The notes under the pieces are model-generated. The model did not search any database. It worked only from the letters and a program-made list of their open reading frames with translations, and was not told the DNA's origin. A DNA stretch of 64,000 nt from an uncultured Cohaesibacter sp. (GTDB taxonomy: Bacteria; Pseudomonadota; Alphaproteobacteria; Rhizobiales; Cohaesibacteraceae). Location: assembly GCF_963666525.1 (NCBI RefSeq), contig NZ_OY762905.1, forward strand, positions 1,780,001 through 1,844,000. Reading direction: 5' to 3'. This document shows, piece after piece, positions 1 to 64,000 of the stretch. A program made the translations under genes and the position numbers. The first letter of the stretch is position 1. The number at the start of each line of letters is the position of its first letter.

Positions 1-93
1 ACTTTTGGGAAGATTTTCGGTCTTTTTGACAAGATTCAGAAAGACACACTGCGGAAGGCCCCAGGGGGCCGATCAGAGTGTTCACAAAACGGC

Positions 94-132
94 AACAGGG
101 CGATTGCTGCCTTCCGCTGCAATCGCCCTGTT
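94..132 (-). terminator. Hairpin terminator downstream of the chemoreceptor gene
   Basis: Perfect 14-bp inverted repeat (94-107 and 119-132) with an 11-nt loop, 20 bp past the stop of the chemoreceptor gene. On the minus strand the stem is followed by a short mixed GCCGTTTTG tail, so it is terminator-like but not a textbook U-tract. The first 93 bases contain nothing else I can support. Confidence 0.6.
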
Positions 133-152
133 CTTCAGATCATTCGGGTTCT

Positions 153-2480
153 TCAGGCGCTCTGCAGCCACCCGATCTCATCGCACTCATGAACAAACCG
201 CATGGTCAAGGCGCCATCACGAACCACATCCACCGCGGCGGCCACTCGTTGGCCATCAGCAAATTCCAGCTCAACAGCCTGCCCCTCAACCAGCCTTCCC
301 ACCGTATGGATCGAACAGCCACTAGCAGACAAGGAGGAAATGGTCCCCTCTGTACGATGCCCATCACTTTGAAGGATCGTCAGCTGCATCATCTTGGCCT
401 TTAGGTCTGCCCGGCGTTCTTCGACATCGCGGGCGACACTTTCAAGGAAGGACTCGACATCCCGCCCCAGTTTCGTCGCCGCGCCAGTGAGCAGATCGGC
501 CGCCTGCTCAACGGTCCGAGCCTCTCCCGCCGTTTCTTCAATCACATCGGAAGCCCCTTGGGCACTGGTCCGCGCCTTGTTGACATCGTGTGACGCCAGT
601 TGGATCGATCCGGCAATCTCCTGCGTCGACGCCTCTTGCTCTTCCACGGCAGCGGCAATAGAAGCAGTAATCTCCGCGATCTCCCCCACAGTCTCGGAAA
701 TGTGGGCGATCGACTTCACGGCATTTTCGGTCAACTGCTGAACGCCACTGATCTGGGCTCCAATCTCCTCCGTAGCCCTGGAGGTCTGACTGGCCAACTC
801 CTTCACTTCAGCCGCCACAACGGCAAAGCCCTTGCCCATCTCCCCTGCGCGGGCGGCCTCGATAGTTGCGTTCAGCGCCAACAAGTTGGTTTGATCTGCA
901 ATGTCCCGGATAAGCCCCACGACCGTGCCGATTCGCTCGGCGGCATCCGCCAGCGACCCTACATCCGTGTTGGTTGCTGCTGCAATTTCAGTCGCCTTGT
1001 GAACCATCTGGTTGGCGTGGGACGCGCGGCCTCGCACTTCCCTTACAGAATGCACCATCTGATCTGTCGCACCGGCAACCGCCTGAACGTTGGCCGAAGC
1101 CTGCTCGGATGCCTGTTCGGAAAGATTGGCCTCGCCAGAAGCCTTGTTGGCAACACCAGACAAGGTTCGCGCCGACCCCTTCATCGTTTCGGCCTGCCCA
1201 TCCACAGACCGCAATGTCTGGTCAATGACAGACCTGAAGTTGGCAACCAGCCCCTCCAGTTGGCTCTGGCGCTGCCTTTCTCGAACACGTTCGGACTGCT
1301 GGGCAGCTTCGAGCCGCAAACGCTCGACCGCATTCTGCCGGAAGACATCGACAGCGCGCGCCATCGTCCCGACTTCATCCTTGCGCTGCATGCCCTTGAT
1401 CGCCACGTTGGTGTCATTCTGTGCCAGATACCGCATGTTGTCGGCAAGACCAAAGAGAGGCACGGTGATGGACCGGGCTATGAGGATCGAGAGTCCGACG
1501 ACGACGGCAGACAAGGCGAGCAACAGGCCCAGAATGAGCCAGAACTCACCCTTGGCATGATCAGTCTGCTCCAACGCCGTATTGAGAATGCCTTCCGCGA
1601 TAAGATCTTCGATCTGTTTCATCCGATCAATGCGCGCAGTGCTGGCTGCAAACCACTGAGGTCCTGTGACCGAGGCCACTTCCCCCCCGAACGGGGCCTT
1701 GTTGGCAACAGAGCGCATTTCGTCGACAACAGTCTGCTCCTTGCCAGTGGTCATCTGCTTCCAGGCGACCAGCGCCTGTTCCTGACCAAACCGGGCAAAG
1801 ACAGACAGATAGGACCGCTGCATGGCCTCCAGACCGACAAAATTGCGATAGATCGGCTCGGCAAAGGCACCCGCACCAAATCCGGTTGCTCCCATCGCCC
1901 GTTCGATGCCAGCCCGTTCCTTGGCTTGCAGGAACGCATTGTAGGACACCAGCAACCGCACGAGATTGCCATTGTCACTGAGCAGAGACACGCTCTCTAC
2001 CATGTTCAGCAATTCGGCGATGAGCGGCGTGTAATACCCGGCCATCTGCGGCACGGTAAAGGAAAAGCTGTCGACATTTGACCGAACAGTCTCAAGTCGG
2101 GCCAATTCGCTGACTGCCTTGTCGAACGGATCACGGAAACCTGCAAAGTCAAGATGCCCCTTCGGTTCGGGAATCCGGTCACGAAAGGCACGCAAGGCCA
2201 GATCCGTATCGGAGCGTCGCCCGCCAATCTGGTCCGCAAATTTGGCTCCCCTGGACCCTATGAACCCGGCCGACGTGCCACGTTCCTTTTGCAGTTCATG
2301 CACAAGACCTGAAATCACCGGCGCCAGAGCAACCACATCGGCAATGGATTGTGCAACGGCCGTCTTGTGTCTTTCCCTGATCAGATCCGAAATCCCGACA
2401 GCCACCACGGCGCCGAGAGGAATCAACGCCAGAATGGCGATTCGGATTGAAAGCCTGAGATTGTTGAAAAAAGAAAGCAT
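153..2480 (-). CDS. Methyl-accepting chemotaxis protein, NIT-HAMP-MCP signal-PilZ-like
   Basis: Membrane chemoreceptor of about 775 aa. A first membrane helix (about residues 13-31) is followed by a periplasmic region with the NIT-type signature [11 protein letters not shown], which in the family senses nitrate/nitrite or related small ligands. A second helix lies near 313-334, then HAMP (about 335-390). The cytoplasmic signalling region carries the invariant hairpin-tip block [19 protein letters not shown]. The last 80 residues do not look like a receptor tail: the pattern [11 protein letters not shown], then EGQAVELEF and a final MRF, resembles a PilZ domain, but the Arg-rich c-di-GMP motif (RxxxR) is not evident. 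I chose the ATG at 2480, because GGGG lies 7 nt upstream; a TTG two codons earlier is too close to that Shine-Dalgarno. The gene stands alone, and the ligand is unknown. Confidence 0.9.
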
Positions 2481-2649
2481 GTCCAAACCCCGATCGAACT
2501 ATCGGCAGTTATTACGACACGCAGAAGTTAATAATATTAATAAACAAAATCGAACAAAACAAATCCAGAACCATAGAATTAATAAGAATAATATATACCA
2601 ATTATATGAAGTTGAATTTCCACTTTGTCACGAATTATACAATTTATAT

Positions 2650-4050
2650 TCATGATGGATTGCTGGTTTTATTTGCCATACCCAGAATATATCCATTGAG
2701 CCCCATGATCAGCCCCAGGGCCAAAGGTGAAAAGATCGCCTCTTCCTGAAATATGCCATTCACAACAGCGACCAGAGTGATGAAGCAGGCAATCGAGTGC
2801 AGATTGACGCGACTGACGAAGGAAACCCTGTAGGTCTGGAAAGCGATCCAGATGTAAACGGCAATCAGACCGAACGTGGCAACCCCCATTTGCTGCAGCA
2901 ACACGCCAACAGCACTTTCCATGGCAACCGGCGTCCGGCCCGCATGCTGATAGGCCGACCAGTCAAGCTTGTTGAAATTGGTCAACAGGTTGCCAACGGC
3001 TCCCATGCCCTCGCCGACCGGATTGGACAGGAAATTATAGACCCCCCCCATGAAACCGAGCACATGGAAGTCGCCAATCTGCAATCCGGTCACAATACCA
3101 AGGACAATATAGGCCAGCAGCACCCCGATCAGGGAAACCAGCGCAAAGACCGCTCCGAACAGTCGCCGCGCAACCAACGCGCAAAAGGCCAACAACCCCA
3201 TGATCAGCGCCCCCTTGGCACTGGCCATCAGCAATAGCGGCACCATGAGCACCGCCAGATACCAGCGCCGGTTGGTCAGCATCAGGATACATAGGAACAT
3301 CAGCACATAGGAATAGCTGATTGCATGGCCGTTGGGGCCATTCATGCGGAGAATCGTCAGTTTGAAATCGCCCAGAAGCGGCGTGTTCAGAAACTGCACC
3401 TTCATCAGATCAAGAATGCCGGTGATGAACTGCCCCGTTGTCCGTGCCGACTTGTCGGCCACCAGATTGAGCATCGCCTCCCGGTTGGAAAACTCCCACA
3501 AGGTCCAGCCGTTTGTCAGATCCAGCCACAATCGGCGATCCGACATTTCAATATAACCCATCACGATCACGATGACCGACAGGATCGTGAAAAACGGCAC
3601 CATCGGCAGCTGACGCTTGAGAGTTGCCAGAAAGAAAATCTGGAAAATCAGGAGCGGCGTGATGATGTTGCGCAGATAGACGATTGCTGCGGCAGGACTC
3701 TTGGCCATACCGAGCATGAAATAGACGCCAATCAGACCAAAGCCGACAAGGCACACCATCATGATCCGGTTGATCTGTCCGCTCATCGTGCGCCAGTTCA
3801 TGACATAATGCCCGAACAGCCACAGCCAGAGGATCGCGATCGTGAAGAAATTGTAGCCGCGTACGAAGTTATAGTCGTCCTTGGTCACCAGATAGCCGGA
3901 GAGCATCGAGACGAACAGATTCTGAAACAGCAACGAGAACACCACGACAAGCGGCGCATAGGGTGTGAAGAACAGCGCGACGCCCGTTGTCAGAAGAACC
4001 TGACTGGCTATGGCAAGAATCGGGCTGACAAAATGCAACACCAGCGGCAC
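2650..4050 (-). CDS. Polytopic membrane protein, O-antigen ligase/polymerase-like
   Basis: At least 466 aa with about 11-12 hydrophobic segments, a large loop between about residues 170 and 250 and another near 350-385. The pattern resembles O-antigen ligases or exopolysaccharide polymerases (Wzy/WaaL/ExoQ type), but I see no diagnostic motif, so the function is a class-level guess. 4050 is a GTG and the only conventional start. The reading frame stays open upstream to the stop at 4276-4278, and that extension encodes a hydrophobic stretch that completes the first membrane helix. The real N-terminus is therefore probably further upstream. A strong GAGGAGG lies 5 nt before an in-frame ATT at 4204-4206, which would give about 518 aa. 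An AT-rich 169-bp spacer separates the gene from the chemoreceptor downstream. Confidence 0.6.
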   Translation of the reverse strand: MPLVLHFVSPILAIASQVLLTTGVALFFTPYAPLVVVFSLLFQNLFVSMLSGYLVTKDDYNFVRGYNFFTIAILWLWLFGHYVMNWRTMSGQINRIMMVCLVGFGLIGVYFMLGMAKSPAAAIVYLRNIITPLLIFQIFFLATLKRQLPMVPFFTILSVIVIVMGYIEMSDRRLWLDLTNGWTLWEFSNREAMLNLVADKSARTTGQFITGILDLMKVQFLNTPLLGDFKLTILRMNGPNGHAISYSYVLMFLCILMLTNRRWYLAVLMVPLLLMASAKGALIMGLLAFCALVARRLFGAVFALVSLIGVLLAYIVLGIVTGLQIGDFHVLGFMGGVYNFLSNPVGEGMGAVGNLLTNFNKLDWSAYQHAGRTPVAMESAVGVLLQQMGVATFGLIAVYIWIAFQTYRVSFVSRVNLHSIACFITLVAVVNGIFQEEAIFSPLALGLIMGLNGYILGMANKTSNPS

Positions 4051-4278
4051 GACTGTCAGCGTAAAACAGAGGATATAGACAAGCAGATGCTCAAAAGCAC
4101 CCAGAGCCGTCTCTTCACGGATCGTTTGCCCGTCCCCCTCGTCGGAAGCGGAAGGACGAGGCGGATGGCCAGACGAGTGGAATGCCGGAGCAACAAGTGA
4201 CCGAATGTTCGCCTCCTCTGGCTCGTCGGGTGATGATCCAAGGCCACAACGTCCCGCCTTGTCAGATTCCGGAGCTTA

Positions 4279-4704
4279 CCCCGCTTCTGTTAGGAAAGAT
4301 TTAAGCAGCTTTGCCAAGCGGCCAGCCACAGCGCCTCGGTGAGGTTCGGCTGGAATTGCACCCTGCGGAAATCGCCAGACATGCGCACTTTTATGGATCG
4401 CAACAAGTATAGTTTTAAGCGCGAACGCTCAAATGTAGGGTTGCAAATGCTCACCTCGGCACAAAAGCGACATGTCAAGTGATCGTAAATGTAAAAAAAC
4501 AAACATTTGCGGTCTCATTTATGATCTTTTTTGTGTGAAATAATCATTTTTAAGTAATATTACTTATGGCTCATGATCGTTTATCGACTTATTGTGATCA
4601 GTAACGAAATTCCTGACAGCATCGATATTGGGAGGTATCGAGTCTGAGCGCTCCATCGCAATGGACCTCAGACAAAGCGGCTGACGGGATTGTGGAGGTA
4701 AAAG
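4279..4704 (+). promoter_or_regulatory. Control region of the sulfoquinovose operon
   Basis: AT-rich 426-bp intergenic region between the divergent membrane-protein gene and the first SQ-operon gene. It holds an inverted TTTGAGCGTT-type element (4424-4434, read on the minus strand), a TGATCGTAAAT element (4480-4490) followed by AACATTTGCGG (about 4502-4512), and a perfect 16-bp palindrome TAAGTAATATTACTTA at 4551-4566. The first two recur upstream of the aldolase gene and in the yihU-yihV intergenic region, so they are candidate operators for the DeoR-type regulator at 20039. No promoter boxes are assigned with confidence. Confidence 0.55.
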
Positions 4705-6051
4705 ATGTCCGTTCAAAAACCATGCGTTGGTGTTGTCGCTCTCGGCAGACCGACTTTTGATGTTCCCTATGCGGAAGAAATTCTCGCCAAGGCCTGGCAA
4801 GCCCTTGAAAAGCTTGACATGGAGCTTATCGGCAAGCCGGAATTGCTGTTTGATGCCGATGCCGTACTCTCGGCCCTGCCGGACCTCAAGAAGCAAAAGC
4901 TCGACATGCTGCTGCTGTTGCAGGTCACCTTTACCGATGCAACCATGACCGTGGAACTGGGCAAACAGATCGACGCGCCGCTCGTCATGTGGTCTTTCCC
5001 CGAAGCCCGCACAGGCGGACGCTTGCGCCTCAACTCCTTCTGCGGTGTCAACCTCGCCAGCCACGCGCTGAGCCGCAACGATCTGGCCATCGACTATATC
5101 CACGATAACCCCGACAGTCTGGCAGCGCAGGAGCAACTGATGGTGCTGGCCCGTGCCGGTGCCGTGGTTTCCGATCTCAAGGGAGCCAGAATCAAGCTTG
5201 TCGGCCATCATCCCGACGGCTTTGACGCCTGCAACTTCAAGGCAGACCAGCTCAAGGCGGCCTTCGGTGTCGAAGTGGACCAGACGCCGATTCTCGACTT
5301 CATCGGCGAAGTCAAGCAATTGCCTGATTCGGTTGCCGATGCTCCCTACGAACGCCGCGCCAAGGACTTCCCCAATCTCGCAGACCTCGATCAGGACGCC
5401 ACCCGCAAGACCCTCAAGGTCTATTCCAAGCTGCGTCTGGAAGCCGACACCAAGGGCTACAAGGGCGTCGCCGTCCGGTGCTGGCCGGACTTCTTCACCG
5501 AATATGGCTGCGCGGCCTGCGGGGCGCTTGCCCTGCTCAACGAAGACCGCACCCCCGGCGGTTGCGAGGCCGACATGCTCGGCGTCCTTACCTCTCTGGT
5601 TCTGCAGAATGCTTCCGGCGGCAGCGTCTTCAATACCGACCTCGTCGATGTCAATACCAGCGACGATACCGTCGTCTTCTGGCATTGCGGTCAGGCCCCC
5701 ATCGACATGGCCGACCGTGAACAGCCGATCCAGGGCACCATCCATTCCAACCGCAAACTGCCACTGTTGTCGGAATTTGCCCTGAAGCCGGGACGGATCA
5801 CCATCGCCCGCTTCTCGCAGGGCCATGAAAAGCTGCGCCTTGTTCTGGCTGGCGCCGAGATGATCAAGGCACCTCTGGCCTTTTCCGGCACAGCCGGCAC
5901 CGCCAGACCGGACATCCCGGTTGCAGAGTTCCTTGACCGCATGATTTCCGAAGGCCTCGAACACCACACCGCCCTGACCTATGGCGACCATCGCCCGGTC
6001 ATGCGCGCGATCGCCAAACGACTTGGCATCGAAGTGGTTGAGCTGACCTGA
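4705..6051 (+). CDS. L-fucose/L-arabinose isomerase-like protein, probable sulfoquinovose isomerase (SqvD-like)
   Basis: Cytoplasmic protein of 448 aa with the two-part architecture of the FucI/AraA-like sugar isomerase superfamily: an N-terminal Rossmann-like half (GVVALGRPTFDVPYAEE) and a C-terminal half with conserved acidic and His positions (CWPDFFTEYGCAACG, VFWHCGQAP, HHTALTYGDHR). It heads an operon with a TRAP transporter and a sulfoquinovosidase, and no AGE-family YihS isomerase is present in the window. The step SQ to sulfofructose is therefore the natural assignment, as reported for the FucI-like SqvD enzymes of the alternative sulfo-EMP pathway. The assignment is from context and fold; another sugar isomerase is possible. 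The ATG is preceded by GGAGGTAAAAG. A hairpin and 74 bp separate it from dctQ. Confidence 0.75.
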   Translation: MSVQKPCVGVVALGRPTFDVPYAEEILAKAWQALEKLDMELIGKPELLFDADAVLSALPDLKKQKLDMLLLLQVTFTDATMTVELGKQIDAPLVMWSFPEARTGGRLRLNSFCGVNLASHALSRNDLAIDYIHDNPDSLAAQEQLMVLARAGAVVSDLKGARIKLVGHHPDGFDACNFKADQLKAAFGVEVDQTPILDFIGEVKQLPDSVADAPYERRAKDFPNLADLDQDATRKTLKVYSKLRLEADTKGYKGVAVRCWPDFFTEYGCAACGALALLNEDRTPGGCEADMLGVLTSLVLQNASGGSVFNTDLVDVNTSDDTVVFWHCGQAPIDMADREQPIQGTIHSNRKLPLLSEFALKPGRITIARFSQGHEKLRLVLAGAEMIKAPLAFSGTAGTARPDIPVAEFLDRMISEGLEHHTALTYGDHRPVMRAIAKRLGIEVVELT

Positions 6052-6066
6052 CACTGCCAACCCGCC

Positions 6067-6084
6067 TGGCGGACCGATCCGCCA
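6067..6084 (+). other. Intergenic hairpin between isomerase gene and dctQ
   Basis: Seven-bp stem TGGCGGA/TCCGCCA with a CCGA loop and no U-tract. It is one of three stem-loops placed between segments of the same operon, and may tune mRNA stability rather than end transcription. Confidence 0.45.
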
Positions 6085-6125
6085 GCGCCCATCGTCCGGG
6101 TTTCTTCAAAACAGGAATTGCAACC

Positions 6126-6650
6126 ATGTTGGCAACACTCGAAAAAGGCCTCAACACCATCAATTCGCCTCTGAGCAGGTTCGGCAGCTGGGTCGGCGGC
6201 CTGATGCTGGTCATCATGACCATCATCGTCCTGCTGCAGGTCCTTTTCCGCTACATCCTGAACATGCCCCTGAGCTGGACCGACGAAGCTTCGCGCTTCC
6301 TGATGATCTACATGACCTATCTCTGCCTGCCGCTGATCTATCTGCAGGACAAGAATATCGCCATGACCTTCCTGCTCGACGCCCTGCACGGCACACGCAT
6401 CCGCCATCTGCTGATGGTCGTCATTCATATTCTTGCCATCCTGACCTTTCTGGTCTGGATCAAGTTCGGCTATGACTTTTTCCTGCGCGGCAACAGCCAT
6501 GCGGACAGCCTGCCGATCAAGATGAATGTCATCTACATCGCTCCGCCGCTTCTGATGGCCATTACCCTGTTGTCGGCCGTGCAGAAGATCATCTCCGAGC
6601 TGCGCCAGTTTTTCCATTACACCCCTGCTGAAGACGCGCCCAAAGCCTGA
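6126..6650 (+). CDS. dctQ: TRAP transporter small permease (DctQ)
   Basis: 174 aa with four membrane helices (about residues 20-40, 52-70, 92-112, 134-154), the normal size and topology of the DctQ subunit. The family signature LQVLFRYILNMPLSWTDEASR is clear. In TRAP systems this subunit pairs with the large DctM permease and docks the periplasmic DctP protein; transport is driven by a sodium gradient. It lies 30 bp upstream of dctM in the SQ operon, so the cargo is probably sulfoquinovose or a sulfoquinovosyl glycoside. That substrate is inferred from the neighbours. Confidence 0.93.
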   Translation: MLATLEKGLNTINSPLSRFGSWVGGLMLVIMTIIVLLQVLFRYILNMPLSWTDEASRFLMIYMTYLCLPLIYLQDKNIAMTFLLDALHGTRIRHLLMVVIHILAILTFLVWIKFGYDFFLRGNSHADSLPIKMNVIYIAPPLLMAITLLSAVQKIISELRQFFHYTPAEDAPKA

Positions 6651-6680
6651 ACGGCAAGGACGTAAACAAGGAAAATAGTT

Positions 6681-7970
6681 ATGGTTTCTCCTATCTTTGC
6701 CGTTTATTTCCTGATCCTTCTGATCGTCGGTGTGCCGGTGCTGTTCGCACTTGGCCTGTCTCCGGCAATTGCGCTTCTGCAGGCGGACAAGGTTCTGTTC
6801 ATGAACCTGCTCTACCAACGCCTCTATGCGGGGATGGACAACTTTCTGCTGCTGGCATTGCCCTTCTTCATGCTGGCCGGCGAATTCATGGTCAATGGCG
6901 GCATCACCACACGCATCATCAGCTTCTCCCAGAAGATGGTCCAGCACATGCGTGGTGGTCTCGGCCATGTGGTGATCATTTCTGCCACCCTGTTCGGCGC
7001 CCTCACTGGCTCATCGGTTGCGGCAACCTCTGCCATCGGCAACATGATGATCCCGGAGATGGAACGCTACAAATATGACCGCACCTATGCGGCAGCCATC
7101 ACCGCAGCGGCGACCGTTCTGGGCACCATCATTCCGCCCAGCGGCATCATGCTGATCTATGCCTTCGTGATGAATACCTCGGTTGCCGCCATGTTCATGT
7201 CCGGTATCGTGCCTGGGCTCATCCTGTGCGTCGCCCTGATGATCATCAACCGCTGGCAGATCAAGAAATACCCGGCCGTCGAGCAGTTCGAACGCGCCCC
7301 GCGGGCCGAACGCAGCGCAGCTTTCAAGGCTGCCATCCTGCCGCTCCTGACCCCTGTCATCATTCTGGGCGGCATTTATGGCGGCATCTTTACGCCGACC
7401 GAGGCTGCCGCCGTCGCGGTGTTCTATGCCTTCATCCTGTCAGTGTTCATCATGCGCATCCTCAAGCTCAAGGATGTGTTCCCGATGTTCATGCGCATCG
7501 CCATCAATGCAGGTGCCATCCTGATCATCGTGGCGGCCGCCAGTGGCTTTGCTTCGGCCATCTCGCTTTCGGGTGTCGCCAAGCACATCACCACTTTCTT
7601 CTATTCGGTCTCCGATGACCCCTATGTGCTGTTCTTCATCATGAACCTGTTCCTGTTCGTCGTGGGAATGTTCCTTGATGCAGGCCCGGCGATCCTGATC
7701 TTTGCGCCCATTCTGGCCCCGATCATGACCAACGTCGGCGTCGACCCGATCCATTTCGGTGTCGTCATGGTGGTCAACCTATCCATCGGGCTCGCTACCC
7801 CGCCCATGGGCCTCGTACTCTTCGTGGCGTCCGGCGTATCCGGCGTCCCCCTGCAGAAAATCTCAAAGGCGATTATCCCGTTCCTGTTGGCTGAAGCCGT
7901 TGTGATCTTTCTGATTTCATTCTTCCCGCCACTCGTTATCGGCTTGCCGAAACTGCTTGGCATGATGTGA
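6681..7970 (+). CDS. dctM: TRAP transporter large permease (DctM)
   Basis: 429 aa, the usual length for DctM, with about 12-13 hydrophobic segments of the ion-transporter superfamily. Visible family motifs are LPFFMLAGEFMVNGGIT near residues 58-75, the GALTGSSVAATSAIG segment, and IPPSGIMLIYAF near 152-163. It forms the sodium-coupled channel with DctQ. RBS-like AAGGAAAATAGTT precedes the ATG. A 76-bp spacer with a hairpin separates it from dctP. Substrate inferred as SQ or SQ-glycerol. Confidence 0.94.
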   Translation: MVSPIFAVYFLILLIVGVPVLFALGLSPAIALLQADKVLFMNLLYQRLYAGMDNFLLLALPFFMLAGEFMVNGGITTRIISFSQKMVQHMRGGLGHVVIISATLFGALTGSSVAATSAIGNMMIPEMERYKYDRTYAAAITAAATVLGTIIPPSGIMLIYAFVMNTSVAAMFMSGIVPGLILCVALMIINRWQIKKYPAVEQFERAPRAERSAAFKAAILPLLTPVIILGGIYGGIFTPTEAAAVAVFYAFILSVFIMRILKLKDVFPMFMRIAINAGAILIIVAAASGFASAISLSGVAKHITTFFYSVSDDPYVLFFIMNLFLFVVGMFLDAGPAILIFAPILAPIMTNVGVDPIHFGVVMVVNLSIGLATPPMGLVLFVASGVSGVPLQKISKAIIPFLLAEAVVIFLISFFPPLVIGLPKLLGMM

Positions 7971-7991
7971 GCGGGTTTTTTTGGAGGAGGT

Positions 7992-8018
7992 CGGCAATGA
8001 CCAGAGGAAGCATTGCCG
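7992..8018 (+). other. Intergenic hairpin between dctM and dctP
   Basis: Eight-bp stem CGGCAATG/CATTGCCG with an 11-nt loop, just upstream of the strong GGAGGTAACTC ribosome-binding site of dctP. There is no U-tract directly after the stem. It may mark an RNA-processing point that lets the binding protein be made in excess. Confidence 0.45.
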
Positions 8019-8046
8019 GCAAAAAACTTACTAGTGGAGGTAACTC

Positions 8047-9099
8047 ATGACTATCAAGGCACTCGGACTGTCCCTGTTGACCGCAGGTTTCCTTTCCGCC
8101 GCTGCGCAAGCTGCCGACTACAAGCTGACGGTCCCACATGTGACCAACCCGGACAGCTACAACCATCAGTCACTGCTGGTGTTCAAGAATTTCGTCGAAA
8201 ACCATTCCAACGGTGCCATCGAGGTCGAGATCTTCCCGAGCGGACAGCTCTGCGGCAATGCCCGTGAGTGCCTCTCTGGCGTACAGTCCGGCATCTTTGA
8301 CTATTTCCAGACCACCATCCCGGAACTGGCCAACTACTGGGGTCCGGTCGGTGCATTCGATCTGCCCTACATGCTGCGCGATGACCGTGTGGCCGAATGC
8401 GTCTATGACAACGAGGATTTCCTCGCCGACATACGCAAGAATGTGCTCGAACAGACCGGCAACCTGCGCCTGATGATGGTGTCCAACTCCGGCGGCTGGC
8501 GCAACTTTGCCACCACCAGCAAACAGATCAAGACGCCCGAAGACATCAAGGGGCTGAAGATCCGTACCGTGCCGGCACCGATCCAGCAGGAACTGGTCAA
8601 GTCGCTGGGCGGCGCTCCGACCCCGATTTCCTGGCCGGAAGTCTACACGGCGCTGTCCACCGGCGTTGTTGACGGCACCAAGAACGGCATCGTCGATATC
8701 ACCACCATGAAATTCGAGGAGAGCCTCAAATACATCATCCTCGACGGTCACGCCTACATGGGTGGCGTCTGGGTGATGAACAACGAACGCTTCAATTCCT
8801 TCCCTGAAGAGCTGAAGCGCGTGGTTATCGACGGCATCGCGGCCCAGAACCAGTTCCTGCGCGTCTATCCGAAATGGAAGGAATTTGACGCCTATGAGAC
8901 CTTCCGCAAGGCTGGCGGCACCATCTACACGCCGACCCCGGCAGAGAAGAAAGCCTTCCAGGACGCCACAGCTCCAGTGAAAGACTTCTTCATCCAGACT
9001 GCTGGCGCCGATGGCAAGGCTTGGCTTGAACGCTTCCAAACCGAGATCAAGGCCTGCGAAACCAGGCTCGACGCCGAATTCGCAACCGCCGAGAAATAA
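8047..9099 (+). CDS. dctP: TRAP transporter solute-binding protein (DctP)
   Basis: 350 aa periplasmic protein with a Sec signal peptide (hydrophobic core about residues 6-20, cleavage likely after AQAA near 23). It is a DctP-family solute receptor: the conserved arginine that usually contacts the anionic group of the ligand is R173 in GLKIRTVPAPI, and W151-R152 and the DGTKNG loop around 209-214 occupy other ligand-site positions. It differs from dicarboxylate binders at several of these, which fits an anionic but unusual substrate. From its neighbours the ligand is probably sulfoquinovose or sulfoquinovosyl glycerol. The start is fixed by GGAGGTAACTC upstream of the ATG. Confidence 0.92.
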   Translation: MTIKALGLSLLTAGFLSAAAQAADYKLTVPHVTNPDSYNHQSLLVFKNFVENHSNGAIEVEIFPSGQLCGNARECLSGVQSGIFDYFQTTIPELANYWGPVGAFDLPYMLRDDRVAECVYDNEDFLADIRKNVLEQTGNLRLMMVSNSGGWRNFATTSKQIKTPEDIKGLKIRTVPAPIQQELVKSLGGAPTPISWPEVYTALSTGVVDGTKNGIVDITTMKFEESLKYIILDGHAYMGGVWVMNNERFNSFPEELKRVVIDGIAAQNQFLRVYPKWKEFDAYETFRKAGGTIYTPTPAEKKAFQDATAPVKDFFIQTAGADGKAWLERFQTEIKACETRLDAEFATAEK

Positions 9100-9110
9100 A
9101 GACAAAAGCG

Positions 9111-9131
9111 AAGGGGTGCCTCGCACCCCTT
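9111..9131 (+). other. Stem-loop between dctP and the sulfoquinovosidase gene
   Basis: Nine-bp perfect stem AAGGGGTGC/GCACCCCTT with a 3-nt loop, 11 bases past the dctP stop. No T-run follows, so it is more likely an mRNA 3'-end stabiliser or partial terminator than a strong stop. Confidence 0.5.
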
Positions 9132-9216
9132 CCCATCCCCGCCATCTTGCCTGCCTGCTCTTTTGAATTCTGATCGCGCTTTCCGAATTCACAAGATCAG
9201 ATCGAGGGAAAATCTC

Positions 9217-11238
9217 ATGAAATTCGAAAGATCCGAAGCCGGTTTCGTGCTCTCGCACAAAGGCCATGTCGTGCTGCGCCACAGCCACAGCGAACCATGC
9301 CTGTTTGTCGGTATGGGCAACGGCGTGTTCGACATGTATCGCGGCAACTTCGACATCAGGGACTATGTCGTCGAACGCATCGCCCTGCGCTGCTTTGCGC
9401 TCAAGAGCGAAGAGCAGGCAGTCCGCATCGAGTTCCGCCACGAGGGCGAACTGCAGATTGCCCTTCTGGCGGGCGAAACCCCGGAAGGACGCCTCCGCAT
9501 TGATTTCCTTGATGCCCGCGAAGGGCTCAACCGCATCTGGCTGCGTCTTGATGCAGACAAGGACGAAAAGATCTACGGCTGCGGCGAACAGCTCACCTAT
9601 TTGAATCTCAGGGGTCACAATTTCCCCCTCTGGACATCAGAGCCGGGGGTTGGCCGCAACAAGTCGACCTATGTAACCTGGCAGGCGGATGTCAAAGACC
9701 GTGCTGGCGGCGACTACTACAACACCAACTATCCGCAGCCGAGCTTTGTCTCGTCGGAACGCTATTTCGTGCATTTGCAGACCACGGCCTATGCAGACTT
9801 CGACTTCCGCAACGCCGCTTTCCACGAGCTGCAATGCTGGGCCGTCCCGGACTATCTGCTGTTTGACAGCGAAGAGAGTTTCCCGGCGCTTGTTCACAAC
9901 ATCACCGGTGTCTTCGGCACGCAGCCGGAATTGCCGGACTGGGTTCTGGACGGTGTCATACTCGGCATTCAGGGCGGCACAGCCATCACCCTCGAGAAGC
10001 TGCAGAAGGCCCGCGCAGCGGGTGTCAAGGTCGCAGGTGCCTGGTGCCAGGACTGGCAGGGCATCAAGATGACTTCCTTCGGCAAGCGGCTGCAGTGGGA
10101 CTGGCAGTGGAACCCCGACCTCTATCCCGGCCTCGACACCAAGATCCATGAATTGAAGCACGATGGCATCCGCTTCCTTGGCTACATCAACCCCTATGTG
10201 CTGGAAGACTTCCCGCTCTACAAGGAAGCCGCAGCCAAAGGCTATCTGGCCACCCGCGCCGACGGTTCCAAATATGTCGTCGACTTCGGCGAATTCTATT
10301 GCGGCGTTGTCGATTTCACCAAACCGGAAGCCTGCGAATGGTACAAGGGAGTCATCAAGACCAACATGATCGACTTCGGCCTTGATGGCTGGATGGCCGA
10401 CTTTGGCGAATATCTGCCGACCGATTGCTCTCTTGCCAATGGCAAGTCTGCCGAGATCGAGCACAACGACTGGCCACGTCGCTGGGCCAAGATAAACCAC
10501 GAAGCCATCGAGGAAGCAGGCAAGACCGACGAGATCCTGTTTTTCATGCGCGCCGGCTACACCGGAATCCAGCGCTATTGCCACACGTTGTGGGCGGGTG
10601 ACCAGTGCGTCAACTGGAACATCGACGATGGCATGCCGTCAGTGATCAACGGCGCCCTGTCCTCTGGCCTGCTGGGCAACGGCATCCACCATTCCGACAT
10701 CGGCGGCTACACCACCCTGCACGGCATGAAGCGCGATAGGGAGCTGTTCATGCGTTGGGCGGAAATGGCCGCCTTCACCCCGATGATGCGCACCCACGAA
10801 GGCAACCGGCCCGCCGACAACCACCAGTTCGACAGCGATGCCGAAACCCTGCTGCATCTCGCCCGCATGACCCGGATCTTCACCCACCTGAAACCCTATA
10901 TCAAGTCTGCGGTCAAGGAAAACACCCTCACCGGTATGCCGGTTCAGCGGCCGCTGTTCATGCATTACGAGGACGACGCGCTTTCCTACGAGGTCATGTA
11001 TGAATATCTGTTTGGCCGCGACCTGCTGGTGGCTCCGGTCTATGAGCAGGGCGCAACCAGCCGCAAGCTCTATCTGCCGCCGGACCAGTGGATCCATATC
11101 TGGAGCGGTGAGCACCATCAGGGCGGCTGGGTCGAAATTGAAGCCCCCATCGGCAAGCCGGCGGTATTCTATCGCGCGGCCAGTGCCGACACCGTTCTGC
11201 TGGGCAAACTGCCTGACATCGCCGACGACATTGATTGA
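9217..11238 (+). CDS. yihQ: Sulfoquinovosidase, GH31 (YihQ type)
   Basis: 673 aa cytoplasmic retaining alpha-glycosidase that releases sulfoquinovose from its glycosides, such as SQ-glycerol from plant and algal sulfolipid. It matches E. coli YihQ along its whole length as I remember that sequence, and the functional residues line up with a constant offset of 10: nucleophile D395 (WMADFGEY), acid/base D462 (WAGDQ), and the sulfonate-recognition set Q278, R291, W294 (WCQDW then GKRLQW) and Y498 (DIGGYTT). This set separates sulfoquinovosidases from ordinary GH31 alpha-glucosidases. No signal peptide, so the glycoside must be imported first. The ATG at 9217 is preceded by GAGGGA; an in-frame TTG at 9163 is less likely. 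Last gene of the plus-strand SQ operon. Confidence 0.95.
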   Translation: MKFERSEAGFVLSHKGHVVLRHSHSEPCLFVGMGNGVFDMYRGNFDIRDYVVERIALRCFALKSEEQAVRIEFRHEGELQIALLAGETPEGRLRIDFLDAREGLNRIWLRLDADKDEKIYGCGEQLTYLNLRGHNFPLWTSEPGVGRNKSTYVTWQADVKDRAGGDYYNTNYPQPSFVSSERYFVHLQTTAYADFDFRNAAFHELQCWAVPDYLLFDSEESFPALVHNITGVFGTQPELPDWVLDGVILGIQGGTAITLEKLQKARAAGVKVAGAWCQDWQGIKMTSFGKRLQWDWQWNPDLYPGLDTKIHELKHDGIRFLGYINPYVLEDFPLYKEAAAKGYLATRADGSKYVVDFGEFYCGVVDFTKPEACEWYKGVIKTNMIDFGLDGWMADFGEYLPTDCSLANGKSAEIEHNDWPRRWAKINHEAIEEAGKTDEILFFMRAGYTGIQRYCHTLWAGDQCVNWNIDDGMPSVINGALSSGLLGNGIHHSDIGGYTTLHGMKRDRELFMRWAEMAAFTPMMRTHEGNRPADNHQFDSDAETLLHLARMTRIFTHLKPYIKSAVKENTLTGMPVQRPLFMHYEDDALSYEVMYEYLFGRDLLVAPVYEQGATSRKLYLPPDQWIHIWSGEHHQGGWVEIEAPIGKPAVFYRAASADTVLLGKLPDIADDID

Positions 11239-11311
11239 CACGGCTGTCCGCACAGAGCGCGCGGCCAGAACAGCCCCGTCAATTGACATGGTTGCCCGAT
11301 GATGCATTTTG

Positions 11312-11344
11312 GCCGCTCGGGAGGTTCCGTTTCCTCCGGGCGGC
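11312..11344. terminator. Imperfect hairpin between convergent yihQ and lysR genes
   Basis: GC-rich inverted repeat (11312-11324 with 11333-11344, one mismatch and one bulge) in the 115-bp convergent gap. It lacks a clear U-tract on either strand, so its role as terminator is tentative. Confidence 0.35.
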
Positions 11345-11353
11345 TCCAACTTT

Positions 11354-12202
11354 CTATAACTGCAGCGCCGCCTGGCGCAGGATCACTTCGCTCAACGCCT
11401 GCGACACGGCTTCATCGACCCCCTTGCGCTTGACAAGGATGAACTCGACCATTTCGAGCTCCGGCAAAAGTCCCTTCGGCACCTCCTCAAGACCTTCCGG
11501 ACGGAGGCTTCGGGGTTGCACGAACAGGCCCAGACCGGCCCGGGCAGCCGCCGTCAAACCACTCAGGGAACTGCATGTGCAGCTGATCCGCCAGGGAGTA
11601 CTGCTGCCATCAAGCGCCTCCAGAGCCAACGAGCGCGTCAGACTGGGCGGTGGAAAGGCCACCAGGGGGAGCGGCCGCTTGCGAGCGAGTTCCAAAGGAT
11701 TGCGAGCCAGCCAAACCAGCTCCTGCCGTGCGATACAGCGTCCGTGAGTCTGCCCCAGCCTGCGCTTGGCCAACACCAGATCGACGTCGCCGAGTTTCTG
11801 CTGGGCGAACAGGGTCTCAGAGAGGGCAACCGTCAGTTCCAGATCCACCAGCGGATGCTCTCGCGAGAAGTTCTCCAGAATACGCGGCAAGGTGCCCGAG
11901 ACCAGATCTTCCGACAGCCCGAAACGGATGCGCCCGCGCAACCGGGCAGACAGGAAATTGCCTTCCACCCGTTCGGCGATTTCGATCATCCGACGGGCTT
12001 CGGGCAACAACTGCTCGCCTGCGGGCGTCAGCGCAACGGTGTGCGTGTCCCGGTCAAACAGGCGATTCTGCAGATAGGTTTCCAATCGCCTGACATGTTG
12101 GCTGACCGTTGACTGGCCGATGCCGAGATGTGCCGCCGCCCGGCTGAAGCTGCCACTTTCGAAGACCGCGAGAAAACTTCTGACTTGAGCGAGATCGAGC
12201 AT
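11354..12202 (-). CDS. LysR-family transcriptional regulator
   Basis: 282 aa. N-terminal winged helix-turn-helix (residues about 3-60; FLAVFESGSFSRAAAHLGIGQSTVSQHVRRLE) and a C-terminal periplasmic-binding-like effector domain from about 90. Length and layout are standard for LysR regulators. It is divergent from the BASS-type transporter gene at 12294, with a perfect palindrome between them, so it most likely controls that transporter. The inducer is unknown. Whether it also acts on the flanking SQ genes cannot be told from sequence. Confidence 0.92.
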   Translation of the reverse strand: MLDLAQVRSFLAVFESGSFSRAAAHLGIGQSTVSQHVRRLETYLQNRLFDRDTHTVALTPAGEQLLPEARRMIEIAERVEGNFLSARLRGRIRFGLSEDLVSGTLPRILENFSREHPLVDLELTVALSETLFAQQKLGDVDLVLAKRRLGQTHGRCIARQELVWLARNPLELARKRPLPLVAFPPPSLTRSLALEALDGSSTPWRISCTCSSLSGLTAAARAGLGLFVQPRSLRPEGLEEVPKGLLPELEMVEFILVKRKGVDEAVSQALSEVILRQAALQL

Positions 12203-12219
12203 GCTTATCCAGCTTTGTG

Positions 12220-12230
12220 ATAACTGTTAT
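12220..12230. promoter_or_regulatory. Palindromic LysR-type operator candidate
   Basis: Perfect palindrome ATAACTGTTAT in the 91-bp gap between lysR and the transporter. It has the T-N11-A style dyad expected for LysR proteins and lies 18 bp upstream of the regulator start. Confidence 0.5.
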
Positions 12231-12293
12231 AGATTGTATTTCGATTTGTACTGATGCACAAGGGAGGCAACCGTAATCAGAGTATCCTCTCCC

Positions 12294-13307
12294 ATGTCCC
12301 GAATTCGTCTTGAGCCCTTTACCATAGCGCTGGTCTGCACCGTTCTGCTCGCCTCGCTCCTGCCCGCGCACGGCGCCTTTGCCCATTGGTTCGGCATCGC
12401 CACCAATCTGGCGATTGCACTGTTGTTCTTCATGCATGGTGCCCGCCTGTCCTGGTCGACGGTTCTGGCAGGCATCCTGCACTGGCGCCTGCAGCTGGTC
12501 ATCTTTGTCAGCACCTTTGCGCTGTTTCCATTGATCGGTATCGTCGTCGGCCATATTTTGACCCCGCTGCTTCCCCACGACCTCATTCTTGGCATCATCT
12601 ATGTGTGCCTGCTGCCGTCCACGGTGCAGTCTTCCATCGCCTTCACCTCGATCGCCCGAGGCAACGTGCCCGGTGCGATCTGCGCTGCGTCGCTATCCAA
12701 CATCATTGGTGTGATCCTCACACCTCTGCTGGTCGGCGTATTGCTCTCGGTGTCGGGCAAGGCCGGCTTCGACTTTTCTGCCGTGTGGAAGATCCTGTTG
12801 CAGCTGTTCCTGCCCTTCGTGCTCGGCCAGCTATGCCAGCCCTGGATTGGCAACTGGATACGAGCACGCAAGAAGATGCTCAATCCGGTTGATCGGGGAT
12901 CGATCCTGATGGTGGTCTATTCCGCCTTCAGCGCCGCCGTCATCAACGGTATCTGGCATGACTTCTCACTCGCCGACATCCTGCTGGTTGCCCTCGTCAA
13001 CGGCGTCATTCTGGCTTTTGTGCTCTTCATGACCATGCAGGGAAGTCGCCTTCTGGGATTCTCGCGCGAGGACGAGATAACGATCATCTTTTGCGGCTCC
13101 AAGAAAAGTCTGGCCAGTGGCGTTCCCATGGCCAGCGCGATCTTTTCGCCAGCGGCGGTCGGGGCCATTGTTCTTCCGATCATGCTGTTTCACCAGATGC
13201 AGCTCCTCGCCTGTTCTGTCATCGCCCAGCACTACGCCCGCCGGGATGAGGAAAAGGCCGCAAGTACCGCGTTGGAAGACGGCATGCAGAAGCTGGAACA
13301 CAGCTGA
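12294..13307 (+). CDS. Bile acid:sodium symporter-family (YfeH-like) transporter
   Basis: 337 aa inner-membrane protein with about 9-10 helices. It belongs to the BASS/SBF-like superfamily of the YfeH subtype, recognised by LLPSTVQSSIAFTSIARGN near residue 103-121 and GSKKSLASGVPMA near 263-275. BASS proteins move organic anions with sodium; the substrate here is not known. It is divergently paired with a LysR gene. Its position inside the SQ locus allows a role in sulfonate or organic-acid traffic, but nothing in the sequence proves it. Confidence 0.85.
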   Translation: MSRIRLEPFTIALVCTVLLASLLPAHGAFAHWFGIATNLAIALLFFMHGARLSWSTVLAGILHWRLQLVIFVSTFALFPLIGIVVGHILTPLLPHDLILGIIYVCLLPSTVQSSIAFTSIARGNVPGAICAASLSNIIGVILTPLLVGVLLSVSGKAGFDFSAVWKILLQLFLPFVLGQLCQPWIGNWIRARKKMLNPVDRGSILMVVYSAFSAAVINGIWHDFSLADILLVALVNGVILAFVLFMTMQGSRLLGFSREDEITIIFCGSKKSLASGVPMASAIFSPAAVGAIVLPIMLFHQMQLLACSVIAQHYARRDEEKAASTALEDGMQKLEHS

Positions 13308-13662
13308 ACAGCTCCCCAAAAGCAAAATTTCCCAGCGCCATTCCCTCGATCTGACAGCGGCAATCCTGCGTCAGATCGGGTTTGCCGGCCGGTTGGTCGG
13401 TGAAAAGCCACATAAGGGGATCGACCTGCGAAAAGTGCGAGCCGTTCCGCCGAGCGTCGGCAAGCGGTCGCTACCATCAAGTGTGTGCGGCCCAAGATGA
13501 GCGTTGCCCAATCCACCACTTTGTGACATCGTGCCCCCTCGTACGCATGATCTTGCTTTCCTGGCCCAAGCATTCCCCATCTCAGCAAGTCACTTTCCTG
13601 CTTCCTACCTTCACAATCCGGCCGGCCTCAAACGGTTCGGTCCAGGTGACGACGATTTGCCA
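13308..13662. other. 355-bp intergenic region with one inverted repeat
   Basis: Non-coding stretch between the BASS transporter and the MFS gene. It contains a 9-bp perfect inverted repeat CGATCTGAC/GTCAGATCG (13347-13355 and 13370-13378) about 40 bp past the transporter stop, possibly a weak terminator since no T-run follows. A TTG at 13504 is in frame with the MFS gene, but the encoded extension is not membrane-like or conserved-looking. Nothing else recognised. Confidence 0.4.
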
Positions 13663-14964
13663 ATGCCTCAAAAGCCAGAACAAGACCAGGCTTCCGCCCG
13701 AAAGCCCGCGCTCCTCACGTTTTTCCAAACACCGGAAGGCAGCCTGAACAGCCGCAGGATCGTCCTTTTCCTTGCCTTCTTCGCGCTGGCGCTGAACATG
13801 CGCGGACCGATCACCTCCCTGCCACCAGTCATCGCACAGATGCAACGAGACCTCGGCATCAGCCAGAGCGTCGCGGGTCTTCTGAGCAGCATACCGGTGC
13901 TGTGCTTCGGCCTTGCAACGCCACTTGTCTCTCTGGTTCAGGCTCGCGTCACCATCGAACAGACGATCGCCATCACCCTGTGGGGCGTTCTGCTCGGCAC
14001 CTTGCTGCGTTCCTTCGGCGACATTGCGCTGGTCATGGCCGGCACCGTCATTCTGGGTGTTTCCATGACTTTCGGAAACATCGTTGCTTTGATGGTTGTC
14101 GCAAGAGATTTCAATCAGATCCGCACCTTGATGACAGGTATCCTCGTTTCGGCGATGAGTGTCGGCTCGATGTTGACCTCGGCCTTTACGGCGCCGCTTG
14201 CCAGCCTGTTCGGATGGCACTTCGGGCTCGGCATCTGGGCCGTTATGGCTCTGCTTGGCATCGTGCTCTGGACCATCAGCGGCCGCATGTCCCCGCAACA
14301 GGAGACAAAGGCTCCGGAAGCATCCGGCGTATCGGCACCATCGGAAGCCCGCGGCCAGCCAGCAGAGGCAACTGGCCAGCGCTCCCTGTTTCGTCGACCT
14401 TCGGCATGGCTGATGGCTGCCGCCTTTGGCACCCACACCTTCATGTTCTATGGCCTGACAGCATGGTTGCCGGTCTATCTGACCAGTACCATCGGTGCGA
14501 GCGCCAACACAGCAGGCTTTGCCGAATCGATGTTCCAGATCATGGGGCTTACGGGCTGCTTCGGCATTCCCTGGATGGCCAGCCGCTTCAAGGGCTCTCA
14601 CATGGCGCTGTTCCTTGCCGTGACCATTGCCTGGTTCATCATGGCTGTGGGCACCTATCTGGCACCATCCCTGTGGCCCGTCTGGGCAGTCTTCGGCGGC
14701 TTTGGCAGCGGCGGTGGCTATGTGGTGATTTTCGATCTGGTGATGTCGCGCGCAGCAACGCTGGATGAAGGACGAAAAATGTCGACCTTTGTGCAGGGGC
14801 TCGGCTATGTCGTCGCCTCCATCAGCCCGACGGTGGTTGGCAGCCTGCACCAATGGACCGCCTCATGGACGCTCTCCTTCGTGCTGTTTGCCCTCAGCGC
14901 CATCATCATGGCGATCTGTGGCATCATCACCTCACTGCGCCCGCCGGTCGGCAGCCACAGCTAG
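13663..14964 (+). CDS. MFS transporter, CynX/NimT-like
   Basis: 433 aa with about 12 membrane segments and a cytoplasmic linker near residues 200-240 rich in Ala, Glu and Pro. The LNMRGPITSLPPVIAQMQRD segment after the first helix is characteristic of the CynX/NimT (cyanate/nitroimidazole) branch of the major facilitator superfamily. Substrate unknown. The ATG at 13663 puts about 25 residues before helix 1. The preceding RBS is weak, and no close promoter is assigned. It converges on the aldolase gene with a terminator between them. Given its position it could export a small anion from sulfosugar breakdown, but this is speculation. Confidence 0.82.
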   Translation: MPQKPEQDQASARKPALLTFFQTPEGSLNSRRIVLFLAFFALALNMRGPITSLPPVIAQMQRDLGISQSVAGLLSSIPVLCFGLATPLVSLVQARVTIEQTIAITLWGVLLGTLLRSFGDIALVMAGTVILGVSMTFGNIVALMVVARDFNQIRTLMTGILVSAMSVGSMLTSAFTAPLASLFGWHFGLGIWAVMALLGIVLWTISGRMSPQQETKAPEASGVSAPSEARGQPAEATGQRSLFRRPSAWLMAAAFGTHTFMFYGLTAWLPVYLTSTIGASANTAGFAESMFQIMGLTGCFGIPWMASRFKGSHMALFLAVTIAWFIMAVGTYLAPSLWPVWAVFGGFGSGGGYVVIFDLVMSRAATLDEGRKMSTFVQGLGYVVASISPTVVGSLHQWTASWTLSFVLFALSAIIMAICGIITSLRPPVGSHS

Positions 14965-14980
14965 CATGCACAACAAAAAA

Positions 14981-15006
14981 TGCCCTGACCGGGGAAGGTC
15001 AGGGCA
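14981..15006 (-). terminator. Rho-independent terminator of the class II aldolase gene
   Basis: Perfect 10-bp stem TGCCCTGACC/GGTCAGGGCA with a 6-nt loop. On the minus strand it is followed directly by TTTTTTG, so it ends the minus-strand aldolase transcript; it may also slow readthrough from the convergent MFS gene. Confidence 0.85.
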
Positions 15007-15055
15007 GGTTCGATCCTACTCGTCAGGGAGGAAACTTGCTTGAGAGGAACGGATA

Positions 15056-15919
15056 TCAGAAGTCGGCAGCTTTGCCGCTTGAGCCGAACAGGCGGATCTT
15101 TTCCTTGACCTTTTCCTTCATGGCAACCTCGGCAGCGCCAAGAGAGTCGGCCAGCACGAAATCTTCCGGCTTTTCCTTCCAGTAGGCCTGGGCGCCATAG
15201 GTGAAGGCCTGACGCAATTCGGTGTCGACATTGACCTTGGCAATCCCGAGCTTGATGGCCCGCTCGACCTGCTCGTCCGGCACGCCAGAGCCCCCATGCA
15301 TGACCAGCGGCTTCTGCACGATTTCCTTGATCTCGCCAATCCGGTCGAACGCCAGCTTCGGCTCTGCCTTGTACATACCATGCGCGGTACCGATGGAAAT
15401 GGCCAGATAGTCAAGGCCGGTGCGGTTGACGAATTCCTGCGCCTCGGCCACGGTGGTGATCATGGCATCAGCCTCGTCGACTGCGATGTCGTCTTCCACG
15501 CCGCCAATCTTGCCGATTTCCCCTTCGCAACCGATCCCGAGAGCATGGGCAACTTCAGCGACGGTTTTCGTGATGCGACAGTTTTCATCGAAGTCGAGAC
15601 CCGAGCCATCGAACATCAGCGAGTGGAAGCCAATTTTCGCAGCAGCCATTGTCTGCGGGAATTGGCGGCTGTGGTCGAGATGGATCGCCACCGGCGCTGT
15701 GTGATGAACCATGAAGGCATCGACAATCGCCTTCATCTCGTCCAGCCCCATGGTGTTGATCACCTTCTGCCCGATCATCACCATGATCGGAGCCTGTTCC
15801 TCTTCTGCCGCGTTCAGAATAGCACGCGTCGTTTCAGCATTGTGAACACTGAAAGCCCCAATCGCATATCCGTCTTTCCATGCGCGTTCGATCAGTTTTG
15901 TACCGGAAATATAGGCCAT
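15056..15919 (-). CDS. Class II aldolase, probable sulfofructose-1-phosphate aldolase (SqiA-like)
   Basis: 287 aa zinc-type aldolase of the FbaA/GatY/KbaY superfamily. Catalytic D82 and metal ligand H83 (HLDHSRQF), H180 (GTAHGMY) and H208 (VMHGGSG) are all present. The family cleaves ketose (bis)phosphates to DHAP and an aldehyde. In this regulon, next to a sulfofructose kinase and a sulfolactaldehyde reductase, the expected reaction is SF-1-phosphate to DHAP plus sulfolactaldehyde, the step done in E. coli by the unrelated class I enzyme YihT. A tagatose- or fructose-bisphosphate aldolase cannot be excluded by sequence alone. The start is set by GAGGTAAC before the ATG at 15919; the frame is open further upstream but without a usable RBS. 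Paired operator motifs lie 111-142 bp upstream. Confidence 0.85.
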   Translation of the reverse strand: MAYISGTKLIERAWKDGYAIGAFSVHNAETTRAILNAAEEEQAPIMVMIGQKVINTMGLDEMKAIVDAFMVHHTAPVAIHLDHSRQFPQTMAAAKIGFHSLMFDGSGLDFDENCRITKTVAEVAHALGIGCEGEIGKIGGVEDDIAVDEADAMITTVAEAQEFVNRTGLDYLAISIGTAHGMYKAEPKLAFDRIGEIKEIVQKPLVMHGGSGVPDEQVERAIKLGIAKVNVDTELRQAFTYGAQAYWKEKPEDFVLADSLGAAEVAMKEKVKEKIRLFGSSGKAADF

Positions 15920-16029
15920 TCTGTTACCTCTTCTTGCGCGCCCTTTGAGAAGCGCACCGCGACAGCCGACAAAGTCCTCTGCACTGCCAATGTCATAAAT
16001 CGTGTTTCTATAAGCCCACGATACCCCAA

Positions 16030-16061
16030 TTTGAGCGTTTTCGAAAGTGTTTGAGCGTTTT
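16030..16061. promoter_or_regulatory. Paired TTTGAGCGTTTT operators upstream of the aldolase gene
   Basis: Two identical 12-mers TTTGAGCGTTTT at 16030-16041 and 16050-16061, exactly 20 bp (two helical turns) apart, in the 186-bp gap between tauE and the aldolase gene. The same motif family occurs in the two other control regions of the locus. Candidate sites for the YihW-like regulator; they imply that the aldolase gene has its own promoter. Confidence 0.65.
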
Positions 16062-16105
16062 AATGGGCGAAAAACAACATTACTGCACAAATTTCTACAG
16101 AAACC

Positions 16106-16849
16106 CTACAGTAGATGGAAATTTTTCACCACCAGCATAGCCCCGATGATCAAAAGCAGCGTATGGATGATACCGTGATAGTTGATCTTGTATTTGTGCA
16201 GCAGGTGATAGGCGAACATGCCAAGGCTCATGCCGACAATGAAGGCCGGAAAGGCGTAAAGCACCCGCTCGAACACATAGGCATCCAGCAGCCCCTTGCT
16301 CCAGAAGCCAGCAATCGCACCCACCATCTGCAGCATGAAGAAGAACACCAGGGTCGATTTGACCTCGTCGGCGCTCCATGGCTGCATGGAGGTATAGGCG
16401 ATGACCGGCGGTCCGGGCTCTCCCACGCTCGCCCCAAGCGCTCCGGAAAAGAAGCCGGTGCCCAGGGTGATCGGCGGCGAGGTCTTCTTGAACAGCGGCG
16501 AGCGCGAGAAAAGGGAATAGAGGCTGGAGCAAATGAGCACGATGCCCATCGTGATCAGGATCGCCTCACCCGGCAACCGCTTGAGCAGGTCCGCTCCGAG
16601 AAAGGACCCCGGCAACGACCCCGCAAACAGGATCAGGCCGCTTTTCCACTGCACATGGTGACGCATTTTCCAGACCAGCGGAAAGGTAACCAGCCAGCCG
16701 AAGATGCCGGCGATGGGAACCGCCGCCTTGACATCGACCGCCATCGAAAGAAGGGGCACGCTGACCAGCGCCAGACCGAACCCGGTCAACCCTTGGGTAA
16801 AACTGCCAAGCGCGATGATCGCCGAGACAATGATGATTTCCATGAACAT
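16106..16849 (-). CDS. Sulfite/organosulfonate exporter, TauE/SafE family
   Basis: 247 aa inner-membrane protein with about 8 helices, the normal size for TauE/SafE. The repeat motifs GLTGFGLALVSVPLLS (about residues 19-34) and GALGASVGEPGPPVIAY (about 134-150) are typical. The family exports sulfite and C2/C3 sulfonates. As it lies between the mutarotase and aldolase genes of the SQ cluster, it is the best candidate for export of dihydroxypropanesulfonate, the product left after reduction of sulfolactaldehyde. Starts at 16849 or, two codons in, at 16843; AGGT lies 7 nt before the first. Confidence 0.88.
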   Translation of the reverse strand: MFMEIIIVSAIIALGSFTQGLTGFGLALVSVPLLSMAVDVKAAVPIAGIFGWLVTFPLVWKMRHHVQWKSGLILFAGSLPGSFLGADLLKRLPGEAILITMGIVLICSSLYSLFSRSPLFKKTSPPITLGTGFFSGALGASVGEPGPPVIAYTSMQPWSADEVKSTLVFFFMLQMVGAIAGFWSKGLLDAYVFERVLYAFPAFIVGMSLGMFAYHLLHKYKINYHGIIHTLLLIIGAMLVVKNFHLL

Positions 16850-16883
16850 GAGAGATACCTGCCAAAAGACGCGCCAAAAGACA

Positions 16884-16915
16884 GCCAGAGCCCCTCATGA
16901 GAGGGTCGCTCTGGC
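16884..16915 (-). other. Hairpin between mutarotase and tauE genes
   Basis: Stem GCCAGAGC/GCTCTGGC with an inner CCCTC/GAGGG pairing around ATGA. No U-tract follows on the minus strand. It sits inside the operon, so it may set relative mRNA levels of the two genes. Confidence 0.45.
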
Positions 16916-16934
16916 CTCTTGGGGGACAACCGGG

Positions 16935-17990
16935 CTAGCGCGTACCGAACCGATGGATGGTGCGGTGGTGATAGACCTCACCGGGATTGAGCACCGCGCT
17001 GGGGAAGTGTGGCCGGTTCGGTGCATCCGGGAAGCCCTGCGTTTCAAGACAAAGCCCGCCAAAGGCTTCATACTTGCAGCCGTTGCGACCGTACCATTCC
17101 CGGTTGGAAAGCTTGAAGGCATTGTAGAACTGGATGGCGGGCTGGGTGGTCAGCACCTTCATGTAACGGCCCGATTTCGGGTCATATAGGTCGGCTGCGA
17201 GCTTGTAATCGCCATCCTTCTGCTTGCCGTTGAGGATGAAGTTGTTGTCGATCCCGCCACCATCGATGGCCTTCATGTTGTCGCCAATCACCGTCGGACT
17301 GCGGAAGTCGAGCCCGGTTCCGGCCACAGACAGGACCTCGCCGGTCGGAATCATGGTTTCGGAAACCGGCGTGTAGAAATCGGAGAACAGCGTCAGTTCG
17401 TGACCGGCCACACTGCCGCTGTCATGTCCGGCCAGATTGTAATAGCTGTGGTTGACCAGATTGACGATGGTCGGCAGATCACTGGTGGCGGTGAAGTCAT
17501 AGCAAAGGGTATTGGCTTCGCTGAGGCCGATCGTATGGGTAACCTGCATCGTGCCCGGATAGCCCGATTCGCCATCAGGCGAGACCCGGTGGAAATGCAC
17601 AAGAATAGCGCCCTTGCTTTCCTCGATATCATAGCCCCAGACATATTTGTCAAAACCGCGCGCACCGCCGTGCAGATGCTGGCCGGTCGGGGCTTCGTTG
17701 GTTTCCAGCTGATAACGGTGGGAACCAACGGCAAACCGCCCGTCCTTGATGCGGTTGGCAAAACGGCCGGCAATGGCACCAAAGAACGGATGGCCGGCCA
17801 GATAGCGCTCAAGCGATTCATACCCAAGTACGACGTCGGCCAGATTGCCCTCCCGATCCGGCACTTCAAGGCTGGTGACGATACAGCCATAGTTGGTGAC
17901 CCGAACGGTCATCCCTTGCGCGTTTTTGAGCGTGATGAGATCAACCCGTTTGCCGTCAACCTCACCATAGGCTTCAATGATCTTTTCCAT
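16935..17990 (-). CDS. Aldose 1-epimerase (GalM family), probable sulfoquinovose mutarotase
   Basis: 351 aa cytoplasmic mutarotase. GalM-type features are GRFANRIKDGRF near residues 76-87, HLHGGARGFDKYVW near 103-116 with the catalytic-type His, NHSYYNLAG near 180, and a late Glu in GGLCLETQGFPDAPN. The family interconverts alpha and beta anomers of free sugars. It lies 20 bp downstream of the yihU-type gene in the same operon, which points to SQ anomers after hydrolysis. It is the GalM subtype, not close to E. coli YihR as I recall it, so the role is the same but the protein differs. Confidence 0.9.
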   Translation of the reverse strand: MEKIIEAYGEVDGKRVDLITLKNAQGMTVRVTNYGCIVTSLEVPDREGNLADVVLGYESLERYLAGHPFFGAIAGRFANRIKDGRFAVGSHRYQLETNEAPTGQHLHGGARGFDKYVWGYDIEESKGAILVHFHRVSPDGESGYPGTMQVTHTIGLSEANTLCYDFTATSDLPTIVNLVNHSYYNLAGHDSGSVAGHELTLFSDFYTPVSETMIPTGEVLSVAGTGLDFRSPTVIGDNMKAIDGGGIDNNFILNGKQKDGDYKLAADLYDPKSGRYMKVLTTQPAIQFYNAFKLSNREWYGRNGCKYEAFGGLCLETQGFPDAPNRPHFPSAVLNPGEVYHHRTIHRFGTR

Positions 17991-18010
17991 TTTCTTCCTC
18001 CCGTGCCCGA

Positions 18011-18904
18011 CTATTTGGCCTTGGTTTCAAGGCCAGACAGGACACGTACCTGTTCCAGAACTGCCGTCCAGTCCTGACGACCGCGTCCTGCGACACGGCT
18101 GATGTTGTAAAGTTCGCGCGATGCAGCTCCCATCGGCATGGGAACGCCGACCTGATTGGCCAGATCGAGCGCAATGCCCAGATCCTTGTGCGCCAGATCG
18201 ATCATGAATGCGGGTGACAGATCTCCGGCCAGCACCTTGTTGGGCCAGGTGGTCGTGAAATGCCCCTTGCCGGCGGGCGTGCCGCTCATCACCGACATTG
18301 CCGTATCGAACTCGAGTCCGATCTTCTCCGACAGGGCAATCGCCTCGGCGGACAAGGCATTGAGTGCAATGCTCATGTAGTTGTTGATGATCTTGACGCG
18401 GATCCCCTTGCCGGGCCCGCCGGCATCGACGGTTTCCGAGCCCATCAGATCGAACAGCGGCTGCGCCCGCGCGATCTGCGCCTTGGTGCCACCAGCCAGA
18501 ATCAGCAGCGTACCGGCCACCGCATGGTCAGACGTGCGCCCGACCGGCGCTTCCATCATCTCGATGCCCTTGGCCCCGAGGTCCCGGATCAGGGCATCGG
18601 TTTCCAGCGGATGGATGGTCGACATGTCGATCACCAGCGTATCCTTGGACAGAGCAGAGACAACCCCACCCTCTCCAAGCAACACGTCGCGCACCAGCGC
18701 ACCGTTGGGCAGCATCGTTATGACAAACGCGACCTCTGTTCCGGCCTCGGCCGCAGACGAACAGGCGATGGCCCCTTGCGCTGCCAGCTTGCCTACCGCA
18801 TCCTTGTTGATGTCAAAAACCTTGAGCTGATTGCCCCCTTTGATCAGATTGGCAGCCATTGCGGCGCCCATCTGCCCCAGACCGATAAAACCGACAGTCG
18901 TCAT
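18011..18904 (-). CDS. yihU: Sulfolactaldehyde reductase (YihU type)
   Basis: 297 aa, beta-hydroxyacid dehydrogenase family. N-terminal Rossmann motif [13 protein letters not shown], substrate-binding segment VGRTS with R123-T124-S125, catalytic K171 in KIINNY, and an all-helical C-terminal half. It tracks E. coli YihU closely as I remember it, including [23 protein letters not shown] and [20 protein letters not shown], far beyond general family similarity. YihU reduces sulfolactaldehyde with NADH to 2,3-dihydroxypropane-1-sulfonate, so this strain probably excretes DHPS and not sulfolactate. First gene of the minus-strand operon, divergent from the kinase gene. Confidence 0.93.
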
Positions 18905-19076
18905 TTTGGACCCTTTTGCTTGAGCGAATTTGATCGTAAATCAACATTTGCAGCAAAAAGAGACAAAATTCAACACAATTAAGTTGTTTTTTGATCGTTT
19001 CTGGTGATATTTTGGGGTCAAATCGGCAAAATCAGATGTAAGACGCTCAAATCGAGCACCAATCAAGGGAAGCAAA
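18905..19076. promoter_or_regulatory. Divergent control region between yihU- and yihV-type genes
   Basis: 172-bp AT-rich region carrying four copies of the regulon motif: TTGAGCGAATT (18920-18930) abutting TTTGATCGTAAAT (18929-18941), TTTGATCGTTTC (18990-19001), and an inverted ATTTGAGCGTCT (19041-19052). CAACATTTGCAG follows the second copy, matching the arrangement near 4480-4512. Probable binding region of the DeoR-type regulator controlling both directions. Confidence 0.65.
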
Positions 19077-19970
19077 ATGACTGTTGCATGTGTCGGCATC
19101 ACCGTTCTGGACCGTGTCTTCCGCGTTGAAACGTTGCCCAGCCACGGCGGGAAATTTGTGGCCAAGGACTATTTCGAAATCGGAGGTGGACCGGCAGCCA
19201 CGGCGGCTGTGGCCGTGAGCAGGCTCGGTCTTCCGGTGGAATTCATCGGTCGGGTGGGAAGCGACGATGTTGCCGGAGCCATCATGCGTGAATTCGACCA
19301 CTATGGCGTCGGGCATGAGTTCACCCGCATCATAGACAAGGCCACCTCCTCCTTTTCGGCCATTCTGGTGGACGACGCCGGCGAACGGATGATCATCAAC
19401 TATCAGGATTCAACCCTGAGCCGCTCGGCAGACTGGCTGGAGGCGGTGGACTTCTCACTATTTGAGACAGTGCTCTGTGATGTCCGCTGGCATGAGGGTG
19501 CAGCCTACGCGCTCAGAGAGGCCAAGACACTCGGAACCCCGAGCGTTCTGGATGCCGACATTACCCCACAGGACATCAGCGACCTCGTCGCCCTGGCAGA
19601 CCACGTGGCGTTTTCCGAACCCGGTCTGGCGAAATTCTCACACACAGATGACCTTTTGAGTGGATTACGCATTGCCCAGACCAGAACCGATGGTAAAGTC
19701 TACGTGACAGCCGGCGCCGAGGGCTGCTATTGGCTGGAGGAGGGCCAGCTGCAACACGCACCCGGCTTCAAGGTCGAGGTGCTGGACACCACCGGTGCCG
19801 GGGATGTGTTTCACGGAGCCTTTGCCTACGCACTGGCCAAGGGCATGGACACCGGGGCAACCGTCCGGTTCGCCAGCGCTGTCGCCGCGCTGAAATGCAC
19901 AAAGATGGGAGGACGAGAAGGCATTCCGGATCTGGACACCGTAACAGCCTTTCTCGCCAACAACAGTTGA
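19077..19970 (+). CDS. yihV: Sulfofructose kinase, PfkB family (YihV type)
   Basis: 297 aa ribokinase-fold sugar kinase. PfkB signatures are GGGPAATAAVAVSRLG near residue 36 and the catalytic DTTGAGDVFHGAF near 236. It resembles E. coli YihV throughout as I remember it, and the three residues I recall as binding the sulfonate of sulfofructose are kept: K26 (GGKFV), N108 (IINYQ) and R137 (DVRWHEG). It should phosphorylate 6-deoxy-6-sulfofructose at C1 using ATP. It starts the plus-strand pair with the regulator gene 68 bp downstream. GGGAAGCAAA precedes the ATG. Confidence 0.93.
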   Translation: MTVACVGITVLDRVFRVETLPSHGGKFVAKDYFEIGGGPAATAAVAVSRLGLPVEFIGRVGSDDVAGAIMREFDHYGVGHEFTRIIDKATSSFSAILVDDAGERMIINYQDSTLSRSADWLEAVDFSLFETVLCDVRWHEGAAYALREAKTLGTPSVLDADITPQDISDLVALADHVAFSEPGLAKFSHTDDLLSGLRIAQTRTDGKVYVTAGAEGCYWLEEGQLQHAPGFKVEVLDTTGAGDVFHGAFAYALAKGMDTGATVRFASAVAALKCTKMGGREGIPDLDTVTAFLANNS

Positions 19971-20038
19971 AGAAAATCACGCGACCCGGCCTTTCCCGCA
20001 AGCCACGGATCGCCAGTTGGAAACGAGAAAGAAGCCTC

Positions 20039-20815
20039 ATGCCGGAAGCAGTCATCGTCGGAAACCCTCGCCAGGACAGGCTTCTCAAGGAAGTGAACGA
20101 GCGGGGCTACATCAGTGTCGAGGAGCTAACCGAACTGCTTGATGTCTCGGCACAGACCATCCGCCGCGACATCAAGAAGCTGAGCGACCAGAAACTGCTC
20201 ATCCGACACCATGGCGGCGCGGCGCGCAGCTCGAGCGTGATCAACCTCGACTATGCGGTCCGCCAGAATTCCGAGACCGAGGAAAAGGAAGCGATCGGCG
20301 AAGCCATTGCCGCCCAGATCCCCGACAACAGCTCTATCTTCATTTCCATCGGCACGACAACCGAAACCATCGCCAAGCATCTGCTGCAGAAGCGCGGATT
20401 GCAGATCATCACCAACAGCCTGCGGGTTGCCAGCGTGCTGTATCAGAACCCCGATTTCAACGTGATGGTCCCCTGCGGCAAGCTGCGCAGCACCAACGGC
20501 GGCATTCTCGGCTCGACTGCGCTCGACTTCATCAACCACTTCCGGGTTGATTTCCTGATCACCAGTTGCGGCTCCATCGACAGCGACGGCACTCTGCTGG
20601 ACTATGAGTTCAACGAAGTGATCATGGTGCAGAGCATGATGAAGACGGCCCGCAAGACCTTCATCGCAGCGGATTCAACCAAATTCACCACCACGGCCAC
20701 AGTCGAGATGGGCCACATCAAGAATATCACGGCGCTGTTCACCGACGCCCAGCCACCAGCCGACATCCGCATGCAGCTCGAGCTCAACGGCGTCAAGCTT
20801 TTCGTGGTACACTGA
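20039..20815 (+). CDS. yihW: DeoR-family regulator of sulfoquinovose catabolism (YihW/CsqR type)
   Basis: 258 aa. N-terminal DeoR helix-turn-helix (residues about 8-62; YISVEELTELLDVSAQTIRRDIKKL) and a C-terminal sugar-phosphate-sensing domain with IGTTTETIAKHL and ITNSLRVA. The GNPRQDRLL opening and RHHGGAARSSSVIN segment match E. coli YihW as I remember it. YihW represses the SQ genes and is released by SQ or SQ-glycerol. Here it probably binds the TTTGAKCGTWWW-like repeats in three control regions. The frame is open upstream, overlapping the kinase gene, but the conserved start is the ATG at 20039; the RBS is weak. Confidence 0.92.
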   Translation: MPEAVIVGNPRQDRLLKEVNERGYISVEELTELLDVSAQTIRRDIKKLSDQKLLIRHHGGAARSSSVINLDYAVRQNSETEEKEAIGEAIAAQIPDNSSIFISIGTTTETIAKHLLQKRGLQIITNSLRVASVLYQNPDFNVMVPCGKLRSTNGGILGSTALDFINHFRVDFLITSCGSIDSDGTLLDYEFNEVIMVQSMMKTARKTFIAADSTKFTTTATVEMGHIKNITALFTDAQPPADIRMQLELNGVKLFVVH

Positions 20816-21116
20816 CCCCCAGTTACGGCAACCACAAGAATAGTCGCGCCCGATCCGGCACAGATTGCGCCGGATTGCCCGGCGTCTCTCCGCCTCCCCC
20901 ACCGAGCGGCGTCCGCAAAAAGCAATCCCGGATCACCGTTGCAACAAAACACAACCGTCTCTATAGATAGAAACTAGTACGTAATTCCTTAGAGATGTAT
21001 TCTTTTCCCGCGACCTGATCTAGATCTAGGTAAACGGTGGGAAATCCTGTTAGGCAATGGCGTGACAAACGTGGCGCAAAAGAGTGATCGGGAGCTTGGG
21101 TTTTCCTCGTTTCAGC
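20816..21116. other. 301-bp intergenic region before the two-component system
   Basis: Separates the SQ regulator from the LytTR gene. It contains a weak inverted repeat ATCCGGC/GCCGGAT (20853-20859 and 20869-20875) without T-tail, an AT-rich patch around 20955-21000 and a small palindrome GATCTAGATC near 21018-21027. No gene seen. Confidence 0.35.
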
Positions 21117-21914
21117 ATGCAAATCAGATGTTTGATCGTAGATGATGAGAAACCCGCGCGGGACGAGCTGAGCTATCTGCTGTCCAGCCAGCGCGACATT
21201 GACATCATCGCCCAGGCCGAGACAGCCCAACAGGCCATTGACCTCTGCCTCGCCCATGAGCCGGATCTTGTCTTTCTCGACATCCAGATGGTCGGCCAGA
21301 ATGGCTTTGACGTCATCCGAAGTCTGGTCACCCGTAGTGACGATCCGCCGATTTTCGTTTTTGTGACGGCCTATGATTCCTATGCAGTCGAGGCGTTCGA
21401 AGCCAGCGCCATGGACTATATTCTCAAGCCCGCCTCGGCCGGGCGACTGGCCACAACGCTGGATCGGGTGCGCAAGACGCTGGCCGAAACCAGGGATCCG
21501 CTGAAAAGCAGACTGGAAACCCTGTTGAGCGAAGTCGCCAAAAAAACCGAGCTTGGCCACAAGTCCGGGCCCGTCCATACCAAGATTTCCGTGATCATCA
21601 ATGGCCGCATCCGGCTGATGGATCCGGACGACATCATCTATTGCGACTGTGATGACAATCGTATCTTTGCCCATTCGTTCGACGCGACCATGCCGGTCTA
21701 TGGCATATCCAGCATGGACAGGATGGAGGAGCATCTTGCCGGAACAGGCTTTTTCCGGGCCCACCGCTCGACGTTGGTCAATCTCGATGCGATTTCGGAA
21801 TTCAGTCCGTGGTTCAATGGCAAATACAGCCTGACGATGAATGACAACAAGAAAAGCGAGCTGACAGTGAGCCGGTCGCGCGTCAAGGATTTCAAGCTGC
21901 GCCTTGGTCTGTGA
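21117..21914 (+). CDS. LytTR-family response regulator (BtsR/LytR-like)
   Basis: 265 aa. Receiver domain (residues 1-120) with phosphoacceptor D55 in LVFLDIQMVGQNG, the DDE pocket at 9-11, and KP in YILKPAS; C-terminal LytTR DNA-binding domain (about 160-265; GFFRAHRSTLVNL). Partner of the histidine kinase 67 bp downstream. In E. coli the homologous BtsR responds to extracellular pyruvate and switches on a CstA-family transporter, and such a transporter follows here. ATG at 21117 is the natural domain start; an in-frame GTG at 21084 would add 11 residues. Confidence 0.9.
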   Translation: MQIRCLIVDDEKPARDELSYLLSSQRDIDIIAQAETAQQAIDLCLAHEPDLVFLDIQMVGQNGFDVIRSLVTRSDDPPIFVFVTAYDSYAVEAFEASAMDYILKPASAGRLATTLDRVRKTLAETRDPLKSRLETLLSEVAKKTELGHKSGPVHTKISVIINGRIRLMDPDDIIYCDCDDNRIFAHSFDATMPVYGISSMDRMEEHLAGTGFFRAHRSTLVNLDAISEFSPWFNGKYSLTMNDNKKSELTVSRSRVKDFKLRLGL

Positions 21915-21981
21915 CGCGCCGGAGACGCCGGTAAACCTGCACCTGCTGCATGGCATGACTTTGAGGGGGAGTTGAAGTCAG

Positions 21982-23700
21982 ATGTCGATTATTGCCTTGA
22001 TGGCCTTTTTGCTCAAACAGGTCGCCCTGCTGGTTGCAGGGGCCTTTGTGCTGCTGACGCTATCGCCAGTGCAGGAAATCAACTTTCGGCAGAACAGCAT
22101 TTTCAATCGACTGGCGCTGATTGTCTTCTTCGGCCTGCTGGGCATCCTCGGCACCTATGGCGGCAACGAGATCTTCAACTCCTTCGCCAACCTGCGCGCC
22201 ATGGCCGTCATCACCGCCGGTCTGTTCGGCGGGCCGGTTGTCGGGCTTGGAGCAGGCCTCATCGCGGGTGGACATCGCTTCCTCATCGACCCGTGGGGTT
22301 TCTCGGCGCTCGCCTGTGCGCTCGCCACCATCACCGAAGGCCTTCTGGCCGGCTGGCTGCAACCCCGGCTCAAGGAACGCGCCATGGACTGGAGCGTTGC
22401 CTTTTTCCTCACCATCATCGGCGAGACCATGCACATGGGCATGGTCCTGTTGCTGTCCCGCCCGTTTGACGATGCGCTCGCCCTCGTCCGCGTCATCATG
22501 GTGCCCATGCTCATCGGCAACTCGCTCGGCACCGTGTTGTTCATCCATATTCTCAACACGATCAAGGGCCTGCGTGAGCGCAAGGCCTCCGACCATACCC
22601 AGAAGATCTTCGAGATCGCCAACAGCACCGTGGCCCATCTGCGCTCCGGGCTGAACAGGGACAGTGCCCAGGCCATGGCGCAGATCATTCTGGAAAAGTT
22701 GCCGGTTGCCGCCGTTTCCGTGACCAATGCTGCAACGGTCATCGGCCATGCCGGAGAAGGCGCAGACCACCACCTGCCCGGCGCCCCCTTTGTCACCAAG
22801 GCCACCTTCCGGGTCATCAAGACCGGTGAAGCCATCTTCCTCAAGGAGCCACGGCTGATCGGCTGCAGCGACCCGCATTGCCCGTTCACCTCGGCCATCA
22901 TCGTACCGCTCAAGAAGAATGATTCGATTGTCGGCACGCTGAAATTTTACGGGTCGGCCAATCACGAGCTGAATTCGGTGCTGTTCGAACTTGCCAAGGG
23001 GCTGACGGATCTTTTCTCCATCCAGCTTGAGCTGCAGGACATCCAGGTCAAGGACCGTCTGCTCGCGCACGCGGAAATCCGCCACCTGCAGGCCCAGATC
23101 AACCCCCATTTCCTGTTCAACTCGCTCAACACCATTGCCTCTTTCTGTCGGACAGCGCCGGACAGGGCGCGCGACCTGATTCTCGATCTCTCCCTCTATA
23201 TGCGCAAGAATCTCGATTCCAGCCGCGGCTTCATCCGCCTGTCGGACGAGCTGGACCAGATCAATTCCTATCTGGCCATCGAGAAGGCGCGATTCGGCGA
23301 ACGCATTCAGGTCAGGCTCGATATCGAGGACGGCTGCGAGGACTGGCCCATCCCCTCGCTCATCATCCAGCCACTGGTGGAAAATGCCGTCAAGCACGGG
23401 CTCAAGGAACGGCCGGGCGCAGGCATCGTCGGCCTGAAGATCCAGCGCGACCAGAACCAACTCAATGTAGCGGTCTATGATGACGGCGTCGGCATTCCGG
23501 ACAATATCCTTGTCTCCCTGCTCGAAAAGCGTCAGATCGAATCGCATTCGGAAGGCATCGGCCTGCGCAATTCCAATCTTCGGCTCGAGCATATCTATGG
23601 CCCGGAACACGCCATGCATATTTCGACGACCCGGAACAAGGGCACCCACATCAGCTTCTCGATTCCGAATCGGCAGGAACTGCTGCCAAAGGCCTCCTGA
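21982..23700 (+). CDS. LytS/BtsS-like sensor histidine kinase
   Basis: 572 aa. N-terminal 5TMR-LYT membrane sensor (about six helices to residue 195, with AVITAGLFGGPVVGLGAGLIAG typical of LytS), a GAF-like segment (about 210-345) with a Cys pair in GCSDPHCP, then a His_kinase domain with the phosphorylated His in AQINPHFLFNSLNT and an ATPase domain (VENAVKHGL, DDGVGIP, SEGIGLRN). This is the BtsS/YehU and LytS layout. With the upstream regulator and downstream cstA-type gene it probably senses extracellular pyruvate or a related metabolite; the ligand is inferred from that synteny. Confidence 0.9.
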   Translation: MSIIALMAFLLKQVALLVAGAFVLLTLSPVQEINFRQNSIFNRLALIVFFGLLGILGTYGGNEIFNSFANLRAMAVITAGLFGGPVVGLGAGLIAGGHRFLIDPWGFSALACALATITEGLLAGWLQPRLKERAMDWSVAFFLTIIGETMHMGMVLLLSRPFDDALALVRVIMVPMLIGNSLGTVLFIHILNTIKGLRERKASDHTQKIFEIANSTVAHLRSGLNRDSAQAMAQIILEKLPVAAVSVTNAATVIGHAGEGADHHLPGAPFVTKATFRVIKTGEAIFLKEPRLIGCSDPHCPFTSAIIVPLKKNDSIVGTLKFYGSANHELNSVLFELAKGLTDLFSIQLELQDIQVKDRLLAHAEIRHLQAQINPHFLFNSLNTIASFCRTAPDRARDLILDLSLYMRKNLDSSRGFIRLSDELDQINSYLAIEKARFGERIQVRLDIEDGCEDWPIPSLIIQPLVENAVKHGLKERPGAGIVGLKIQRDQNQLNVAVYDDGVGIPDNILVSLLEKRQIESHSEGIGLRNSNLRLEHIYGPEHAMHISTTRNKGTHISFSIPNRQELLPKAS

Positions 23701-23944
23701 ACCAGCCAGCCAATCGCCCGGCAACATCTCTTTGCCTGCATCGCGACGCAAGGCCGTCTGCCAATGCGTCTGAGCATCATGATTCGGCATTTCACGGTTG
23801 ACCGCCATGCAGTTCAACCGCGCGCCAATGCATTTCGCAGCCCCAAAGCGCTCTCCCAGTCGCATTCCTTTGGCCCTTCAGACATTATTAACTAGGCTCC
23901 CGAGCTGGGGAAACACTGAACTATCCCGGTTAAGGAGGAACGGT
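23701..23944 (+). promoter_or_regulatory. Upstream region of the cstA/btsT-type gene with possible LytTR sites
   Basis: 244-bp leader. GGCATTTCAC at 23786-23795 and GCATTTCGC at 23830-23838 resemble the GGCATTTCAT half-site I remember for E. coli LytTR regulator YpdB, but the spacing is about 43 bp, not the usual two helical turns. Two ACCGC elements at 23801 and 23817 are also noted. It ends in a strong TAAGGAGG ribosome-binding site. Which sites are used is uncertain. Confidence 0.3.
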
Positions 23945-25375
23945 ATGTTATATTTCTTGCTTTGCCTTGCGCTGCTGGTGCTCGGCTATTTCACCTACGG
24001 AGCCTTTGTCGAAAAGGTCTTCGGAGCCAATTCCGAAAAGAAAACACCTTGCTGGGACAAGGAAGACGGCGTTGATTACATCAACATGCCTACCTGGAAA
24101 GTCTTCTTCATCCAGTTGCTCGACATCGCCGGTCTGGGCCCGATCTTCGGCCCGATCCTGGGCGCTCTCTATGGCCCGCAGGCCCTTCTCTGGATCGTGG
24201 CTGGCAGCATTCTGGCTGGCGGTGTTCATGACTATTTCTCAGGCATGCTCTCGGTGCGTAGCGGCGGCAAATCCATTCCGGAAGTCGTCGGCGACGAAAT
24301 GGGCTCCTTCGCCCGCCAGACCATGCGCGTCTTTTCCGTGATCCTGCTTGTGCTGGTTGGCGTGGTCTTCATTTCCGGCCCGGCAGCCCTGTTGCGCAAC
24401 ATCACCGGCATCAACATGCAGCTGCTGATCGGCATCATCTTTGTCTATTATTTCGCAGCCACCATCCTGCCGATCGACAAGATCATTGGCCGGCTCTATC
24501 CGATTTTCGGCGCCCTGCTGCTGTTCATGACCATCGGCATCGTCTTTGGCCTGATCTATCATGGCTACGAATTCCTGCCGAACCGGGACCTGACCACCAA
24601 CGTTCATCCAAAGGATCTGCCACTGTTCCCGCTGCTCTTCATCACCCTGAGCTGTGGCGCGCTGAGTGGCTTCCATTCGACTCAGTCGCCGCTGATGGCC
24701 CGCTGCATGCGTAACGAAAAGAACGGTCGTCTGGTCTTCTACGGTGCCATGATTGCTGAAGGCGTCATCGGCCTGATCTGGGCAACCGCAGGCATGACCT
24801 TCTATCAGAGCCCCGAAGCCATGCAGGCTGTGATCGCTTCCGGTTCTCCGGCAGCCGTGGTCAACGAAGTGTCCACCACCCTGCTCGGCACTTTCGGCGG
24901 CTTCCTTGCCATTCTCGGCGTTGTCGTTCTGCCAATCACCAGCGGTGACACGGCTTTCCGGTCGACTCGCCTCATTCTGGCAGAAACCTTCAAGATGGAT
25001 CAGACCAAGATCGCTCGCCGCCTGATGATCGCACTTCCGCTGTTTGCAGTGGCTTTCGTCATCAGCCTCGTCGACTTCAACATCATCTGGCGGTATTTCG
25101 GCTGGTCGAACCAGATGCTCTCCATGCTGGTTCTCTGGAGCGCCGCCATCTGGCTGGCCCAGAAGGGCAAGCTGCACTGGATCGCAACCGTCCCGGCAAC
25201 CTTCATGACCGCAGTGGACGCAGCCTTCATCCTGCAGGCCCAGATCGGCTTCAATCTGCCCGCCAACATCTCCAACATTGTTGGCGTGATCATTGCCGCA
25301 GTATCGCTGATCGCCTTCCTGGTTCTGGTACGCCCAACAGCGGACACCTCCAAGACGGCAGAACCGGCTGAATAG
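23945..25375 (+). CDS. Carbon starvation protein CstA-family transporter (BtsT-like)
   Basis: 476 aa inner-membrane protein with about 12-13 helices. CstA hallmarks include DIAGLGPIFGPILGALYGP near residues 57-75, GGVHDYFSGMLSVRSGG near 95-111, and FHSTQSPLMARCM near 240. At about 480 aa it is the short CstA form, like CstA-type proteins of many alphaproteobacteria, and shorter than the ~700-aa E. coli CstA and BtsT. Those proteins import pyruvate (BtsT) or peptides/pyruvate (CstA) with protons. The neighbouring BtsSR-like pair favours pyruvate. ATG at 23945 has the excellent GGAGG upstream; the frame is open earlier but non-coding-like. Confidence 0.9.
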   Translation: MLYFLLCLALLVLGYFTYGAFVEKVFGANSEKKTPCWDKEDGVDYINMPTWKVFFIQLLDIAGLGPIFGPILGALYGPQALLWIVAGSILAGGVHDYFSGMLSVRSGGKSIPEVVGDEMGSFARQTMRVFSVILLVLVGVVFISGPAALLRNITGINMQLLIGIIFVYYFAATILPIDKIIGRLYPIFGALLLFMTIGIVFGLIYHGYEFLPNRDLTTNVHPKDLPLFPLLFITLSCGALSGFHSTQSPLMARCMRNEKNGRLVFYGAMIAEGVIGLIWATAGMTFYQSPEAMQAVIASGSPAAVVNEVSTTLLGTFGGFLAILGVVVLPITSGDTAFRSTRLILAETFKMDQTKIARRLMIALPLFAVAFVISLVDFNIIWRYFGWSNQMLSMLVLWSAAIWLAQKGKLHWIATVPATFMTAVDAAFILQAQIGFNLPANISNIVGVIIAAVSLIAFLVLVRPTADTSKTAEPAE

Positions 25376-25422
25376 GACGGCAGGAAAGCACAGCGGGCAT
25401 CGACCTGCACTGATACGAAAAG

Positions 25423-25454
25423 AAAGCCACGCCGACCATCATCGGCGTGGCTTT
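25423..25454. terminator. Bidirectional terminator between cstA and the next gene
   Basis: Perfect 13-bp stem AAAGCCACGCCGA/TCGGCGTGGCTTT with a 6-nt loop, followed by GTATTTT on the plus strand and preceded by an A-rich stretch, placed in the convergent gap. Confidence 0.85.
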
Positions 25455-25499
25455 GTATTTTCAGGCTCATGCGGCAGCGCCTCGCGCCGCGCCACGAGA

Positions 25500-26897
25500 T
25501 CAGGCGATCAGGAAGGCATAGACCAAAACCCAAACAGCCAGCAGCGAGACCGCAATGAGGAAATAGGATCGGTTCCAGACCCGCCCGACATCGACGGTGG
25601 GAATGCCGCCAAACCGGCCAATCAGGATGTTGGTTGCCGTAAAGGGCGACGTCAGCCCAGTGAGCGCCCAACCACACAGCATGGCCACGGCAAAGGCCGA
25701 GGGCGACAGACCGAACAGCGATGCATCGGGCAACAACGGGGCGACCAGCGACAGCGTGAGAATCGGATTCCCCCCCAACTGTCCCAGCACCGGCATGATC
25801 CACAACAGGGCAATCAGCAACACCCAGGCTGGCAACACGGTGAGGTCGATCCCGGCACTTGCCATCAGCGGTACCAGCACCGACGACCCGATGCCCCCGA
25901 TATAACCGGCACTCATTAGCAACAGCAGATCTGAACGGAAGGCGGGCAACTCCTTGTGCACATAATTGAGCATCCGCTCGCCGACGATCCGGGCGTCGCG
26001 CAGCTGGATATAGAGCCAGCCGATGGACAGAAGCGGCACGACCACCAGCACGATGCCGACGATCCGGATACCAAGCAGCATTTCAAGCGCCAGCACCGGC
26101 AGCAGGATGACGATCAACAGCACGGCAAGCGGCATCAGCACGGACCAGTGCAGGTCTGATTTCTGCCGCGTCGGTCGCGGGCCGGATCGGGCCAGCTTGG
26201 GTTTGAAAATAGTATCGAGCGCCCAGCCGGTTCCCAACAGAATGGCCGCACTGACCAACCCGGGCAAGGCGATCTCAAGCCAGGTGATGCCAGGAATGGT
26301 CGCCACCGCCATCGCCGTCGAAAAGGACATTGGCGACCATGGTAGAGCGGAAATGAAACCGCGCTGGATGGCGAGCAACATGCGTCGGCTACGGATCTGC
26401 CGAACCTCTTCATCAGGCTCCTCCTTGGTGCTGGCCAGCGCCAGCGTCCCAAGCAGCTGGATCGAGCCGAAGTTCAGAAGGAGTGCATAGATCTGGGTGC
26501 CGAAAGACAGTGAAATGTAGCGCCGACCGGGAGGCTGGGCGGCCAGAAAGCGCCCTGCCTTGCTCATCGCCTGCGAAGAGGCCGCCGCTTCGCGCAAGGC
26601 CGCCAGCGCACTGAAGAAGGACGCAAGGAACCCGGTCTTGGCAACGGCTTCCCAGAGGGCATCCTGCCAGTTGTCATTGATGAAGACCAGCGCCACGGTG
26701 AGAGCCAGACTGACCAGCAGGAAGATCTTGCCACCCCGTTTTGCCGTCATTGCCATCATGATGATCATTGGAACAAGACAGACTGTCAGCGGCAGCAAGA
26801 CCCACTTCATGCCGGTCCATTCGTACAAGACCTGCAACACAATCACGGCAATCACGACCCAGCCAAACAGCCGATCACCCAAACGCAAATCACTCAT
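25500..26897 (-). CDS. Polytopic membrane protein, ion-transporter-like, function unknown
   Basis: 465 aa with about 11-12 hydrophobic segments and two polar loops (about 95-175 and 230-250). The duplicated layout, with glycine-proline breaks such as LPWSPMSFSTAMAVATIPG near 195-213 and LGQLGGNPILTLSLVAPLLP near 380-400, suggests a member of the broad ArsB/NhaD/CitM-like transporter superfamily, but I recognise no specific family motif. The conserved-looking ATPFTATN-type segment LTSPFTATNILIG near 424-436 would be a substrate or ion-site candidate. Monocistronic. ATG at 26897; an upstream TTG codon is ignored. Confidence 0.7.
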   Translation of the reverse strand: MSDLRLGDRLFGWVVIAVIVLQVLYEWTGMKWVLLPLTVCLVPMIIMMAMTAKRGGKIFLLVSLALTVALVFINDNWQDALWEAVAKTGFLASFFSALAALREAAASSQAMSKAGRFLAAQPPGRRYISLSFGTQIYALLLNFGSIQLLGTLALASTKEEPDEEVRQIRSRRMLLAIQRGFISALPWSPMSFSTAMAVATIPGITWLEIALPGLVSAAILLGTGWALDTIFKPKLARSGPRPTRQKSDLHWSVLMPLAVLLIVILLPVLALEMLLGIRIVGIVLVVVPLLSIGWLYIQLRDARIVGERMLNYVHKELPAFRSDLLLLMSAGYIGGIGSSVLVPLMASAGIDLTVLPAWVLLIALLWIMPVLGQLGGNPILTLSLVAPLLPDASLFGLSPSAFAVAMLCGWALTGLTSPFTATNILIGRFGGIPTVDVGRVWNRSYFLIAVSLLAVWVLVYAFLIA

Positions 26898-27243
26898 CAA
26901 GTTCCTGCTTTCATAGCAAAACCACTTAAATCAACCCAAAATGTACAAATTGATGCTCTGGCAGAAACGCCAGTATCGAGAATAAACGAGCCCCCAGAAA
27001 GGGAAAAATGCTGCGCATTTTCCTTGAACAGCCCTAAAGGACGCCCCGTTCCTCAACGCATAAAACAGAAGGTTCAGGGAAATCAAGCGCATATTTACGC
27101 AGAAAACACCAGCCCCTCCGCGGAATACCAGCAGAATTCACCAAGCGAAAGGCAATCCGCCCCGGGCATTGCAGCGCCCGCACAGCCGCGTGTGTCGCGT
27201 GAACGAAACGACAATCGAACTCTGTTTGGGACAAAAAAGGAAA
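26898..27243. other. 346-bp intergenic region, nothing recognised
   Basis: Lies between the transporter start and the tRNA 3' end. AT-rich near the transporter start (promoter probable) and more mixed toward the tRNA. Open frames here are short and unconvincing. Confidence 0.4.
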
Positions 27244-27320
27244 TGGTGACCCCGGCGCGATTCGAACGCACGACCTACCGCTTAGGAGGCGGTTGCTCTA
27301 TCCTGCTGAGCTACGGGGCC
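27244..27320 (-). tRNA. tRNA-Arg (anticodon CCU)
   Basis: 77-nt cloverleaf on the minus strand. Acceptor stem GGCCCCG pairs with CGGGGTC, with one G-U pair; the D-arm contains TAGCTCAGC; the anticodon stem ACCGC/GCGGT encloses loop CTCCTAA, giving CCU; the T-arm has the GTTCGAATC consensus. The 3' CCA is encoded. It reads AGG codons. tRNA 3' ends are common integration sites, but no integrase or attachment repeat was seen nearby. Confidence 0.96.
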
Positions 27321-27577
27321 ACATCCTTGCCGATTGCGCAGCGTGTCATTCTCATCACGAAGAAAAGGAACCAACAACTGCACAGAGACTTATCTCACCA
27401 TGACAAATTTGCTATAAATCCGGCAATGATGGGCAAGCCAGGCTCGGCATTTTGGAAATGCTACCGCTCTGTATCATTTCGGCAAACCCAGATCAACCAG
27501 CCTTGAAGGCAATTCAGCGTTGCCTCTTGCCTAATCCGTTTCTTCACAAGGGGAAATGGCCCAAAAGGAAATGACTC

Positions 27578-28438
27578 ATGCGTTTCAGGCTGCCGTTTGT
27601 CCTTTTCTGCCTGCTTGTCTCTGTCGGAGTGGAACAGGGGTCGGGCCAGGCGCAAGACGCGTTGAAAGAACAGACGGTGTCGTCAGGCTGCATCTCGGAA
27701 GATCAGACATCTGTCGGGATGATCACTCTGCCGGCAACAGCCAGCTTCGTCGCCCCGTTGAGTATCGATGGCGACACGGCGGGAGCCTACACCCTTCTGG
27801 GGCTCGTTGCCGACCATCTGCCAGACCCGGATCTGCGCAAGAAGAAAGAACGGGCAATCGAGCATTTCCTTGCAAGCCGACAGGTTTCTGCCCTCTCCCC
27901 CTCAACCCAGAAGGCCGACCGCTACGGTCGCCGAGCCGTATTTGTGACCGCGGAAAGGGAACACCGAACTTCCCTGCTACAGGACCAGCTGGTCCGGCAG
28001 GGGCTGGCCCGCGTATCTCTTGATGGACTTAATGAAGCCTGCGCCAGAGATCTGCTCGAACAGGAACGGCAAGCCCGGCAAAGGCAACTGGGCTTGTGGA
28101 AACTGCCCGAATATGTGGTGAAAAATGTCAACAGCCTCCACCTTTCTGCCATTGTGTCGACCTACCAGATTGTGTCTGGAACCGTCCTCTCGGTTCACAG
28201 AAGGGCTGATGGCACAAGTTATCTGAATTTCGGCAAGCACTGGAACAAGGATTTCACGGTTTCCCTCTCAGAGGCAGATCTGAAAAGCTGGGAAGAGGGT
28301 GGCAAAATTCTGGATGATTTGCGTAACAAGCCCATATATGTTCGAGGCTGGGTGGAACAACGTGGGGGACCGTTGATTCGCGTCACAAACGCGCTTCAAT
28401 TGCAGGATAAGACAGAAAACGCGCTGTCTGGCCCTTAG
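27578..28438 (+). CDS. Secreted thermonuclease-fold (SNase-like) protein
   Basis: 286 aa with a signal peptide (residues about 1-24, cleavage near GSGQA). The region DRYGRRAVFVTAEREHRTSLLQDQLVRQGLARV (about residues 113-145) is the C-terminal half of a staphylococcal-nuclease fold, where YGR and the second Arg are usual. The N-terminal beta-barrel half is divergent, and I do not see the full catalytic set of Arg, Glu, Arg and Asp, so activity is doubtful. The remainder (about 170-280) is a conserved tail without recognised motif. Periplasmic or secreted. It precedes an M48 protease gene by 121 bp and may be co-transcribed. Confidence 0.75.
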   Translation: MRFRLPFVLFCLLVSVGVEQGSGQAQDALKEQTVSSGCISEDQTSVGMITLPATASFVAPLSIDGDTAGAYTLLGLVADHLPDPDLRKKKERAIEHFLASRQVSALSPSTQKADRYGRRAVFVTAEREHRTSLLQDQLVRQGLARVSLDGLNEACARDLLEQERQARQRQLGLWKLPEYVVKNVNSLHLSAIVSTYQIVSGTVLSVHRRADGTSYLNFGKHWNKDFTVSLSEADLKSWEEGGKILDDLRNKPIYVRGWVEQRGGPLIRVTNALQLQDKTENALSGP

Positions 28439-28559
28439 TCCCAACGAGAGTAAGAATTTCATGACAGGTTGCGGGAGCAAGGCCGCATCTGGATTTATCG
28501 ATTTTGCAGATGGGGATGCGATATTGGCAAGCATCCGAGACTATCACGAGGACGACAGA

Positions 28560-30035
28560 GTGAGCAGACAACGCCACAGCAAGCTGAAGATTGCGGGAGC
28601 CGTATGCCTCTCCTTCATGTTTCTTGCTGGCTGCAAAAGCCTGATGATCGGATCGGAAGAGCCGACCATTTCCGGCATCGCCCCTGCAGGCCTGTCCCCC
28701 ACCGATAGTGTCGAGCGCGAAATCGGCGCAAAGGAACACCCCAAGATCATCAAGGCCTATGGCGGTACCTATGAGAACCGCCAATTGGAACAGATGGTCT
28801 CGAAGCTGGTCGGACGCCTCGTGGCCGCCTCCAGTGAGCCGAGCCGCCCCTACCGGGTAACCATCCTCAATTCTCCAACCGTCAATGCCTTTGCGCTGCC
28901 GGGCGGCTATCTCTATGTCACGCGCGGGCTTATAGCACTAGCCAATGACAAGGCAGAGCTGGCCGCCGTTCTGGCGCACGAAATGGCCCATGTCACCTCG
29001 CGCCACGCCCTTGCCCGGGCAGCGGCACGCCAGAATTCCGAGCTGGTGAACAAGGTCATGGACAACATGGTGAGCGAGCCTTCGAAAGGGGCGACAGTCA
29101 AGGCACGCAACCTCGTGACGCTGGCCAGCTTCAGCCAGGTTCAGGAACTGGAAGCAGACAAGATCGGTATCGAGACCTCCTATCTGGCCGGCCTCGACCC
29201 CTTTGCCGCCAGCCGCTTTCTCGAAACCATGGGCCTTTACGCTCAATATCTGACTGGCAGATCGGAAGATGGCAACAAGGCGAGCTTCCTGTCGAGCCAT
29301 CCGACCACGCCGGAGCGGATCAAATCGGCGATCTTCGCTGCCCGGCGCTATGGCGGGCCGGATATCGGAACCAGAGAGCGGGAAGACTATCTCGATGCCA
29401 TCGATGGCATCCTCTTCGGAGATGCTCCGGATGAAGGCTTTGTGCGCGGGCATTCCTACATTCACCCGAGCCTCAGGATCCGCTTCAGCCCACCCGAGGG
29501 CTATCGACTGGAAAACACCTCCAAGGCCGTTCTGGCGGTTGCTCCGGACGGCTCGGCCATGCGGTTTGACGGCGTGAACGTCAGCCCCGATGTACCCCTG
29601 ACGAAATACCTGACCTCAGGCTGGGTGAGCGGGCTCATCACCGGTTCGATCCGCGAGCAGACGATCAACGGCCACCCGGCCGTGCTTGCTGCCGCCGAGG
29701 CAAAGGGCTGGACCTTCCGAGTCGCTCTCATTCGCGTTGGCGCAGCGACCTATCGCTTCGTTTTTGCAACGACCGAGCCGAATGCCGAATTTGAAAGCGC
29801 CATCGCCGAGACGGTGAACAGCTTCCAGACCATGACCTACGAACAGGCACAGGCCTTCAAGCCCCTCAGAATCAGCATTGTCACCGCTGGCTATGGCGAT
29901 ACCGTCGAGAAAATGGCCGCCCGAATGGCCGGGACCGATGATCAGGTTGCCCTATTCCGGATCCTCAATGACGTCAAGCAGGGGGAAAACCTGAAACGCG
30001 GCCAGAAGATCAAGCTGGTCACGACGTCCAACTGA
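28560..30035 (+). CDS. M48-family zinc metalloprotease, lipoprotein
   Basis: 491 aa. Lipoprotein signal peptide with lipobox LAGC (Cys25), then an M48 peptidase domain: zinc motif H140-E-M-A-H144 in LAHEMAHVTSRHA, third ligand region QELEADKIGIE near 195-205, and a family-typical ASRFLETM segment. This is the BepA/LoiP-like periplasmic quality-control type, probably anchored to the outer membrane. The C-terminal 60 residues (VTAGYGDTVEKMAARM through LKRGQKIKLV) look like a LysM-type module that could bind peptidoglycan. GTG start at 28560 is preceded by GAGGAC and puts the signal peptide at the N-terminus; the in-frame ATG at 28461 would bury it. Confidence 0.9.
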   Translation: MSRQRHSKLKIAGAVCLSFMFLAGCKSLMIGSEEPTISGIAPAGLSPTDSVEREIGAKEHPKIIKAYGGTYENRQLEQMVSKLVGRLVAASSEPSRPYRVTILNSPTVNAFALPGGYLYVTRGLIALANDKAELAAVLAHEMAHVTSRHALARAAARQNSELVNKVMDNMVSEPSKGATVKARNLVTLASFSQVQELEADKIGIETSYLAGLDPFAASRFLETMGLYAQYLTGRSEDGNKASFLSSHPTTPERIKSAIFAARRYGGPDIGTREREDYLDAIDGILFGDAPDEGFVRGHSYIHPSLRIRFSPPEGYRLENTSKAVLAVAPDGSAMRFDGVNVSPDVPLTKYLTSGWVSGLITGSIREQTINGHPAVLAAAEAKGWTFRVALIRVGAATYRFVFATTEPNAEFESAIAETVNSFQTMTYEQAQAFKPLRISIVTAGYGDTVEKMAARMAGTDDQVALFRILNDVKQGENLKRGQKIKLVTTSN

Positions 30036-30076
30036 GCCTCCCCTGGCTGACAAGAGACACCCGCAAGCAGTCATAA

Positions 30077-30111
30077 AAAATCCCGGAAGTGGCGGCCACT
30101 TCCGGGATTTT
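30077..30111. terminator. Bidirectional terminator between the M48 protease and carD
   Basis: A stem of about 16 bp (AAAATCCCGGAAGTGG paired with its complement) with a 3-nt loop, U-tracts on both strands, in a convergent gap. Confidence 0.9.
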
Positions 30112-30154
30112 CATAAAACCAACAGTCCCTTGAGACGTCGTCAGTAACAAGCCA

Positions 30155-30709
30155 TCAGGCAGCGACTTCCTGCTCGCTCTTGCTTGCACCGCGGCGCGGG
30201 CTCTTGGAGAGATTCTTTTCGATCAGATGAACGGCTTCCGTGGTGGACAGCTTGCGAATTGCAGCCACTTCCCGTGCCATCCGGTCGATCGCAGCTTCGT
30301 AAAGCTGACGTTCGGAATATGACTGTTCAGGCTGGGTGTCGGAGCGATAAAGATCACGGACAACCTCGGCGATGGACTGAAGATCACCGGAGTTGATCTT
30401 CGCTTCATATTCCTGTGCGCGGCGACTCCACATGGTGCGCTTGATACGGGCGCGCCCTGTAACCGTCGTCAACGCTTTCTCAACGGTCTCTTCATCCGAC
30501 AGCTTGCGCATGCCTACAGAAGTGATCTTACCCGTCGGAACACGCAGGGTCATCTTGTCCTGCTCAAAATTGATGACAAACAGCTCGAGGGCAAGGCCTG
30601 CAACTTCCTGTTCCTCGATATTGACAATTTGGCCGACTCCATGGGCCGGGTAGACAATGAATTCGTTGATTTTAAAGCCCTGACGTTGGGTGGCTTTTTT
30701 GATGGCCAT
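30155..30709 (-). CDS. carD: CarD-family transcriptional regulator
   Basis: 184 aa. N-terminal RNA-polymerase-interacting domain (FIVYPAHGVGQIVNIEEQ, residues about 17-34) and a helical C-terminal domain with WSRRAQEYEAKINSGD near 94-109, the region that contacts promoter DNA. CarD proteins stabilise open complexes at rRNA and other promoters in alphaproteobacteria. Last gene of the helicase-S4-fdxA-carD block on the minus strand; its 5' leader of about 230 bp contains a terminator-like hairpin. Confidence 0.95.
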   Translation of the reverse strand: MAIKKATQRQGFKINEFIVYPAHGVGQIVNIEEQEVAGLALELFVINFEQDKMTLRVPTGKITSVGMRKLSDEETVEKALTTVTGRARIKRTMWSRRAQEYEAKINSGDLQSIAEVVRDLYRSDTQPEQSYSERQLYEAAIDRMAREVAAIRKLSTTEAVHLIEKNLSKSPRRGASKSEQEVAA

Positions 30710-30941
30710 ACGCTTGAAACTCCCGCGTCACATCATTGACAGGCGGACACACTGCCCGCCCGCTTTTCCAAAACAAGAGAGGACGTTCCTCCTTGTCGGC
30801 ATCCATTAAGGTAAAACCGGCATAGCGCCTGCCCGTTACTCAAGGCAGGCCTTTCCGATGTTTCCTTTTCGCATCAGATTCGGATAGGCACACGTATGTG
30901 GATTGCGCACTTTCACATTGCATCTTGCTTGAAATACGCAT

Positions 30942-30992
30942 AAAAAAACTCCTGAAGTAGGAGCGTGCTTACCTTCCTTTATCAGCTGATTG
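30942..30992 (-). ncRNA. Possible short RNA or attenuated leader upstream of carD
   Basis: A hairpin CTCCT-ACTTC-AGGAG followed by seven T on the minus strand (30942-30965) is a strong intrinsic terminator signal. It is not at the end of any gene: fdxA already has its own terminator at 31152-31183. A possible promoter lies just upstream (GATACT at 30999-31004 with TTTGGA at 31021-31026, spacing 16). The product would be a roughly 50-nt RNA containing AATCAGCTGAT, or a carD leader with attenuation. No homology known to me. Confidence 0.35.
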
Positions 30993-31151
30993 GGGGAGAG
31001 TATCACATTTTTGCATATTTTCCAAACTTTGATTGTGATCAAATAGCAATCATGCTCCCTTCTTTTTTCCAGACATTGCCACACCCCCAGTGAAAGCCCC
31101 GGATTTCAGCCGTTTTTACGCTGTAAAAGGTGCATTTGGCATGCAAAGAAA

Positions 31152-31183
31152 AAGCCGGTCGCAAGATGAATAGCGCCCGGCTT
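31152..31183 (-). terminator. Terminator downstream of fdxA
   Basis: Stem AAGCCGG/CCGGCTT extended by CGC/GCG across one mismatch, followed on the minus strand by TTTTTC, 30 bp after the fdxA stop. Confidence 0.75.
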
Positions 31184-31213
31184 GATTATACTAAAATTGC
31201 ATAACACCCATTC

Positions 31214-31549
31214 TCAATCCCCGGTGCCGGGCTTTTCGGACAGATATTGCAGTTTGTTTTCAACGCCATCCCATTTCTTGGCGTCTTCCATGGGCTCTTT
31301 CTGAACAGTGATGTTCGGCCACACTTCGCAGAATTTGGCATTGATCTCCAGCCACTCCTCAAGCCCTGGCTCAGTGTCAGGCTTGATGGCTTCCGCCGGG
31401 CATTCCGGTTCGCACACACCACAGTCGATGCATTCATCCGGATTGATCACCAGGAAATTCTCACCTTCGTAGAAGCAGTCGACGGGACAAACCTCCACAC
31501 AATCCGTATATTTGCATTTGACGCAATTATCAGTCACGATATAGGTCAT
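31214..31549 (-). CDS. fdxA: Seven-iron ferredoxin FdxA
   Basis: 111 aa soluble electron carrier with one [3Fe-4S] and one [4Fe-4S] cluster. N-terminal cysteines C9, C17 and C21P fit the 3Fe-type spacing, and C40-X2-C43-X2-C46-X3-C50P binds the 4Fe cluster. The ~45-residue C-terminal extension ([17 protein letters not shown]) is typical of the alphaproteobacterial/Azotobacter FdI-like FdxA. Between the S4 gene and carD, as in other Hyphomicrobiales. The redox partner is unknown. Confidence 0.95.
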
Positions 31550-31951
31550 AACAAACTCCGCTCACAGTGCAGCAAACTCTCTGCACGCGCACTATTGGTC
31601 TATTTTGGCGATGGAGCACTTTCCCGCTCTGGTCCTTCGCGAACAAACAGCCCTTCGGCCAGTCCAACAAGACCCAGCAGCAATGCGCGCAGCCACGCCC
31701 ACTCGAGTTATGTTCTAGCTATCGCTTTTGCCCCGGGCGTTCAAGCGATAACCGCTCCAAAAGGTGACAGACAGCGCCCCCTGCTCTTGCAAGCGGATCG
31801 CACCGGCCAGCCAATCAATCTCATCTGATAGGCAACAGGAAAATGCCTCAAATCACATTCCACTTTTGCAAATGAAAGATGCATTCACAAGTCCACATTT
31901 CACGAAACAGGCCCAAGACCACCAGCATTAGGCAGGGGATCCCCCGAAAAG
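31550..31951. other. 402-bp gap between S4-protein gene and fdxA
   Basis: No plausible gene on either strand. It probably carries an independent fdxA promoter; no clear hairpin or operator was seen. Confidence 0.4.
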
Positions 31952-32347
31952 TCACAACTCGTCGAGAGGATCCTGCTTGAGGCGCATCAACTGGCGGCGA
32001 TCCCGCTTCGTCGGCCTCCCCTTGTGCGCTTCGTGAATGATGCCAACTTGCACCGGCTCGTCAGTCTTCTCAGGCTGAGGCGTCAGATCCTTGTAGAGCA
32101 GCTGGGCCTCGGGGGCGGGCCCCCGGCGCGTCCCCAGCGCGACAACCTCCAGAATCCGGACATGGTTGTCCTTGGCAATGGTCAGAACGTCACCGGGCTT
32201 GACGGACCGGCTGGCTGCCGCGGCTTTTTCCTTGTTGACGCGGACATTGCCCGCGACCACCAGCTTGGCCGCCAGACTTCTCGTCTTTGCAACCCTGGCA
32301 AACCAGAGCCATTTGTCTATGCGCAGTTTGGTGTTTTCTTCGCTCAT
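31952..32347 (-). CDS. S4-domain RNA-binding protein (Hsp15/HslR-like)
   Basis: 131 aa. The first 60 residues form an S4 RNA-binding domain (LRIDKWLWFARVAKTRSLAAKLVVAGNVRVN). The C-terminal part is basic and ends in RPTKRDRRQLMRLK. It resembles heat-shock protein Hsp15, which in E. coli rescues stalled 50S subunits carrying peptidyl-tRNA. Located 96 bp downstream of the helicase gene, probably co-transcribed, consistent with RNA metabolism. Confidence 0.9.
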   Translation of the reverse strand: MSEENTKLRIDKWLWFARVAKTRSLAAKLVVAGNVRVNKEKAAAASRSVKPGDVLTIAKDNHVRILEVVALGTRRGPAPEAQLLYKDLTPQPEKTDEPVQVGIIHEAHKGRPTKRDRRQLMRLKQDPLDEL

Positions 32348-32443
32348 CCATCACCAAATAGAAAGGCACGCCGAAAAGCCGCTCCCTATGCGACCTTGCG
32401 GCGTGCCGATGATTGACCGTCATCCTGCCAGAGCAGAAACAGG

Positions 32444-35400
32444 TTATTTGTTCTTGTCCAGATTGGCCTTCAGGGCTGCAAGCGCTGCAAATGGCGAATC
32501 CGGATCAGCGACCTTCTCTGGCTTGCGAGGAGCCTGGTCACGCGGTTTGCCGCGACCCTTCTCGTTGTTGCCGGAGCGGTTGCCGCCCTTGAAACCACCG
32601 TCTGCACGCGGGCCACCACGTTTGCCGCCCTTGCCGCGAAACTCTCTCTGGCCGTCTTTCTGGCCATCCTTGGGAGCATCCTTCTGACCGTCTTTCTGAC
32701 CATCACGGGCACCGAATCGCTGACCGGTCTTCTGACGGGCACCACCACGGTTCGGACGACGATCGCCACGACCGGCAGGACGCCAGATCTCGATCCATTT
32801 TTCTTCCTCGGCAGCCTCATCAGTTGCGGCGGAAGCGTCGACATCCGTTTCAGATACAGGTGTACTATCCTGTGGAGAACTGCTTTCGGCACCCTCCTCA
32901 ACGACCGGTTCGACCTCTGCCGGAGCAGATTCGGCAACTGATTCAGCAACGCCTTCACTCTCGACTGCGTCCTTGGAAGCCTCGGCGGCGTCGGTATCGG
33001 CCTCAACCTTGCGGCGCTCAACGCGGTATCCAAGAGACTTCAGGATGGTCGAGAAGTCTTCGCCTGCACAGCCCAGAAGCGAGGTCATCGCCACCGTCAC
33101 GGTGAAGCCACGATCCAGTACACCTTCCGGCGCCTCGGGGGCCTCTTCGGTCGGACGCCAGCTGAGCAGCGGACGAATGAGGTCTGCCAGACGCTCAAGA
33201 ATATCGATGCGAACCGCCCGCTTGCCATAGACGCCAAAGCCCACGGTCTTGTAGAGCGAAGGAGAGATCTCTTCGTTCACCGGGATGGATGTCCGCCCGG
33301 AAGCAGACAGGGATGGCACTTCGACGACCCCTTCCTGCTCGATCCCGCCGTTATGCAGTGCCCACATCATCACCAGCAGAGTGCTGGGAGCCGGCTTCAG
33401 AAGAGCCGGAATATAGATGTGATAGGCACCAAAGCGGACCCCGAACTTGCGCAGCGATGCACGCGCATCCTGATCGAGAGACCGAACGTCTTCCGAAACC
33501 GCACGGCGGTCAAGAATACCAAGGTTTTCAACAAGTTGGAACGCCAAGCCTTTGGCAATTCCTTCCAGTTCCCCGGTTCCAGACAGCTCGACGAGAGGCT
33601 GCAGCAGCAGCGTGACATGATTGTTCAGCCACAGGTTGATGCGCGACTGGACATTCTCAAGCGCGATGCCGCTCAGTCCTTCGTCCGCCAGAACCATCAA
33701 CCTCGGTTTCAGAACCGTATCACCGGCCACGAGTTTGGCGATCGGGGCTCCCTGCCAACGCAGCATGCCGTCTCCAGACAGCAAGAACTGATCATTGGCC
33801 GCTCCGGCTATTTTTTCCGATCTGTTTTCAAACTCAACAGACAGGACTTTCTGCGCAGCGGCATGAATGGCTTTGGCATCGTTGCCTTCGGCACTCATAT
33901 CGGGCGCAAAGCGAAATCCATGCAATTGACCAACATGCTGGCCTTCCACCAGCACGTCACCGGCAGGAGTAATTTCCGCTTCGAGCATTGCTTTTTCTCT
34001 CAGACGTTTCATCAATACACTAGTGCGCCTATCCAGGAAGCGCTTGGTAAGTCGCTCGTGCAGGGCGTCGGACAGACGGTCCTCCACGGCTCTGGTCTTC
34101 TCTTGCCACAAAATGGGATCATCTAGCCACCCCTTTTTATTGGCAACAAAGGTCCAAGTGCGGATATGTGCAATTCTATTGGCGAGTGTGTCAATATCGC
34201 CATCTATTCTATCCGCATATGAAATCTGTGCAGCAAGCCAGTCCTGAGACAAAGTGCCTCGGTCTTCAAGCTGCTGAAACAGCATTCCGATCAGTTCGGC
34301 ATGGTTGGTCGGAGCGATCTTGCGATAGTCCGGCACCTGGCACACATCCCACAGCAGCTTGAGCTGCTCGGGCTTGTGAATACGCCGACGGATATCCCTG
34401 TTCTTGTAAAGCAGCTCCAGCGCCTGCAAGTCGCTGGCAGGCAGCGAGCGGGTGAGACCGGGAACGGACGGAGCCACTTCCAGCGAGGCAATGAGATCGC
34501 CGTAGCTGGTGAAATCGAGGATCCGGCTGCGCCATTGCAACATCTTTACAGGCTGGAAAACATGCATCTCCAGCTGCTCGACCAGATCATCCTCGAACGG
34601 AGCCACCCGACCAGTCACCCCGAAGGTGCCATCACGGGTGTGCCGCCCTGCGCGACCGGCGATCTGCGCCAGTTCCGGCGCCGTCAGGCGACGATGCTGG
34701 AAGCCGTCGAATTTCTTTTCGGCAGCAAAGGCAACATGATCCAGATCGAGATTGAGCCCCATGCCGATGGCATCCGTGGCGATGAGATGATCCACATCGC
34801 CATTCTGGAAAAGCTCCACCTGAGCATTGCGGGTGCGCGGACTGAGGCTGCCCATGACAACAGCCGCCCCACCGCGCTGACGCCGAACCAGTTCTGCGAT
34901 GGCATAGACATCATTGACGGAAAAGGTAACCACAGCCGAACGCCGCGGCAGGCGCGACAGCTTCTTCTGCCCGATATAGCAGAGCTGCGACAGCCTTGGG
35001 CGGGAAATGATCGTCGCACCGGGCAGCAAAAGCTCGATCATCGGCTTCATGGTCGCAGCACCAAGCAACAGAGTCTCTTCGCGACCACGCAAATGCAACA
35101 GCCGGTCGGTGAACACATGCCCGCGCTCGAAATCGGCTGCCAGCTGGATCTCGTCAATGGCAACGAAGGCCACATCGGCCTCGGCAGGCATCGCTTCCAC
35201 AGTGCAGACGTGGTAGCGGGCTCCATCGGGCACGATTCGCTCTTCACCGGTATGCAGGGCAACCGCCTCGCGACCAACCTTGGCAACCAGTTTGCCATAG
35301 ACCTCACGCGCCAGCAGGCGCAAGGGCAGTCCTATGATGCCGGAGGAATGGGCAACCATCCGTTCGATGGCCATGTAGGTCTTGCCGGTGTTTGTCGGCC

Positions 35401-35896
35401 CCAGAATCGCCGTGACGCGCCCAAGGTTCGATCCCCCGGATGCCTTGCCGGCAAAATCATCGGCCCATCCCGGCGCCCTGACGTCCAGATTGCTCTGCCC
35501 GACCCTCGCCTGAACCAAGGCTGCGGCAGGTACGGGCTGTGGGGAGATGCTTGGCTGGCGCGCCTTTATGCTCTCGGATCCGGCGGCGACCTGACCTGCA
35601 TCTGCCCGTCTGGCCTTTCTGACCATCTGGCGAAGATCCACACCATCCACACTGCCAGCCGCGGATCGGGGCGCAGTGTCCTTGCCGCCGTCTGTTTCCA
35701 GAGACCTCGCATGGCGCATGAGTTCGGCCTCAATGCCCGAGAAGCCCCCGTCGGGGTCGGCCAAACGTGCCCGCTTCTCTGCTAGGGCGCGATTCTCCTT
35801 TTCCACTCTGGCAAGCCTGTCGCGCTCGTGCTTCAGGGATTGCCCGAATTCGGCCAGCGAAGCAAAAGGGGAGTCGCTATCGTGTTTTTTACTCAT
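32444..35896 (-). CDS. SUV3-type DEAD/DEAH-like helicase, long form
   Basis: 1150 aa SF2 RNA/DNA helicase of the mitochondrial SUV3-like family seen in alphaproteobacteria. Walker A GPTNTGKT near residue 165, DEIQLAADFERG (motif II) near 245, TDAIGMGLNLDL near 372 and motif VI QIAGRAGRHTRDG near 410. The middle carries the SUV3 C-terminal region, followed by an acidic Glu/Ala-rich linker (about 985-1040) and a basic Gly/Arg/Lys-rich tail (about 1045-1130) typical of RNA binding. The N-terminus has about 155 extra residues before the helicase core. A short motif, DSPFAxLA, occurs at both ends (near residues 8-15 and 1133-1140). Confidence 0.92.
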   Translation of the reverse strand: MSKKHDSDSPFASLAEFGQSLKHERDRLARVEKENRALAEKRARLADPDGGFSGIEAELMRHARSLETDGGKDTAPRSAAGSVDGVDLRQMVRKARRADAGQVAAGSESIKARQPSISPQPVPAAALVQARVGQSNLDVRAPGWADDFAGKASGGSNLGRVTAILGPTNTGKTYMAIERMVAHSSGIIGLPLRLLAREVYGKLVAKVGREAVALHTGEERIVPDGARYHVCTVEAMPAEADVAFVAIDEIQLAADFERGHVFTDRLLHLRGREETLLLGAATMKPMIELLLPGATIISRPRLSQLCYIGQKKLSRLPRRSAVVTFSVNDVYAIAELVRRQRGGAAVVMGSLSPRTRNAQVELFQNGDVDHLIATDAIGMGLNLDLDHVAFAAEKKFDGFQHRRLTAPELAQIAGRAGRHTRDGTFGVTGRVAPFEDDLVEQLEMHVFQPVKMLQWRSRILDFTSYGDLIASLEVAPSVPGLTRSLPASDLQALELLYKNRDIRRRIHKPEQLKLLWDVCQVPDYRKIAPTNHAELIGMLFQQLEDRGTLSQDWLAAQISYADRIDGDIDTLANRIAHIRTWTFVANKKGWLDDPILWQEKTRAVEDRLSDALHERLTKRFLDRRTSVLMKRLREKAMLEAEITPAGDVLVEGQHVGQLHGFRFAPDMSAEGNDAKAIHAAAQKVLSVEFENRSEKIAGAANDQFLLSGDGMLRWQGAPIAKLVAGDTVLKPRLMVLADEGLSGIALENVQSRINLWLNNHVTLLLQPLVELSGTGELEGIAKGLAFQLVENLGILDRRAVSEDVRSLDQDARASLRKFGVRFGAYHIYIPALLKPAPSTLLVMMWALHNGGIEQEGVVEVPSLSASGRTSIPVNEEISPSLYKTVGFGVYGKRAVRIDILERLADLIRPLLSWRPTEEAPEAPEGVLDRGFTVTVAMTSLLGCAGEDFSTILKSLGYRVERRKVEADTDAAEASKDAVESEGVAESVAESAPAEVEPVVEEGAESSSPQDSTPVSETDVDASAATDEAAEEEKWIEIWRPAGRGDRRPNRGGARQKTGQRFGARDGQKDGQKDAPKDGQKDGQREFRGKGGKRGGPRADGGFKGGNRSGNNEKGRGKPRDQAPRKPEKVADPDSPFAALAALKANLDKNK

Positions 35897-36721
35897 GGGC
35901 CTGGCATTAGCCTATCTCTGAGCCAAGTGCACCAGGCATCGGCTCAGTCGTTGTCATCGTCGCAGCAGGAAGATCGCTGCCAGTTCATATGGACGTCAGA
36001 TAAGCGTCCGAAGGCCGCAGTGCAACAGCAAAGCCATGCACCATCGACCCGGCTTTCATCTTTGCAGCAAATCGCGACTTTGCGCAACGGTCAACCGATC
36101 CGAACCGGATCAAGCCGTGGTTACCGGCCAAAGACTGAAGGCCGCCGCGAAATTAAGAATTAGAACGAGTCTGGAACGAATCATGGCCGAATCGCTGACT
36201 CCGACAGATTCCTATTTTGTTCTTGGAAGATATGGATGACAATCCCATTACACCCACCAAATATTGTTACGCTGTGGAACACCGCCCAAAAGCGTCGACG
36301 AAAGGATGGCGGGCTTCATCCGTCAAATTTAAATAAGACGAACCAAAATGAAACAAATGCCCATTTTCAATGTGTTAAGGAACTGCCCCGCGTCCCCGCC
36401 TTCAAATTAACCTTTTGAACGCAGCCGGAACAAAATCAGCACGAATCGCTGATAGCAGATTGTTCCCACTATGTTCCATCAAAATATATGAAGATTATCC
36501 ACGGCCCCACCATATCTAGAGCCTGTCCGGATGGCGATCGGAAGCCTCCCGGTCTTTGAGAGCTTCAACGTTAAGCCTCTTTCCCAAAATGGGACAAACC
36601 ACACAAAAACCGCCAACCAGCAGGCCAACCACCGCGTTAATGGAACCGGCAAGCTATAGGTCGCAGCGGCTCGCGGCATCACCTGCATTGCCGCAGGCGA
36701 TCCTGAAAGCAGGCAACAAAA
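35897..36721. other. 825-bp intergenic region without a recognised gene
   Basis: Between the helicase start and the DUF3108 terminator. It includes AT-rich tracts (36230-36480), but no open frame with convincing codon use, no tRNA and no large repeat. It probably contains the helicase promoter. The size is unusual for this gene-dense window. Confidence 0.4.
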
Positions 36722-36741
36722 AAGGGGCCCGAAGGCCCCTT
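36722..36741 (-). terminator. Terminator of the DUF3108 gene
   Basis: Eight-bp stem AAGGGGCC/GGCCCCTT with a UUCG tetraloop on the minus strand, followed by T-rich sequence (TTTTGTT), 31 bp after the stop. Confidence 0.88.
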
Positions 36742-36772
36742 GCCGCCAATCAACACATCGTGCCGATGACAA

Positions 36773-37636
36773 TTATTTGATGGAGAGTTCCCGCGCGGTC
36801 AAAACCATCCGCCCGACCATGGTGCCGATCTGCAGGCGATAGACAGCAACCACAGGCTCATCGCCGACCGGCACGAACCAGGCCTCCAGATCCTTGTTGT
36901 CTTCCATGAACTGGGTACTCTTCTTGTTGGGGCGATGCCCTGCAACAAATCGGATGCGTGCCCCACAGACCGTCGCCGGCCCGGAGTAGCTGTTCGCCCC
37001 GGAAGTCTTGACGTCTTCGGTCCCCTTGTAGAAAAGCTCTATGTTATAGCGCCAGCGGCCATCGAACATTCTGACGGTGCGGTCGCAGACCGCCTTGCCA
37101 ACCCGGTCCTTGTTGGATGGAACAGAGATCAGCAGACTGGAGAGCGGATCAACAATCCCGCGGGTGTGAACCTTGCGCAGCGGAATCCGGTCCGAATGCT
37201 GTGACAGCGGTGGAGAAGCCGAGAAATCACTGACATTGCCAGAGCGCATTGCGATCTGGACAACATTGTGAATCTTGTCTTCCTTGGAATTGAGGGCATA
37301 CATCGACGGCAGCATGCGATCGCCGCTGAAGGAGCCCTTGCTGACGGCCCGCCCCTTGCTGTCGATGAACAGCCGCGAGATGCCCGATGTTTTGGCAAAG
37401 GCATCAATCGAATAATTGTGCCCCGAGACGGAGGCACTCACGGTGCCCGACCCGACGGGGATCCCGGCGACGGTGATACCGAAATTCGCCTCGATGTCGG
37501 TTGCCTGTGCCTGTGGAGCGAGGGACAGAAATCCCAAGGCAGCACCCAACGCAGCCGAGCGCAGCGGCCCGGACCGACGCCCGCCAGAAAGCGGACCACT
37601 TTTCCTATGTGAGGTCATGCACATCCAATCAAGCAT
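36773..37636 (-). CDS. DUF3108 domain-containing exported protein
   Basis: 287 aa with an N-terminal Arg-rich stretch and signal peptide (hydrophobic core about 27-43, cleavage near AQAT at 45). The remainder is the DUF3108 beta-rich domain: opening FGITVAGIPVGSGTV, central GRAVSKGSFSG, and the family LYKGTEDVKT-like and RIRFVAGHRP segments. Periplasmic; function unknown. It lies near rpmB as in other Hyphomicrobiales but on the opposite strand. GGGGA precedes the first ATG; two further ATGs follow within seven codons. Confidence 0.85.
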   Translation of the reverse strand: MLDWMCMTSHRKSGPLSGGRRSGPLRSAALGAALGFLSLAPQAQATDIEANFGITVAGIPVGSGTVSASVSGHNYSIDAFAKTSGISRLFIDSKGRAVSKGSFSGDRMLPSMYALNSKEDKIHNVVQIAMRSGNVSDFSASPPLSQHSDRIPLRKVHTRGIVDPLSSLLISVPSNKDRVGKAVCDRTVRMFDGRWRYNIELFYKGTEDVKTSGANSYSGPATVCGARIRFVAGHRPNKKSTQFMEDNKDLEAWFVPVGDEPVVAVYRLQIGTMVGRMVLTARELSIK

Positions 37637-38148
37637 GGTTTTTCCCCAAACGCCCCAAAATCAAAAGCAAACTGCCCTGTTGAACCAATCGTCCCCGGCA
37701 CCAGCGAACAGATCCTGCTGTCGGGCCTGCCATTTTCCCCTGTGAATAGGGAGGGATGCAGGTTCCCTGCTGTCGAAGATCGTTTCCATACTCTTGCTGA
37801 ATATGGTTAACAAATTGCGATAGCCCTCCATATAACCATTCGATGGATGCAAATTGAAGCAATTTTGCAACGATACGGCTCCACTGCCGAAATTCAGGCA
37901 GTGATGACTGACTGAAAAAACCCCGGACAAGTCTTGCAAAAAGCATGGAGAGAGGCAGGATTATCCGGAAAATGAGTCAGAATCTTGAAAAGATGACGCG
38001 AAAGCTCCCGGAAATGCTTGACGAGCGTCGCAAGGATCACTATACCGGGGCGACTTTCCGCCGGATTGCTTCAGGGCAATACGGCTGAACACAGAACAGA
38101 AAATGAGCGGGCGCCATTGGCGTCCTAATAATTTGTGAGGGATTTTCC
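37637..38148. other. 512-bp gap between DUF3108 and rpmB
   Basis: Divergent intergenic region, AT-rich near 37780-37860; must hold promoters for both genes. No leader structure typical of ribosomal-protein autoregulation was identified by eye. Confidence 0.4.
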
Positions 38149-38439
38149 ATGGCACGTCGCTGTGAACTGACCGGCAAAGGCGTTCAGTCCGGTAACAATG
38201 TCAGCCACGCAAAAAACAGAACCCGCCGTCGCTTTCTGCCAAACCTGGTGAATGTGACTCTGCTGAGCGAAACCCTCGGCACTGGTTTCAAGATGCGCGT
38301 CAGCGCTCACGCTTTGCGTTCTGTTGAACATCGTGGCGGCCTTGATGCCTTCTTGGCCAAAGCCAAAGAAGCAGATCTGTCAGACAATGCTCTGCTGATC
38401 AAACGCAAAATTGAAAAAGCTCAGGTTGCTGCATCCTAA
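38149..38439 (+). CDS. rpmB: 50S ribosomal protein L28
   Basis: 96 aa basic protein; [29 protein letters not shown] is the L28 N-terminal signature. It has a single Cys (C5) and not the four-Cys zinc form, so it is the C-minus type. The alphaproteobacterial length is longer than the ~78-aa E. coli protein because of the C-terminal helix. Monocistronic, with a terminator 46 bp downstream. Confidence 0.98.
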
Positions 38440-38484
38440 TGCAGCTTCGGTTCTGACCGAAAACCTTGCTTGATCGTCTTGAAG

Positions 38485-38508
38485 CAGCGCCTCTTTTGGC
38501 GCTGTTTT
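38485..38508 (+). terminator. rpmB terminator
   Basis: Stem CAGCGCC/GGCGCTG with a 6-nt loop followed by TTTTCAT. Confidence 0.88.
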
Positions 38509-38568
38509 CATATTAACGCTGCTTTGGGCTATTCTCCCATCCGCGGCAAACATGAAGGAGGGTGACAT

Positions 38569-39204
38569 ATGGTTGCTACTCGTAAAACCCTTGGCCTTGC
38601 AGTGCTGGCCATGGTCGGCGTCGTTGCGGCGTCCAATTATCTGGTTCAGTTTCCGTTTGAACCGTTCGGCCTTCAGGATCTTCTGACCTGGGGCGCCTTT
38701 ACCTATCCCATGGCATTTCTGGTTACCGACCTGACCAACCGCAAGTGCGGCCCCAAGAATGCGCGCATCGTCGTCGCAGCAGGCTTCGCCATCGCCGTTC
38801 TGATCTCGATCTGGCTGTCCACACCACGGATCGCCATCGCGTCCGGCTCAGCCTTCCTGGTAGCCCAGCTGCTCGACATCACGGTCTTCAACCGTCTGCG
38901 GCGCAACAGCTGGTGGAAAGCACCTCTGGCGTCCAGTTTCTTTGGCTCGGTTCTGGATACGGTCATTTTCTTCGGTATCAGCTTTGCTGCGTCCTTTGCC
39001 TTTATTGACTCAGGCTTTGGCATGTCGTCCGACCTGTTCCCGACGGAAAGCGCTTCGCTGCTCAGCCTTGGCATCATCGATGCACCGCGCTGGGTCAGTT
39101 GGGCCATCGTCGACTATTCCTGCAAGATGTTTGTTGCCCTGCTGATGCTGGCCCCTTACCGGGCCCTGCTCAGCCGCCAGGATGCTCTGGTCATGCCAGC
39201 CTGA
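38569..39204 (+). CDS. Queuosine precursor transporter (VUT/YhhQ family)
   Basis: 211 aa inner-membrane protein with about 6 helices of the VUT/ECF-like family. The TWGAFTYPMAFLVTDLTNRK block (about residues 40-59) contains the conserved D-L-x-N-x-x-G-like substrate region, and FGSVLDTVIFF near 126-136 is another family hallmark. YhhQ imports 7-cyano- and 7-aminomethyl-7-deazaguanine for tRNA queuosine. GAAGGAGG precedes the ATG. Its own terminator lies at 39244-39275. Confidence 0.92.
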   Translation: MVATRKTLGLAVLAMVGVVAASNYLVQFPFEPFGLQDLLTWGAFTYPMAFLVTDLTNRKCGPKNARIVVAAGFAIAVLISIWLSTPRIAIASGSAFLVAQLLDITVFNRLRRNSWWKAPLASSFFGSVLDTVIFFGISFAASFAFIDSGFGMSSDLFPTESASLLSLGIIDAPRWVSWAIVDYSCKMFVALLMLAPYRALLSRQDALVMPA

Positions 39205-39243
39205 AAGGCGCGCCCATCCGACATCTGGGAAAACGAATAGAGC

Positions 39244-39275
39244 AAGGCCGGTCTGAATATCAGCCCGGCCTTTTT
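39244..39275 (+). terminator. Terminator of the YhhQ-family gene
   Basis: Stem AAGGCCGG/CCGGCCTT with a 13-nt loop and a TTTTT tail. Confidence 0.85.
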
Positions 39276-39343
39276 GCTGTCTTCCTTCACTGCCTTCTTT
39301 TGTGATCCGGCGACAAGCCCGACCAGCCTTTCCGCCCTCTCGC

Positions 39344-40402
39344 CTACCGGTCGGCAGGCAGGCGGAATTGCAGCAACAGCGTATTCTGGATGAAGTTGAA
39401 ATTGTCGTCGGAAATCAGACTGATCAGACTGGAGCCATCCGGCTGAGGCTGAATATCCAGCCCCTCCATATTGTCGATGGCATCACTGAGATCAGCCCGG
39501 AACAGCAGGTCGGCATTCTGGATGATTCCGGGTTTGAAATCCTCGACCTTCACCCGGCGGATCTGCACCACCAGCCCGCCGAGAAGCGAGAAATTCCGCT
39601 CCAGAATGACAAGATCTCCACGCGCCGTGAAAGCTGCGTCACTCACCATCAACCCATCGGACTGCGGCAGCCGGAAGGCTTCGCTGCGCCCGTCCCTGGC
39701 AATCCATCCCAGCACTTCGCCGTTGACTGGCTGTTCGGAAAGCAGCGCAAAACCGCCACCATAAGGGTTCGTGTCCGGAATGGTGGCAATGGCCTCAAGC
39801 CCGCGGTTCCCCCGATTGGCAGCATCAATGGAAGCATCAAGTGGCACTCGCTCGGCAATGCGCACCGGCTTGTTCTCCTCAAGTGCATAGCAAACCACGC
39901 GCGTGTCGCCCTCAAAGCTCACGCAGGCCTTGCCATCGCGCATGGCAAGCCCTTCGGCATCCCGTCGCCACTGCGCCATCTCAGGCCCTATACCCGGCAG
40001 GCTGCGCATAGAGCCATCCAGCACACCGGTCGGCTTGCCACCTTGCCGTTGAAGACTGGCAGACAGAGCCGTACCCCGGTCACTGATAGCCAGAAAGCGG
40101 CTCTCATCGAGAAACACCAACCCGGAAAAGCCGCCAAAGGCCTCTGCATCGCTGCTGAGTTTAAGGCCGCCGACCCAGTCGAGCTTGCCATAGGTCGCCT
40201 TGCCCGAACCCAGCCGCCCAAGCGAAGGGATGACCTCGGCAAAGACATCAATCGGCAGCGATCGCGGTGGGGACTTGGGCAGCGTGGCCAACGGGTCGGC
40301 CCGGCCAGAGATGAACAGGGCAGCTGCCAATAGCACAAAAAAGGAAAAGCAGACTGTCAGAAGCAGCCTGCCCATCCGTCGGCGCACCTGTCGCTGAGCC
40401 AT
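39344..40402 (-). CDS. Esterase-like activity of phytase family protein
   Basis: 352 aa with an N-terminal membrane or signal segment (about residues 12-32). The rest is a PF13449-type beta-propeller: FGGFSGLVFLDESRFLAISDRG (about 89-110), RDAEGLAMRDGK (about 146-157), and NMEGLDIQPQPDG near the end. Members are exported proteins of uncertain enzymatic role. It starts 3 bp after the cobT stop, so it is translationally linked to the cobS-cobT operon, as in other Hyphomicrobiales. No link to cobalamin is established. Confidence 0.9.
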   Translation of the reverse strand: MAQRQVRRRMGRLLLTVCFSFFVLLAAALFISGRADPLATLPKSPPRSLPIDVFAEVIPSLGRLGSGKATYGKLDWVGGLKLSSDAEAFGGFSGLVFLDESRFLAISDRGTALSASLQRQGGKPTGVLDGSMRSLPGIGPEMAQWRRDAEGLAMRDGKACVSFEGDTRVVCYALEENKPVRIAERVPLDASIDAANRGNRGLEAIATIPDTNPYGGGFALLSEQPVNGEVLGWIARDGRSEAFRLPQSDGLMVSDAAFTARGDLVILERNFSLLGGLVVQIRRVKVEDFKPGIIQNADLLFRADLSDAIDNMEGLDIQPQPDGSSLISLISDDNFNFIQNTLLLQFRLPADR

Positions 40403-40404
40403 GC

Positions 40405-42297
40405 TTACCGCTTCCGAAGACGGCGGGACATGACATGCGGCTCTCTGGCAGCATTTTCATCAAACAGCTCGGCCAGCTTCTCGGTCATGGCACCGCCAAG
40501 CTCCTCGGCATCAATGATCGTCAGGGCGCGCTTGTAGTAGCGGGTGACGTCATGGCCGATACCGATGGCCAGCAGATTGACCGGAGAGCGGTTCTCGATT
40601 TCATCGATCACCTCGCGCAGATGCTTCTCCAGATAGGTACCAGCGTTAACGGACAGGGTGGAGTCATCCACCGGCGCGCCATCGGAGATCATCATCAGGA
40701 TCTTGCGCTGTTCGGGTCGCATCAGCAGGCGCTTGTGTGCCCAATCCAGAGCTTCGCCGTCGATATTCTCCTTGAGCAACCCCTCCCGCATCATCAGGCC
40801 GAGATTGCGCCGCGAACGACGCCATGGGCTGTCGGCCGATTTGTAAATGATGTGCCTGAGGTCGTTGAGGCGCCCCGGGTTGGCCGGCTTGTCAGCCTTC
40901 AGCCATGCCTCGCGCGACTGTCCGCCCTTCCAGGCCTTGGTCGTGAAGCCGAGAATCTCGACCTTCACATTGCACCGCTCCAGCGTGCGGGCCAGAATGT
41001 CGGCACAGACAGCGGCGATGGAAATCGGACGACCGCGCATGGAGCCGGAGTTGTCCAGCAGCAGCGTTACGACCGTATCACGGAATTCGGTATCCTGCTC
41101 CCATTTGAAGGAGAGCGGACGCATCGGGTCGGTAACGACACGGGTCAAACGCGCCGTATCGAGCATCCCTTCTTCCAGGTCGAAGTCCCAGCCGCGATTC
41201 TGCTGGGCCAGCAGGCGACGTTGCAGACGGTTGGCCAGACGCGCCACTACCTGATGCATGTTCTGCAACTGCTTGTCGAGATGACCGCGCAAGCGGTCCA
41301 GTTCCGCCTGTTCGCAAAGCTCTTCAGCGTGAATCACCTCGTCATAGGCATGGGTGAACACCCGATAGCCCTTGTCCGGCTCGTTCCGTCCGTGCTCGGG
41401 CGGCATGATGGAATCACCAGCGTCATCGCCATCCAGATCATCAAACTGATCCATGTCCTGGCTGGACTGCTCGTCAGCCTCCGACTGGCCGCCTTCCAGT
41501 TCATCGGCACCAGCTTCAGTCTGCTGTTGCTGCTGATCACCGTCTTCGGCGTCTTCGGAGCTGTTGTTGCTGTCAGCATCCTCCTCTGCGCCATTCTCGG
41601 TGTCATCCGCATTCTCTTCGCTCTCTTCGACCTCGCCGCCCATGTCGTCGGCCACATCGAGATCAGCCAGCACCCGACGCAGATGACGGGCAAACTTGGC
41701 CTGATCGAGCATGTCGTCGCCCAAAGCATCCAGACTGTCACCGGCGGTCTCTTCCACCCAGCCCCGCCATTGCTCCACCAGATAATGGGCCGAAGCGGGG
41801 ATCGGTGTACCGGTCAGCTTTTCGCGCACCAGCAGGGACAGCACATGGTCGAGCGGTGCTTCTTCCACACGGGTGGAATCGCCACTAACAAAACGGCTGT
41901 AGCGATCTTCGAGCATGGCGTTGAGATTGTTGGCAAGACCGGTCATCTGGCGCGAGCCGATGGCCTCGACGCGAGCCTGCTCGACGGCGTCGAAGACGCT
42001 GCGCGCCCGTGCTCCGTCAGGGGCATGACGAGCATGCACCCGTGGATCATGGCAAGCGACCCGCATGGCCAGACTGTCAGCCTGCCCGCGCAGAATGGCG
42101 GCCTTCTCTTTCGTCAGCGCCCGAGGCGGCTCAGGCAGGCGCGCCTGCCCGTTGACCAGCATCGGCCGGTCTGCCGAAAAATGCACATCCAGTTCGACCG
42201 GCCCGGCGATGGCGCGGAGCGTACCGCTCACCGCCTGCTTGAACCGTTCGTTTGGATCGCCTGACCCGCCCAGTTTCGATGAAGACTTGCTCGACAT
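40405..42297 (-). CDS. cobT: Aerobic cobaltochelatase subunit CobT
   Basis: 630 aa. N-terminal conserved region, a long acidic and Gln-rich linker (about residues 208-302: runs of Glu/Asp and QQQQQ) and a C-terminal von Willebrand A domain (about 400-610; [13 protein letters not shown]). CobT forms the chaperone part of CobNST with the AAA+ subunit CobS and inserts cobalt into hydrogenobyrinic acid a,c-diamide in oxygen-dependent B12 synthesis. The acidic linker is normal for the family. It follows cobS by 50 bp; cobN is not in the window. Confidence 0.95.
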
Positions 42298-42347
42298 GCC
42301 TGATTGTTCCCGCTTGTTCCCTCTTGATCGATCTGTGCCCGCAGCCT

Positions 42348-43334
42348 TTAGCTGACGGCAACATTCAGGGAGGATTCAGGCAGCTCTTCGCCGAAGCAAC
42401 GCTGGTAGAATTCGGCCACCAGAGGCTGTTCCAGCTCGTCGCACTTGTTCAGGAACGTCACCCGGAAGGCAAAACCCAGATTACCGAAAATCTCGGCATT
42501 CTCTGCCCACGTGATCACGGAGCGCGGGCTCATGACCGTGGAAAGATCACCGTTCATGAAGGCATTGCGGGTAAGATCGGCGACGCGCACCATCTTGTTG
42601 GCCGTGTCCTTGCCCTCTTCGCCGACCAGCGACTTGACCTTGGCCAGAACGATGTTGACCTCGTTGTCGTGCGGCAGATAGTTGAGCGTGGTGACAATCG
42701 ACCAGCGGTCCATCTGGCCCTGGTTGATCTGCTGCGTACCATGATAGAGCCCGGAGGTATCGCCCAGGCCGACCGTATTGGCCGTTGCGAACAGACGGAA
42801 GGCAGGATGCGGACGAATGACGCGGTTCTGGTCCAGAAGGGTCAGACGACCGGCCACTTCCAGCACGCGCTGAATGACGAACATCACGTCAGGACGACCG
42901 GCATCATATTCGTCGAACACCAGCGCCACATTGTTCTGCAGCGCCCAAGGCAGAATGCCGTCGCGGAATTCGGTGACCTGCTTGCCATCCTTGAGGACAA
43001 TGGCGTCCTTGCCGATCAGGTCGATACGGGAAATGTGGCTATCGAGGTTGACGCGAACACAAGGCCAGTTGAGGCGTGCGGCGACCTGCTCGATGTGGGA
43101 CGACTTGCCCGTGCCATGATAGCCGGAAATCATCACGCGGCGGTTATGGGCAAAGCCTGCAAGAATCGCCAGCGTGGTCTCCCGGTCAAACAGATAGTCG
43201 GGATCAAAATCAGGCACATGATCGCTTTTTTCGCGGAAGGCAGGAACCATCAGATCGATATCGATGCCAAACACATCACGCACAGACACCTCGGTATCCG
43301 GCAAATTGGAAATCTCGTTGCTCATATCATTCAT
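42348..43334 (-). CDS. cobS: Aerobic cobaltochelatase subunit CobS
   Basis: 328 aa AAA+ ATPase. Walker [14 protein letters not shown] near residue 72, Walker [15 protein letters not shown] near 133, and sensor [10 protein letters not shown] near 183; the [17 protein letters not shown] start is typical. It forms the motor ring with CobT. The ATG at 43334 has a weak AGAGCAG upstream; an ATG three codons later (43325) is also possible. The TTG-initiated extension to 43412 is not supported. Confidence 0.93.
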
Positions 43335-43562
43335 AACACTGCTCTGGATGAGGCCACTCTGGACTGTGGTGTCTGACTTGGAAGGGTTGAGATCGAAACC
43401 GGTCGAGGTCAACGCCTGCAGAGGACCATCTTGAAATGCCTAGCTGTTCAGTTCGGCAACTTAGAACAAACACGACCGAAAAGGAAAGGAAAGATTGCCA
43501 CTTTGCGCCCACCTTGCCAAAAAAAGAGGACAGTGGCGGCAAATGGGGCCCAAACGGGCAAG

Positions 43563-43591
43563 CACCGTCTGGCCACCCGGGCCAGACGGTG
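43563..43591 (-). other. Strong hairpin between dnaJ-like and cobS genes
   Basis: Perfect 12-bp stem CACCGTCTGGCC/GGCCAGACGGTG with a 5-nt loop, 8 bp after the dnaJ-like stop. No T-run follows on the minus strand, so it may be a transcript 3'-end stabiliser or a Rho-linked stop. Confidence 0.55.
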
Positions 43592-43599
43592 AAAGGCGA

Positions 43600-44229
43600 T
43601 CAGCAATAGCCGCCAGCGCGAAGGGTATTGTAGGCAGCAATCACGTCCTGAAGACGTTCCTCGCAGGCCCGATCCCCCTTGTTGAGGTCAGGGTGGTTCT
43701 CTTTAAGCAGCCGCTTGTAGGCGCGCTTGACATCATCTGCCGTCGCCGGCAGCGTCAGCCCGAGCGTGTCAAAGGCTTTTGCCTCCAGCGGGCGCAGCTT
43801 GCGGGTCTGGCCCTGGTGGCGGGAGCGGCGCTTCATCCGTTCGGCGGCACGCTGGGCACGACCGTCGGAGAAACCGGTGGTCTCCCAGCTCTTGCCCATG
43901 GACTCCCCGGCCTGGTCGGTCGCATTGCCCCATGCGTTGACGCCCATCTTCCAGGTCGGACGGTCGCCGGTAGCCGTGCTGGCCTTGGCGGCATCGGCGG
44001 TTTCGTCGTCCATGCCGGTAAAATAGTTGTAGTTTCTGTTGAACTCGCGGGCATGCGTTTCACAGAAGTTATGGAATTCTCGACCACCCGAACCGCGTTT
44101 GGGTGCCTTGCAGCCCCCCTTGCTGTCACACCCAGGCCATTCGCAAGTTTCTTCTTGCTGTTGCTTTTTGCGACGGTCTGCATCAGGCTTGATACGGATA
44201 GAGTCGAACAGTTTCGAGTCAAGGTTCAT
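43600..44229 (-). CDS. J-domain (DnaJ-like) protein
   Basis: 209 aa. The C-terminal 60 residues form a J domain (AFDTLGLTLPATADDVKRAYKRLLKENHPD, with HPD), which stimulates an Hsp70 ATPase. The N-terminal part has a Cys/His cluster (CEWPGCDSKGGCKAP and HNFCETH, about residues 29-60) that looks like a zinc site. This J-at-the-end layout next to cobS and bolA is a conserved Hyphomicrobiales gene. The specific client is unknown. Confidence 0.9.
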   Translation of the reverse strand: MNLDSKLFDSIRIKPDADRRKKQQQEETCEWPGCDSKGGCKAPKRGSGGREFHNFCETHAREFNRNYNYFTGMDDETADAAKASTATGDRPTWKMGVNAWGNATDQAGESMGKSWETTGFSDGRAQRAAERMKRRSRHQGQTRKLRPLEAKAFDTLGLTLPATADDVKRAYKRLLKENHPDLNKGDRACEERLQDVIAAYNTLRAGGYC

Positions 44230-44526
44230 GAACTCAGCTTGTCTCCGGACGCTAGTTTTATCTTGTGTATGATCTATGGAGCAATCTGCGCTGGCGGACC
44301 CTCGCTGAAACGCTCCAAGGCGTTGTTTTGACAGGAAACCCGGAATGAAAGACCAGAGGGCCGTTCAGGAAACCGTCAAGGATGACAGGATCTCAAACTG
44401 TGAGACCTACAATTTGAATCAGAATTCTATTGCGAAACGGGAAAAGAACCCCATTTGCATAAGATCAGACAAAGAGACCCAAATCACCCCATAATCAGGA
44501 AGTGCAACAGTTCACCATTCCCAGCC

Positions 44527-44787
44527 ATGACCGTCAAGCAGAACATTGAGAAAAAATTGAACATCCACCTTCAGCCCACAATGTTAGAGGTGATAGATGA
44601 ATCAGACCTTCACATAGGCCACGAGCATGCTCGTCCTGAAGGGGAAAGCCATTTCAGGGTTCGCGTTGCCAGCCCGCTCTTTGCCAATCTCTCCCGGGTC
44701 CAGGCCCACAGAATGGTGCATGATATTATCAAAGAAGAGCTCGCAGGTCCAATCCATGCTTTGGCTCTGGAAACCATCAGGCCCTGA
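44527..44787 (+). CDS. bolA: BolA-family protein
   Basis: 86 aa BolA-like protein with the class-II KH-like fold: VIDESDLHIGHEHARPEGESHFRV (about 22-45) and the NLSRVQAHRMVHDIIKEEL helix (about 53-71) with a conserved His. BolA proteins work with monothiol glutaredoxins in [2Fe-2S] handling. ATG at 44527 matches family length; the open frame upstream to 44455 is not needed. It is divergent from the dnaJ-like gene. Confidence 0.93.
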   Translation: MTVKQNIEKKLNIHLQPTMLEVIDESDLHIGHEHARPEGESHFRVRVASPLFANLSRVQAHRMVHDIIKEELAGPIHALALETIRP

Positions 44788-44797
44788 CAAGGCCGAA

Positions 44798-44861
44798 AGG
44801 CCCCGCCCGGGGCCTGTCAGCATCAGCATCCGTCCGCATCGGGATCACCGAAAGTGATCCC
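44798..44861. terminator. Two hairpins between convergent bolA and corC
   Basis: AGGCCCC-GCCC-GGGGCCT at 44798-44815 and GGGATCAC-CGAAA-GTGATCCC at 44841-44861. Neither has a T-run, but they fill an 84-bp convergent gap and are likely transcription or RNA-stability barriers. Confidence 0.5.
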
Positions 44862-44871
44862 TCCAGGGCCC

Positions 44872-46134
44872 CTATTGCACCGGCGTTATCCTCAGCGAGG
44901 TGATCCGGTTGCGCTCCTTGCGCAGAACCCGGAAGCGGAAATTGTAGAAGGTAAAGCCCTGACCCGGCTCGGGGATCTGGCGCGCCTCATGAATGACAAG
45001 GCCTGCAATCGTCGTTGCCTCTTCATCCGGAAGTTCCCAGTCCAGCGCCCGGTTGAGGTCACGGATCGGCACGGCCCCATCCACCAGCACCGAGCCGTCC
45101 GGCTCCTTGCGCACGCCCTTGACGTCGATGTCATGCTCGTCGGCAATGTCGCCAACGATCTCCTCGATGATGTCTTCCAGTGTCACCAGCCCCATCACTT
45201 CGCCATACTCGTCCACGACGAGAGCAAAATGGCTCTTGCGCTTCAGGAAAGCATTGAGCTGGGCCTTGAGGCTCGTGGTATCGGGGATGTACCACGGTTC
45301 TGAAGCAACGGCCACCACGTCCAGATCCTTGGCTTCACCCCGCACCTCGGCCAGCGCTCGCAGCACGTCCTTGGCATGCAGGATGCCGATGAAGTTGTCC
45401 TGTTCACCTTGCCAGAGCGGGATGCGGGTATAAGGGCTCTTCAGCACCTGATCGACAATTGATTCCGGGCCATCATCCAGATTGATCGACATGACGTTGG
45501 TCCGGTGGACCATGACGTCCGACACATCGAGCTCGGCAAGGTCAAGCAGGCCGCCAAACCGGTCCCTGTCCGCCTTCACCACGCTGCCTTCCATATGCAG
45601 AAGGTCGACGGCGCCGCGCAATTCGTCTTGCCCGGATTGGGCCAGATTGTCCTTGGCGCTGATGCCAAGCACGGAAATCAGCCGATTGACCAGCCATTCC
45701 ACGGCAGCCATTGCCGGCCCAAACACCTTGGTGAGGACATGCACATAGGGCCCCACCCGCAAGGCAAAACTGTCCGGATCGGAAATTGCCCATGTCTTGG
45801 GGAACACCTCGGCGAAAACCAGCACGACCACGGTCATCACCAGCGTTGCATAGACAACGCCGGTCTGCCCGAACAAATGGATGAACAGACTTGTGGCAAG
45901 AGCGGATGCCAGAATATTGACCAGGTTGTTACCCAGCAACAGCGAACCGATCATCCGCTCCTTGATCTGCAGCAGCTGGTTGACCGCCTGCGCTCCCGGC
46001 TCGCCGTTCTTCTCCTTCTGGTGCATGCGCGCCCGAGACGCCGCCGTCAGCGCCGTCTCCGAACCGGAAAAGAAGCCCGAAAGCAGGATCAGAATCAATA
46101 TAGCCAGCGCAATCAGCCAGAGACCGGTAGCCAT
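44872..46134 (-). CDS. CorC/HlyC-family (DUF21-CBS) membrane protein
   Basis: 420 aa. N-terminal DUF21/CNNM membrane domain (about residues 1-190, with SGFFSGSETALTAASRARM), a pair of CBS domains (about 205-335, e.g. VVDEYGEVMGLVTLEDIIEEIVGDI) and a C-terminal CorC_HlyC domain. The family takes part in magnesium/cobalt efflux or resistance. The annotation 'hemolysin' is historical. Its ATG overlaps the aroB stop by one base, so it is translationally coupled to aroB. Confidence 0.93.
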   Translation of the reverse strand: MATGLWLIALAILILILLSGFFSGSETALTAASRARMHQKEKNGEPGAQAVNQLLQIKERMIGSLLLGNNLVNILASALATSLFIHLFGQTGVVYATLVMTVVVLVFAEVFPKTWAISDPDSFALRVGPYVHVLTKVFGPAMAAVEWLVNRLISVLGISAKDNLAQSGQDELRGAVDLLHMEGSVVKADRDRFGGLLDLAELDVSDVMVHRTNVMSINLDDGPESIVDQVLKSPYTRIPLWQGEQDNFIGILHAKDVLRALAEVRGEAKDLDVVAVASEPWYIPDTTSLKAQLNAFLKRKSHFALVVDEYGEVMGLVTLEDIIEEIVGDIADEHDIDVKGVRKEPDGSVLVDGAVPIRDLNRALDWELPDEEATTIAGLVIHEARQIPEPGQGFTFYNFRFRVLRKERNRITSLRITPVQ

Positions 46135-47249
46135 CAGACAAGTTTCTCCTCAAGGAATGCCCGCACGGCAGCCGGTTCAACGCCCTTCTCCACGAAAGAC
46201 TGCCCCAGACCGCGTGTCAGAATGAAATTCAGACTGCCCCGGGACACCTTCTTGTCCTGTGCGATATAGTCCATCAGCAGATCGACCTTCGGCAGTTGCC
46301 CGGGAATGTCCTTTATATGGGTAGGCAACCCCACTGCTTGCAAGTGGGCAACAACGCGCTCCGTCACTGCAGGATCGCAAAGACCGAGCCGAGCCGAAAA
46401 CTCGTGCGCCAGCACCATGCCGATGGCCACGCCTTCCCCATGCACGATCCGGGCTGCGTCGTATTCTGCCATGCCTTCCAGCGCATGACCGAAGGTGTGG
46501 CCCAGATTGAGCAGTGCCCGCTGGTTGGCTTCCTTCTCGTCGGCGGCCACTACATCGGCCTTGGCCTGGCAGGATCGGGCAATCGCCTCCTCCCGCTCCG
46601 GGCCACCATCGAAAATGCCCTGCCAGTGGGCCTCTAGCCATTCGAAGAAATCAGGCTGGTTGATGAGCCCGTATTTGGCCACTTCCGCATAGCCGGCCTT
46701 GAAGTCGCGTGGCGTCAGGGTATCCAGAACCGCCGTATCGGCAAGCACCAGATGAGGCTGATTGAACAGGCCGACGAGATTCTTGCCATGGCCGGTGTTG
46801 ATGCCGGTCTTGCCGCCGACCGAGCTGTCCACCTGCGAGAGCAGGGTTGTCGGCACCTGAATGAACCGCATGCCGCGACGGATGATACCAGCCACGAAAC
46901 CGGCCAGATCCCCGATGACACCGCCGCCAAGCGCGATGACGATATCGCCACGTTCCAGCTTGCTGTCGAGCACCGCATCGCAGGCCTTCATGAGCCCCTT
47001 GTAGCTCTTGCTCTTCTCGCCCGGCTCCATGACAACGACATGATACTCGATTCCAGCCTCGGCCAGCGAGGTCTCGGCAGTATCCAGATGCAGCCGCGCC
47101 ACATTGCTGTCTGTGATAATGATGGCCCGGGAGGTCGGGAACAGATCCTTGAAATAGCCACCAAGGCCCGGCAGGATCGATCGCCCGATCAGGATATCGT
47201 AGCTGCGGTCTCCAAGTTCGACGCGCACCGTATGACTGACACTGTTCAT
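46134..47249 (-). CDS. aroB: 3-dehydroquinate synthase
   Basis: 371 aa NAD- and zinc-dependent enzyme that turns DAHP into 3-dehydroquinate, step two of the shikimate pathway. NAD-binding GGGVIGDLAGFVA near 102, TTLLSQVDSSVGGKTGIN near 132-149, and zinc-ligand regions NLGHTFGHALE and HGEGVAIGM are all intact. ATG at 47249 has GGGAG upstream; a GTG seven codons earlier is less likely. Operon aroK-aroB-corC. Confidence 0.97.
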   Translation of the reverse strand: MNSVSHTVRVELGDRSYDILIGRSILPGLGGYFKDLFPTSRAIIITDSNVARLHLDTAETSLAEAGIEYHVVVMEPGEKSKSYKGLMKACDAVLDSKLERGDIVIALGGGVIGDLAGFVAGIIRRGMRFIQVPTTLLSQVDSSVGGKTGINTGHGKNLVGLFNQPHLVLADTAVLDTLTPRDFKAGYAEVAKYGLINQPDFFEWLEAHWQGIFDGGPEREEAIARSCQAKADVVAADEKEANQRALLNLGHTFGHALEGMAEYDAARIVHGEGVAIGMVLAHEFSARLGLCDPAVTERVVAHLQAVGLPTHIKDIPGQLPKVDLLMDYIAQDKKVSRGSLNFILTRGLGQSFVEKGVEPAAVRAFLEEKLV

Positions 47250-47364
47250 TAATTTGCTCCCAAGACTCACAACGACCTACATGTTACAGGGGCCGTCCCG
47301 TCACTGGGGCAGTCCCGCATCACGAATACAGAAAACCCAACCGGCTTTGGCGCACATCGCCCGC

Positions 47365-47976
47365 TCAGTTGCCGCCTTCAATACCGGTAAACTGCTCAAG
47401 CGCCTCGATGACCGAGGTGACGATCTGATCGTGCGGCGCTTCCTTGGAGATGACCATGACATCGGCGGTTTCATAGACGGGATAGCGCTCATCCATCAGC
47501 CGGCGCATCACCCCTTCAGGATCAGGGTCGCGCAGCAAGGGGCGGTGAGACCTGCGCCTGACCCGCTCCATCAGCACATCGAATTCGGCCTTCAGCCAGA
47601 CAGACACGCCGCGTTCAGCCACCAGCTCGCGGGTCTCGGCATTCATCCAGGCACCGCCACCGGTGGCGATCACCTGATCGCCCTCGTCGAGCAGACGGGC
47701 AATCACGCGCTTCTCGCCATCGCGAAAATGCGCTTCCCCGTGCTGTTCGAAGATTTCCGCTATGGTCATGTTGGCGGCAGCTTCAATCTCATGGTCGGCA
47801 TCACGAAACGGAATCGACAGGCGCTTGGCAAGCCGCCGTCCGATGGTTGTCTTTCCAGCCCCCATAAGACCGACCAGCACAATCGGGCGCCCCGCCAGGG
47901 CGGCCACGACCCGCGCTTCCCGTTCCTTGTTATCAGCTGTCGTCGTATCCGCCATGTGTATCCTGAAACCTGCCAT
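47365..47976 (-). CDS. aroK: Shikimate kinase
   Basis: 203 aa (or 196 from ATG at 47955, which has AGGA upstream). P-loop GLMGAGKTT near residue 36, shikimate-binding DADHEIE near 58, GGGAWMN near 104, and lid-type RRRSHRPLL. It phosphorylates shikimate with ATP. A ~115-bp gap precedes aroB. The N-terminal extension of about 25 residues before the P-loop domain is common in this order. Confidence 0.95.
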   Translation of the reverse strand: MAGFRIHMADTTTADNKEREARVVAALAGRPIVLVGLMGAGKTTIGRRLAKRLSIPFRDADHEIEAAANMTIAEIFEQHGEAHFRDGEKRVIARLLDEGDQVIATGGGAWMNAETRELVAERGVSVWLKAEFDVLMERVRRRSHRPLLRDPDPEGVMRRLMDERYPVYETADVMVISKEAPHDQIVTSVIEALEQFTGIEGGN

Positions 47977-48184
47977 CCTGTTCCGATGATAATCGGGGTC
48001 AGGTTTGCGCCGGAAAGGTTAAATCTGTCAAGCAACCATTTCAGATTCAATGCTTTCAGACCGTCGCAGTCCCCAATTGAGCCAAAATGAATTGGAAAGC
48101 GATGCCAAACAAATGACATTAACAATATATTGATGCTAGGTTGGCAGACGATTGCTGCCGAAAACCATAATCAAGGATTCTTCA

Positions 48185-48325
48185 ATGCCTAGTCTGATCA
48201 AAGCGCTGGTGTTTCTTCTTGTTCTTGGCGGACTGGTTGCGGGCGGGATATTCGCCCTGGCCAATTTCGTCGAACCGACCCAGCGCGAGATGGTCGTCCG
48301 CATCCCGGCAAAAACCATCAACTGA
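48185..48325 (+). CDS. Small single-pass membrane protein upstream of xerD
   Basis: 46 aa: a short basic start, one hydrophobic helix (about residues 6-28) and an amphipathic tail ending EMVVRIPAKTIN. The pattern ALANFVEPTxREMxVRIP recurs in many Hyphomicrobiales as a small protein upstream of xerD, as I remember it, so it is a real conserved gene despite its size. The ATG is preceded by AAGGATTCTTCA. Function unknown; database entries sometimes call such proteins 'histidine kinase', which is unsupported. Separated from xerD by 61 bp and probably co-transcribed. Confidence 0.75.
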   Translation: MPSLIKALVFLLVLGGLVAGGIFALANFVEPTQREMVVRIPAKTIN

Positions 48326-48386
48326 CACGCCAAACCCGATTGCCCCGACCGATCGATAGAGCTGCGACAGGGATTGAGCTGCAACC

Positions 48387-49340
48387 GTGACACTGGCAAA
48401 CCATCAGGCCATTCATCTGTTTCTGGATTCGCTGAGCGCTGAAAAAGGAGCCTCGGGCAACACGCTTGATGCCTATCAGCGCGATTTGAACGACCTCAAT
48501 GAGACCATGTCGGAAAAATTCGAGACATGCGCCACCGAGGATCTGCGCGCCTATATCGGCGAGTTGTCCGAACGGGGACTTGCCGCCTCCAGCGTCGCCC
48601 GCAAGATTTCGTCGATCCGCCAGCTGTTCCGCTTTCTCTATCGCGACGGCTACCGCACCGACGACCCCTCAACCGCACTCAAGGCTCCAAAGCGCTCGCG
48701 GCCACTGCCCAAGATCCTGACTGTGCAGGAGGTGGATCGCCTGATCGAGGCCGCCCGCTTCAATGCCTCGCTGGAAGGCCCGACGCCGAAACGCCAGGTG
48801 CGGGCCATGCGGCTCTATGTGCTACTGGAACTACTCTATGCGACCGGCCTGCGCGTCTCCGAACTGGTCACCCTGCCCGCCTCTGCGGCCCATATGGACG
48901 GACAGTTCCTGTCCGTTGTCGGCAAGGGCAACAAGGAGCGGCTGGTGCCGCTTTCCGACAGGGCCAAGGAGGCCATGCGCACCTATCGCACCATGCTGAA
49001 AGCCACCGGGCTACCGCAAGGGCTCAACGCCCAGCCGTGGCTGTTCCCTTCTTCAGGTGAGGAAGGGCACTACACCCGTCAGGCCTTTGCCCGGGAAATG
49101 AAGGCACTGGCAGCGGGTGTCGGGCTTGATGCCGGTTCCGTTTCCCCCCACGTCCTGCGCCACGCCTTTGCCAGCCACCTGTTGCAGAATGGCGCAAACC
49201 TGCGCGCTGTGCAGAAACTGCTCGGCCATAGCGACATATCGACAACCCAGATCTATACCCACATTCTCGATGAGCGGCTGATCGAACTGGTCCAGCATCA
49301 CCATCCGCTCTCGGATGATTTCGAACCCGATGCGGATTAA
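48387..49340 (+). CDS. xerD: Site-specific tyrosine recombinase XerD
   Basis: 317 aa. N-terminal SAM-like core-binding domain (about 5-95) and C-terminal catalytic domain with R156 (GLRVSEL), K180 (VVGKGNK), H255 and R258 (HVLRHAF), H281 (LGHSDIS) and nucleophile Y290 (TQIYTH). It acts with XerC at dif to resolve chromosome dimers. Length and chromosomal housekeeping neighbours point to XerD and not to an element integrase. GTG start at 48387; the preceding RBS is weak. Confidence 0.94.
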   Translation: MTLANHQAIHLFLDSLSAEKGASGNTLDAYQRDLNDLNETMSEKFETCATEDLRAYIGELSERGLAASSVARKISSIRQLFRFLYRDGYRTDDPSTALKAPKRSRPLPKILTVQEVDRLIEAARFNASLEGPTPKRQVRAMRLYVLLELLYATGLRVSELVTLPASAAHMDGQFLSVVGKGNKERLVPLSDRAKEAMRTYRTMLKATGLPQGLNAQPWLFPSSGEEGHYTRQAFAREMKALAAGVGLDAGSVSPHVLRHAFASHLLQNGANLRAVQKLLGHSDISTTQIYTHILDERLIELVQHHHPLSDDFEPDAD

Positions 49341-49615
49341 AATGAACATGACCTATTTCCGCCATTGTCTTAATCATAGTTGTTGTTAATGGCCCAAAGC
49401 AAACACCGATGACGGTCTGTTGCTTGACAGCCGGACCGAAAAAAGGCCAACGTGGCCGCGACATATCGTTCAGGGCTTTCTCCGTCGAAGAAAGCATGAA
49501 AAATGGCCCCGCTCCGCCGGATCTTGTCTCACCCGAATGCGCTTTCGCGCTGGCAGACAGAGGGAGCGTCAGGTGCCGTGGATACCAATAGGAAAGAAGT
49601 TGGATCAAACCCGCT

Positions 49616-50569
49616 ATGCATAGTTATCTGGAATTCGAGAAACCCGTCGCCGACCTTGAAGGCAAAGTACAGGAACTGCTTGTTCTGCAGCAGACTGGCG
49701 AGGCCGTTGATGTGGGCGACGAGATCAAGCGCTTGCAGACCAAAGCGGACAACGCCCTCAAGGATCTCTATGCCAACCTGACCCCGTGGCACAAGACGCA
49801 GATCGCCCGCCACCCGGATCGGCCCCATTTCAAGGATTATGTTGCCGGCCTGATCGAGGAATTCACACCACTGGCTGGTGACCGGAAATTTGCGGAAGAC
49901 GAGGCCATTCAGGCTGGTTTCGGCCGCTTCCGTGGTCGCCCGGTGGCCGTCATCGGGCAGGAGAAGGGAAGCGATACCGAGAGCCGACTGCGCCACAATT
50001 TCGGCATGGCCCGGCCTGAAGGTTATCGCAAGGCCGTCCGCATCATGGAACTGGCCGATCGCTTCAACATGCCACTCATCACCTTTGTCGACACCGCAGG
50101 GGCCTATCCGGGCATCGGCGCCGAAGAGCGCGGCCAGTCCGAAGCCATTGCCCGTTCGACCGACGCATGCCTTGCGCTGGGCACACCAAGCATTGCTACC
50201 ATCATTGGGGAAGGCGGCTCCGGCGGCGCCATCGCGATTGCCACTGCGAACCGCGTGTTGATGCTGGAACACTCCATCTACAGCGTGATTTCACCGGAAG
50301 GGGCAGCCTCCATCCTGTGGCGCGATTCCACCCGCGCCGAAGATGCGGCCACCACCATGAAGATTACCGCTCAGGACCTGATGGACTTCAAGATCATCGA
50401 CCGCATCATTTCCGAGCCGGTCGGCGGTGCCCACCGTGACAAGACCAAGGTCATCAAGCGCGCCGGCAACATGATCGCCGACTGCCTTTCCGAATTCGAC
50501 GGCATGGGCAAGGATCAGGTGCGCAAACTGCGCCGCGAGAAATTTCTGGCCATCGGCTCCAAGCTGTAG
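49616..50569 (+). CDS. accA: Acetyl-CoA carboxylase carboxyltransferase subunit alpha
   Basis: 317 aa. Catalyses transfer of the carboxyl group from biotin to acetyl-CoA with AccD, the first step of fatty-acid synthesis. Helical N-terminal region (1-85), then the crotonase-like fold with RPEGYRKAVRIMELADRF near 138-155, FVDTAGAYPGIGAEERGQ near 161 and GEGGSGGAIAI oxyanion region near 201. The ATG follows AAGAAGTTGGATC. Confidence 0.97.
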   Translation: MHSYLEFEKPVADLEGKVQELLVLQQTGEAVDVGDEIKRLQTKADNALKDLYANLTPWHKTQIARHPDRPHFKDYVAGLIEEFTPLAGDRKFAEDEAIQAGFGRFRGRPVAVIGQEKGSDTESRLRHNFGMARPEGYRKAVRIMELADRFNMPLITFVDTAGAYPGIGAEERGQSEAIARSTDACLALGTPSIATIIGEGGSGGAIAIATANRVLMLEHSIYSVISPEGAASILWRDSTRAEDAATTMKITAQDLMDFKIIDRIISEPVGGAHRDKTKVIKRAGNMIADCLSEFDGMGKDQVRKLRREKFLAIGSKL

Positions 50570-50602
50570 GGCAGCCCGCTCCCGATATGCCAACCACGAT
50601 CC

Positions 50603-50624
50603 GGCGGCAGAGATCTCTGCCGCC
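50603..50624 (+). terminator. accA terminator
   Basis: Perfect 22-nt palindrome (stem GGCGGCAGAGA with its complement) followed by TTTTCTGTTT. Confidence 0.85.
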
Positions 50625-50986
50625 TTTTCTGTTTGCAACCTTCACAAAAGCGCAAGGCCTGTCGCTACGTCATACTCTGGCCCGATTGACGCTTCATGGG
50701 ATGGTAACTATCTATCAATCTGTTTTGGTTAATTTTTAGTGATGGTCGCCCCGCTGAAACGACCGCACGATAGGCTGAGGCGGGAGACTGGATCAGGTGC
50801 CTTATCTTCGAGAGCAGCAGTGTGTGGCACCGCCCCAGGGCGCGCCATCAAGTGGCCATCCCCTTCTGCTCCCGATTATGTGACTGCCCGGATCCTTGCG
50901 TGACGCCAGACAACATGGCAGAACGACCAAGTATGGAGCAATTGAGAGTGAAACTGGGTTTCTGCGTGAAAGAAGACAACAAGCAC
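50625..50986. other. Leader region of the L,D-transpeptidase gene
   Basis: About 360 bp after the accA terminator. It contains an AT-rich patch near 50700-50745 that may hold a promoter. The frame of the next gene is open from 50822, with alternative starts at 50933 (ATG) and 50948 (GTG, with GGAG upstream). No other feature. Confidence 0.4.
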
Positions 50987-52216
50987 ATGGTCCGTAAAGT
51001 CGCTCTGATGGCCGCCCTGATGGGCAGTCTGGCCCTTGCCGGGTGCAACCCGGAACTGATCGAGGACGGCAAGGCATCTCAGCCGATTCCGATCAAGCTC
51101 AAGCATCAGATCCAGAAAATCGGCTCCACCGAAAAGGCTCCGCTCTATATCCGGATCTTCAAGGAAGAGTCGGTTCTGGAAGCATGGAAGCAGACCAAGG
51201 ACGGCACCTACGCCCTGCTCAAGACCTATCCGATTTGTGCCTATTCGGGCGAGATCGGCCCCAAGAAGAAAGAGGGCGACAGACAGGCGCCCGAGGGCTT
51301 CTATGATATCACGCCGGGTCAGATGAACCCAAACTCGAGCTATTATCTCTCCTTCAACATCGGCTACCCCAACAAGTTCGATCGCTCCTATGGCCGGACG
51401 GGGGCTCACCTGATGGTGCACGGATCCTGCTCCTCCCGCGGTTGCTATGCCATGGAAGACGAGCAGATCGCAGAGATCTATGCCCTTGGTCGCGAGGCCT
51501 TTGACGGTGGACAGCGCGCCTTTCCCGTTCACGCCTTTCCGTTTCGGATGACGCCTGAAAACATGGCGCGGGTAAGCGGCAAAGAGGATTTCGCCTTCTG
51601 GCAGAATCTCAAGAATGGCTATGACCATTTCCAGATCACCCATGTTCCGCCCAAGGTGGATGTCTGCAACCGTACCTATGTCTTTGATGCTCAGGGTGCC
51701 AGCAGTTTCAATGCCACGGCGGCCTGCCCGAGCTACACGCTCGACCCGACCCTGATGGCGTCTTTGGAAAAGCTGCGGGCGACGGAAAATGTCCGTTTCA
51801 ACGAAGCCCTGACCAAGCAGCAGCAGGCCAAGGCCAAGGCGGACGCCAAGGCCAATGACACCATGGTTGAAGCACAGCTGGAAATCCTGCAACGCAAGGA
51901 CCGCATTGCCGAAGGCAAGAATCCCGACGGTTTCCTGGCAGGATTGCTGAAAGGCACGCCAACCACGACAAGTCAGGTGCAAAATCCGGTGCAGGCAACC
52001 GCACCATTACCGGCCGCGACGCAAGTGCAGCCGACGCCAACGGCGGAAGCCGCAGTGGCACCGGTCCAAAATGCCGGAGCTCCTGCTTCCAACAGCTTCT
52101 TTTCAAAGCTTGGTTCCGCGATCAGCTCTCCCTTCAAGCCCTTGTTGAAGGATGAACAGGCCGGCATCACCAGCGATGAAGCCACCCTGACCACCTTGCC
52201 GGAAGCACGCCAGTAG
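50987..52216 (+). CDS. Murein L,D-transpeptidase-family lipoprotein (YafK/DpaA type)
   Basis: 409 aa. Signal peptide with lipobox ALAGC (Cys20), then a YkuD-type catalytic domain with H145 and C153 in VHGSCSSRGCYAM, the YafK subtype. In E. coli YafK (DpaA) cuts the link between peptidoglycan and the Braun lipoprotein. A helical Gln/Lys/Ala-rich region (about 275-320) and a Pro/Ala-rich tail (about 330-400) follow. I chose the ATG at 50987 because it gives a normal lipoprotein signal; upstream in-frame GTG 50948 or ATG 50933 cannot be excluded. Confidence 0.85.
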   Translation: MVRKVALMAALMGSLALAGCNPELIEDGKASQPIPIKLKHQIQKIGSTEKAPLYIRIFKEESVLEAWKQTKDGTYALLKTYPICAYSGEIGPKKKEGDRQAPEGFYDITPGQMNPNSSYYLSFNIGYPNKFDRSYGRTGAHLMVHGSCSSRGCYAMEDEQIAEIYALGREAFDGGQRAFPVHAFPFRMTPENMARVSGKEDFAFWQNLKNGYDHFQITHVPPKVDVCNRTYVFDAQGASSFNATAACPSYTLDPTLMASLEKLRATENVRFNEALTKQQQAKAKADAKANDTMVEAQLEILQRKDRIAEGKNPDGFLAGLLKGTPTTTSQVQNPVQATAPLPAATQVQPTPTAEAAVAPVQNAGAPASNSFFSKLGSAISSPFKPLLKDEQAGITSDEATLTTLPEARQ

Positions 52217-52291
52217 CCAATAAGGGGCCAGTCGGTAGCGACAAGTCCAGCTGGAAATGCGCCATCAGGGAATTGCGACCCAGCAACGAAC

Positions 52292-52317
52292 AAAGGGTGA
52301 GCCACAGCTCACCCTTT
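52292..52317. terminator. Convergent-gap terminator hairpin
   Basis: Eleven-bp stem AAAGGGTGAGC/GCTCACCCTTT with a CACA loop, between the transpeptidase and chemoreceptor genes. T-tract short. Confidence 0.7.
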
Positions 52318-52390
52318 GCTATTTCCAAATGCAGCATCAGGTGCGTCCTCGTCACGAGGGCACGCATGCCAAACACGCCGTGTCCTGTAC

Positions 52391-53935
52391 TCACTTCGCC
52401 CGATAACCCATGCGCACACCGCCCCAGTGGCGACCCTGCACATAGATCGGTGCCGACACATCCTTCATCAGCACATATTTGCCACCGCCCATGTCGCGGC
52501 GATAGGTCTGCAGCAGAAACGGCTCGGTATTCTGTCCCGCAGCCAGCCCGACCCTGTCATTGAAAATGCGGCGGTTGCGGCAGTTGGCAGCATTCCACGC
52601 CGGATCACTGCCCTGCGGCCTGGAAAAGGCCTTGTTGTGGGTCGGCAGATAGCCATTCTTGTCAACGGCGGCGACAAATACCACCATGTCATTCTCAGCG
52701 ACAATGGGCTCCTGAAATTGCGGCATCACCCGGTCGGTCATGTCAGTGAAGGGGGCCAACACCTGTTCCGGATTCGAACCTGGAACCGGCGTATAGCTGT
52801 AATCGAACAGGTCTCGCAGCGAAATGCGCCCGGCCCTCACCTCTTCTTCAAAGGCCTGCCCGATTTCACCAGCCAGCCGCTGGATCGACTGGATGCAGAA
52901 TGTGTTTTCCGTCTCGATGCCGGCCAGCGACGAAAAGGCAATCATCTTGTCCGACTTGCCTACGGACGTCAGCAGCCGCTTGCTGGCCTTGTTGAGGCCC
53001 GCGTGCGTCAGGTCGAACGCCTTGTGAACGGCGTCCACATCCCCCACCAGAGAAGCAAGTGAGCTGTTGTTTTCGGAAACCTGTGCCTCAATAGATGCCG
53101 ATGCCTCGCGGATTGCCTCGAAGGCCTGATCCAGCTCCTGAATGACATCCTGCATGGCGGCCGTGCTGTTCTCGACCTCTCCCATGAAACTGCTGGCCTG
53201 ATCACTGAGGTTGATCAGGGCTTCGGCCTCGCTATCAAGATCGCTCAAGGTCGCACCGATCGTCTCCGTTGCCTTGCTCGTCTGGCTGGCCAACGCCTTC
53301 ACCTCGGAGGCAACGACAGCAAAGCCCTTGCCGGCCTCACCCGCACGGGCAGCCTCAATGGTCGCATTGAGCGCAAGCAGGTTGGTCTGGCGGGCAATCG
53401 CATCAATCGCCCCGGCAACATCCCGCACCGAAGAAAAGGCTGTCTGCAACCCTTGCAGCTGTCTGTTGATGCCAGAAACAGCCTGCATCAGTTCATCAAC
53501 CCGTGCCAGAGTCATTTCCGACATCTGACGGCTGCGCCCGACATCGGCAGAAGTCTTTTCAGCGATGGCAAAGGACTGGCTGGCGGATTGCAGGATCATG
53601 GTATTGGTCGTCTGCACCTCTTCAGACGCAGCGACCAGCTGCGACAGCGACTGGAAACACGCTTCCGTTTCCGCGTTGATCAGCTCGACCTCGCCCGCCA
53701 CATCGGCCATATCCTGTCCCAGGCTGTTGAGGTCGCCGACCATACTGGCGAGATTTGCATGATCCGAAGATTGCCGATCAGTGTATCCGCGCCTCGGCTC
53801 TGATCCCATACCCTCGTCAAGGTCATCCGGGTTGTGCACTGCCTCCTGCAGCACCGCGTTTGCCTGTTTTTCATCTGTTGTAATTCTGGCTCTCGCGAAA
53901 TTAAACAACTCTCGCCCCTTTCGAAAAACGAACAT
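52391..53935 (-). CDS. Soluble methyl-accepting chemotaxis protein with C-terminal sensor domain
   Basis: 514 aa with no membrane helix. The N-terminal half is the MCP signalling coiled coil, with the invariant tip [19 protein letters not shown] near 185-203. The C-terminal ~150 residues ([63 protein letters not shown]) form a Cache/PAS-like sensing module placed after the signalling domain. Such receptors are cytoplasmic and common in alphaproteobacteria. Ligand unknown. The RBS at 53935 is poor. Confidence 0.9.
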
Positions 53936-54272
53936 TTCATTTCACATTTTAATCAAAGTAAGCAAACATCAATCATTGGTAAAAAATGCTGGTTAACGGC
54001 GAAATTTATTTGATTTTACTTCTCTCCTCTTTACTCACCAATAATCAGATATTACCTTGAATCCCAATTCAACAGGGAAGATCAAAATAGTCTGTTAACC
54101 CGCAAGGTCTTCAATTCGCTTACATTTATCCAAAATATACCACAAAGCAGGGCTAATTGCTGCTTGACACATCAGGGAAAGCGGCTTAAACGTAACGTTA
54201 TAACATTACATATTTACGGTCAGCCGTGAATGCATTCAATGAGCCCACCCCAAAAGGCACGAAAAACCCATC
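53936..54272. other. 337-bp AT-rich divergent region between chemoreceptor and znuA
   Basis: Very AT-rich from 53940 to 54160, presumably the chemoreceptor promoter. The znuA side holds the Zur box described separately. No gene. Confidence 0.5.
54192..54209 (+). promoter_or_regulatory. Zur box upstream of znuA
   Basis: Inverted repeat GTAACGTTAT-ATAACATTAC style: 9 of 10 positions symmetric, 63 bp before the znuA start. It fits the GTTATAACAT core of known alphaproteobacterial Zur operators. Zinc-loaded Zur would repress znuA here. Confidence 0.8.
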
Positions 54273-55277
54273 ATGTCCAATCGTACCATCCGCGCCATCA
54301 AAATCGCATCAACAGCCGCCCTTCTGTCAGCGTCCGTCAGCCTGATTGCACAGGCAGCCCCAAAGGTCGCAACCTCCATCGCGCCGGTCTATTCGATCAC
54401 GGCAGCCATCATGCAAGATGTTGGCACACCGAGCCTGCTGATTGATCAGGCAACCTCCCCGCACACAGCCAAGCTGCAGCCCTCCGACGCAATGGCTCTG
54501 CAGGAAGCTGATCTGATCGTCTGGATTGGCGCTGCGCTGACGCCAAGCCTTGAAAAGCCGATTGAAACGCTGCCAGAGAAGGCCCGCATCCTGACCCTGA
54601 GCCAGATCGACGGATTGACAGAGCTGGCGGTCAGAACTGGCGGCAACTGGGAAAAGCATAGTCACGCCGATGATGACCATGACGAAGACCATGACGAAGA
54701 CCATGACGCCGGCCACCAAGACGGGGAGCACGAAGAGCACGATCACGACGGTCACGATCATGAGGGCCACGATCCGCATGTCTGGCTGGATCCACTCAAC
54801 GGCATCGCCATGGCCAAGGCCATTGCGGAAAATCTGAGCGCGATCGATCCGGAAAACGCATCCAGATATCAGGCCAATGCCGAGACCTTCCAAGCAAGGC
54901 TCACCGCCTCGATGGACACCATCAAAAAGGATCTGGAACCAATAAAGGACAAGCCCTACATCGTTTTCCATGATGCCTATCACTATTTCGAAAATCGCTT
55001 TGGCATTTCGGCAGTCGGTTCGGTCATGCTGCAGCCGGGCGTTTCACCGGGCGTCGCCCGTGTTCGCGAAATCCGTACCAAGCTGAAGGAACTCAACGTG
55101 GCGTGCATCATGGCTGAGCCGCAATTCTCAGACAAGATTCTTGATACCCTCATCGAAGGCACGGACACCAAAATTGGCCAGATGGATCCGATGGGCACCA
55201 ATCTCCAGCTCGGACCGGACCTCTATGACGCCCTGATGCATTACAATGCCGACAAGATCCGTGAGTGCCTGCAGTAG
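54273..55277 (+). CDS. znuA: Zinc ABC transporter substrate-binding protein ZnuA
   Basis: 334 aa. Signal peptide (residues about 1-29, cleavage near AQAA). Cluster A-1 metal-binding protein: ligand His in SPHTAKLQPS near 62, His in DPHVWLDPL near 168, His in FHDAYHYFENRFG near 234, and the C-terminal D/E region. A His/Asp/Glu-rich flexible loop (about 131-165, repeated HDED units) is typical of ZnuA and captures zinc. The permease and ATPase genes are not adjacent, so this is a solitary znuA here. Zur box upstream. Confidence 0.95.
   Translation: MSNRTIRAIKIASTAALLSASVSLIAQAAPKVATSIAPVYSITAAIMQDVGTPSLLIDQATSPHTAKLQPSDAMALQEADLIVWIGAALTPSLEKPIETLPEKARILTLSQIDGLTELAVRTGGNWEKHSHADDDHDEDHDEDHDAGHQDGEHEEHDHDGHDHEGHDPHVWLDPLNGIAMAKAIAENLSAIDPENASRYQANAETFQARLTASMDTIKKDLEPIKDKPYIVFHDAYHYFENRFGISAVGSVMLQPGVSPGVARVREIRTKLKELNVACIMAEPQFSDKILDTLIEGTDTKIGQMDPMGTNLQLGPDLYDALMHYNADKIRECLQ
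54675..54708 (+). repeat. 12-bp tandem repeat in the znuA histidine loop
   Basis: About 2.8 copies of GACCATGACGAA, encoding the HDED repeats of the metal loop. Copy-number changes would stay in frame. Confidence 0.8.
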
Positions 55278-55310
55278 AGGTCACGCGCCATAAGGCAACC
55301 ACAGCAGACA

Positions 55311-55341
55311 AAAAAAGCGGGTGTTGTAACCCGCTTTTTTT
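55311..55341. terminator. Bidirectional terminator between znuA and ppk2
   Basis: GC stem GCGGGT/ACCCGC flanked by AAAAAA and TTTTTTT, giving U-tracts on both strands in a convergent gap. Confidence 0.9.
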
Positions 55342-55361
55342 ATGTCAGACCTGACCCCGGC

Positions 55362-56213
55362 CTATTCCTCGTGTTTGAGGAATTCATAGCCGAAGCCGAG
55401 AATTTCCGGATCGATATGCTCAAGCAGCGACTGATCCTTCTTGGGATAGGGCAGCTCATTGAGCAGATAGCGCATCATGTTGATCCGGGCGCGGCGCTTG
55501 TCATTGGAACGGATGACGATCCAGGGCGAATGCGGCTGGTGCGTTGCCTTCAGCATGCGATTGCGGGCCTCGGTATAGGCATCCCACTTGTCCAGCGCCT
55601 CCAGATCGATCGGCGACAGCTTCCAGTGCTTGAGCGGGCTGTGGCGTCGGTCATGGAACCGCTGCCACTGCATTTCCCGGCCGATATTGAGCCAGAACTT
55701 GAACAGCCGCGTGCCGCTATCCCGCACCATCTTCTCGAACCGTGGCGCATCAACGAGAAATTTCTCGGTCTGCTCCGGCGTGCTGAAGCCCATGACGGGC
55801 TCCACCCCGGCGCGGTTGTACCACGAGCGGTCGAACAGCACGATCTCGCCCCGAGTCGGCAACTGCTGGGCGTAGCGCTGGAAGTACCATTGCCCGCGCT
55901 CTACGTCGCTGGGTTTGGACAACGCCACGGATCGCACGTTGCGCGGATTGGTATATTGCGTGAGAACCTTGATGCAGCCCCCCTTGCCAGCCGCATCGCG
56001 CCCCTCGAACAGGCAGACGACACGTTCACCGGTTTCCTTGACCCATTCCTGAGCCTTGACCAGTTCGACCTGCAGCGCTTCCAGTTCTTCTTCATAGGTG
56101 CTGCGCTTGAGTTTGTCCTTGTAGGGATACCCGCCGCTTTTCATGGCCTTCTTTTCGAGTTTTTCGGGAAACTCGGGGTTATCCAGTTCAAATTCCAAAG
56201 TCATCCTACTCAT
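55362..56213 (-). CDS. ppk2: Polyphosphate kinase 2
   Basis: 283 aa P-loop kinase of the PPK2 family. Walker A GRDAAGKGG at about residues 71-79, Walker B/lid DRSWYNRAGVEPVMGF near 127-142, and the FLVDAPRFEKMVRDSG segment. It uses polyphosphate to phosphorylate nucleoside diphosphates or monophosphates, or the reverse. From its ~280-aa single-domain size it is the one-domain form, most likely class I (NDP to NTP). The ATG at 56213 follows AGAGGTGG; another ATG three codons in is possible. Confidence 0.93.
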   Translation of the reverse strand: MSRMTLEFELDNPEFPEKLEKKAMKSGGYPYKDKLKRSTYEEELEALQVELVKAQEWVKETGERVVCLFEGRDAAGKGGCIKVLTQYTNPRNVRSVALSKPSDVERGQWYFQRYAQQLPTRGEIVLFDRSWYNRAGVEPVMGFSTPEQTEKFLVDAPRFEKMVRDSGTRLFKFWLNIGREMQWQRFHDRRHSPLKHWKLSPIDLEALDKWDAYTEARNRMLKATHQPHSPWIVIRSNDKRRARINMMRYLLNELPYPKKDQSLLEHIDPEILGFGYEFLKHEE

Positions 56214-56427
56214 TCCACCTCTTCTGAAATGCACAATTCCCTCAAACCTACTGCCAACACAACCCGGACGCCAGCCATGAAGTTCCAAAACGCCATATTT
56301 CCTTCATATTTAGCCTATGGTTTGGGGGACGATCGAAGCGATTGAGTTCACCTTCGATTTCCTTTAGACAAAAAGGCATATCGCTCTGAAGGTCTTGACT
56401 GAATCGTTTTTGCGAGAGGAAGACTCC

Positions 56428-58971
56428 TTGGCCCACTTCACGCCTGTTCGCCACCTGTTTTTGATTGTCAATCTGGTACTCTGCCTGTTGCTTGGCAGTC
56501 TATCGATCACCAGCGCCCAGACCGGCGACGCCAAGGATCAGACCGATTCCCTGATCGCCCGCCTCGACCAGATCGAGGCGACGCTGAACCGGGAAACCCT
56601 GTCCGACCAGACCTATACCAGCCTCAGGACAGACCTGACACAGATCGGCGCTGAGGCAAAGGACCTGCAAGACAAACTGCAACCGCAACTGCAGGAAACC
56701 CAGGCTCGCGCCAACACGCTGAAGCCGGCAGACCAGAAGGACGGGACTGAGGCCAACCCGGAAACCGAGGAACTGGCCAAACGACGCCAGGAACTGCAAA
56801 CCCAGCTTTCCGAGCTGGATGCCCAGATCAAGCTCGTCTCCTCCACAATCGTGCGCACCGAACAGCTCAGCAACAGGATCACGGTAGCCCGTCAGCAACG
56901 CTTCACCAGCCAGTTGCTCGAACGCAGCAACACCATTCTCGACCCGACCCTGTGGGTCAAGGGTCTTGCTGGCCTTGTTACCACATGGCAGGTAACGCTC
57001 ACCCTGTTCTCGGACTGGGCGAGCTACCTTTCAACCAAGGCGGCAGACCAGATCTGGTCGATGCTCGCGATGCTGCTGTTCGTCATCCTGCTGATTTTCG
57101 GCCCGTTACGCATCCTGTTGTTCGTCGGCCTGTCGCGGCTCGCCAGTCTGGAATCGCCCACCGCCCTGCAACGCAGCTATTTTGCCAGCTGGGCGGTCCT
57201 CGTCTACACCATCTTTCCGGTTGCCATCCTCTGGGCCATTACGCTGATTCTGAGCAATGCCAACCTGCTGCCCGGCCGCATCGAGCTGCTGCTAGACCAT
57301 CTCTCGTTCGTCGTCTTCAGTGGCTCCCTGTCCTATGGACTGGCCCGCGTGCTGCTGGCTCCGGGGCGACCGAACTACCGGCTGCTCAACCTCGAAACCG
57401 GAGACGCCCGCAAGATCTTCAGCGTTGCCCTTGCACTGATCGTCACCTTCATCACCGAGACTCTGGTCAATCAGGTTGACGAGCTGCTGTTTGCCCCCCT
57501 GGAAACGACCATCTTCCTCAATGGCGCAGCCGCCGTACTGATCGCGGTTCTGGTCTTCATCGGCCTGCGCCTGCTGATCGCCGCGCAACCCGACCAGTCG
57601 GTCACGCCGGTGGACAGCGAGGAGGTCCAGAACGGCTTCTCCCTGCCCCACTTCATCCGCCTCCTGCAACCGCTCGTCTGGCTGGTCTGCCTGATCGTTG
57701 CCGCCGCCCCCATTCTCGGCTTTGTCTCGCTCGGCGCTTTTGTTGCCGAGCAGATGGGACGCCTGTTTGTCATTCTGGGGCTGCTGGGCATTCTGTCAGC
57801 GCTGATCGACAACTTCCTGCTGGAATATCTGGGCTCGACCGACGGCCCCAAGCAGCGCATTTCCAAGGCCATGGGCGTATCGCCGAGCGCCGTAAACCAG
57901 CTTGGCGTGCTGTTGAACGGCATCGTCCGGGTGCTGCTCTATCTCAGTGCTGCCCTGCTCATCTTTTCCCCATGGGGCGTTGAATCGACCGACTTCCTGT
58001 CGTCGCTCAAGAATGCGATCTTCAACGTCAAGCTGGGTGACCTTACCATCTCGCCGGTCAATATCCTTGGCGCGCTGCTGGTGTTCATCATCGCCATCGT
58101 CCTGCTCAAGAGCGTTGAACGCTGGATCGAACAGCGATGGCTGCCAGCCACCAACCTCGATGCGGGCCTCAAGAGTTCCATCCAGACCAGCCTTGGCTAT
58201 CTGGGTGTGATCATCGCGGCGATGATCGCCTTTTCCTACATGGGTCTAGATCTGTCGAACATCGCCCTCGTTGCCGGTGCTCTCTCGGTCGGTATCGGTT
58301 TTGGCCTCCAGAGCATCGTCAACAACTTCGTCTCCGGCCTCATCCTGCTGGTGGAGCGCCCCATCAAGACCGGCGACTGGGTGGTTGTTGGCAGTGATCA
58401 GGGCTACATCAAGAAGATCTCCGTTCGCGCCACCAAGATCGAGACATTCGATCGGGCGACGGTCGTCGTACCCAACTCCGAGTTGATCTCCAACCGCGTC
58501 ATGAACTGGATGCACAACGGCTCCATGGGCCGGATCATCGTTCCCGTCGGCGTGTCTTATGACGCTGATCCGGAACAGGTGCGGCAGATCCTGCTCGATG
58601 TGGCCGATGCCAATGGCTATGTCACGAGCTATCCGGCACCCGTGGTCTATTTCATGGATTTCGGGGCGTCATCGCTCGACTTCGAGCTGCGCTGTTTCGT
58701 TCAGGACGTGAACAACTCGATGACGGCCAAGAGTGACCTGCGCTTTGCCATTTTCAAGGCGCTCAAGGATGCCAGGATCGAAATTCCGTTCCCGCAACAG
58801 GATGTGCATGTGCGTTCGGTCACGGTGCCCGAAGAATTCAAGCCCGTCGCCGAGGAGCCGCGAAAAAAGCTGCGGAAAACCAGATCGCGCCCTAAAGCGG
58901 ACGAAGTCGAGGTGGAAGACAGCGCCTCCGACAATTCAGCTGATGGGGATGCCGATGCTGCCGAAAACTAG
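56428..58971 (+). CDS. MscS-type mechanosensitive channel with DUF3772 (MscK-like)
   Basis: 847 aa. TTG start at 56428 with GAGAGGA upstream; signal peptide (about 8-32) then a periplasmic coiled-coil DUF3772 region rich in Gln/Leu (about 33-185). Next come about 8-10 extra membrane helices and the C-terminal MscS core: pore helix ALSVGIGFGLQSIVNNFVSGL near 615-635, beta domain ERPIKTGDWVVVG near 640, and PNSELISNRVMNW near 675. The tail is acidic and Lys-rich (about 800-847). The channel opens under membrane tension and releases osmolytes. The frame is open to a TTG at 56395, which lacks an RBS. The stop overlaps the next gene by 17 bp. Confidence 0.92.
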   Translation: MAHFTPVRHLFLIVNLVLCLLLGSLSITSAQTGDAKDQTDSLIARLDQIEATLNRETLSDQTYTSLRTDLTQIGAEAKDLQDKLQPQLQETQARANTLKPADQKDGTEANPETEELAKRRQELQTQLSELDAQIKLVSSTIVRTEQLSNRITVARQQRFTSQLLERSNTILDPTLWVKGLAGLVTTWQVTLTLFSDWASYLSTKAADQIWSMLAMLLFVILLIFGPLRILLFVGLSRLASLESPTALQRSYFASWAVLVYTIFPVAILWAITLILSNANLLPGRIELLLDHLSFVVFSGSLSYGLARVLLAPGRPNYRLLNLETGDARKIFSVALALIVTFITETLVNQVDELLFAPLETTIFLNGAAAVLIAVLVFIGLRLLIAAQPDQSVTPVDSEEVQNGFSLPHFIRLLQPLVWLVCLIVAAAPILGFVSLGAFVAEQMGRLFVILGLLGILSALIDNFLLEYLGSTDGPKQRISKAMGVSPSAVNQLGVLLNGIVRVLLYLSAALLIFSPWGVESTDFLSSLKNAIFNVKLGDLTISPVNILGALLVFIIAIVLLKSVERWIEQRWLPATNLDAGLKSSIQTSLGYLGVIIAAMIAFSYMGLDLSNIALVAGALSVGIGFGLQSIVNNFVSGLILLVERPIKTGDWVVVGSDQGYIKKISVRATKIETFDRATVVVPNSELISNRVMNWMHNGSMGRIIVPVGVSYDADPEQVRQILLDVADANGYVTSYPAPVVYFMDFGASSLDFELRCFVQDVNNSMTAKSDLRFAIFKALKDARIEIPFPQQDVHVRSVTVPEEFKPVAEEPRKKLRKTRSRPKADEVEVEDSASDNSADGDADAAEN

Positions 58972-59530
58972 TCTCTACCCGATAGCCGCGCTGATTCTTG
59001 CCGCTGCGCTGGCAAGCTGCGCCGAGGGGCCGGGGCCCGGAAGCCCGTCCATGTATGCCAATCTGGGCAAGGGCAACGTGAGTGTTGATCCGCAGGAAGC
59101 GCTCAACATGCTCAACGTCTATCGCAAGCGGCACGGTCTTTCGACCCTGACCCTTGATGCAAAACTCAACGCAGCGGCGCAGGAAGAAGCAGACGCCATG
59201 GCCAAGGCCGCCCAGGTCAGCCATGCCCTGACCCCGGACCTCACGCTCATCAAGCGCCTTGAGCGGGCGGGCTACGATCCGGTACTGGCCACCGAGAATA
59301 TCGGCGCCGGCTACTACACGCTTGCCGAAGCCTTCTCCGGCTGGCGCGATTCCAGTCGCCACAATGCCAACATGCTCAAGGAAGGGGTAACCCAGATGGG
59401 CATTGCCACCCAGTTCCGGGGAGATGCGAAATACAAGGTCTTCTGGTCGCTCATTCTGGCCAAGCCGGACGAGCAGAAGTTCCAGCAGCCCGTATCTCAG
59501 ACCCGGCCAAGTGCCCTTTTTGCCCAGTAG
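58955..59530 (+). CDS. CAP-superfamily (SCP/PR1) lipoprotein
   Basis: 191 aa. Signal peptide with lipobox ALASC (Cys about 22), then a CAP domain: NVYRKRHGLSTLTLDAKLNAAAQEEADAMAKAAQVSH (about 50-85), GYDPVLATENIGAGYYT near 105-121 and a GWRDSSRHNANML segment with the conserved His. Bacterial CAP proteins are secreted or lipid-anchored; their activity is unsettled. ATG at 58955 lies 5 nt after GGGGA; ATGs at 58943 and 58949 are in frame. It overlaps the channel gene upstream by 17 bp and the GNAT gene downstream, tail to tail, by 34 bp. Confidence 0.9.
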   Translation: MLPKTSLYPIAALILAAALASCAEGPGPGSPSMYANLGKGNVSVDPQEALNMLNVYRKRHGLSTLTLDAKLNAAAQEEADAMAKAAQVSHALTPDLTLIKRLERAGYDPVLATENIGAGYYTLAEAFSGWRDSSRHNANMLKEGVTQMGIATQFRGDAKYKVFWSLILAKPDEQKFQQPVSQTRPSALFAQ

Positions 59531-60708
59531 CGCGCCGTATCTCTGGCGCTATAGGCCGAACACAATCCATGTGCCGCCACCTGACCAAATCCGGTGAGCG
59601 GCACAAACAGGGTCGCCAGCTGACGACGCCCCGCCCAGATATGCTCGGCCACCGGATGACCACTGTCGGCAAGGCTGTCGATATAGTCGACGCCGGGATC
59701 GGCGCCCGCCTGACGGCTGACCTCAAGCAGGATCTGCACTCCTGGTGAATAGCGCTTGTAGACGTCGTCCATCCCGGTCTTCCAGGTAAACAGCCCCCGC
59801 CCGCAATGGAAGGTCACCAGCCCTGACAGGCAGCGGCCGTTCAGCACCATGAGATCGATTTGCGCCCGCCCGTTGGCCAGCATGTCTGGCAGGAACGCAT
59901 GGGCGAAGGCGTTAAGCTCGGCATTGACCGCCAGCGCCGTTCCCTTGTTGGCCTTCCACCCGGAAGCCTCGACGTGCAGAAAGGCCTCTATGGCCTCATT
60001 ATGGTCGAGCGCGTCCCGCGTTGATTCAAACTTCAGGGTGCCTAGCTCCTCCAGCCGACGCCATTGCCGCCCGGTGGTCTTCCGTTTGTTGCGGCTGAGC
60101 TGCAGACCTCCGTCTTCCTCGCCCACCGCACTGCTTTCGCAATTGAGAAAGGCTCTGGTGTGCTCGCGTGTCCTCGGAATCAAACCCTTTGCAGTGTCGC
60201 GCCCCAGCCTCAGCGATACCCAGGTCTCAAGCCAGCCATATTCACGGGCCTGCATCGGGAAATAGGGCCAGATCAGGACGTGGGCGTCTGTGGCCTCGGC
60301 GAGCGTGTCGAGCCCGGCATGAAAGTCTTCCTCACTGCGCAGGTAGTACCCGTCAGGATCCCAGAAGGCGCCGCCGACCGGACCATAGCCATGAGCCCAG
60401 AAGCGGGCCGAGCGGACGCCCAGCGTGCTGGCATTCTTGAGATCTTCATAGGGGAACCGATAGCCACCAGACTGCACAACCTTGAGCCCGGACGCGGAAA
60501 TCCGCCCTTCGCCAGCGCGCATGAACAGTTCATCAACAAACGGATTATCAAAACGATCAGTCAAGCAGGTCTTTTCCTGAATGAACCTTGTTTGCTGGAG
60601 CATCTGGTCAGTTCCCTGCAAGCAGATGTCATTCGCGCAATCGGTTGCCCATTGGGAAATGACAGTCTCGCATAAATCCGTTTCCGAAAGGCAAACATCC
60701 CGATCCAT
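59497..60708 (-). CDS. GNAT-fold acyltransferase, CelD/BcsL-like
   Basis: 403 aa soluble protein. The N-terminal half is a first GNAT-like fold, and the C-terminal half (EAIEAFLHVEASGWKANKGTAL near 238-259, then LVTFHCGRGLFTWKTGMDDVYKRYSPGVQILLEV near 302-335) is the characteristic second acetyltransferase domain of the CelD/BcsL and FemAB-like group. The substrate (polysaccharide, aminoacyl or acyl acceptor) is unknown. No transmembrane segment. ATG at 60708; ATG at residue 36 is a shorter alternative. Confidence 0.85.
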   Translation of the reverse strand: MDRDVCLSETDLCETVISQWATDCANDICLQGTDQMLQQTRFIQEKTCLTDRFDNPFVDELFMRAGEGRISASGLKVVQSGGYRFPYEDLKNASTLGVRSARFWAHGYGPVGGAFWDPDGYYLRSEEDFHAGLDTLAEATDAHVLIWPYFPMQAREYGWLETWVSLRLGRDTAKGLIPRTREHTRAFLNCESSAVGEEDGGLQLSRNKRKTTGRQWRRLEELGTLKFESTRDALDHNEAIEAFLHVEASGWKANKGTALAVNAELNAFAHAFLPDMLANGRAQIDLMVLNGRCLSGLVTFHCGRGLFTWKTGMDDVYKRYSPGVQILLEVSRQAGADPGVDYIDSLADSGHPVAEHIWAGRRQLATLFVPLTGFGQVAAHGLCSAYSARDTARYWAKRALGRV

Positions 60709-60836
60709 GGAGTGCCGCCGCTACAAGCCCGAGAGCTCATGTCAATTTAAGTAATTATATATACGAAAAATGTACTATAAGAAACAAGATCATCTACAAA
60801 TGGTTAACTCCATTCAACACAACCCTAGCAAACAGG

Positions 60837-61376
60837 TCAGCCAGCGAAGCCACCTTCGGCCAGAAACTGCCGTTCCTCGGCGCTCGATTGCCGCCCGAGA
60901 ACCGCATTGCGATGCGGAAAGCGCCCAAAGCGGGAGATGATATCGAGATGCTCCCGTGCCGCCTTGATCGCCCCTTCCTGGCCGATCTGCTCCATCCATT
61001 TGAGGCAGCACTGCTGATCGGAGAGATCTTCGGAATGCATCATCGGCATGACCGCAAACTGCTGCTCGTGCGCAGAGAGCCTGTGCCATTCGGGCTGGAG
61101 GACCATTTCGTGAGCCAGCCCCAGGGCAACCGCATCGTGGGAGAAGGCGGCAGGCAGACCGCGATAGAGATTGCGGGAAAACTGGTCCAGAAGGATGATC
61201 AGGGCCTGCTTGCCACGGAAGGTTTCGCGCCAGTCATCAAGACGCCCCTGCCGAGCCTCTTCCAGCGCCATGCCGAACCCGACCCGGATTCGCATGTCAA
61301 AGGCGTTATTCTTGGCAAACCAGAGTTTGGGGTCAGCGGAAAACCAGAAATCCAGAACATCATTTGGTGCAATCAT
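60837..61376 (-). CDS. DUF924 family protein
   Basis: 179 aa alpha-helical cytoplasmic protein. The DUF924 signature is clear: VLDFWFSADPKLWFAKNNAFD near 7-27, LIILLDQFSRNLYRG near 57-71, FAVMPMMHSEDLSDQ near 108-122 and GRFPHRNAVLGRQSS near 150-164. Function unknown; the fold is TPR-like. ATG at 61376 fits the family start; upstream in-frame codons lack an RBS. Divergent from tusA. Confidence 0.92.
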   Translation of the reverse strand: MIAPNDVLDFWFSADPKLWFAKNNAFDMRIRVGFGMALEEARQGRLDDWRETFRGKQALIILLDQFSRNLYRGLPAAFSHDAVALGLAHEMVLQPEWHRLSAHEQQFAVMPMMHSEDLSDQQCCLKWMEQIGQEGAIKAAREHLDIISRFGRFPHRNAVLGRQSSAEERQFLAEGGFAG

Positions 61377-61538
61377 CGTCCATCTCGCAATTCTATGTAA
61401 AAACACGATGAAGCATCCTTGCTGATTTGAATGAAAAACAGAAGACAAATATAGTCGTCAGCAAGCCCAACCCATTCGGGAACCCATCCGGCAGCTGAAG
61501 ACAACCGGATGCTTCGGGGCGTCAGGAAAGGCCGCGCA

Positions 61539-61769
61539 ATGCAAGAACTGGATTTGTCAGACCTCAAATGCCCCTTGCCGGTGTTGCACACGCAAAAGGC
61601 TTTGGCGACCCTTGCGGAGGGATCGCAGCTGCATGTACTGGCGACAGATCCGATGGCCGCCATCGACATCCCCCACTTCTGCTCGCAGAAGGGACATCGG
61701 CTAATCGAGGCCAGCCAGTGCGGCGACCGGCTGACTTTCATCATTGAAAAGGGACATGGACAGGAGTGA
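61539..61769 (+). CDS. tusA: TusA-family sulfur-carrier protein
   Basis: 76 aa. The CPxP motif LKCPLPVL carries the active Cys (C11) at the usual position, and the fold ends in FIIEKGHG. TusA shuttles sulfane sulfur, for example to tRNA thiouridine synthesis. The ATG at 61539 is preceded by AGGAAAGG. It converges on the carboxypeptidase gene with only 25 bp between. No demonstrated link to the SQ locus 40 kb away. Confidence 0.92.
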   Translation: MQELDLSDLKCPLPVLHTQKALATLAEGSQLHVLATDPMAAIDIPHFCSQKGHRLIEASQCGDRLTFIIEKGHGQE

Positions 61770-61794
61770 CCCCGCCCGTCCCGGGGCTATGACG

Positions 61795-63033
61795 TCAGGG
61801 CTTGGGCCGCGGCAATTGGGCAAGTCGGATAACGTCACCCTTCTGCTGCTTGACCGGCTGGGCCGCGATCTTTTCCTTCGGCGCAAACTGCGGCAGATGC
61901 GGCAGCGATGGCGGCAGAATGACCGGTTGCTCCACCGAGCGAACACCGGCATAGACCTGCACCGGATCCATCAGCTTGAAGCGCGTCGACAGATAGCTGA
62001 CGTTATACTTGACTTCCGGGGTCCACTTGACCTGTCCGTTGGGGCAAACCTGTGACCGCATGTCCCCAACCGAACTGATGGGGCCGAAGGCCGTTTCCTG
62101 CGTGATCGGCACACCAGCGCCCGCACGCATGTCCTGACGCTCAAAGCCCTCGGTCAGGAGAAAGGCTGCCGTCTCGGCCCGGATCTGCGAGGTCGGTGCC
62201 CCCATGACCACCGCCATCAGCTGCCGCCCGTTTCGGGTAGCTGCCCCGACGATGTTGTAGCCGGACGCACAGACAAAGCCGGTCTTCATGCCATTGGCAC
62301 CACGGAAATGCTCCAGCAGCGTGTTGTAGGAGCGCAGAACCCGTTTGCCATGACGAATGGCCGGGATCTGGAAAAGGGTGCTGTATTGCGGAAACTCGAT
62401 CAGGATCTGCCGGGCCACAACGGCCATATCCCGAGCCGAGGACACATGACCGGAGGCGTAGAGGCCATTGGCGTTAACAAAATGCGAGGCATGCATGCCA
62501 AGCCGCTGGGCTTCCGCATTCATCCGCTCGGCAAAGCCCGCTTCGCTGCCACCGACCCGCTCGGCGAGGGCGGCGGCAATATCATTGGCCGACTTGACCA
62601 GCATCATGCGCAACGCATTGCCAACGGTCAGCTTGGTGCCAACCGGCAGGCCCATTTTGGCCGGAGGGTAAGACAACGCATGCTCGGACACAGTGAGCAC
62701 ACTGTCCTCAGAAATCTCACCCGTTTCAATTGCCCTGAAAATCACATAGGCGGTCATCAGCTTGGTCAGCGACGCCGGATACCATTTCTGGTTCGCGTTC
62801 TTCTGATAGAGCACATTGCCCGTTGCCACATCCATCAGCAGCATGGGGTTCTGCGAAAGCTCCAGTTCCGGCCGGGGAGCCTGACTGGAGCCCCCGTTCG
62901 CACCACTTGCATTGGCCCATGCGACCTGCGCCTGAACAACGGCCAACACCAGCAGGAATGAGGTGACAAGGGGCCGAAAAACAGCACGACGGACAAGCGA
63001 ATACCGGCGTCTGATGACGATAAGGTCAATCAT
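61795..63033 (-). CDS. D-alanyl-D-alanine carboxypeptidase (PBP5/6-like)
   Basis: 412 aa. Signal/anchor (about 16-40), then a serine peptidase S11 domain with S88-x-x-K91 (PASLTKL), S148-A-N150 and K250-T-G. The C-terminal part (about 300-412) replaces the usual PBP5 C-terminal domain and membrane-binding helix; it is Pro/Gln-rich at the end. It trims the fifth D-Ala of peptidoglycan stem peptides in the periplasm. ATG at 63033 starts a normal signal sequence; the 30 upstream in-frame codons are not used. Confidence 0.93.
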   Translation of the reverse strand: MIDLIVIRRRYSLVRRAVFRPLVTSFLLVLAVVQAQVAWANASGANGGSSQAPRPELELSQNPMLLMDVATGNVLYQKNANQKWYPASLTKLMTAYVIFRAIETGEISEDSVLTVSEHALSYPPAKMGLPVGTKLTVGNALRMMLVKSANDIAAALAERVGGSEAGFAERMNAEAQRLGMHASHFVNANGLYASGHVSSARDMAVVARQILIEFPQYSTLFQIPAIRHGKRVLRSYNTLLEHFRGANGMKTGFVCASGYNIVGAATRNGRQLMAVVMGAPTSQIRAETAAFLLTEGFERQDMRAGAGVPITQETAFGPISSVGDMRSQVCPNGQVKWTPEVKYNVSYLSTRFKLMDPVQVYAGVRSVEQPVILPPSLPHLPQFAPKEKIAAQPVKQQKGDVIRLAQLPRPKP

Positions 63034-63415
63034 GAAGAACTGAAACTCCCAACGGAAATGGCAATGATAGGACAGGCAGCTGCGCATATTCTCTATCGCA
63101 AGATAAAGGCACGAACAAGACAAGGCCAGAGCAAAAGCCCCGAAATCAGCTCAAATCGGTGCGCAGGAAAGGATCAGTGCATTTCCGTAGAAAGCCTGCG
63201 AAGAAGGGCCCCATTTCCAACAAAAGGCCTTGCTCCGCTCCGGCCATCTGACTAATCTGGCCCAATTGCATGGCACCCCCCGAGCGCTGTGCCCATCCCA
63301 GTCGGTCTTGTGCGCGAAGCTGTCCTTTGATAGCGCCGCACACAGACACAAAACCAAAATCATCACTGATTGACAAAGCCCGAACAAGCCTCCCGGAAAG
63401 ACAAAGGTCAACCCA
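63034..63415. other. 382-bp divergent region between the carboxypeptidase and M20 genes
   Basis: Must hold both promoters. No operator, hairpin or small gene was recognised. Confidence 0.4.
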
Positions 63416-64000
63416 ATGCCCATTATCAATCGAATTGCCGAATTTCAGAACGAGATCCAGAAAGTTCGCCAGGACCTTCACCAATATCCGGAGCTGCAAT
63501 ATGACGTCCACAAGACAACAACCCGCGTCATTGCCGAACTGAAATCCTACGGCATCACCAACATCACGTCCGGTGTTGGCAAATCGGGCGTTGTCGCCGT
63601 CATTCAGGGCAAGAGCAACAAATCGGGCCGCACCATCGGCCTGCGCGCGGACATGGATGCCCTGCCGTTGCACGAAGCAACCGGCAAGCCCTATGCCTCC
63701 AAGGTAGAGGGCAAGATGCACGCCTGTGGCCATGACGGCCACACCTCCATGCTGCTCGCAGCCGCGAAATATCTGCAGGAAACCCGCAATTTCGATGGTG
63801 AAGTCGTTCTCATCTTCCAGCCGGCAGAGGAAGGTGGCGGCGGCGCCCGCGCCATGGTCGAGGACGGCCTGATGGATCGCTGGAACATCGAACAGGTCTA
63901 TGGCATGCACAACTGGCCAAACGTGCCACTGGGCGCGTTCCACACCCGTCCGGGATCCTTGATGGCATCAGCCGACCGCATTTACATCAATGTCGAAGGC
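63416..64000 (+). CDS. M20 family amidohydrolase/peptidase, start only (runs off the window)
   Basis: The first 195 residues of a cytoplasmic M20D enzyme of the hippurate hydrolase / aminoacylase type. Metal and catalytic features seen are LHQYPEL near 21-27, GLRADMDALP near 76-85, HACGHDGHTSML near 102-113 with metal-site Cys/His, and QPAEEGGGGARAMVEDG near 137-153 with the general-base Glu. It hydrolyses N-acyl amino acids or amides; exact substrate not inferable. The ATG at 63416 is chosen by homology; the 3' end is missing. Confidence 0.9.
   Translation, partial: MPIINRIAEFQNEIQKVRQDLHQYPELQYDVHKTTTRVIAELKSYGITNITSGVGKSGVVAVIQGKSNKSGRTIGLRADMDALPLHEATGKPYASKVEGKMHACGHDGHTSMLLAAAKYLQETRNFDGEVVLIFQPAEEGGGGARAMVEDGLMDRWNIEQVYGMHNWPNVPLGAFHTRPGSLMASADRIYINVEG

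Follow-up and report, generated by a model that had tools for sequence, protein, structure and literature searches.

Sulfoquinovose (SQ) is an abundant sulfur sugar in the membranes of plants and algae. The locus considered here raises the question of whether an alphaproteobacterium carries a complete set of genes for SQ breakdown, and if so, to which of the known pathways that set belongs. The locus occupies positions 4705-20815 of the window, the 64,000-nucleotide stretch of DNA that was analysed, in a Cohaesibacter-like genome contained in one contig. Its GC content (58.1% vs. 57.2% in the remaining window) has no foreign signature. The locus as such is real: the genes cited in the initial annotation are long open frames lying where they were placed (Table 1), with the profile scores, residues, and identities to E. 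coli proteins given below. We consider it highly probable (about 0.88), judging from the sequence, that this is an SQ catabolic cassette of a hybrid sulfo-EMP type leading to DHPS. This upholds the initial annotation, which had proposed an E. coli-type kinase and reductase, a sulfo-EMP2-type isomerase and aldolase, and DHPS as the predicted product.

Table 1. Predicted features of the SQ locus (window coordinates; identities are to the E. coli protein)
Feature	Position	Strand	Length	Remarks
sqvD-type SQ isomerase	4705..6051	+	448 aa	FucI/AraA fold
TRAP small permease DctQ	6126..6650	+		PF04290 90.4 bits; in 9/9 fetched genus relatives
TRAP large permease DctM	6681..7970	+		PF06808 366 bits
TRAP solute-binding protein DctP	8047..9099	+		PF03480 213.4 bits; putative SQ binder
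yihQ-type GH31 sulfoquinovosidase	9217..11238	+	673 aa	54.6% to YihQ; residues kept
LysR	11354-12202	-		variable insert
SBF_like	12294-13307	+		variable insert
CynX-like MFS	13504-14964	+		variable insert
sqiA-type class II aldolase	15056..15919	-	287 aa	PF01116 310.8 bits
TauE/SafE family permease, candidate DHPS exporter	16106..16849	-		PF01925 94.6 bits; in 9/9 fetched genus relatives
GalM-type aldose 1-epimerase, candidate SQ mutarotase	16935..17990	-		PF01263 262.8 bits
yihU sulfolactaldehyde reductase	18011..18904	-		66.3% to YihU
yihU-yihV divergent promoter region	18905..19076		172 bp	no operator identified
yihV sulfofructose kinase, PfkB family	19077..19970	+		58.2% to YihV
csqR/yihW DeoR-family regulator	20039..20815	+		52.6% to CsqR; PF00455 152 bits

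When E. coli YihQ, YihR, YihS, YihT, YihU, YihV, and CsqR were compared with the window by tblastn (E <= 1e-3), matches were obtained to YihQ, YihU, YihV, and CsqR only. As a matter of sequence similarity, four proteins at 53-66% identity inside 16 kb are far beyond chance. In profile searches, the YihQ-type protein scores 992.5 bits against NF007746 (cut-off 553), a family that carries the name alpha-glucosidase, and its best PDB matches are YihQ-type GH31 enzymes. YihU scores 480.1 against NF012005 (sulfolactaldehyde 3-reductase; cut-off 348) and finds the sulfolactaldehyde reductase 6sm7 with 425.5 bits (next, 177), while YihV scores 174.6 bits against PF00294 and finds the sulfofructose kinase 7ag6 with 370.5 bits (next, 193.6). 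The residues claimed earlier for these proteins, Q278, R291, W294, D395, D462, and Y498 of YihQ, R123 and K171 of YihU, and K26, N108, and R137 of YihV, all align with their E. coli counterparts, as do N174 and S178 of YihU; their roles in the three enzymes are presumed here. YihS and YihT, the absence of which had also been claimed, gave no match in the window or, at E <= 0.001 in a search with no built-in control, in the whole genome. A canonical E. coli sulfo-EMP pathway is rejected because of this absence.

An SqvD-type isomerase is the apparent stand-in for YihS, as indicated by sequence and a structure model. It lies barely above the cut-off for PF02952 (30.1 vs. 29.3), and its near-full-length match to NF048012, the NCBIfam equivalog SftI for SQ isomerase, does not reach the cut-off (285.3 vs. 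700), a distance that marks it as a diverged SqvD-type protein. Profile alignment with E. coli FucI gave a probability of 0.4%, and a structure model was used instead; the AlphaFold2 model (pLDDT 94.4) has AraA and FucI as its Foldseek matches, in line with the FucI-like isomerase of the initial annotation. The window SqvD is 99% identical to that of C. haloalkalitolerans and 59-65% identical to the isomerases of nine Yersiniaceae clusters. A class II aldolase, with SF-1-P as the putative substrate, is by its sequence the replacement for YihT. The class II assignment also made earlier is confirmed by PF01116 and by the nearest solved structures, which are by far PDB 8q57 and 8q58 (416.6 and 406.8 bits; next, 231.3). 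These are likewise nearest to the aldolase of the Yersinia frederiksenii cluster, and identity to the Yersiniaceae cluster aldolases is 66-68%. A literature search by the PDB codes 8q57, 8q58, and 8r56 returned nothing relevant.

The conserved core also contains a GalM-type mutarotase, which was absent from the initial annotation. This protein is 51-56% identical to its Yersiniaceae cluster counterpart and had no match to E. coli YihR in the tblastn search of the window (E <= 1e-3). The aldose 1-epimerase, DctM, DctP, DctQ, and TauE are all above their profile cut-offs. TRAP for uptake and TauE for export are likely candidate roles, of which gene neighbourhood is the sole basis; the TRAP genes are candidate SQ importers. 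A literature search for sulfoquinovose together with TRAP transporter found, by title, only work on a taurine-respiring gut bacterium. Within the locus, the three insert genes (11354-14964) occur together only in the window genome and in relative G006, with LysR and SBF in G003; the slot is empty or differently filled in the other seven carriers. Being strain-variable within the interval, they were rejected as pathway genes. The 9-mer ACGCTCAAA has 6 copies in the window against an expectation of 0.53; five of these fall within 4425-19051, one of the five inside galM. With the degenerate form RCGYTCAAA the excess is no longer clear (7 vs. 2.92 expected; 4 of 100 shuffles reach 7), and among nine relatives the 9-mer is repeated through the cluster only in G003 and G006; for these two reasons we do not regard it as a CsqR site.

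The hybrid sulfo-EMP assignment is supported by homology together with the predicted fold, the active-site residues, and the conserved linkage of the genes, and it is from these that we infer each reaction, the transport roles, the regulation, and the end product. The TRAP system would import SQ glycosides such as SQ-glycerol, from which YihQ would free alpha-SQ, with the GalM-type enzyme accelerating mutarotation. SqvD, with a metal ion, would convert SQ to sulfofructose, and YihV would use ATP to form SF-1-P. The class II aldolase would then split SF-1-P into DHAP, destined for glycolysis, and sulfolactaldehyde; the latter would be reduced by YihU with NADH to DHPS for exit via TauE. CsqR would keep the divergent units repressed as long as SQ is absent.

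The alternative that survives best has the same enzymes acting on SQ with another sulfonate product, either because a dehydrogenase encoded elsewhere in the genome oxidises part of the sulfolactaldehyde to sulfolactate or because DHPS is degraded further. In Arthrobacter, the export of sulfolactate has been associated with TauE (excerpts of PMC8873060), and the host genome has a second Histidinol_dh gene (genome positions 4053147-4054379). However, the latter was rejected as HpsN, since its product scores higher against histidinol dehydrogenase (256.0 bits) than against (R)-DHPS dehydrogenase (194.2) and the gene adjoins ABC-transporter genes. In addition, YihU is above its equivalog cut-off within the cluster and present in 9/9 fetched relatives, profile search found no Xsc over cut-off, and the GD_AH_C proteins are all encoded by frames of 515-532 aa, which exceeds the size of SuyB. 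Another product is thus unlikely. It is more doubtful still that the cluster serves mainly another sugar, such as a different sulfosugar or an ordinary ketose, in which case the aldolase would act on tagatose or fructose bisphosphate. The depositors' names for 8q57 and 8q58, tagatose- and ketose-bisphosphate aldolase, and the broad FucI/AraA fold of the isomerase would fit such a role, but the YihQ sulfonate-pocket residues and those of YihU and YihV are all kept, ordinary aldolases are 185 bits weaker as matches, and no ordinary aldolase equivalog cut-off was reached in the profile search.

The hybrid sulfo-EMP cassette recurs in other genomes. A search for the gene set in relatives, as the initial annotation had suggested, found it in 10/18 genus genomes, in two Pseudovibrio loci that cluster the same enzymes, and in nine Yersiniaceae loci. 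SqvD and YihU are each missing from 8/18 genus genomes. The ten core genes are together in 9/9 fetched genus relatives and CsqR in 8/9, with no CsqR within the fetched stretch of G002. Trees were built from 40 hand-picked loci, dropping matches under 70% coverage; four were finished (33, 23, 39, and 23 rows, window included), and in those of YihU and the aldolase, very long outgroup branches (up to 10) make the rooting meaningless. A related cassette is seen on the Zymomonas mobilis plasmid pZZM402. That the combination represents a new pathway variant, observed in the window for the first time, is scarcely credible. In its favour, of 385 genomes sampled from the class the window genome alone has a YihU-grade protein, and likewise alone an SqiA-grade one, and of 12 complete sets just the three from Cohaesibacter and Pseudovibrio come with TRAP and TauE homologues. 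Those sets of SqvD, YihV, YihU, SqiA, and YihQ, however, occupy 12 of 80 SqvD loci, and 9 of the 12 are from Yersiniaceae, which largely refutes the idea; Yersiniaceae hybrids and alphaproteobacterial mosaics have also been reported (excerpts of PMC9594981 and PMC10991401).

Tentatively, and at slightly less than even odds, an enterobacterial-type DHPS-producing cassette may have become common to marine Hyphomicrobiales (Cohaesibacter, Pseudovibrio) by horizontal transfer, with transport by TRAP and TauE; related cassettes are plasmid-borne, as in pZZM402. The hosts would then be primary SQ-to-DHPS converters feeding DHPS-using marine bacteria. DHPS is a major marine sulfonate of which algae are a source, and its production by bacteria as well would matter for DHPS cycling. 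Marine alphaproteobacteria with type strains can be named as predicted converters; C. haloalkalitolerans and C. marisflavi are named strains that have the locus. Among the papers searched, none links sulfoquinovose with Cohaesibacter or Pseudovibrio.

How far the locus departs from known systems can be judged by comparison. It shares YihQ, YihU, YihV, and CsqR with the E. coli yih system, but no YihS or YihT was found, a GalM-type protein replaces YihR, and TRAP and TauE are the candidate transporters. With sulfo-EMP2 of Bacillus urumqiensis (excerpts of PMC9594981) it shares the SqvD and class II aldolase families but differs in its GalM-type mutarotase and in its kinase; strict sulfo-EMP2 is rejected since the window kinase is of the PfkB family (PF00294), not a PfkA-type SqiK (PF00365). 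The alphaproteobacterial SQ routes given in portions of PMC12890257 and PMC13372026 are sulfo-ED and the monooxygenase route. Other alphaproteobacterial clusters (24/80 loci) have SqvD, a YihV-family kinase, and often TRAP, but combine them with a YihT-like class I aldolase and are without YihU and SqiA. The hybrid of Vibrio mediterranei, for which DHPS was demonstrated experimentally as the product, joins a class II SqiA to E. coli-type enzymes; in the available text of PMC13372026 only the aldolase is described as replaced, whereas in the window locus the isomerase is swapped too. The initial annotation's claim of a new distribution stands in part: the cassette is found in Cohaesibacter and Pseudovibrio, and YihU-grade and SqiA-grade genes are rare in the class (1/385 each), but according to excerpts of PMC10991401, Alphaproteobacteria have sulfo-EMP2 genes next to csqR and contexts in which yih and sulfo-EMP2 are mixed, and those of PMC12890257 report hybrids across Proteobacteria and Actinobacteria. 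Its claim of a new gene combination is not supported. The same five enzymes occur in nine loci of Serratia, Yersinia, and Chimaeribacter (L045-L048, L055, L056, L058, L070, and L076), and the part of PMC9594981 that cites Liu et al. 2021 describes a hybrid from Yersiniaceae in which SqvD replaces YihS and SqiA replaces YihT, leaving the case for novelty weak. These loci share SqvD, YihV, YihU, class II aldolase, GalM, YihQ, and CsqR with the window at 55-71% identity, as well as csqR-yihV divergent from yihU. They differ in forming one enzyme run rather than two convergent groups and in that no TRAP (DctM) or TauE homologue was detected in the nine. Since the enzyme mix is known from Yersinia relatives, the Cohaesibacter locus is best regarded as a well-supported new carrier rather than a new pathway.

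The host genome is a single contig of 5.18 Mb, in which the window spans C1:1780001-1844000. Its SqvD-type isomerase is 99% identical to the counterpart in Cohaesibacter haloalkalitolerans JC131, and on this basis we treat the host as a Cohaesibacter, a genus of the Hyphomicrobiales. The locus comprises a plus-strand gene group, sqvD-dctQMP-yihQ, and a minus-strand group, sqiA-tauE-galM-yihU, which converge; yihV-csqR (plus) is divergent from yihU. As a prediction from sequence, its assignment to sulfoquinovose breakdown has very good support. Four products are indeed kin of E. coli proteins, as the initial annotation held, with near full-length identities of 54.6% for YihQ (sulfoquinovosidase), 66.3% for YihU (sulfolactaldehyde reductase), 58.2% for YihV (sulfofructose kinase), and 52.6% for the regulator CsqR (YihW). 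The residues singled out there in YihQ, YihU, and YihV, whose roles we presume, all align with the E. coli proteins. Among solved structures, YihU best matches the 3-sulfolactaldehyde reductase 6sm7 (425.5 bits; next 177) and YihV the sulfofructose kinase 7ag6 (370.5 bits; next 193.6), while YihQ matches 8r56, a GH31 entry (985.7), and E. coli YihQ, 5aed (858.7). YihU and YihQ also pass NCBIfam equivalog cut-offs, the YihQ model (NF007746) being named alpha-glucosidase.

The expected class II aldolase is present as a PF01116 family member. Its nearest solved structures are 8q57 (416.6 bits) and 8q58 (406.8), with the next far behind at 231.3; the aldolase of the Yersinia frederiksenii cluster matches the same pair at 578.9 and 543.1 bits. 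These entries, deposited as tagatose- and ketose-bisphosphate aldolase, are presumably the SqiA structures of Sharma et al. 2023. The isomerase narrowly passes PF02952 (30.1 against a cut-off of 29.3) and scores 285.3 with the SftI equivalog, well below its cut-off of 700; phmmer and an 8-row profile found nothing among PDB sequences at E <= 1. An AlphaFold2 model built from 37 sequences (mean pLDDT 94.4) was then matched by Foldseek to L-arabinose isomerases (best E 1.5e-28, query TM-score 0.84) and to L-fucose isomerases (1fui, E 2.5e-17, TM 0.79). The predicted model has the FucI/AraA fold; the initial annotation called the enzyme FucI-like. Residues E288, D312, H420, and H421 are invariant across the 37 rows, and the 24-residue spacing of E288 and D312 equals, along the sequence, that of FucI E337 and D361, which we take to bind metal.

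The absence of YihS and YihT was likewise upheld: neither E. coli protein matched the host genome at E <= 0.001, in searches that carried no built-in control. With tblastn, however, the same YihT query did recover relatives (25-29%) in other alphaproteobacterial loci. For onward use of DHPS, three families were examined: no host protein exceeds the cut-off for Xsc, three belong to GD_AH_C (frames of 515-532 aa), and two to Histidinol_dh, the second being closer to histidinol dehydrogenases. Excretion of DHPS, the predicted product, is the simplest expectation.

Within the genus, SqvD is found in 10 of 18 genomes, the window's included, and YihU in the same ten; SqvD is found in none of 23 relatives outside the genus. 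The initial annotation had proposed a synteny search, and SqvD, DctQ, DctM, DctP, YihQ, the aldolase, TauE, GalM, YihU, and YihV, ten genes in all, are kept in identical arrangement in all nine other loci. CsqR is present in eight of these, G002 having no match within the fetched stretch. The convergent yihQ-aldolase junction is a variable slot. Four genomes (G002, G009, G013, G014) have it empty, with a length of 313-337 bp. LysR, SBF, and MFS genes fill it in the window genome and likewise in G006; G003 has LysR and SBF there, G011 a BCCT transporter, and G007 a 463-aa membrane protein, as, going by the protein's first 60 residues, does G012. The G007 gene, inside the sulfoquinovose cluster, is 71% identical to a membrane protein right of the locus in the window. 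The right-hand histidine kinase gene adjoins the cluster in four of ten carriers (G000, G003, G006, G011) and lies elsewhere in six, once on a separate contig; the cluster therefore has no single fixed chromosomal place. That gene region encodes, consecutively, a LytTR response regulator, a 5TMR-LYT histidine kinase, and a CstA-family protein, followed by a membrane protein of 466 aa that matches no Pfam family and is the one with the 71% homologue in G007. The 9-mer ACGCTCAAA recurs in and around the locus, with six copies in the window against 0.53 expected; it is common to G003 and G006 and not to the rest of the genus.

Coordinates of the locus, its surroundings, and related loci
Feature	Record or loci	Position
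Sulfoquinovose locus	window	4705-20815
yihQ-aldolase slot	window; also L030, L031, L034, L035, L038	11354-14964 (in the window)
9-mer ACGCTCAAA	window	4425, 16030, 16050, 17925, 19043
LytTR to 466-aa protein	window	21084-26900
Histidine kinase gene	window	21982-23700
Membrane protein like G007 slot gene	window	25500-26900
Related cassette (L039, L138)	Zymomonas mobilis ZM4 plasmid pZZM402, NC_013785.1	32957-33853 and 128-11361
Second mosaic type	L061, L062, L065, L071-L073, L077, L084, L090, L091, L094, L101, L106, L110, L112, others	

In an even sample of 385 genomes of the class, the window's own included, SqvD occurs in eight (E <= 1e-20), and YihU and SqiA each in one, the window's own (E <= 1e-80). 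Pseudovibrio did not turn up in this sample but came from a separate named scan, which took the best 80 of 542 SqvD relatives. SqvD, YihV, YihU, SqiA, and YihQ occur together, by the thresholds applied, in at least 12 of these 80 loci: one of Cohaesibacter (L041), two of Pseudovibrio (L044, L083), and nine of Yersiniaceae. Twelve is a lower bound because loci truncated by contig ends or flanks (e.g., L040, L042, L043) escape the count. DctM homologues are found in 35 and TauE homologues in 5 of the best 80. A further 24 of the 80 combine SqvD with a YihV-like kinase and a distant YihT-like class I aldolase, without YihU or SqiA; this second mosaic type is mostly alphaproteobacterial, often with TRAP genes. 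A related gene group appears in MAGs of sulfate-reducer lineages, Desulfofustis, Desulfobulbaceae, and Desulfosarcinaceae (L054, L057, L060, L063, L064), with TRAP genes alongside; identities to the window are 56-57% for SqvD, 44-46% for the YihV-like kinase, and only 38-40% for the class II aldolase.

A related cassette lies on the Z. mobilis plasmid pZZM402, and its SqvD is carried by four plasmid records. It is striking because Z. mobilis is known for using an Entner-Doudoroff route that lacks phosphofructokinase. Its PfkB kinase is 60% identical to E. coli YihV and keeps K27, N109, and R138; compared with the window, the class II aldolase is 66% and SqvD 60% identical, and GalM stands at 50%. 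MFS, TonB receptor, and SSADH-family genes are also present, and no YihU was seen in the cassette. A Gfo/Idh/MocA protein is nearest 8qc2 and 8qc3 (345 and 343.9 bits), GH188 sulfoquinovosidases according to PMC10755693. No evidently related work pairing Zymomonas with sulfoquinovose appeared in the literature searched, as far as its accessible text goes.

In the YihV tree, the kinases of Cohaesibacter and Pseudovibrio group together (99/97), and this group shares a fork (100/99) with those of E. coli, Yersiniaceae, and one gammaproteobacterium; the remaining alphaproteobacterial kinases included in the tree stand apart. The SqvD tree also unites the two genera (100/100), with one weakly placed Consotaella row beside them (88/70) and a neighbour group of Yersiniaceae, Zymomonas, and beta- and gammaproteobacteria (joint fork 99/95). 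These groupings fit interclass transfer of a common cassette, which may have run in either direction. The GC content of the locus gives no sign of transfer.

As a kind of system, the locus type is already known. PMC9594981 describes sulfo-EMP2 and a Yersiniaceae hybrid in which SqvD replaces YihS and SqiA replaces YihT, and nine Yersiniaceae loci carry the same five enzymes; the suggestion of a new gene combination is thus not supported. Hybrids across Proteobacteria and Actinobacteria are mentioned in PMC12890257, citing Sharma 2023, and a Vibrio hybrid with demonstrated growth and DHPS in PMC13372026. The proposed new distribution stands insofar as a host group is added, but not for the class, as PMC10991401 reports sulfo-EMP2 genes in alphaproteobacterial csqR neighbourhoods. 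The literature searched did not pair sulfoquinovose with Cohaesibacter or Pseudovibrio, though subscription papers or supplements may list Cohaesibacter. The additions to knowledge are the host group and the TRAP and TauE transport genes: among the 12 complete loci from the best 80 of 542, the nine Yersiniaceae loci are alike in the five enzymes, whereas only the three alphaproteobacterial ones add the TRAP and TauE homologues.
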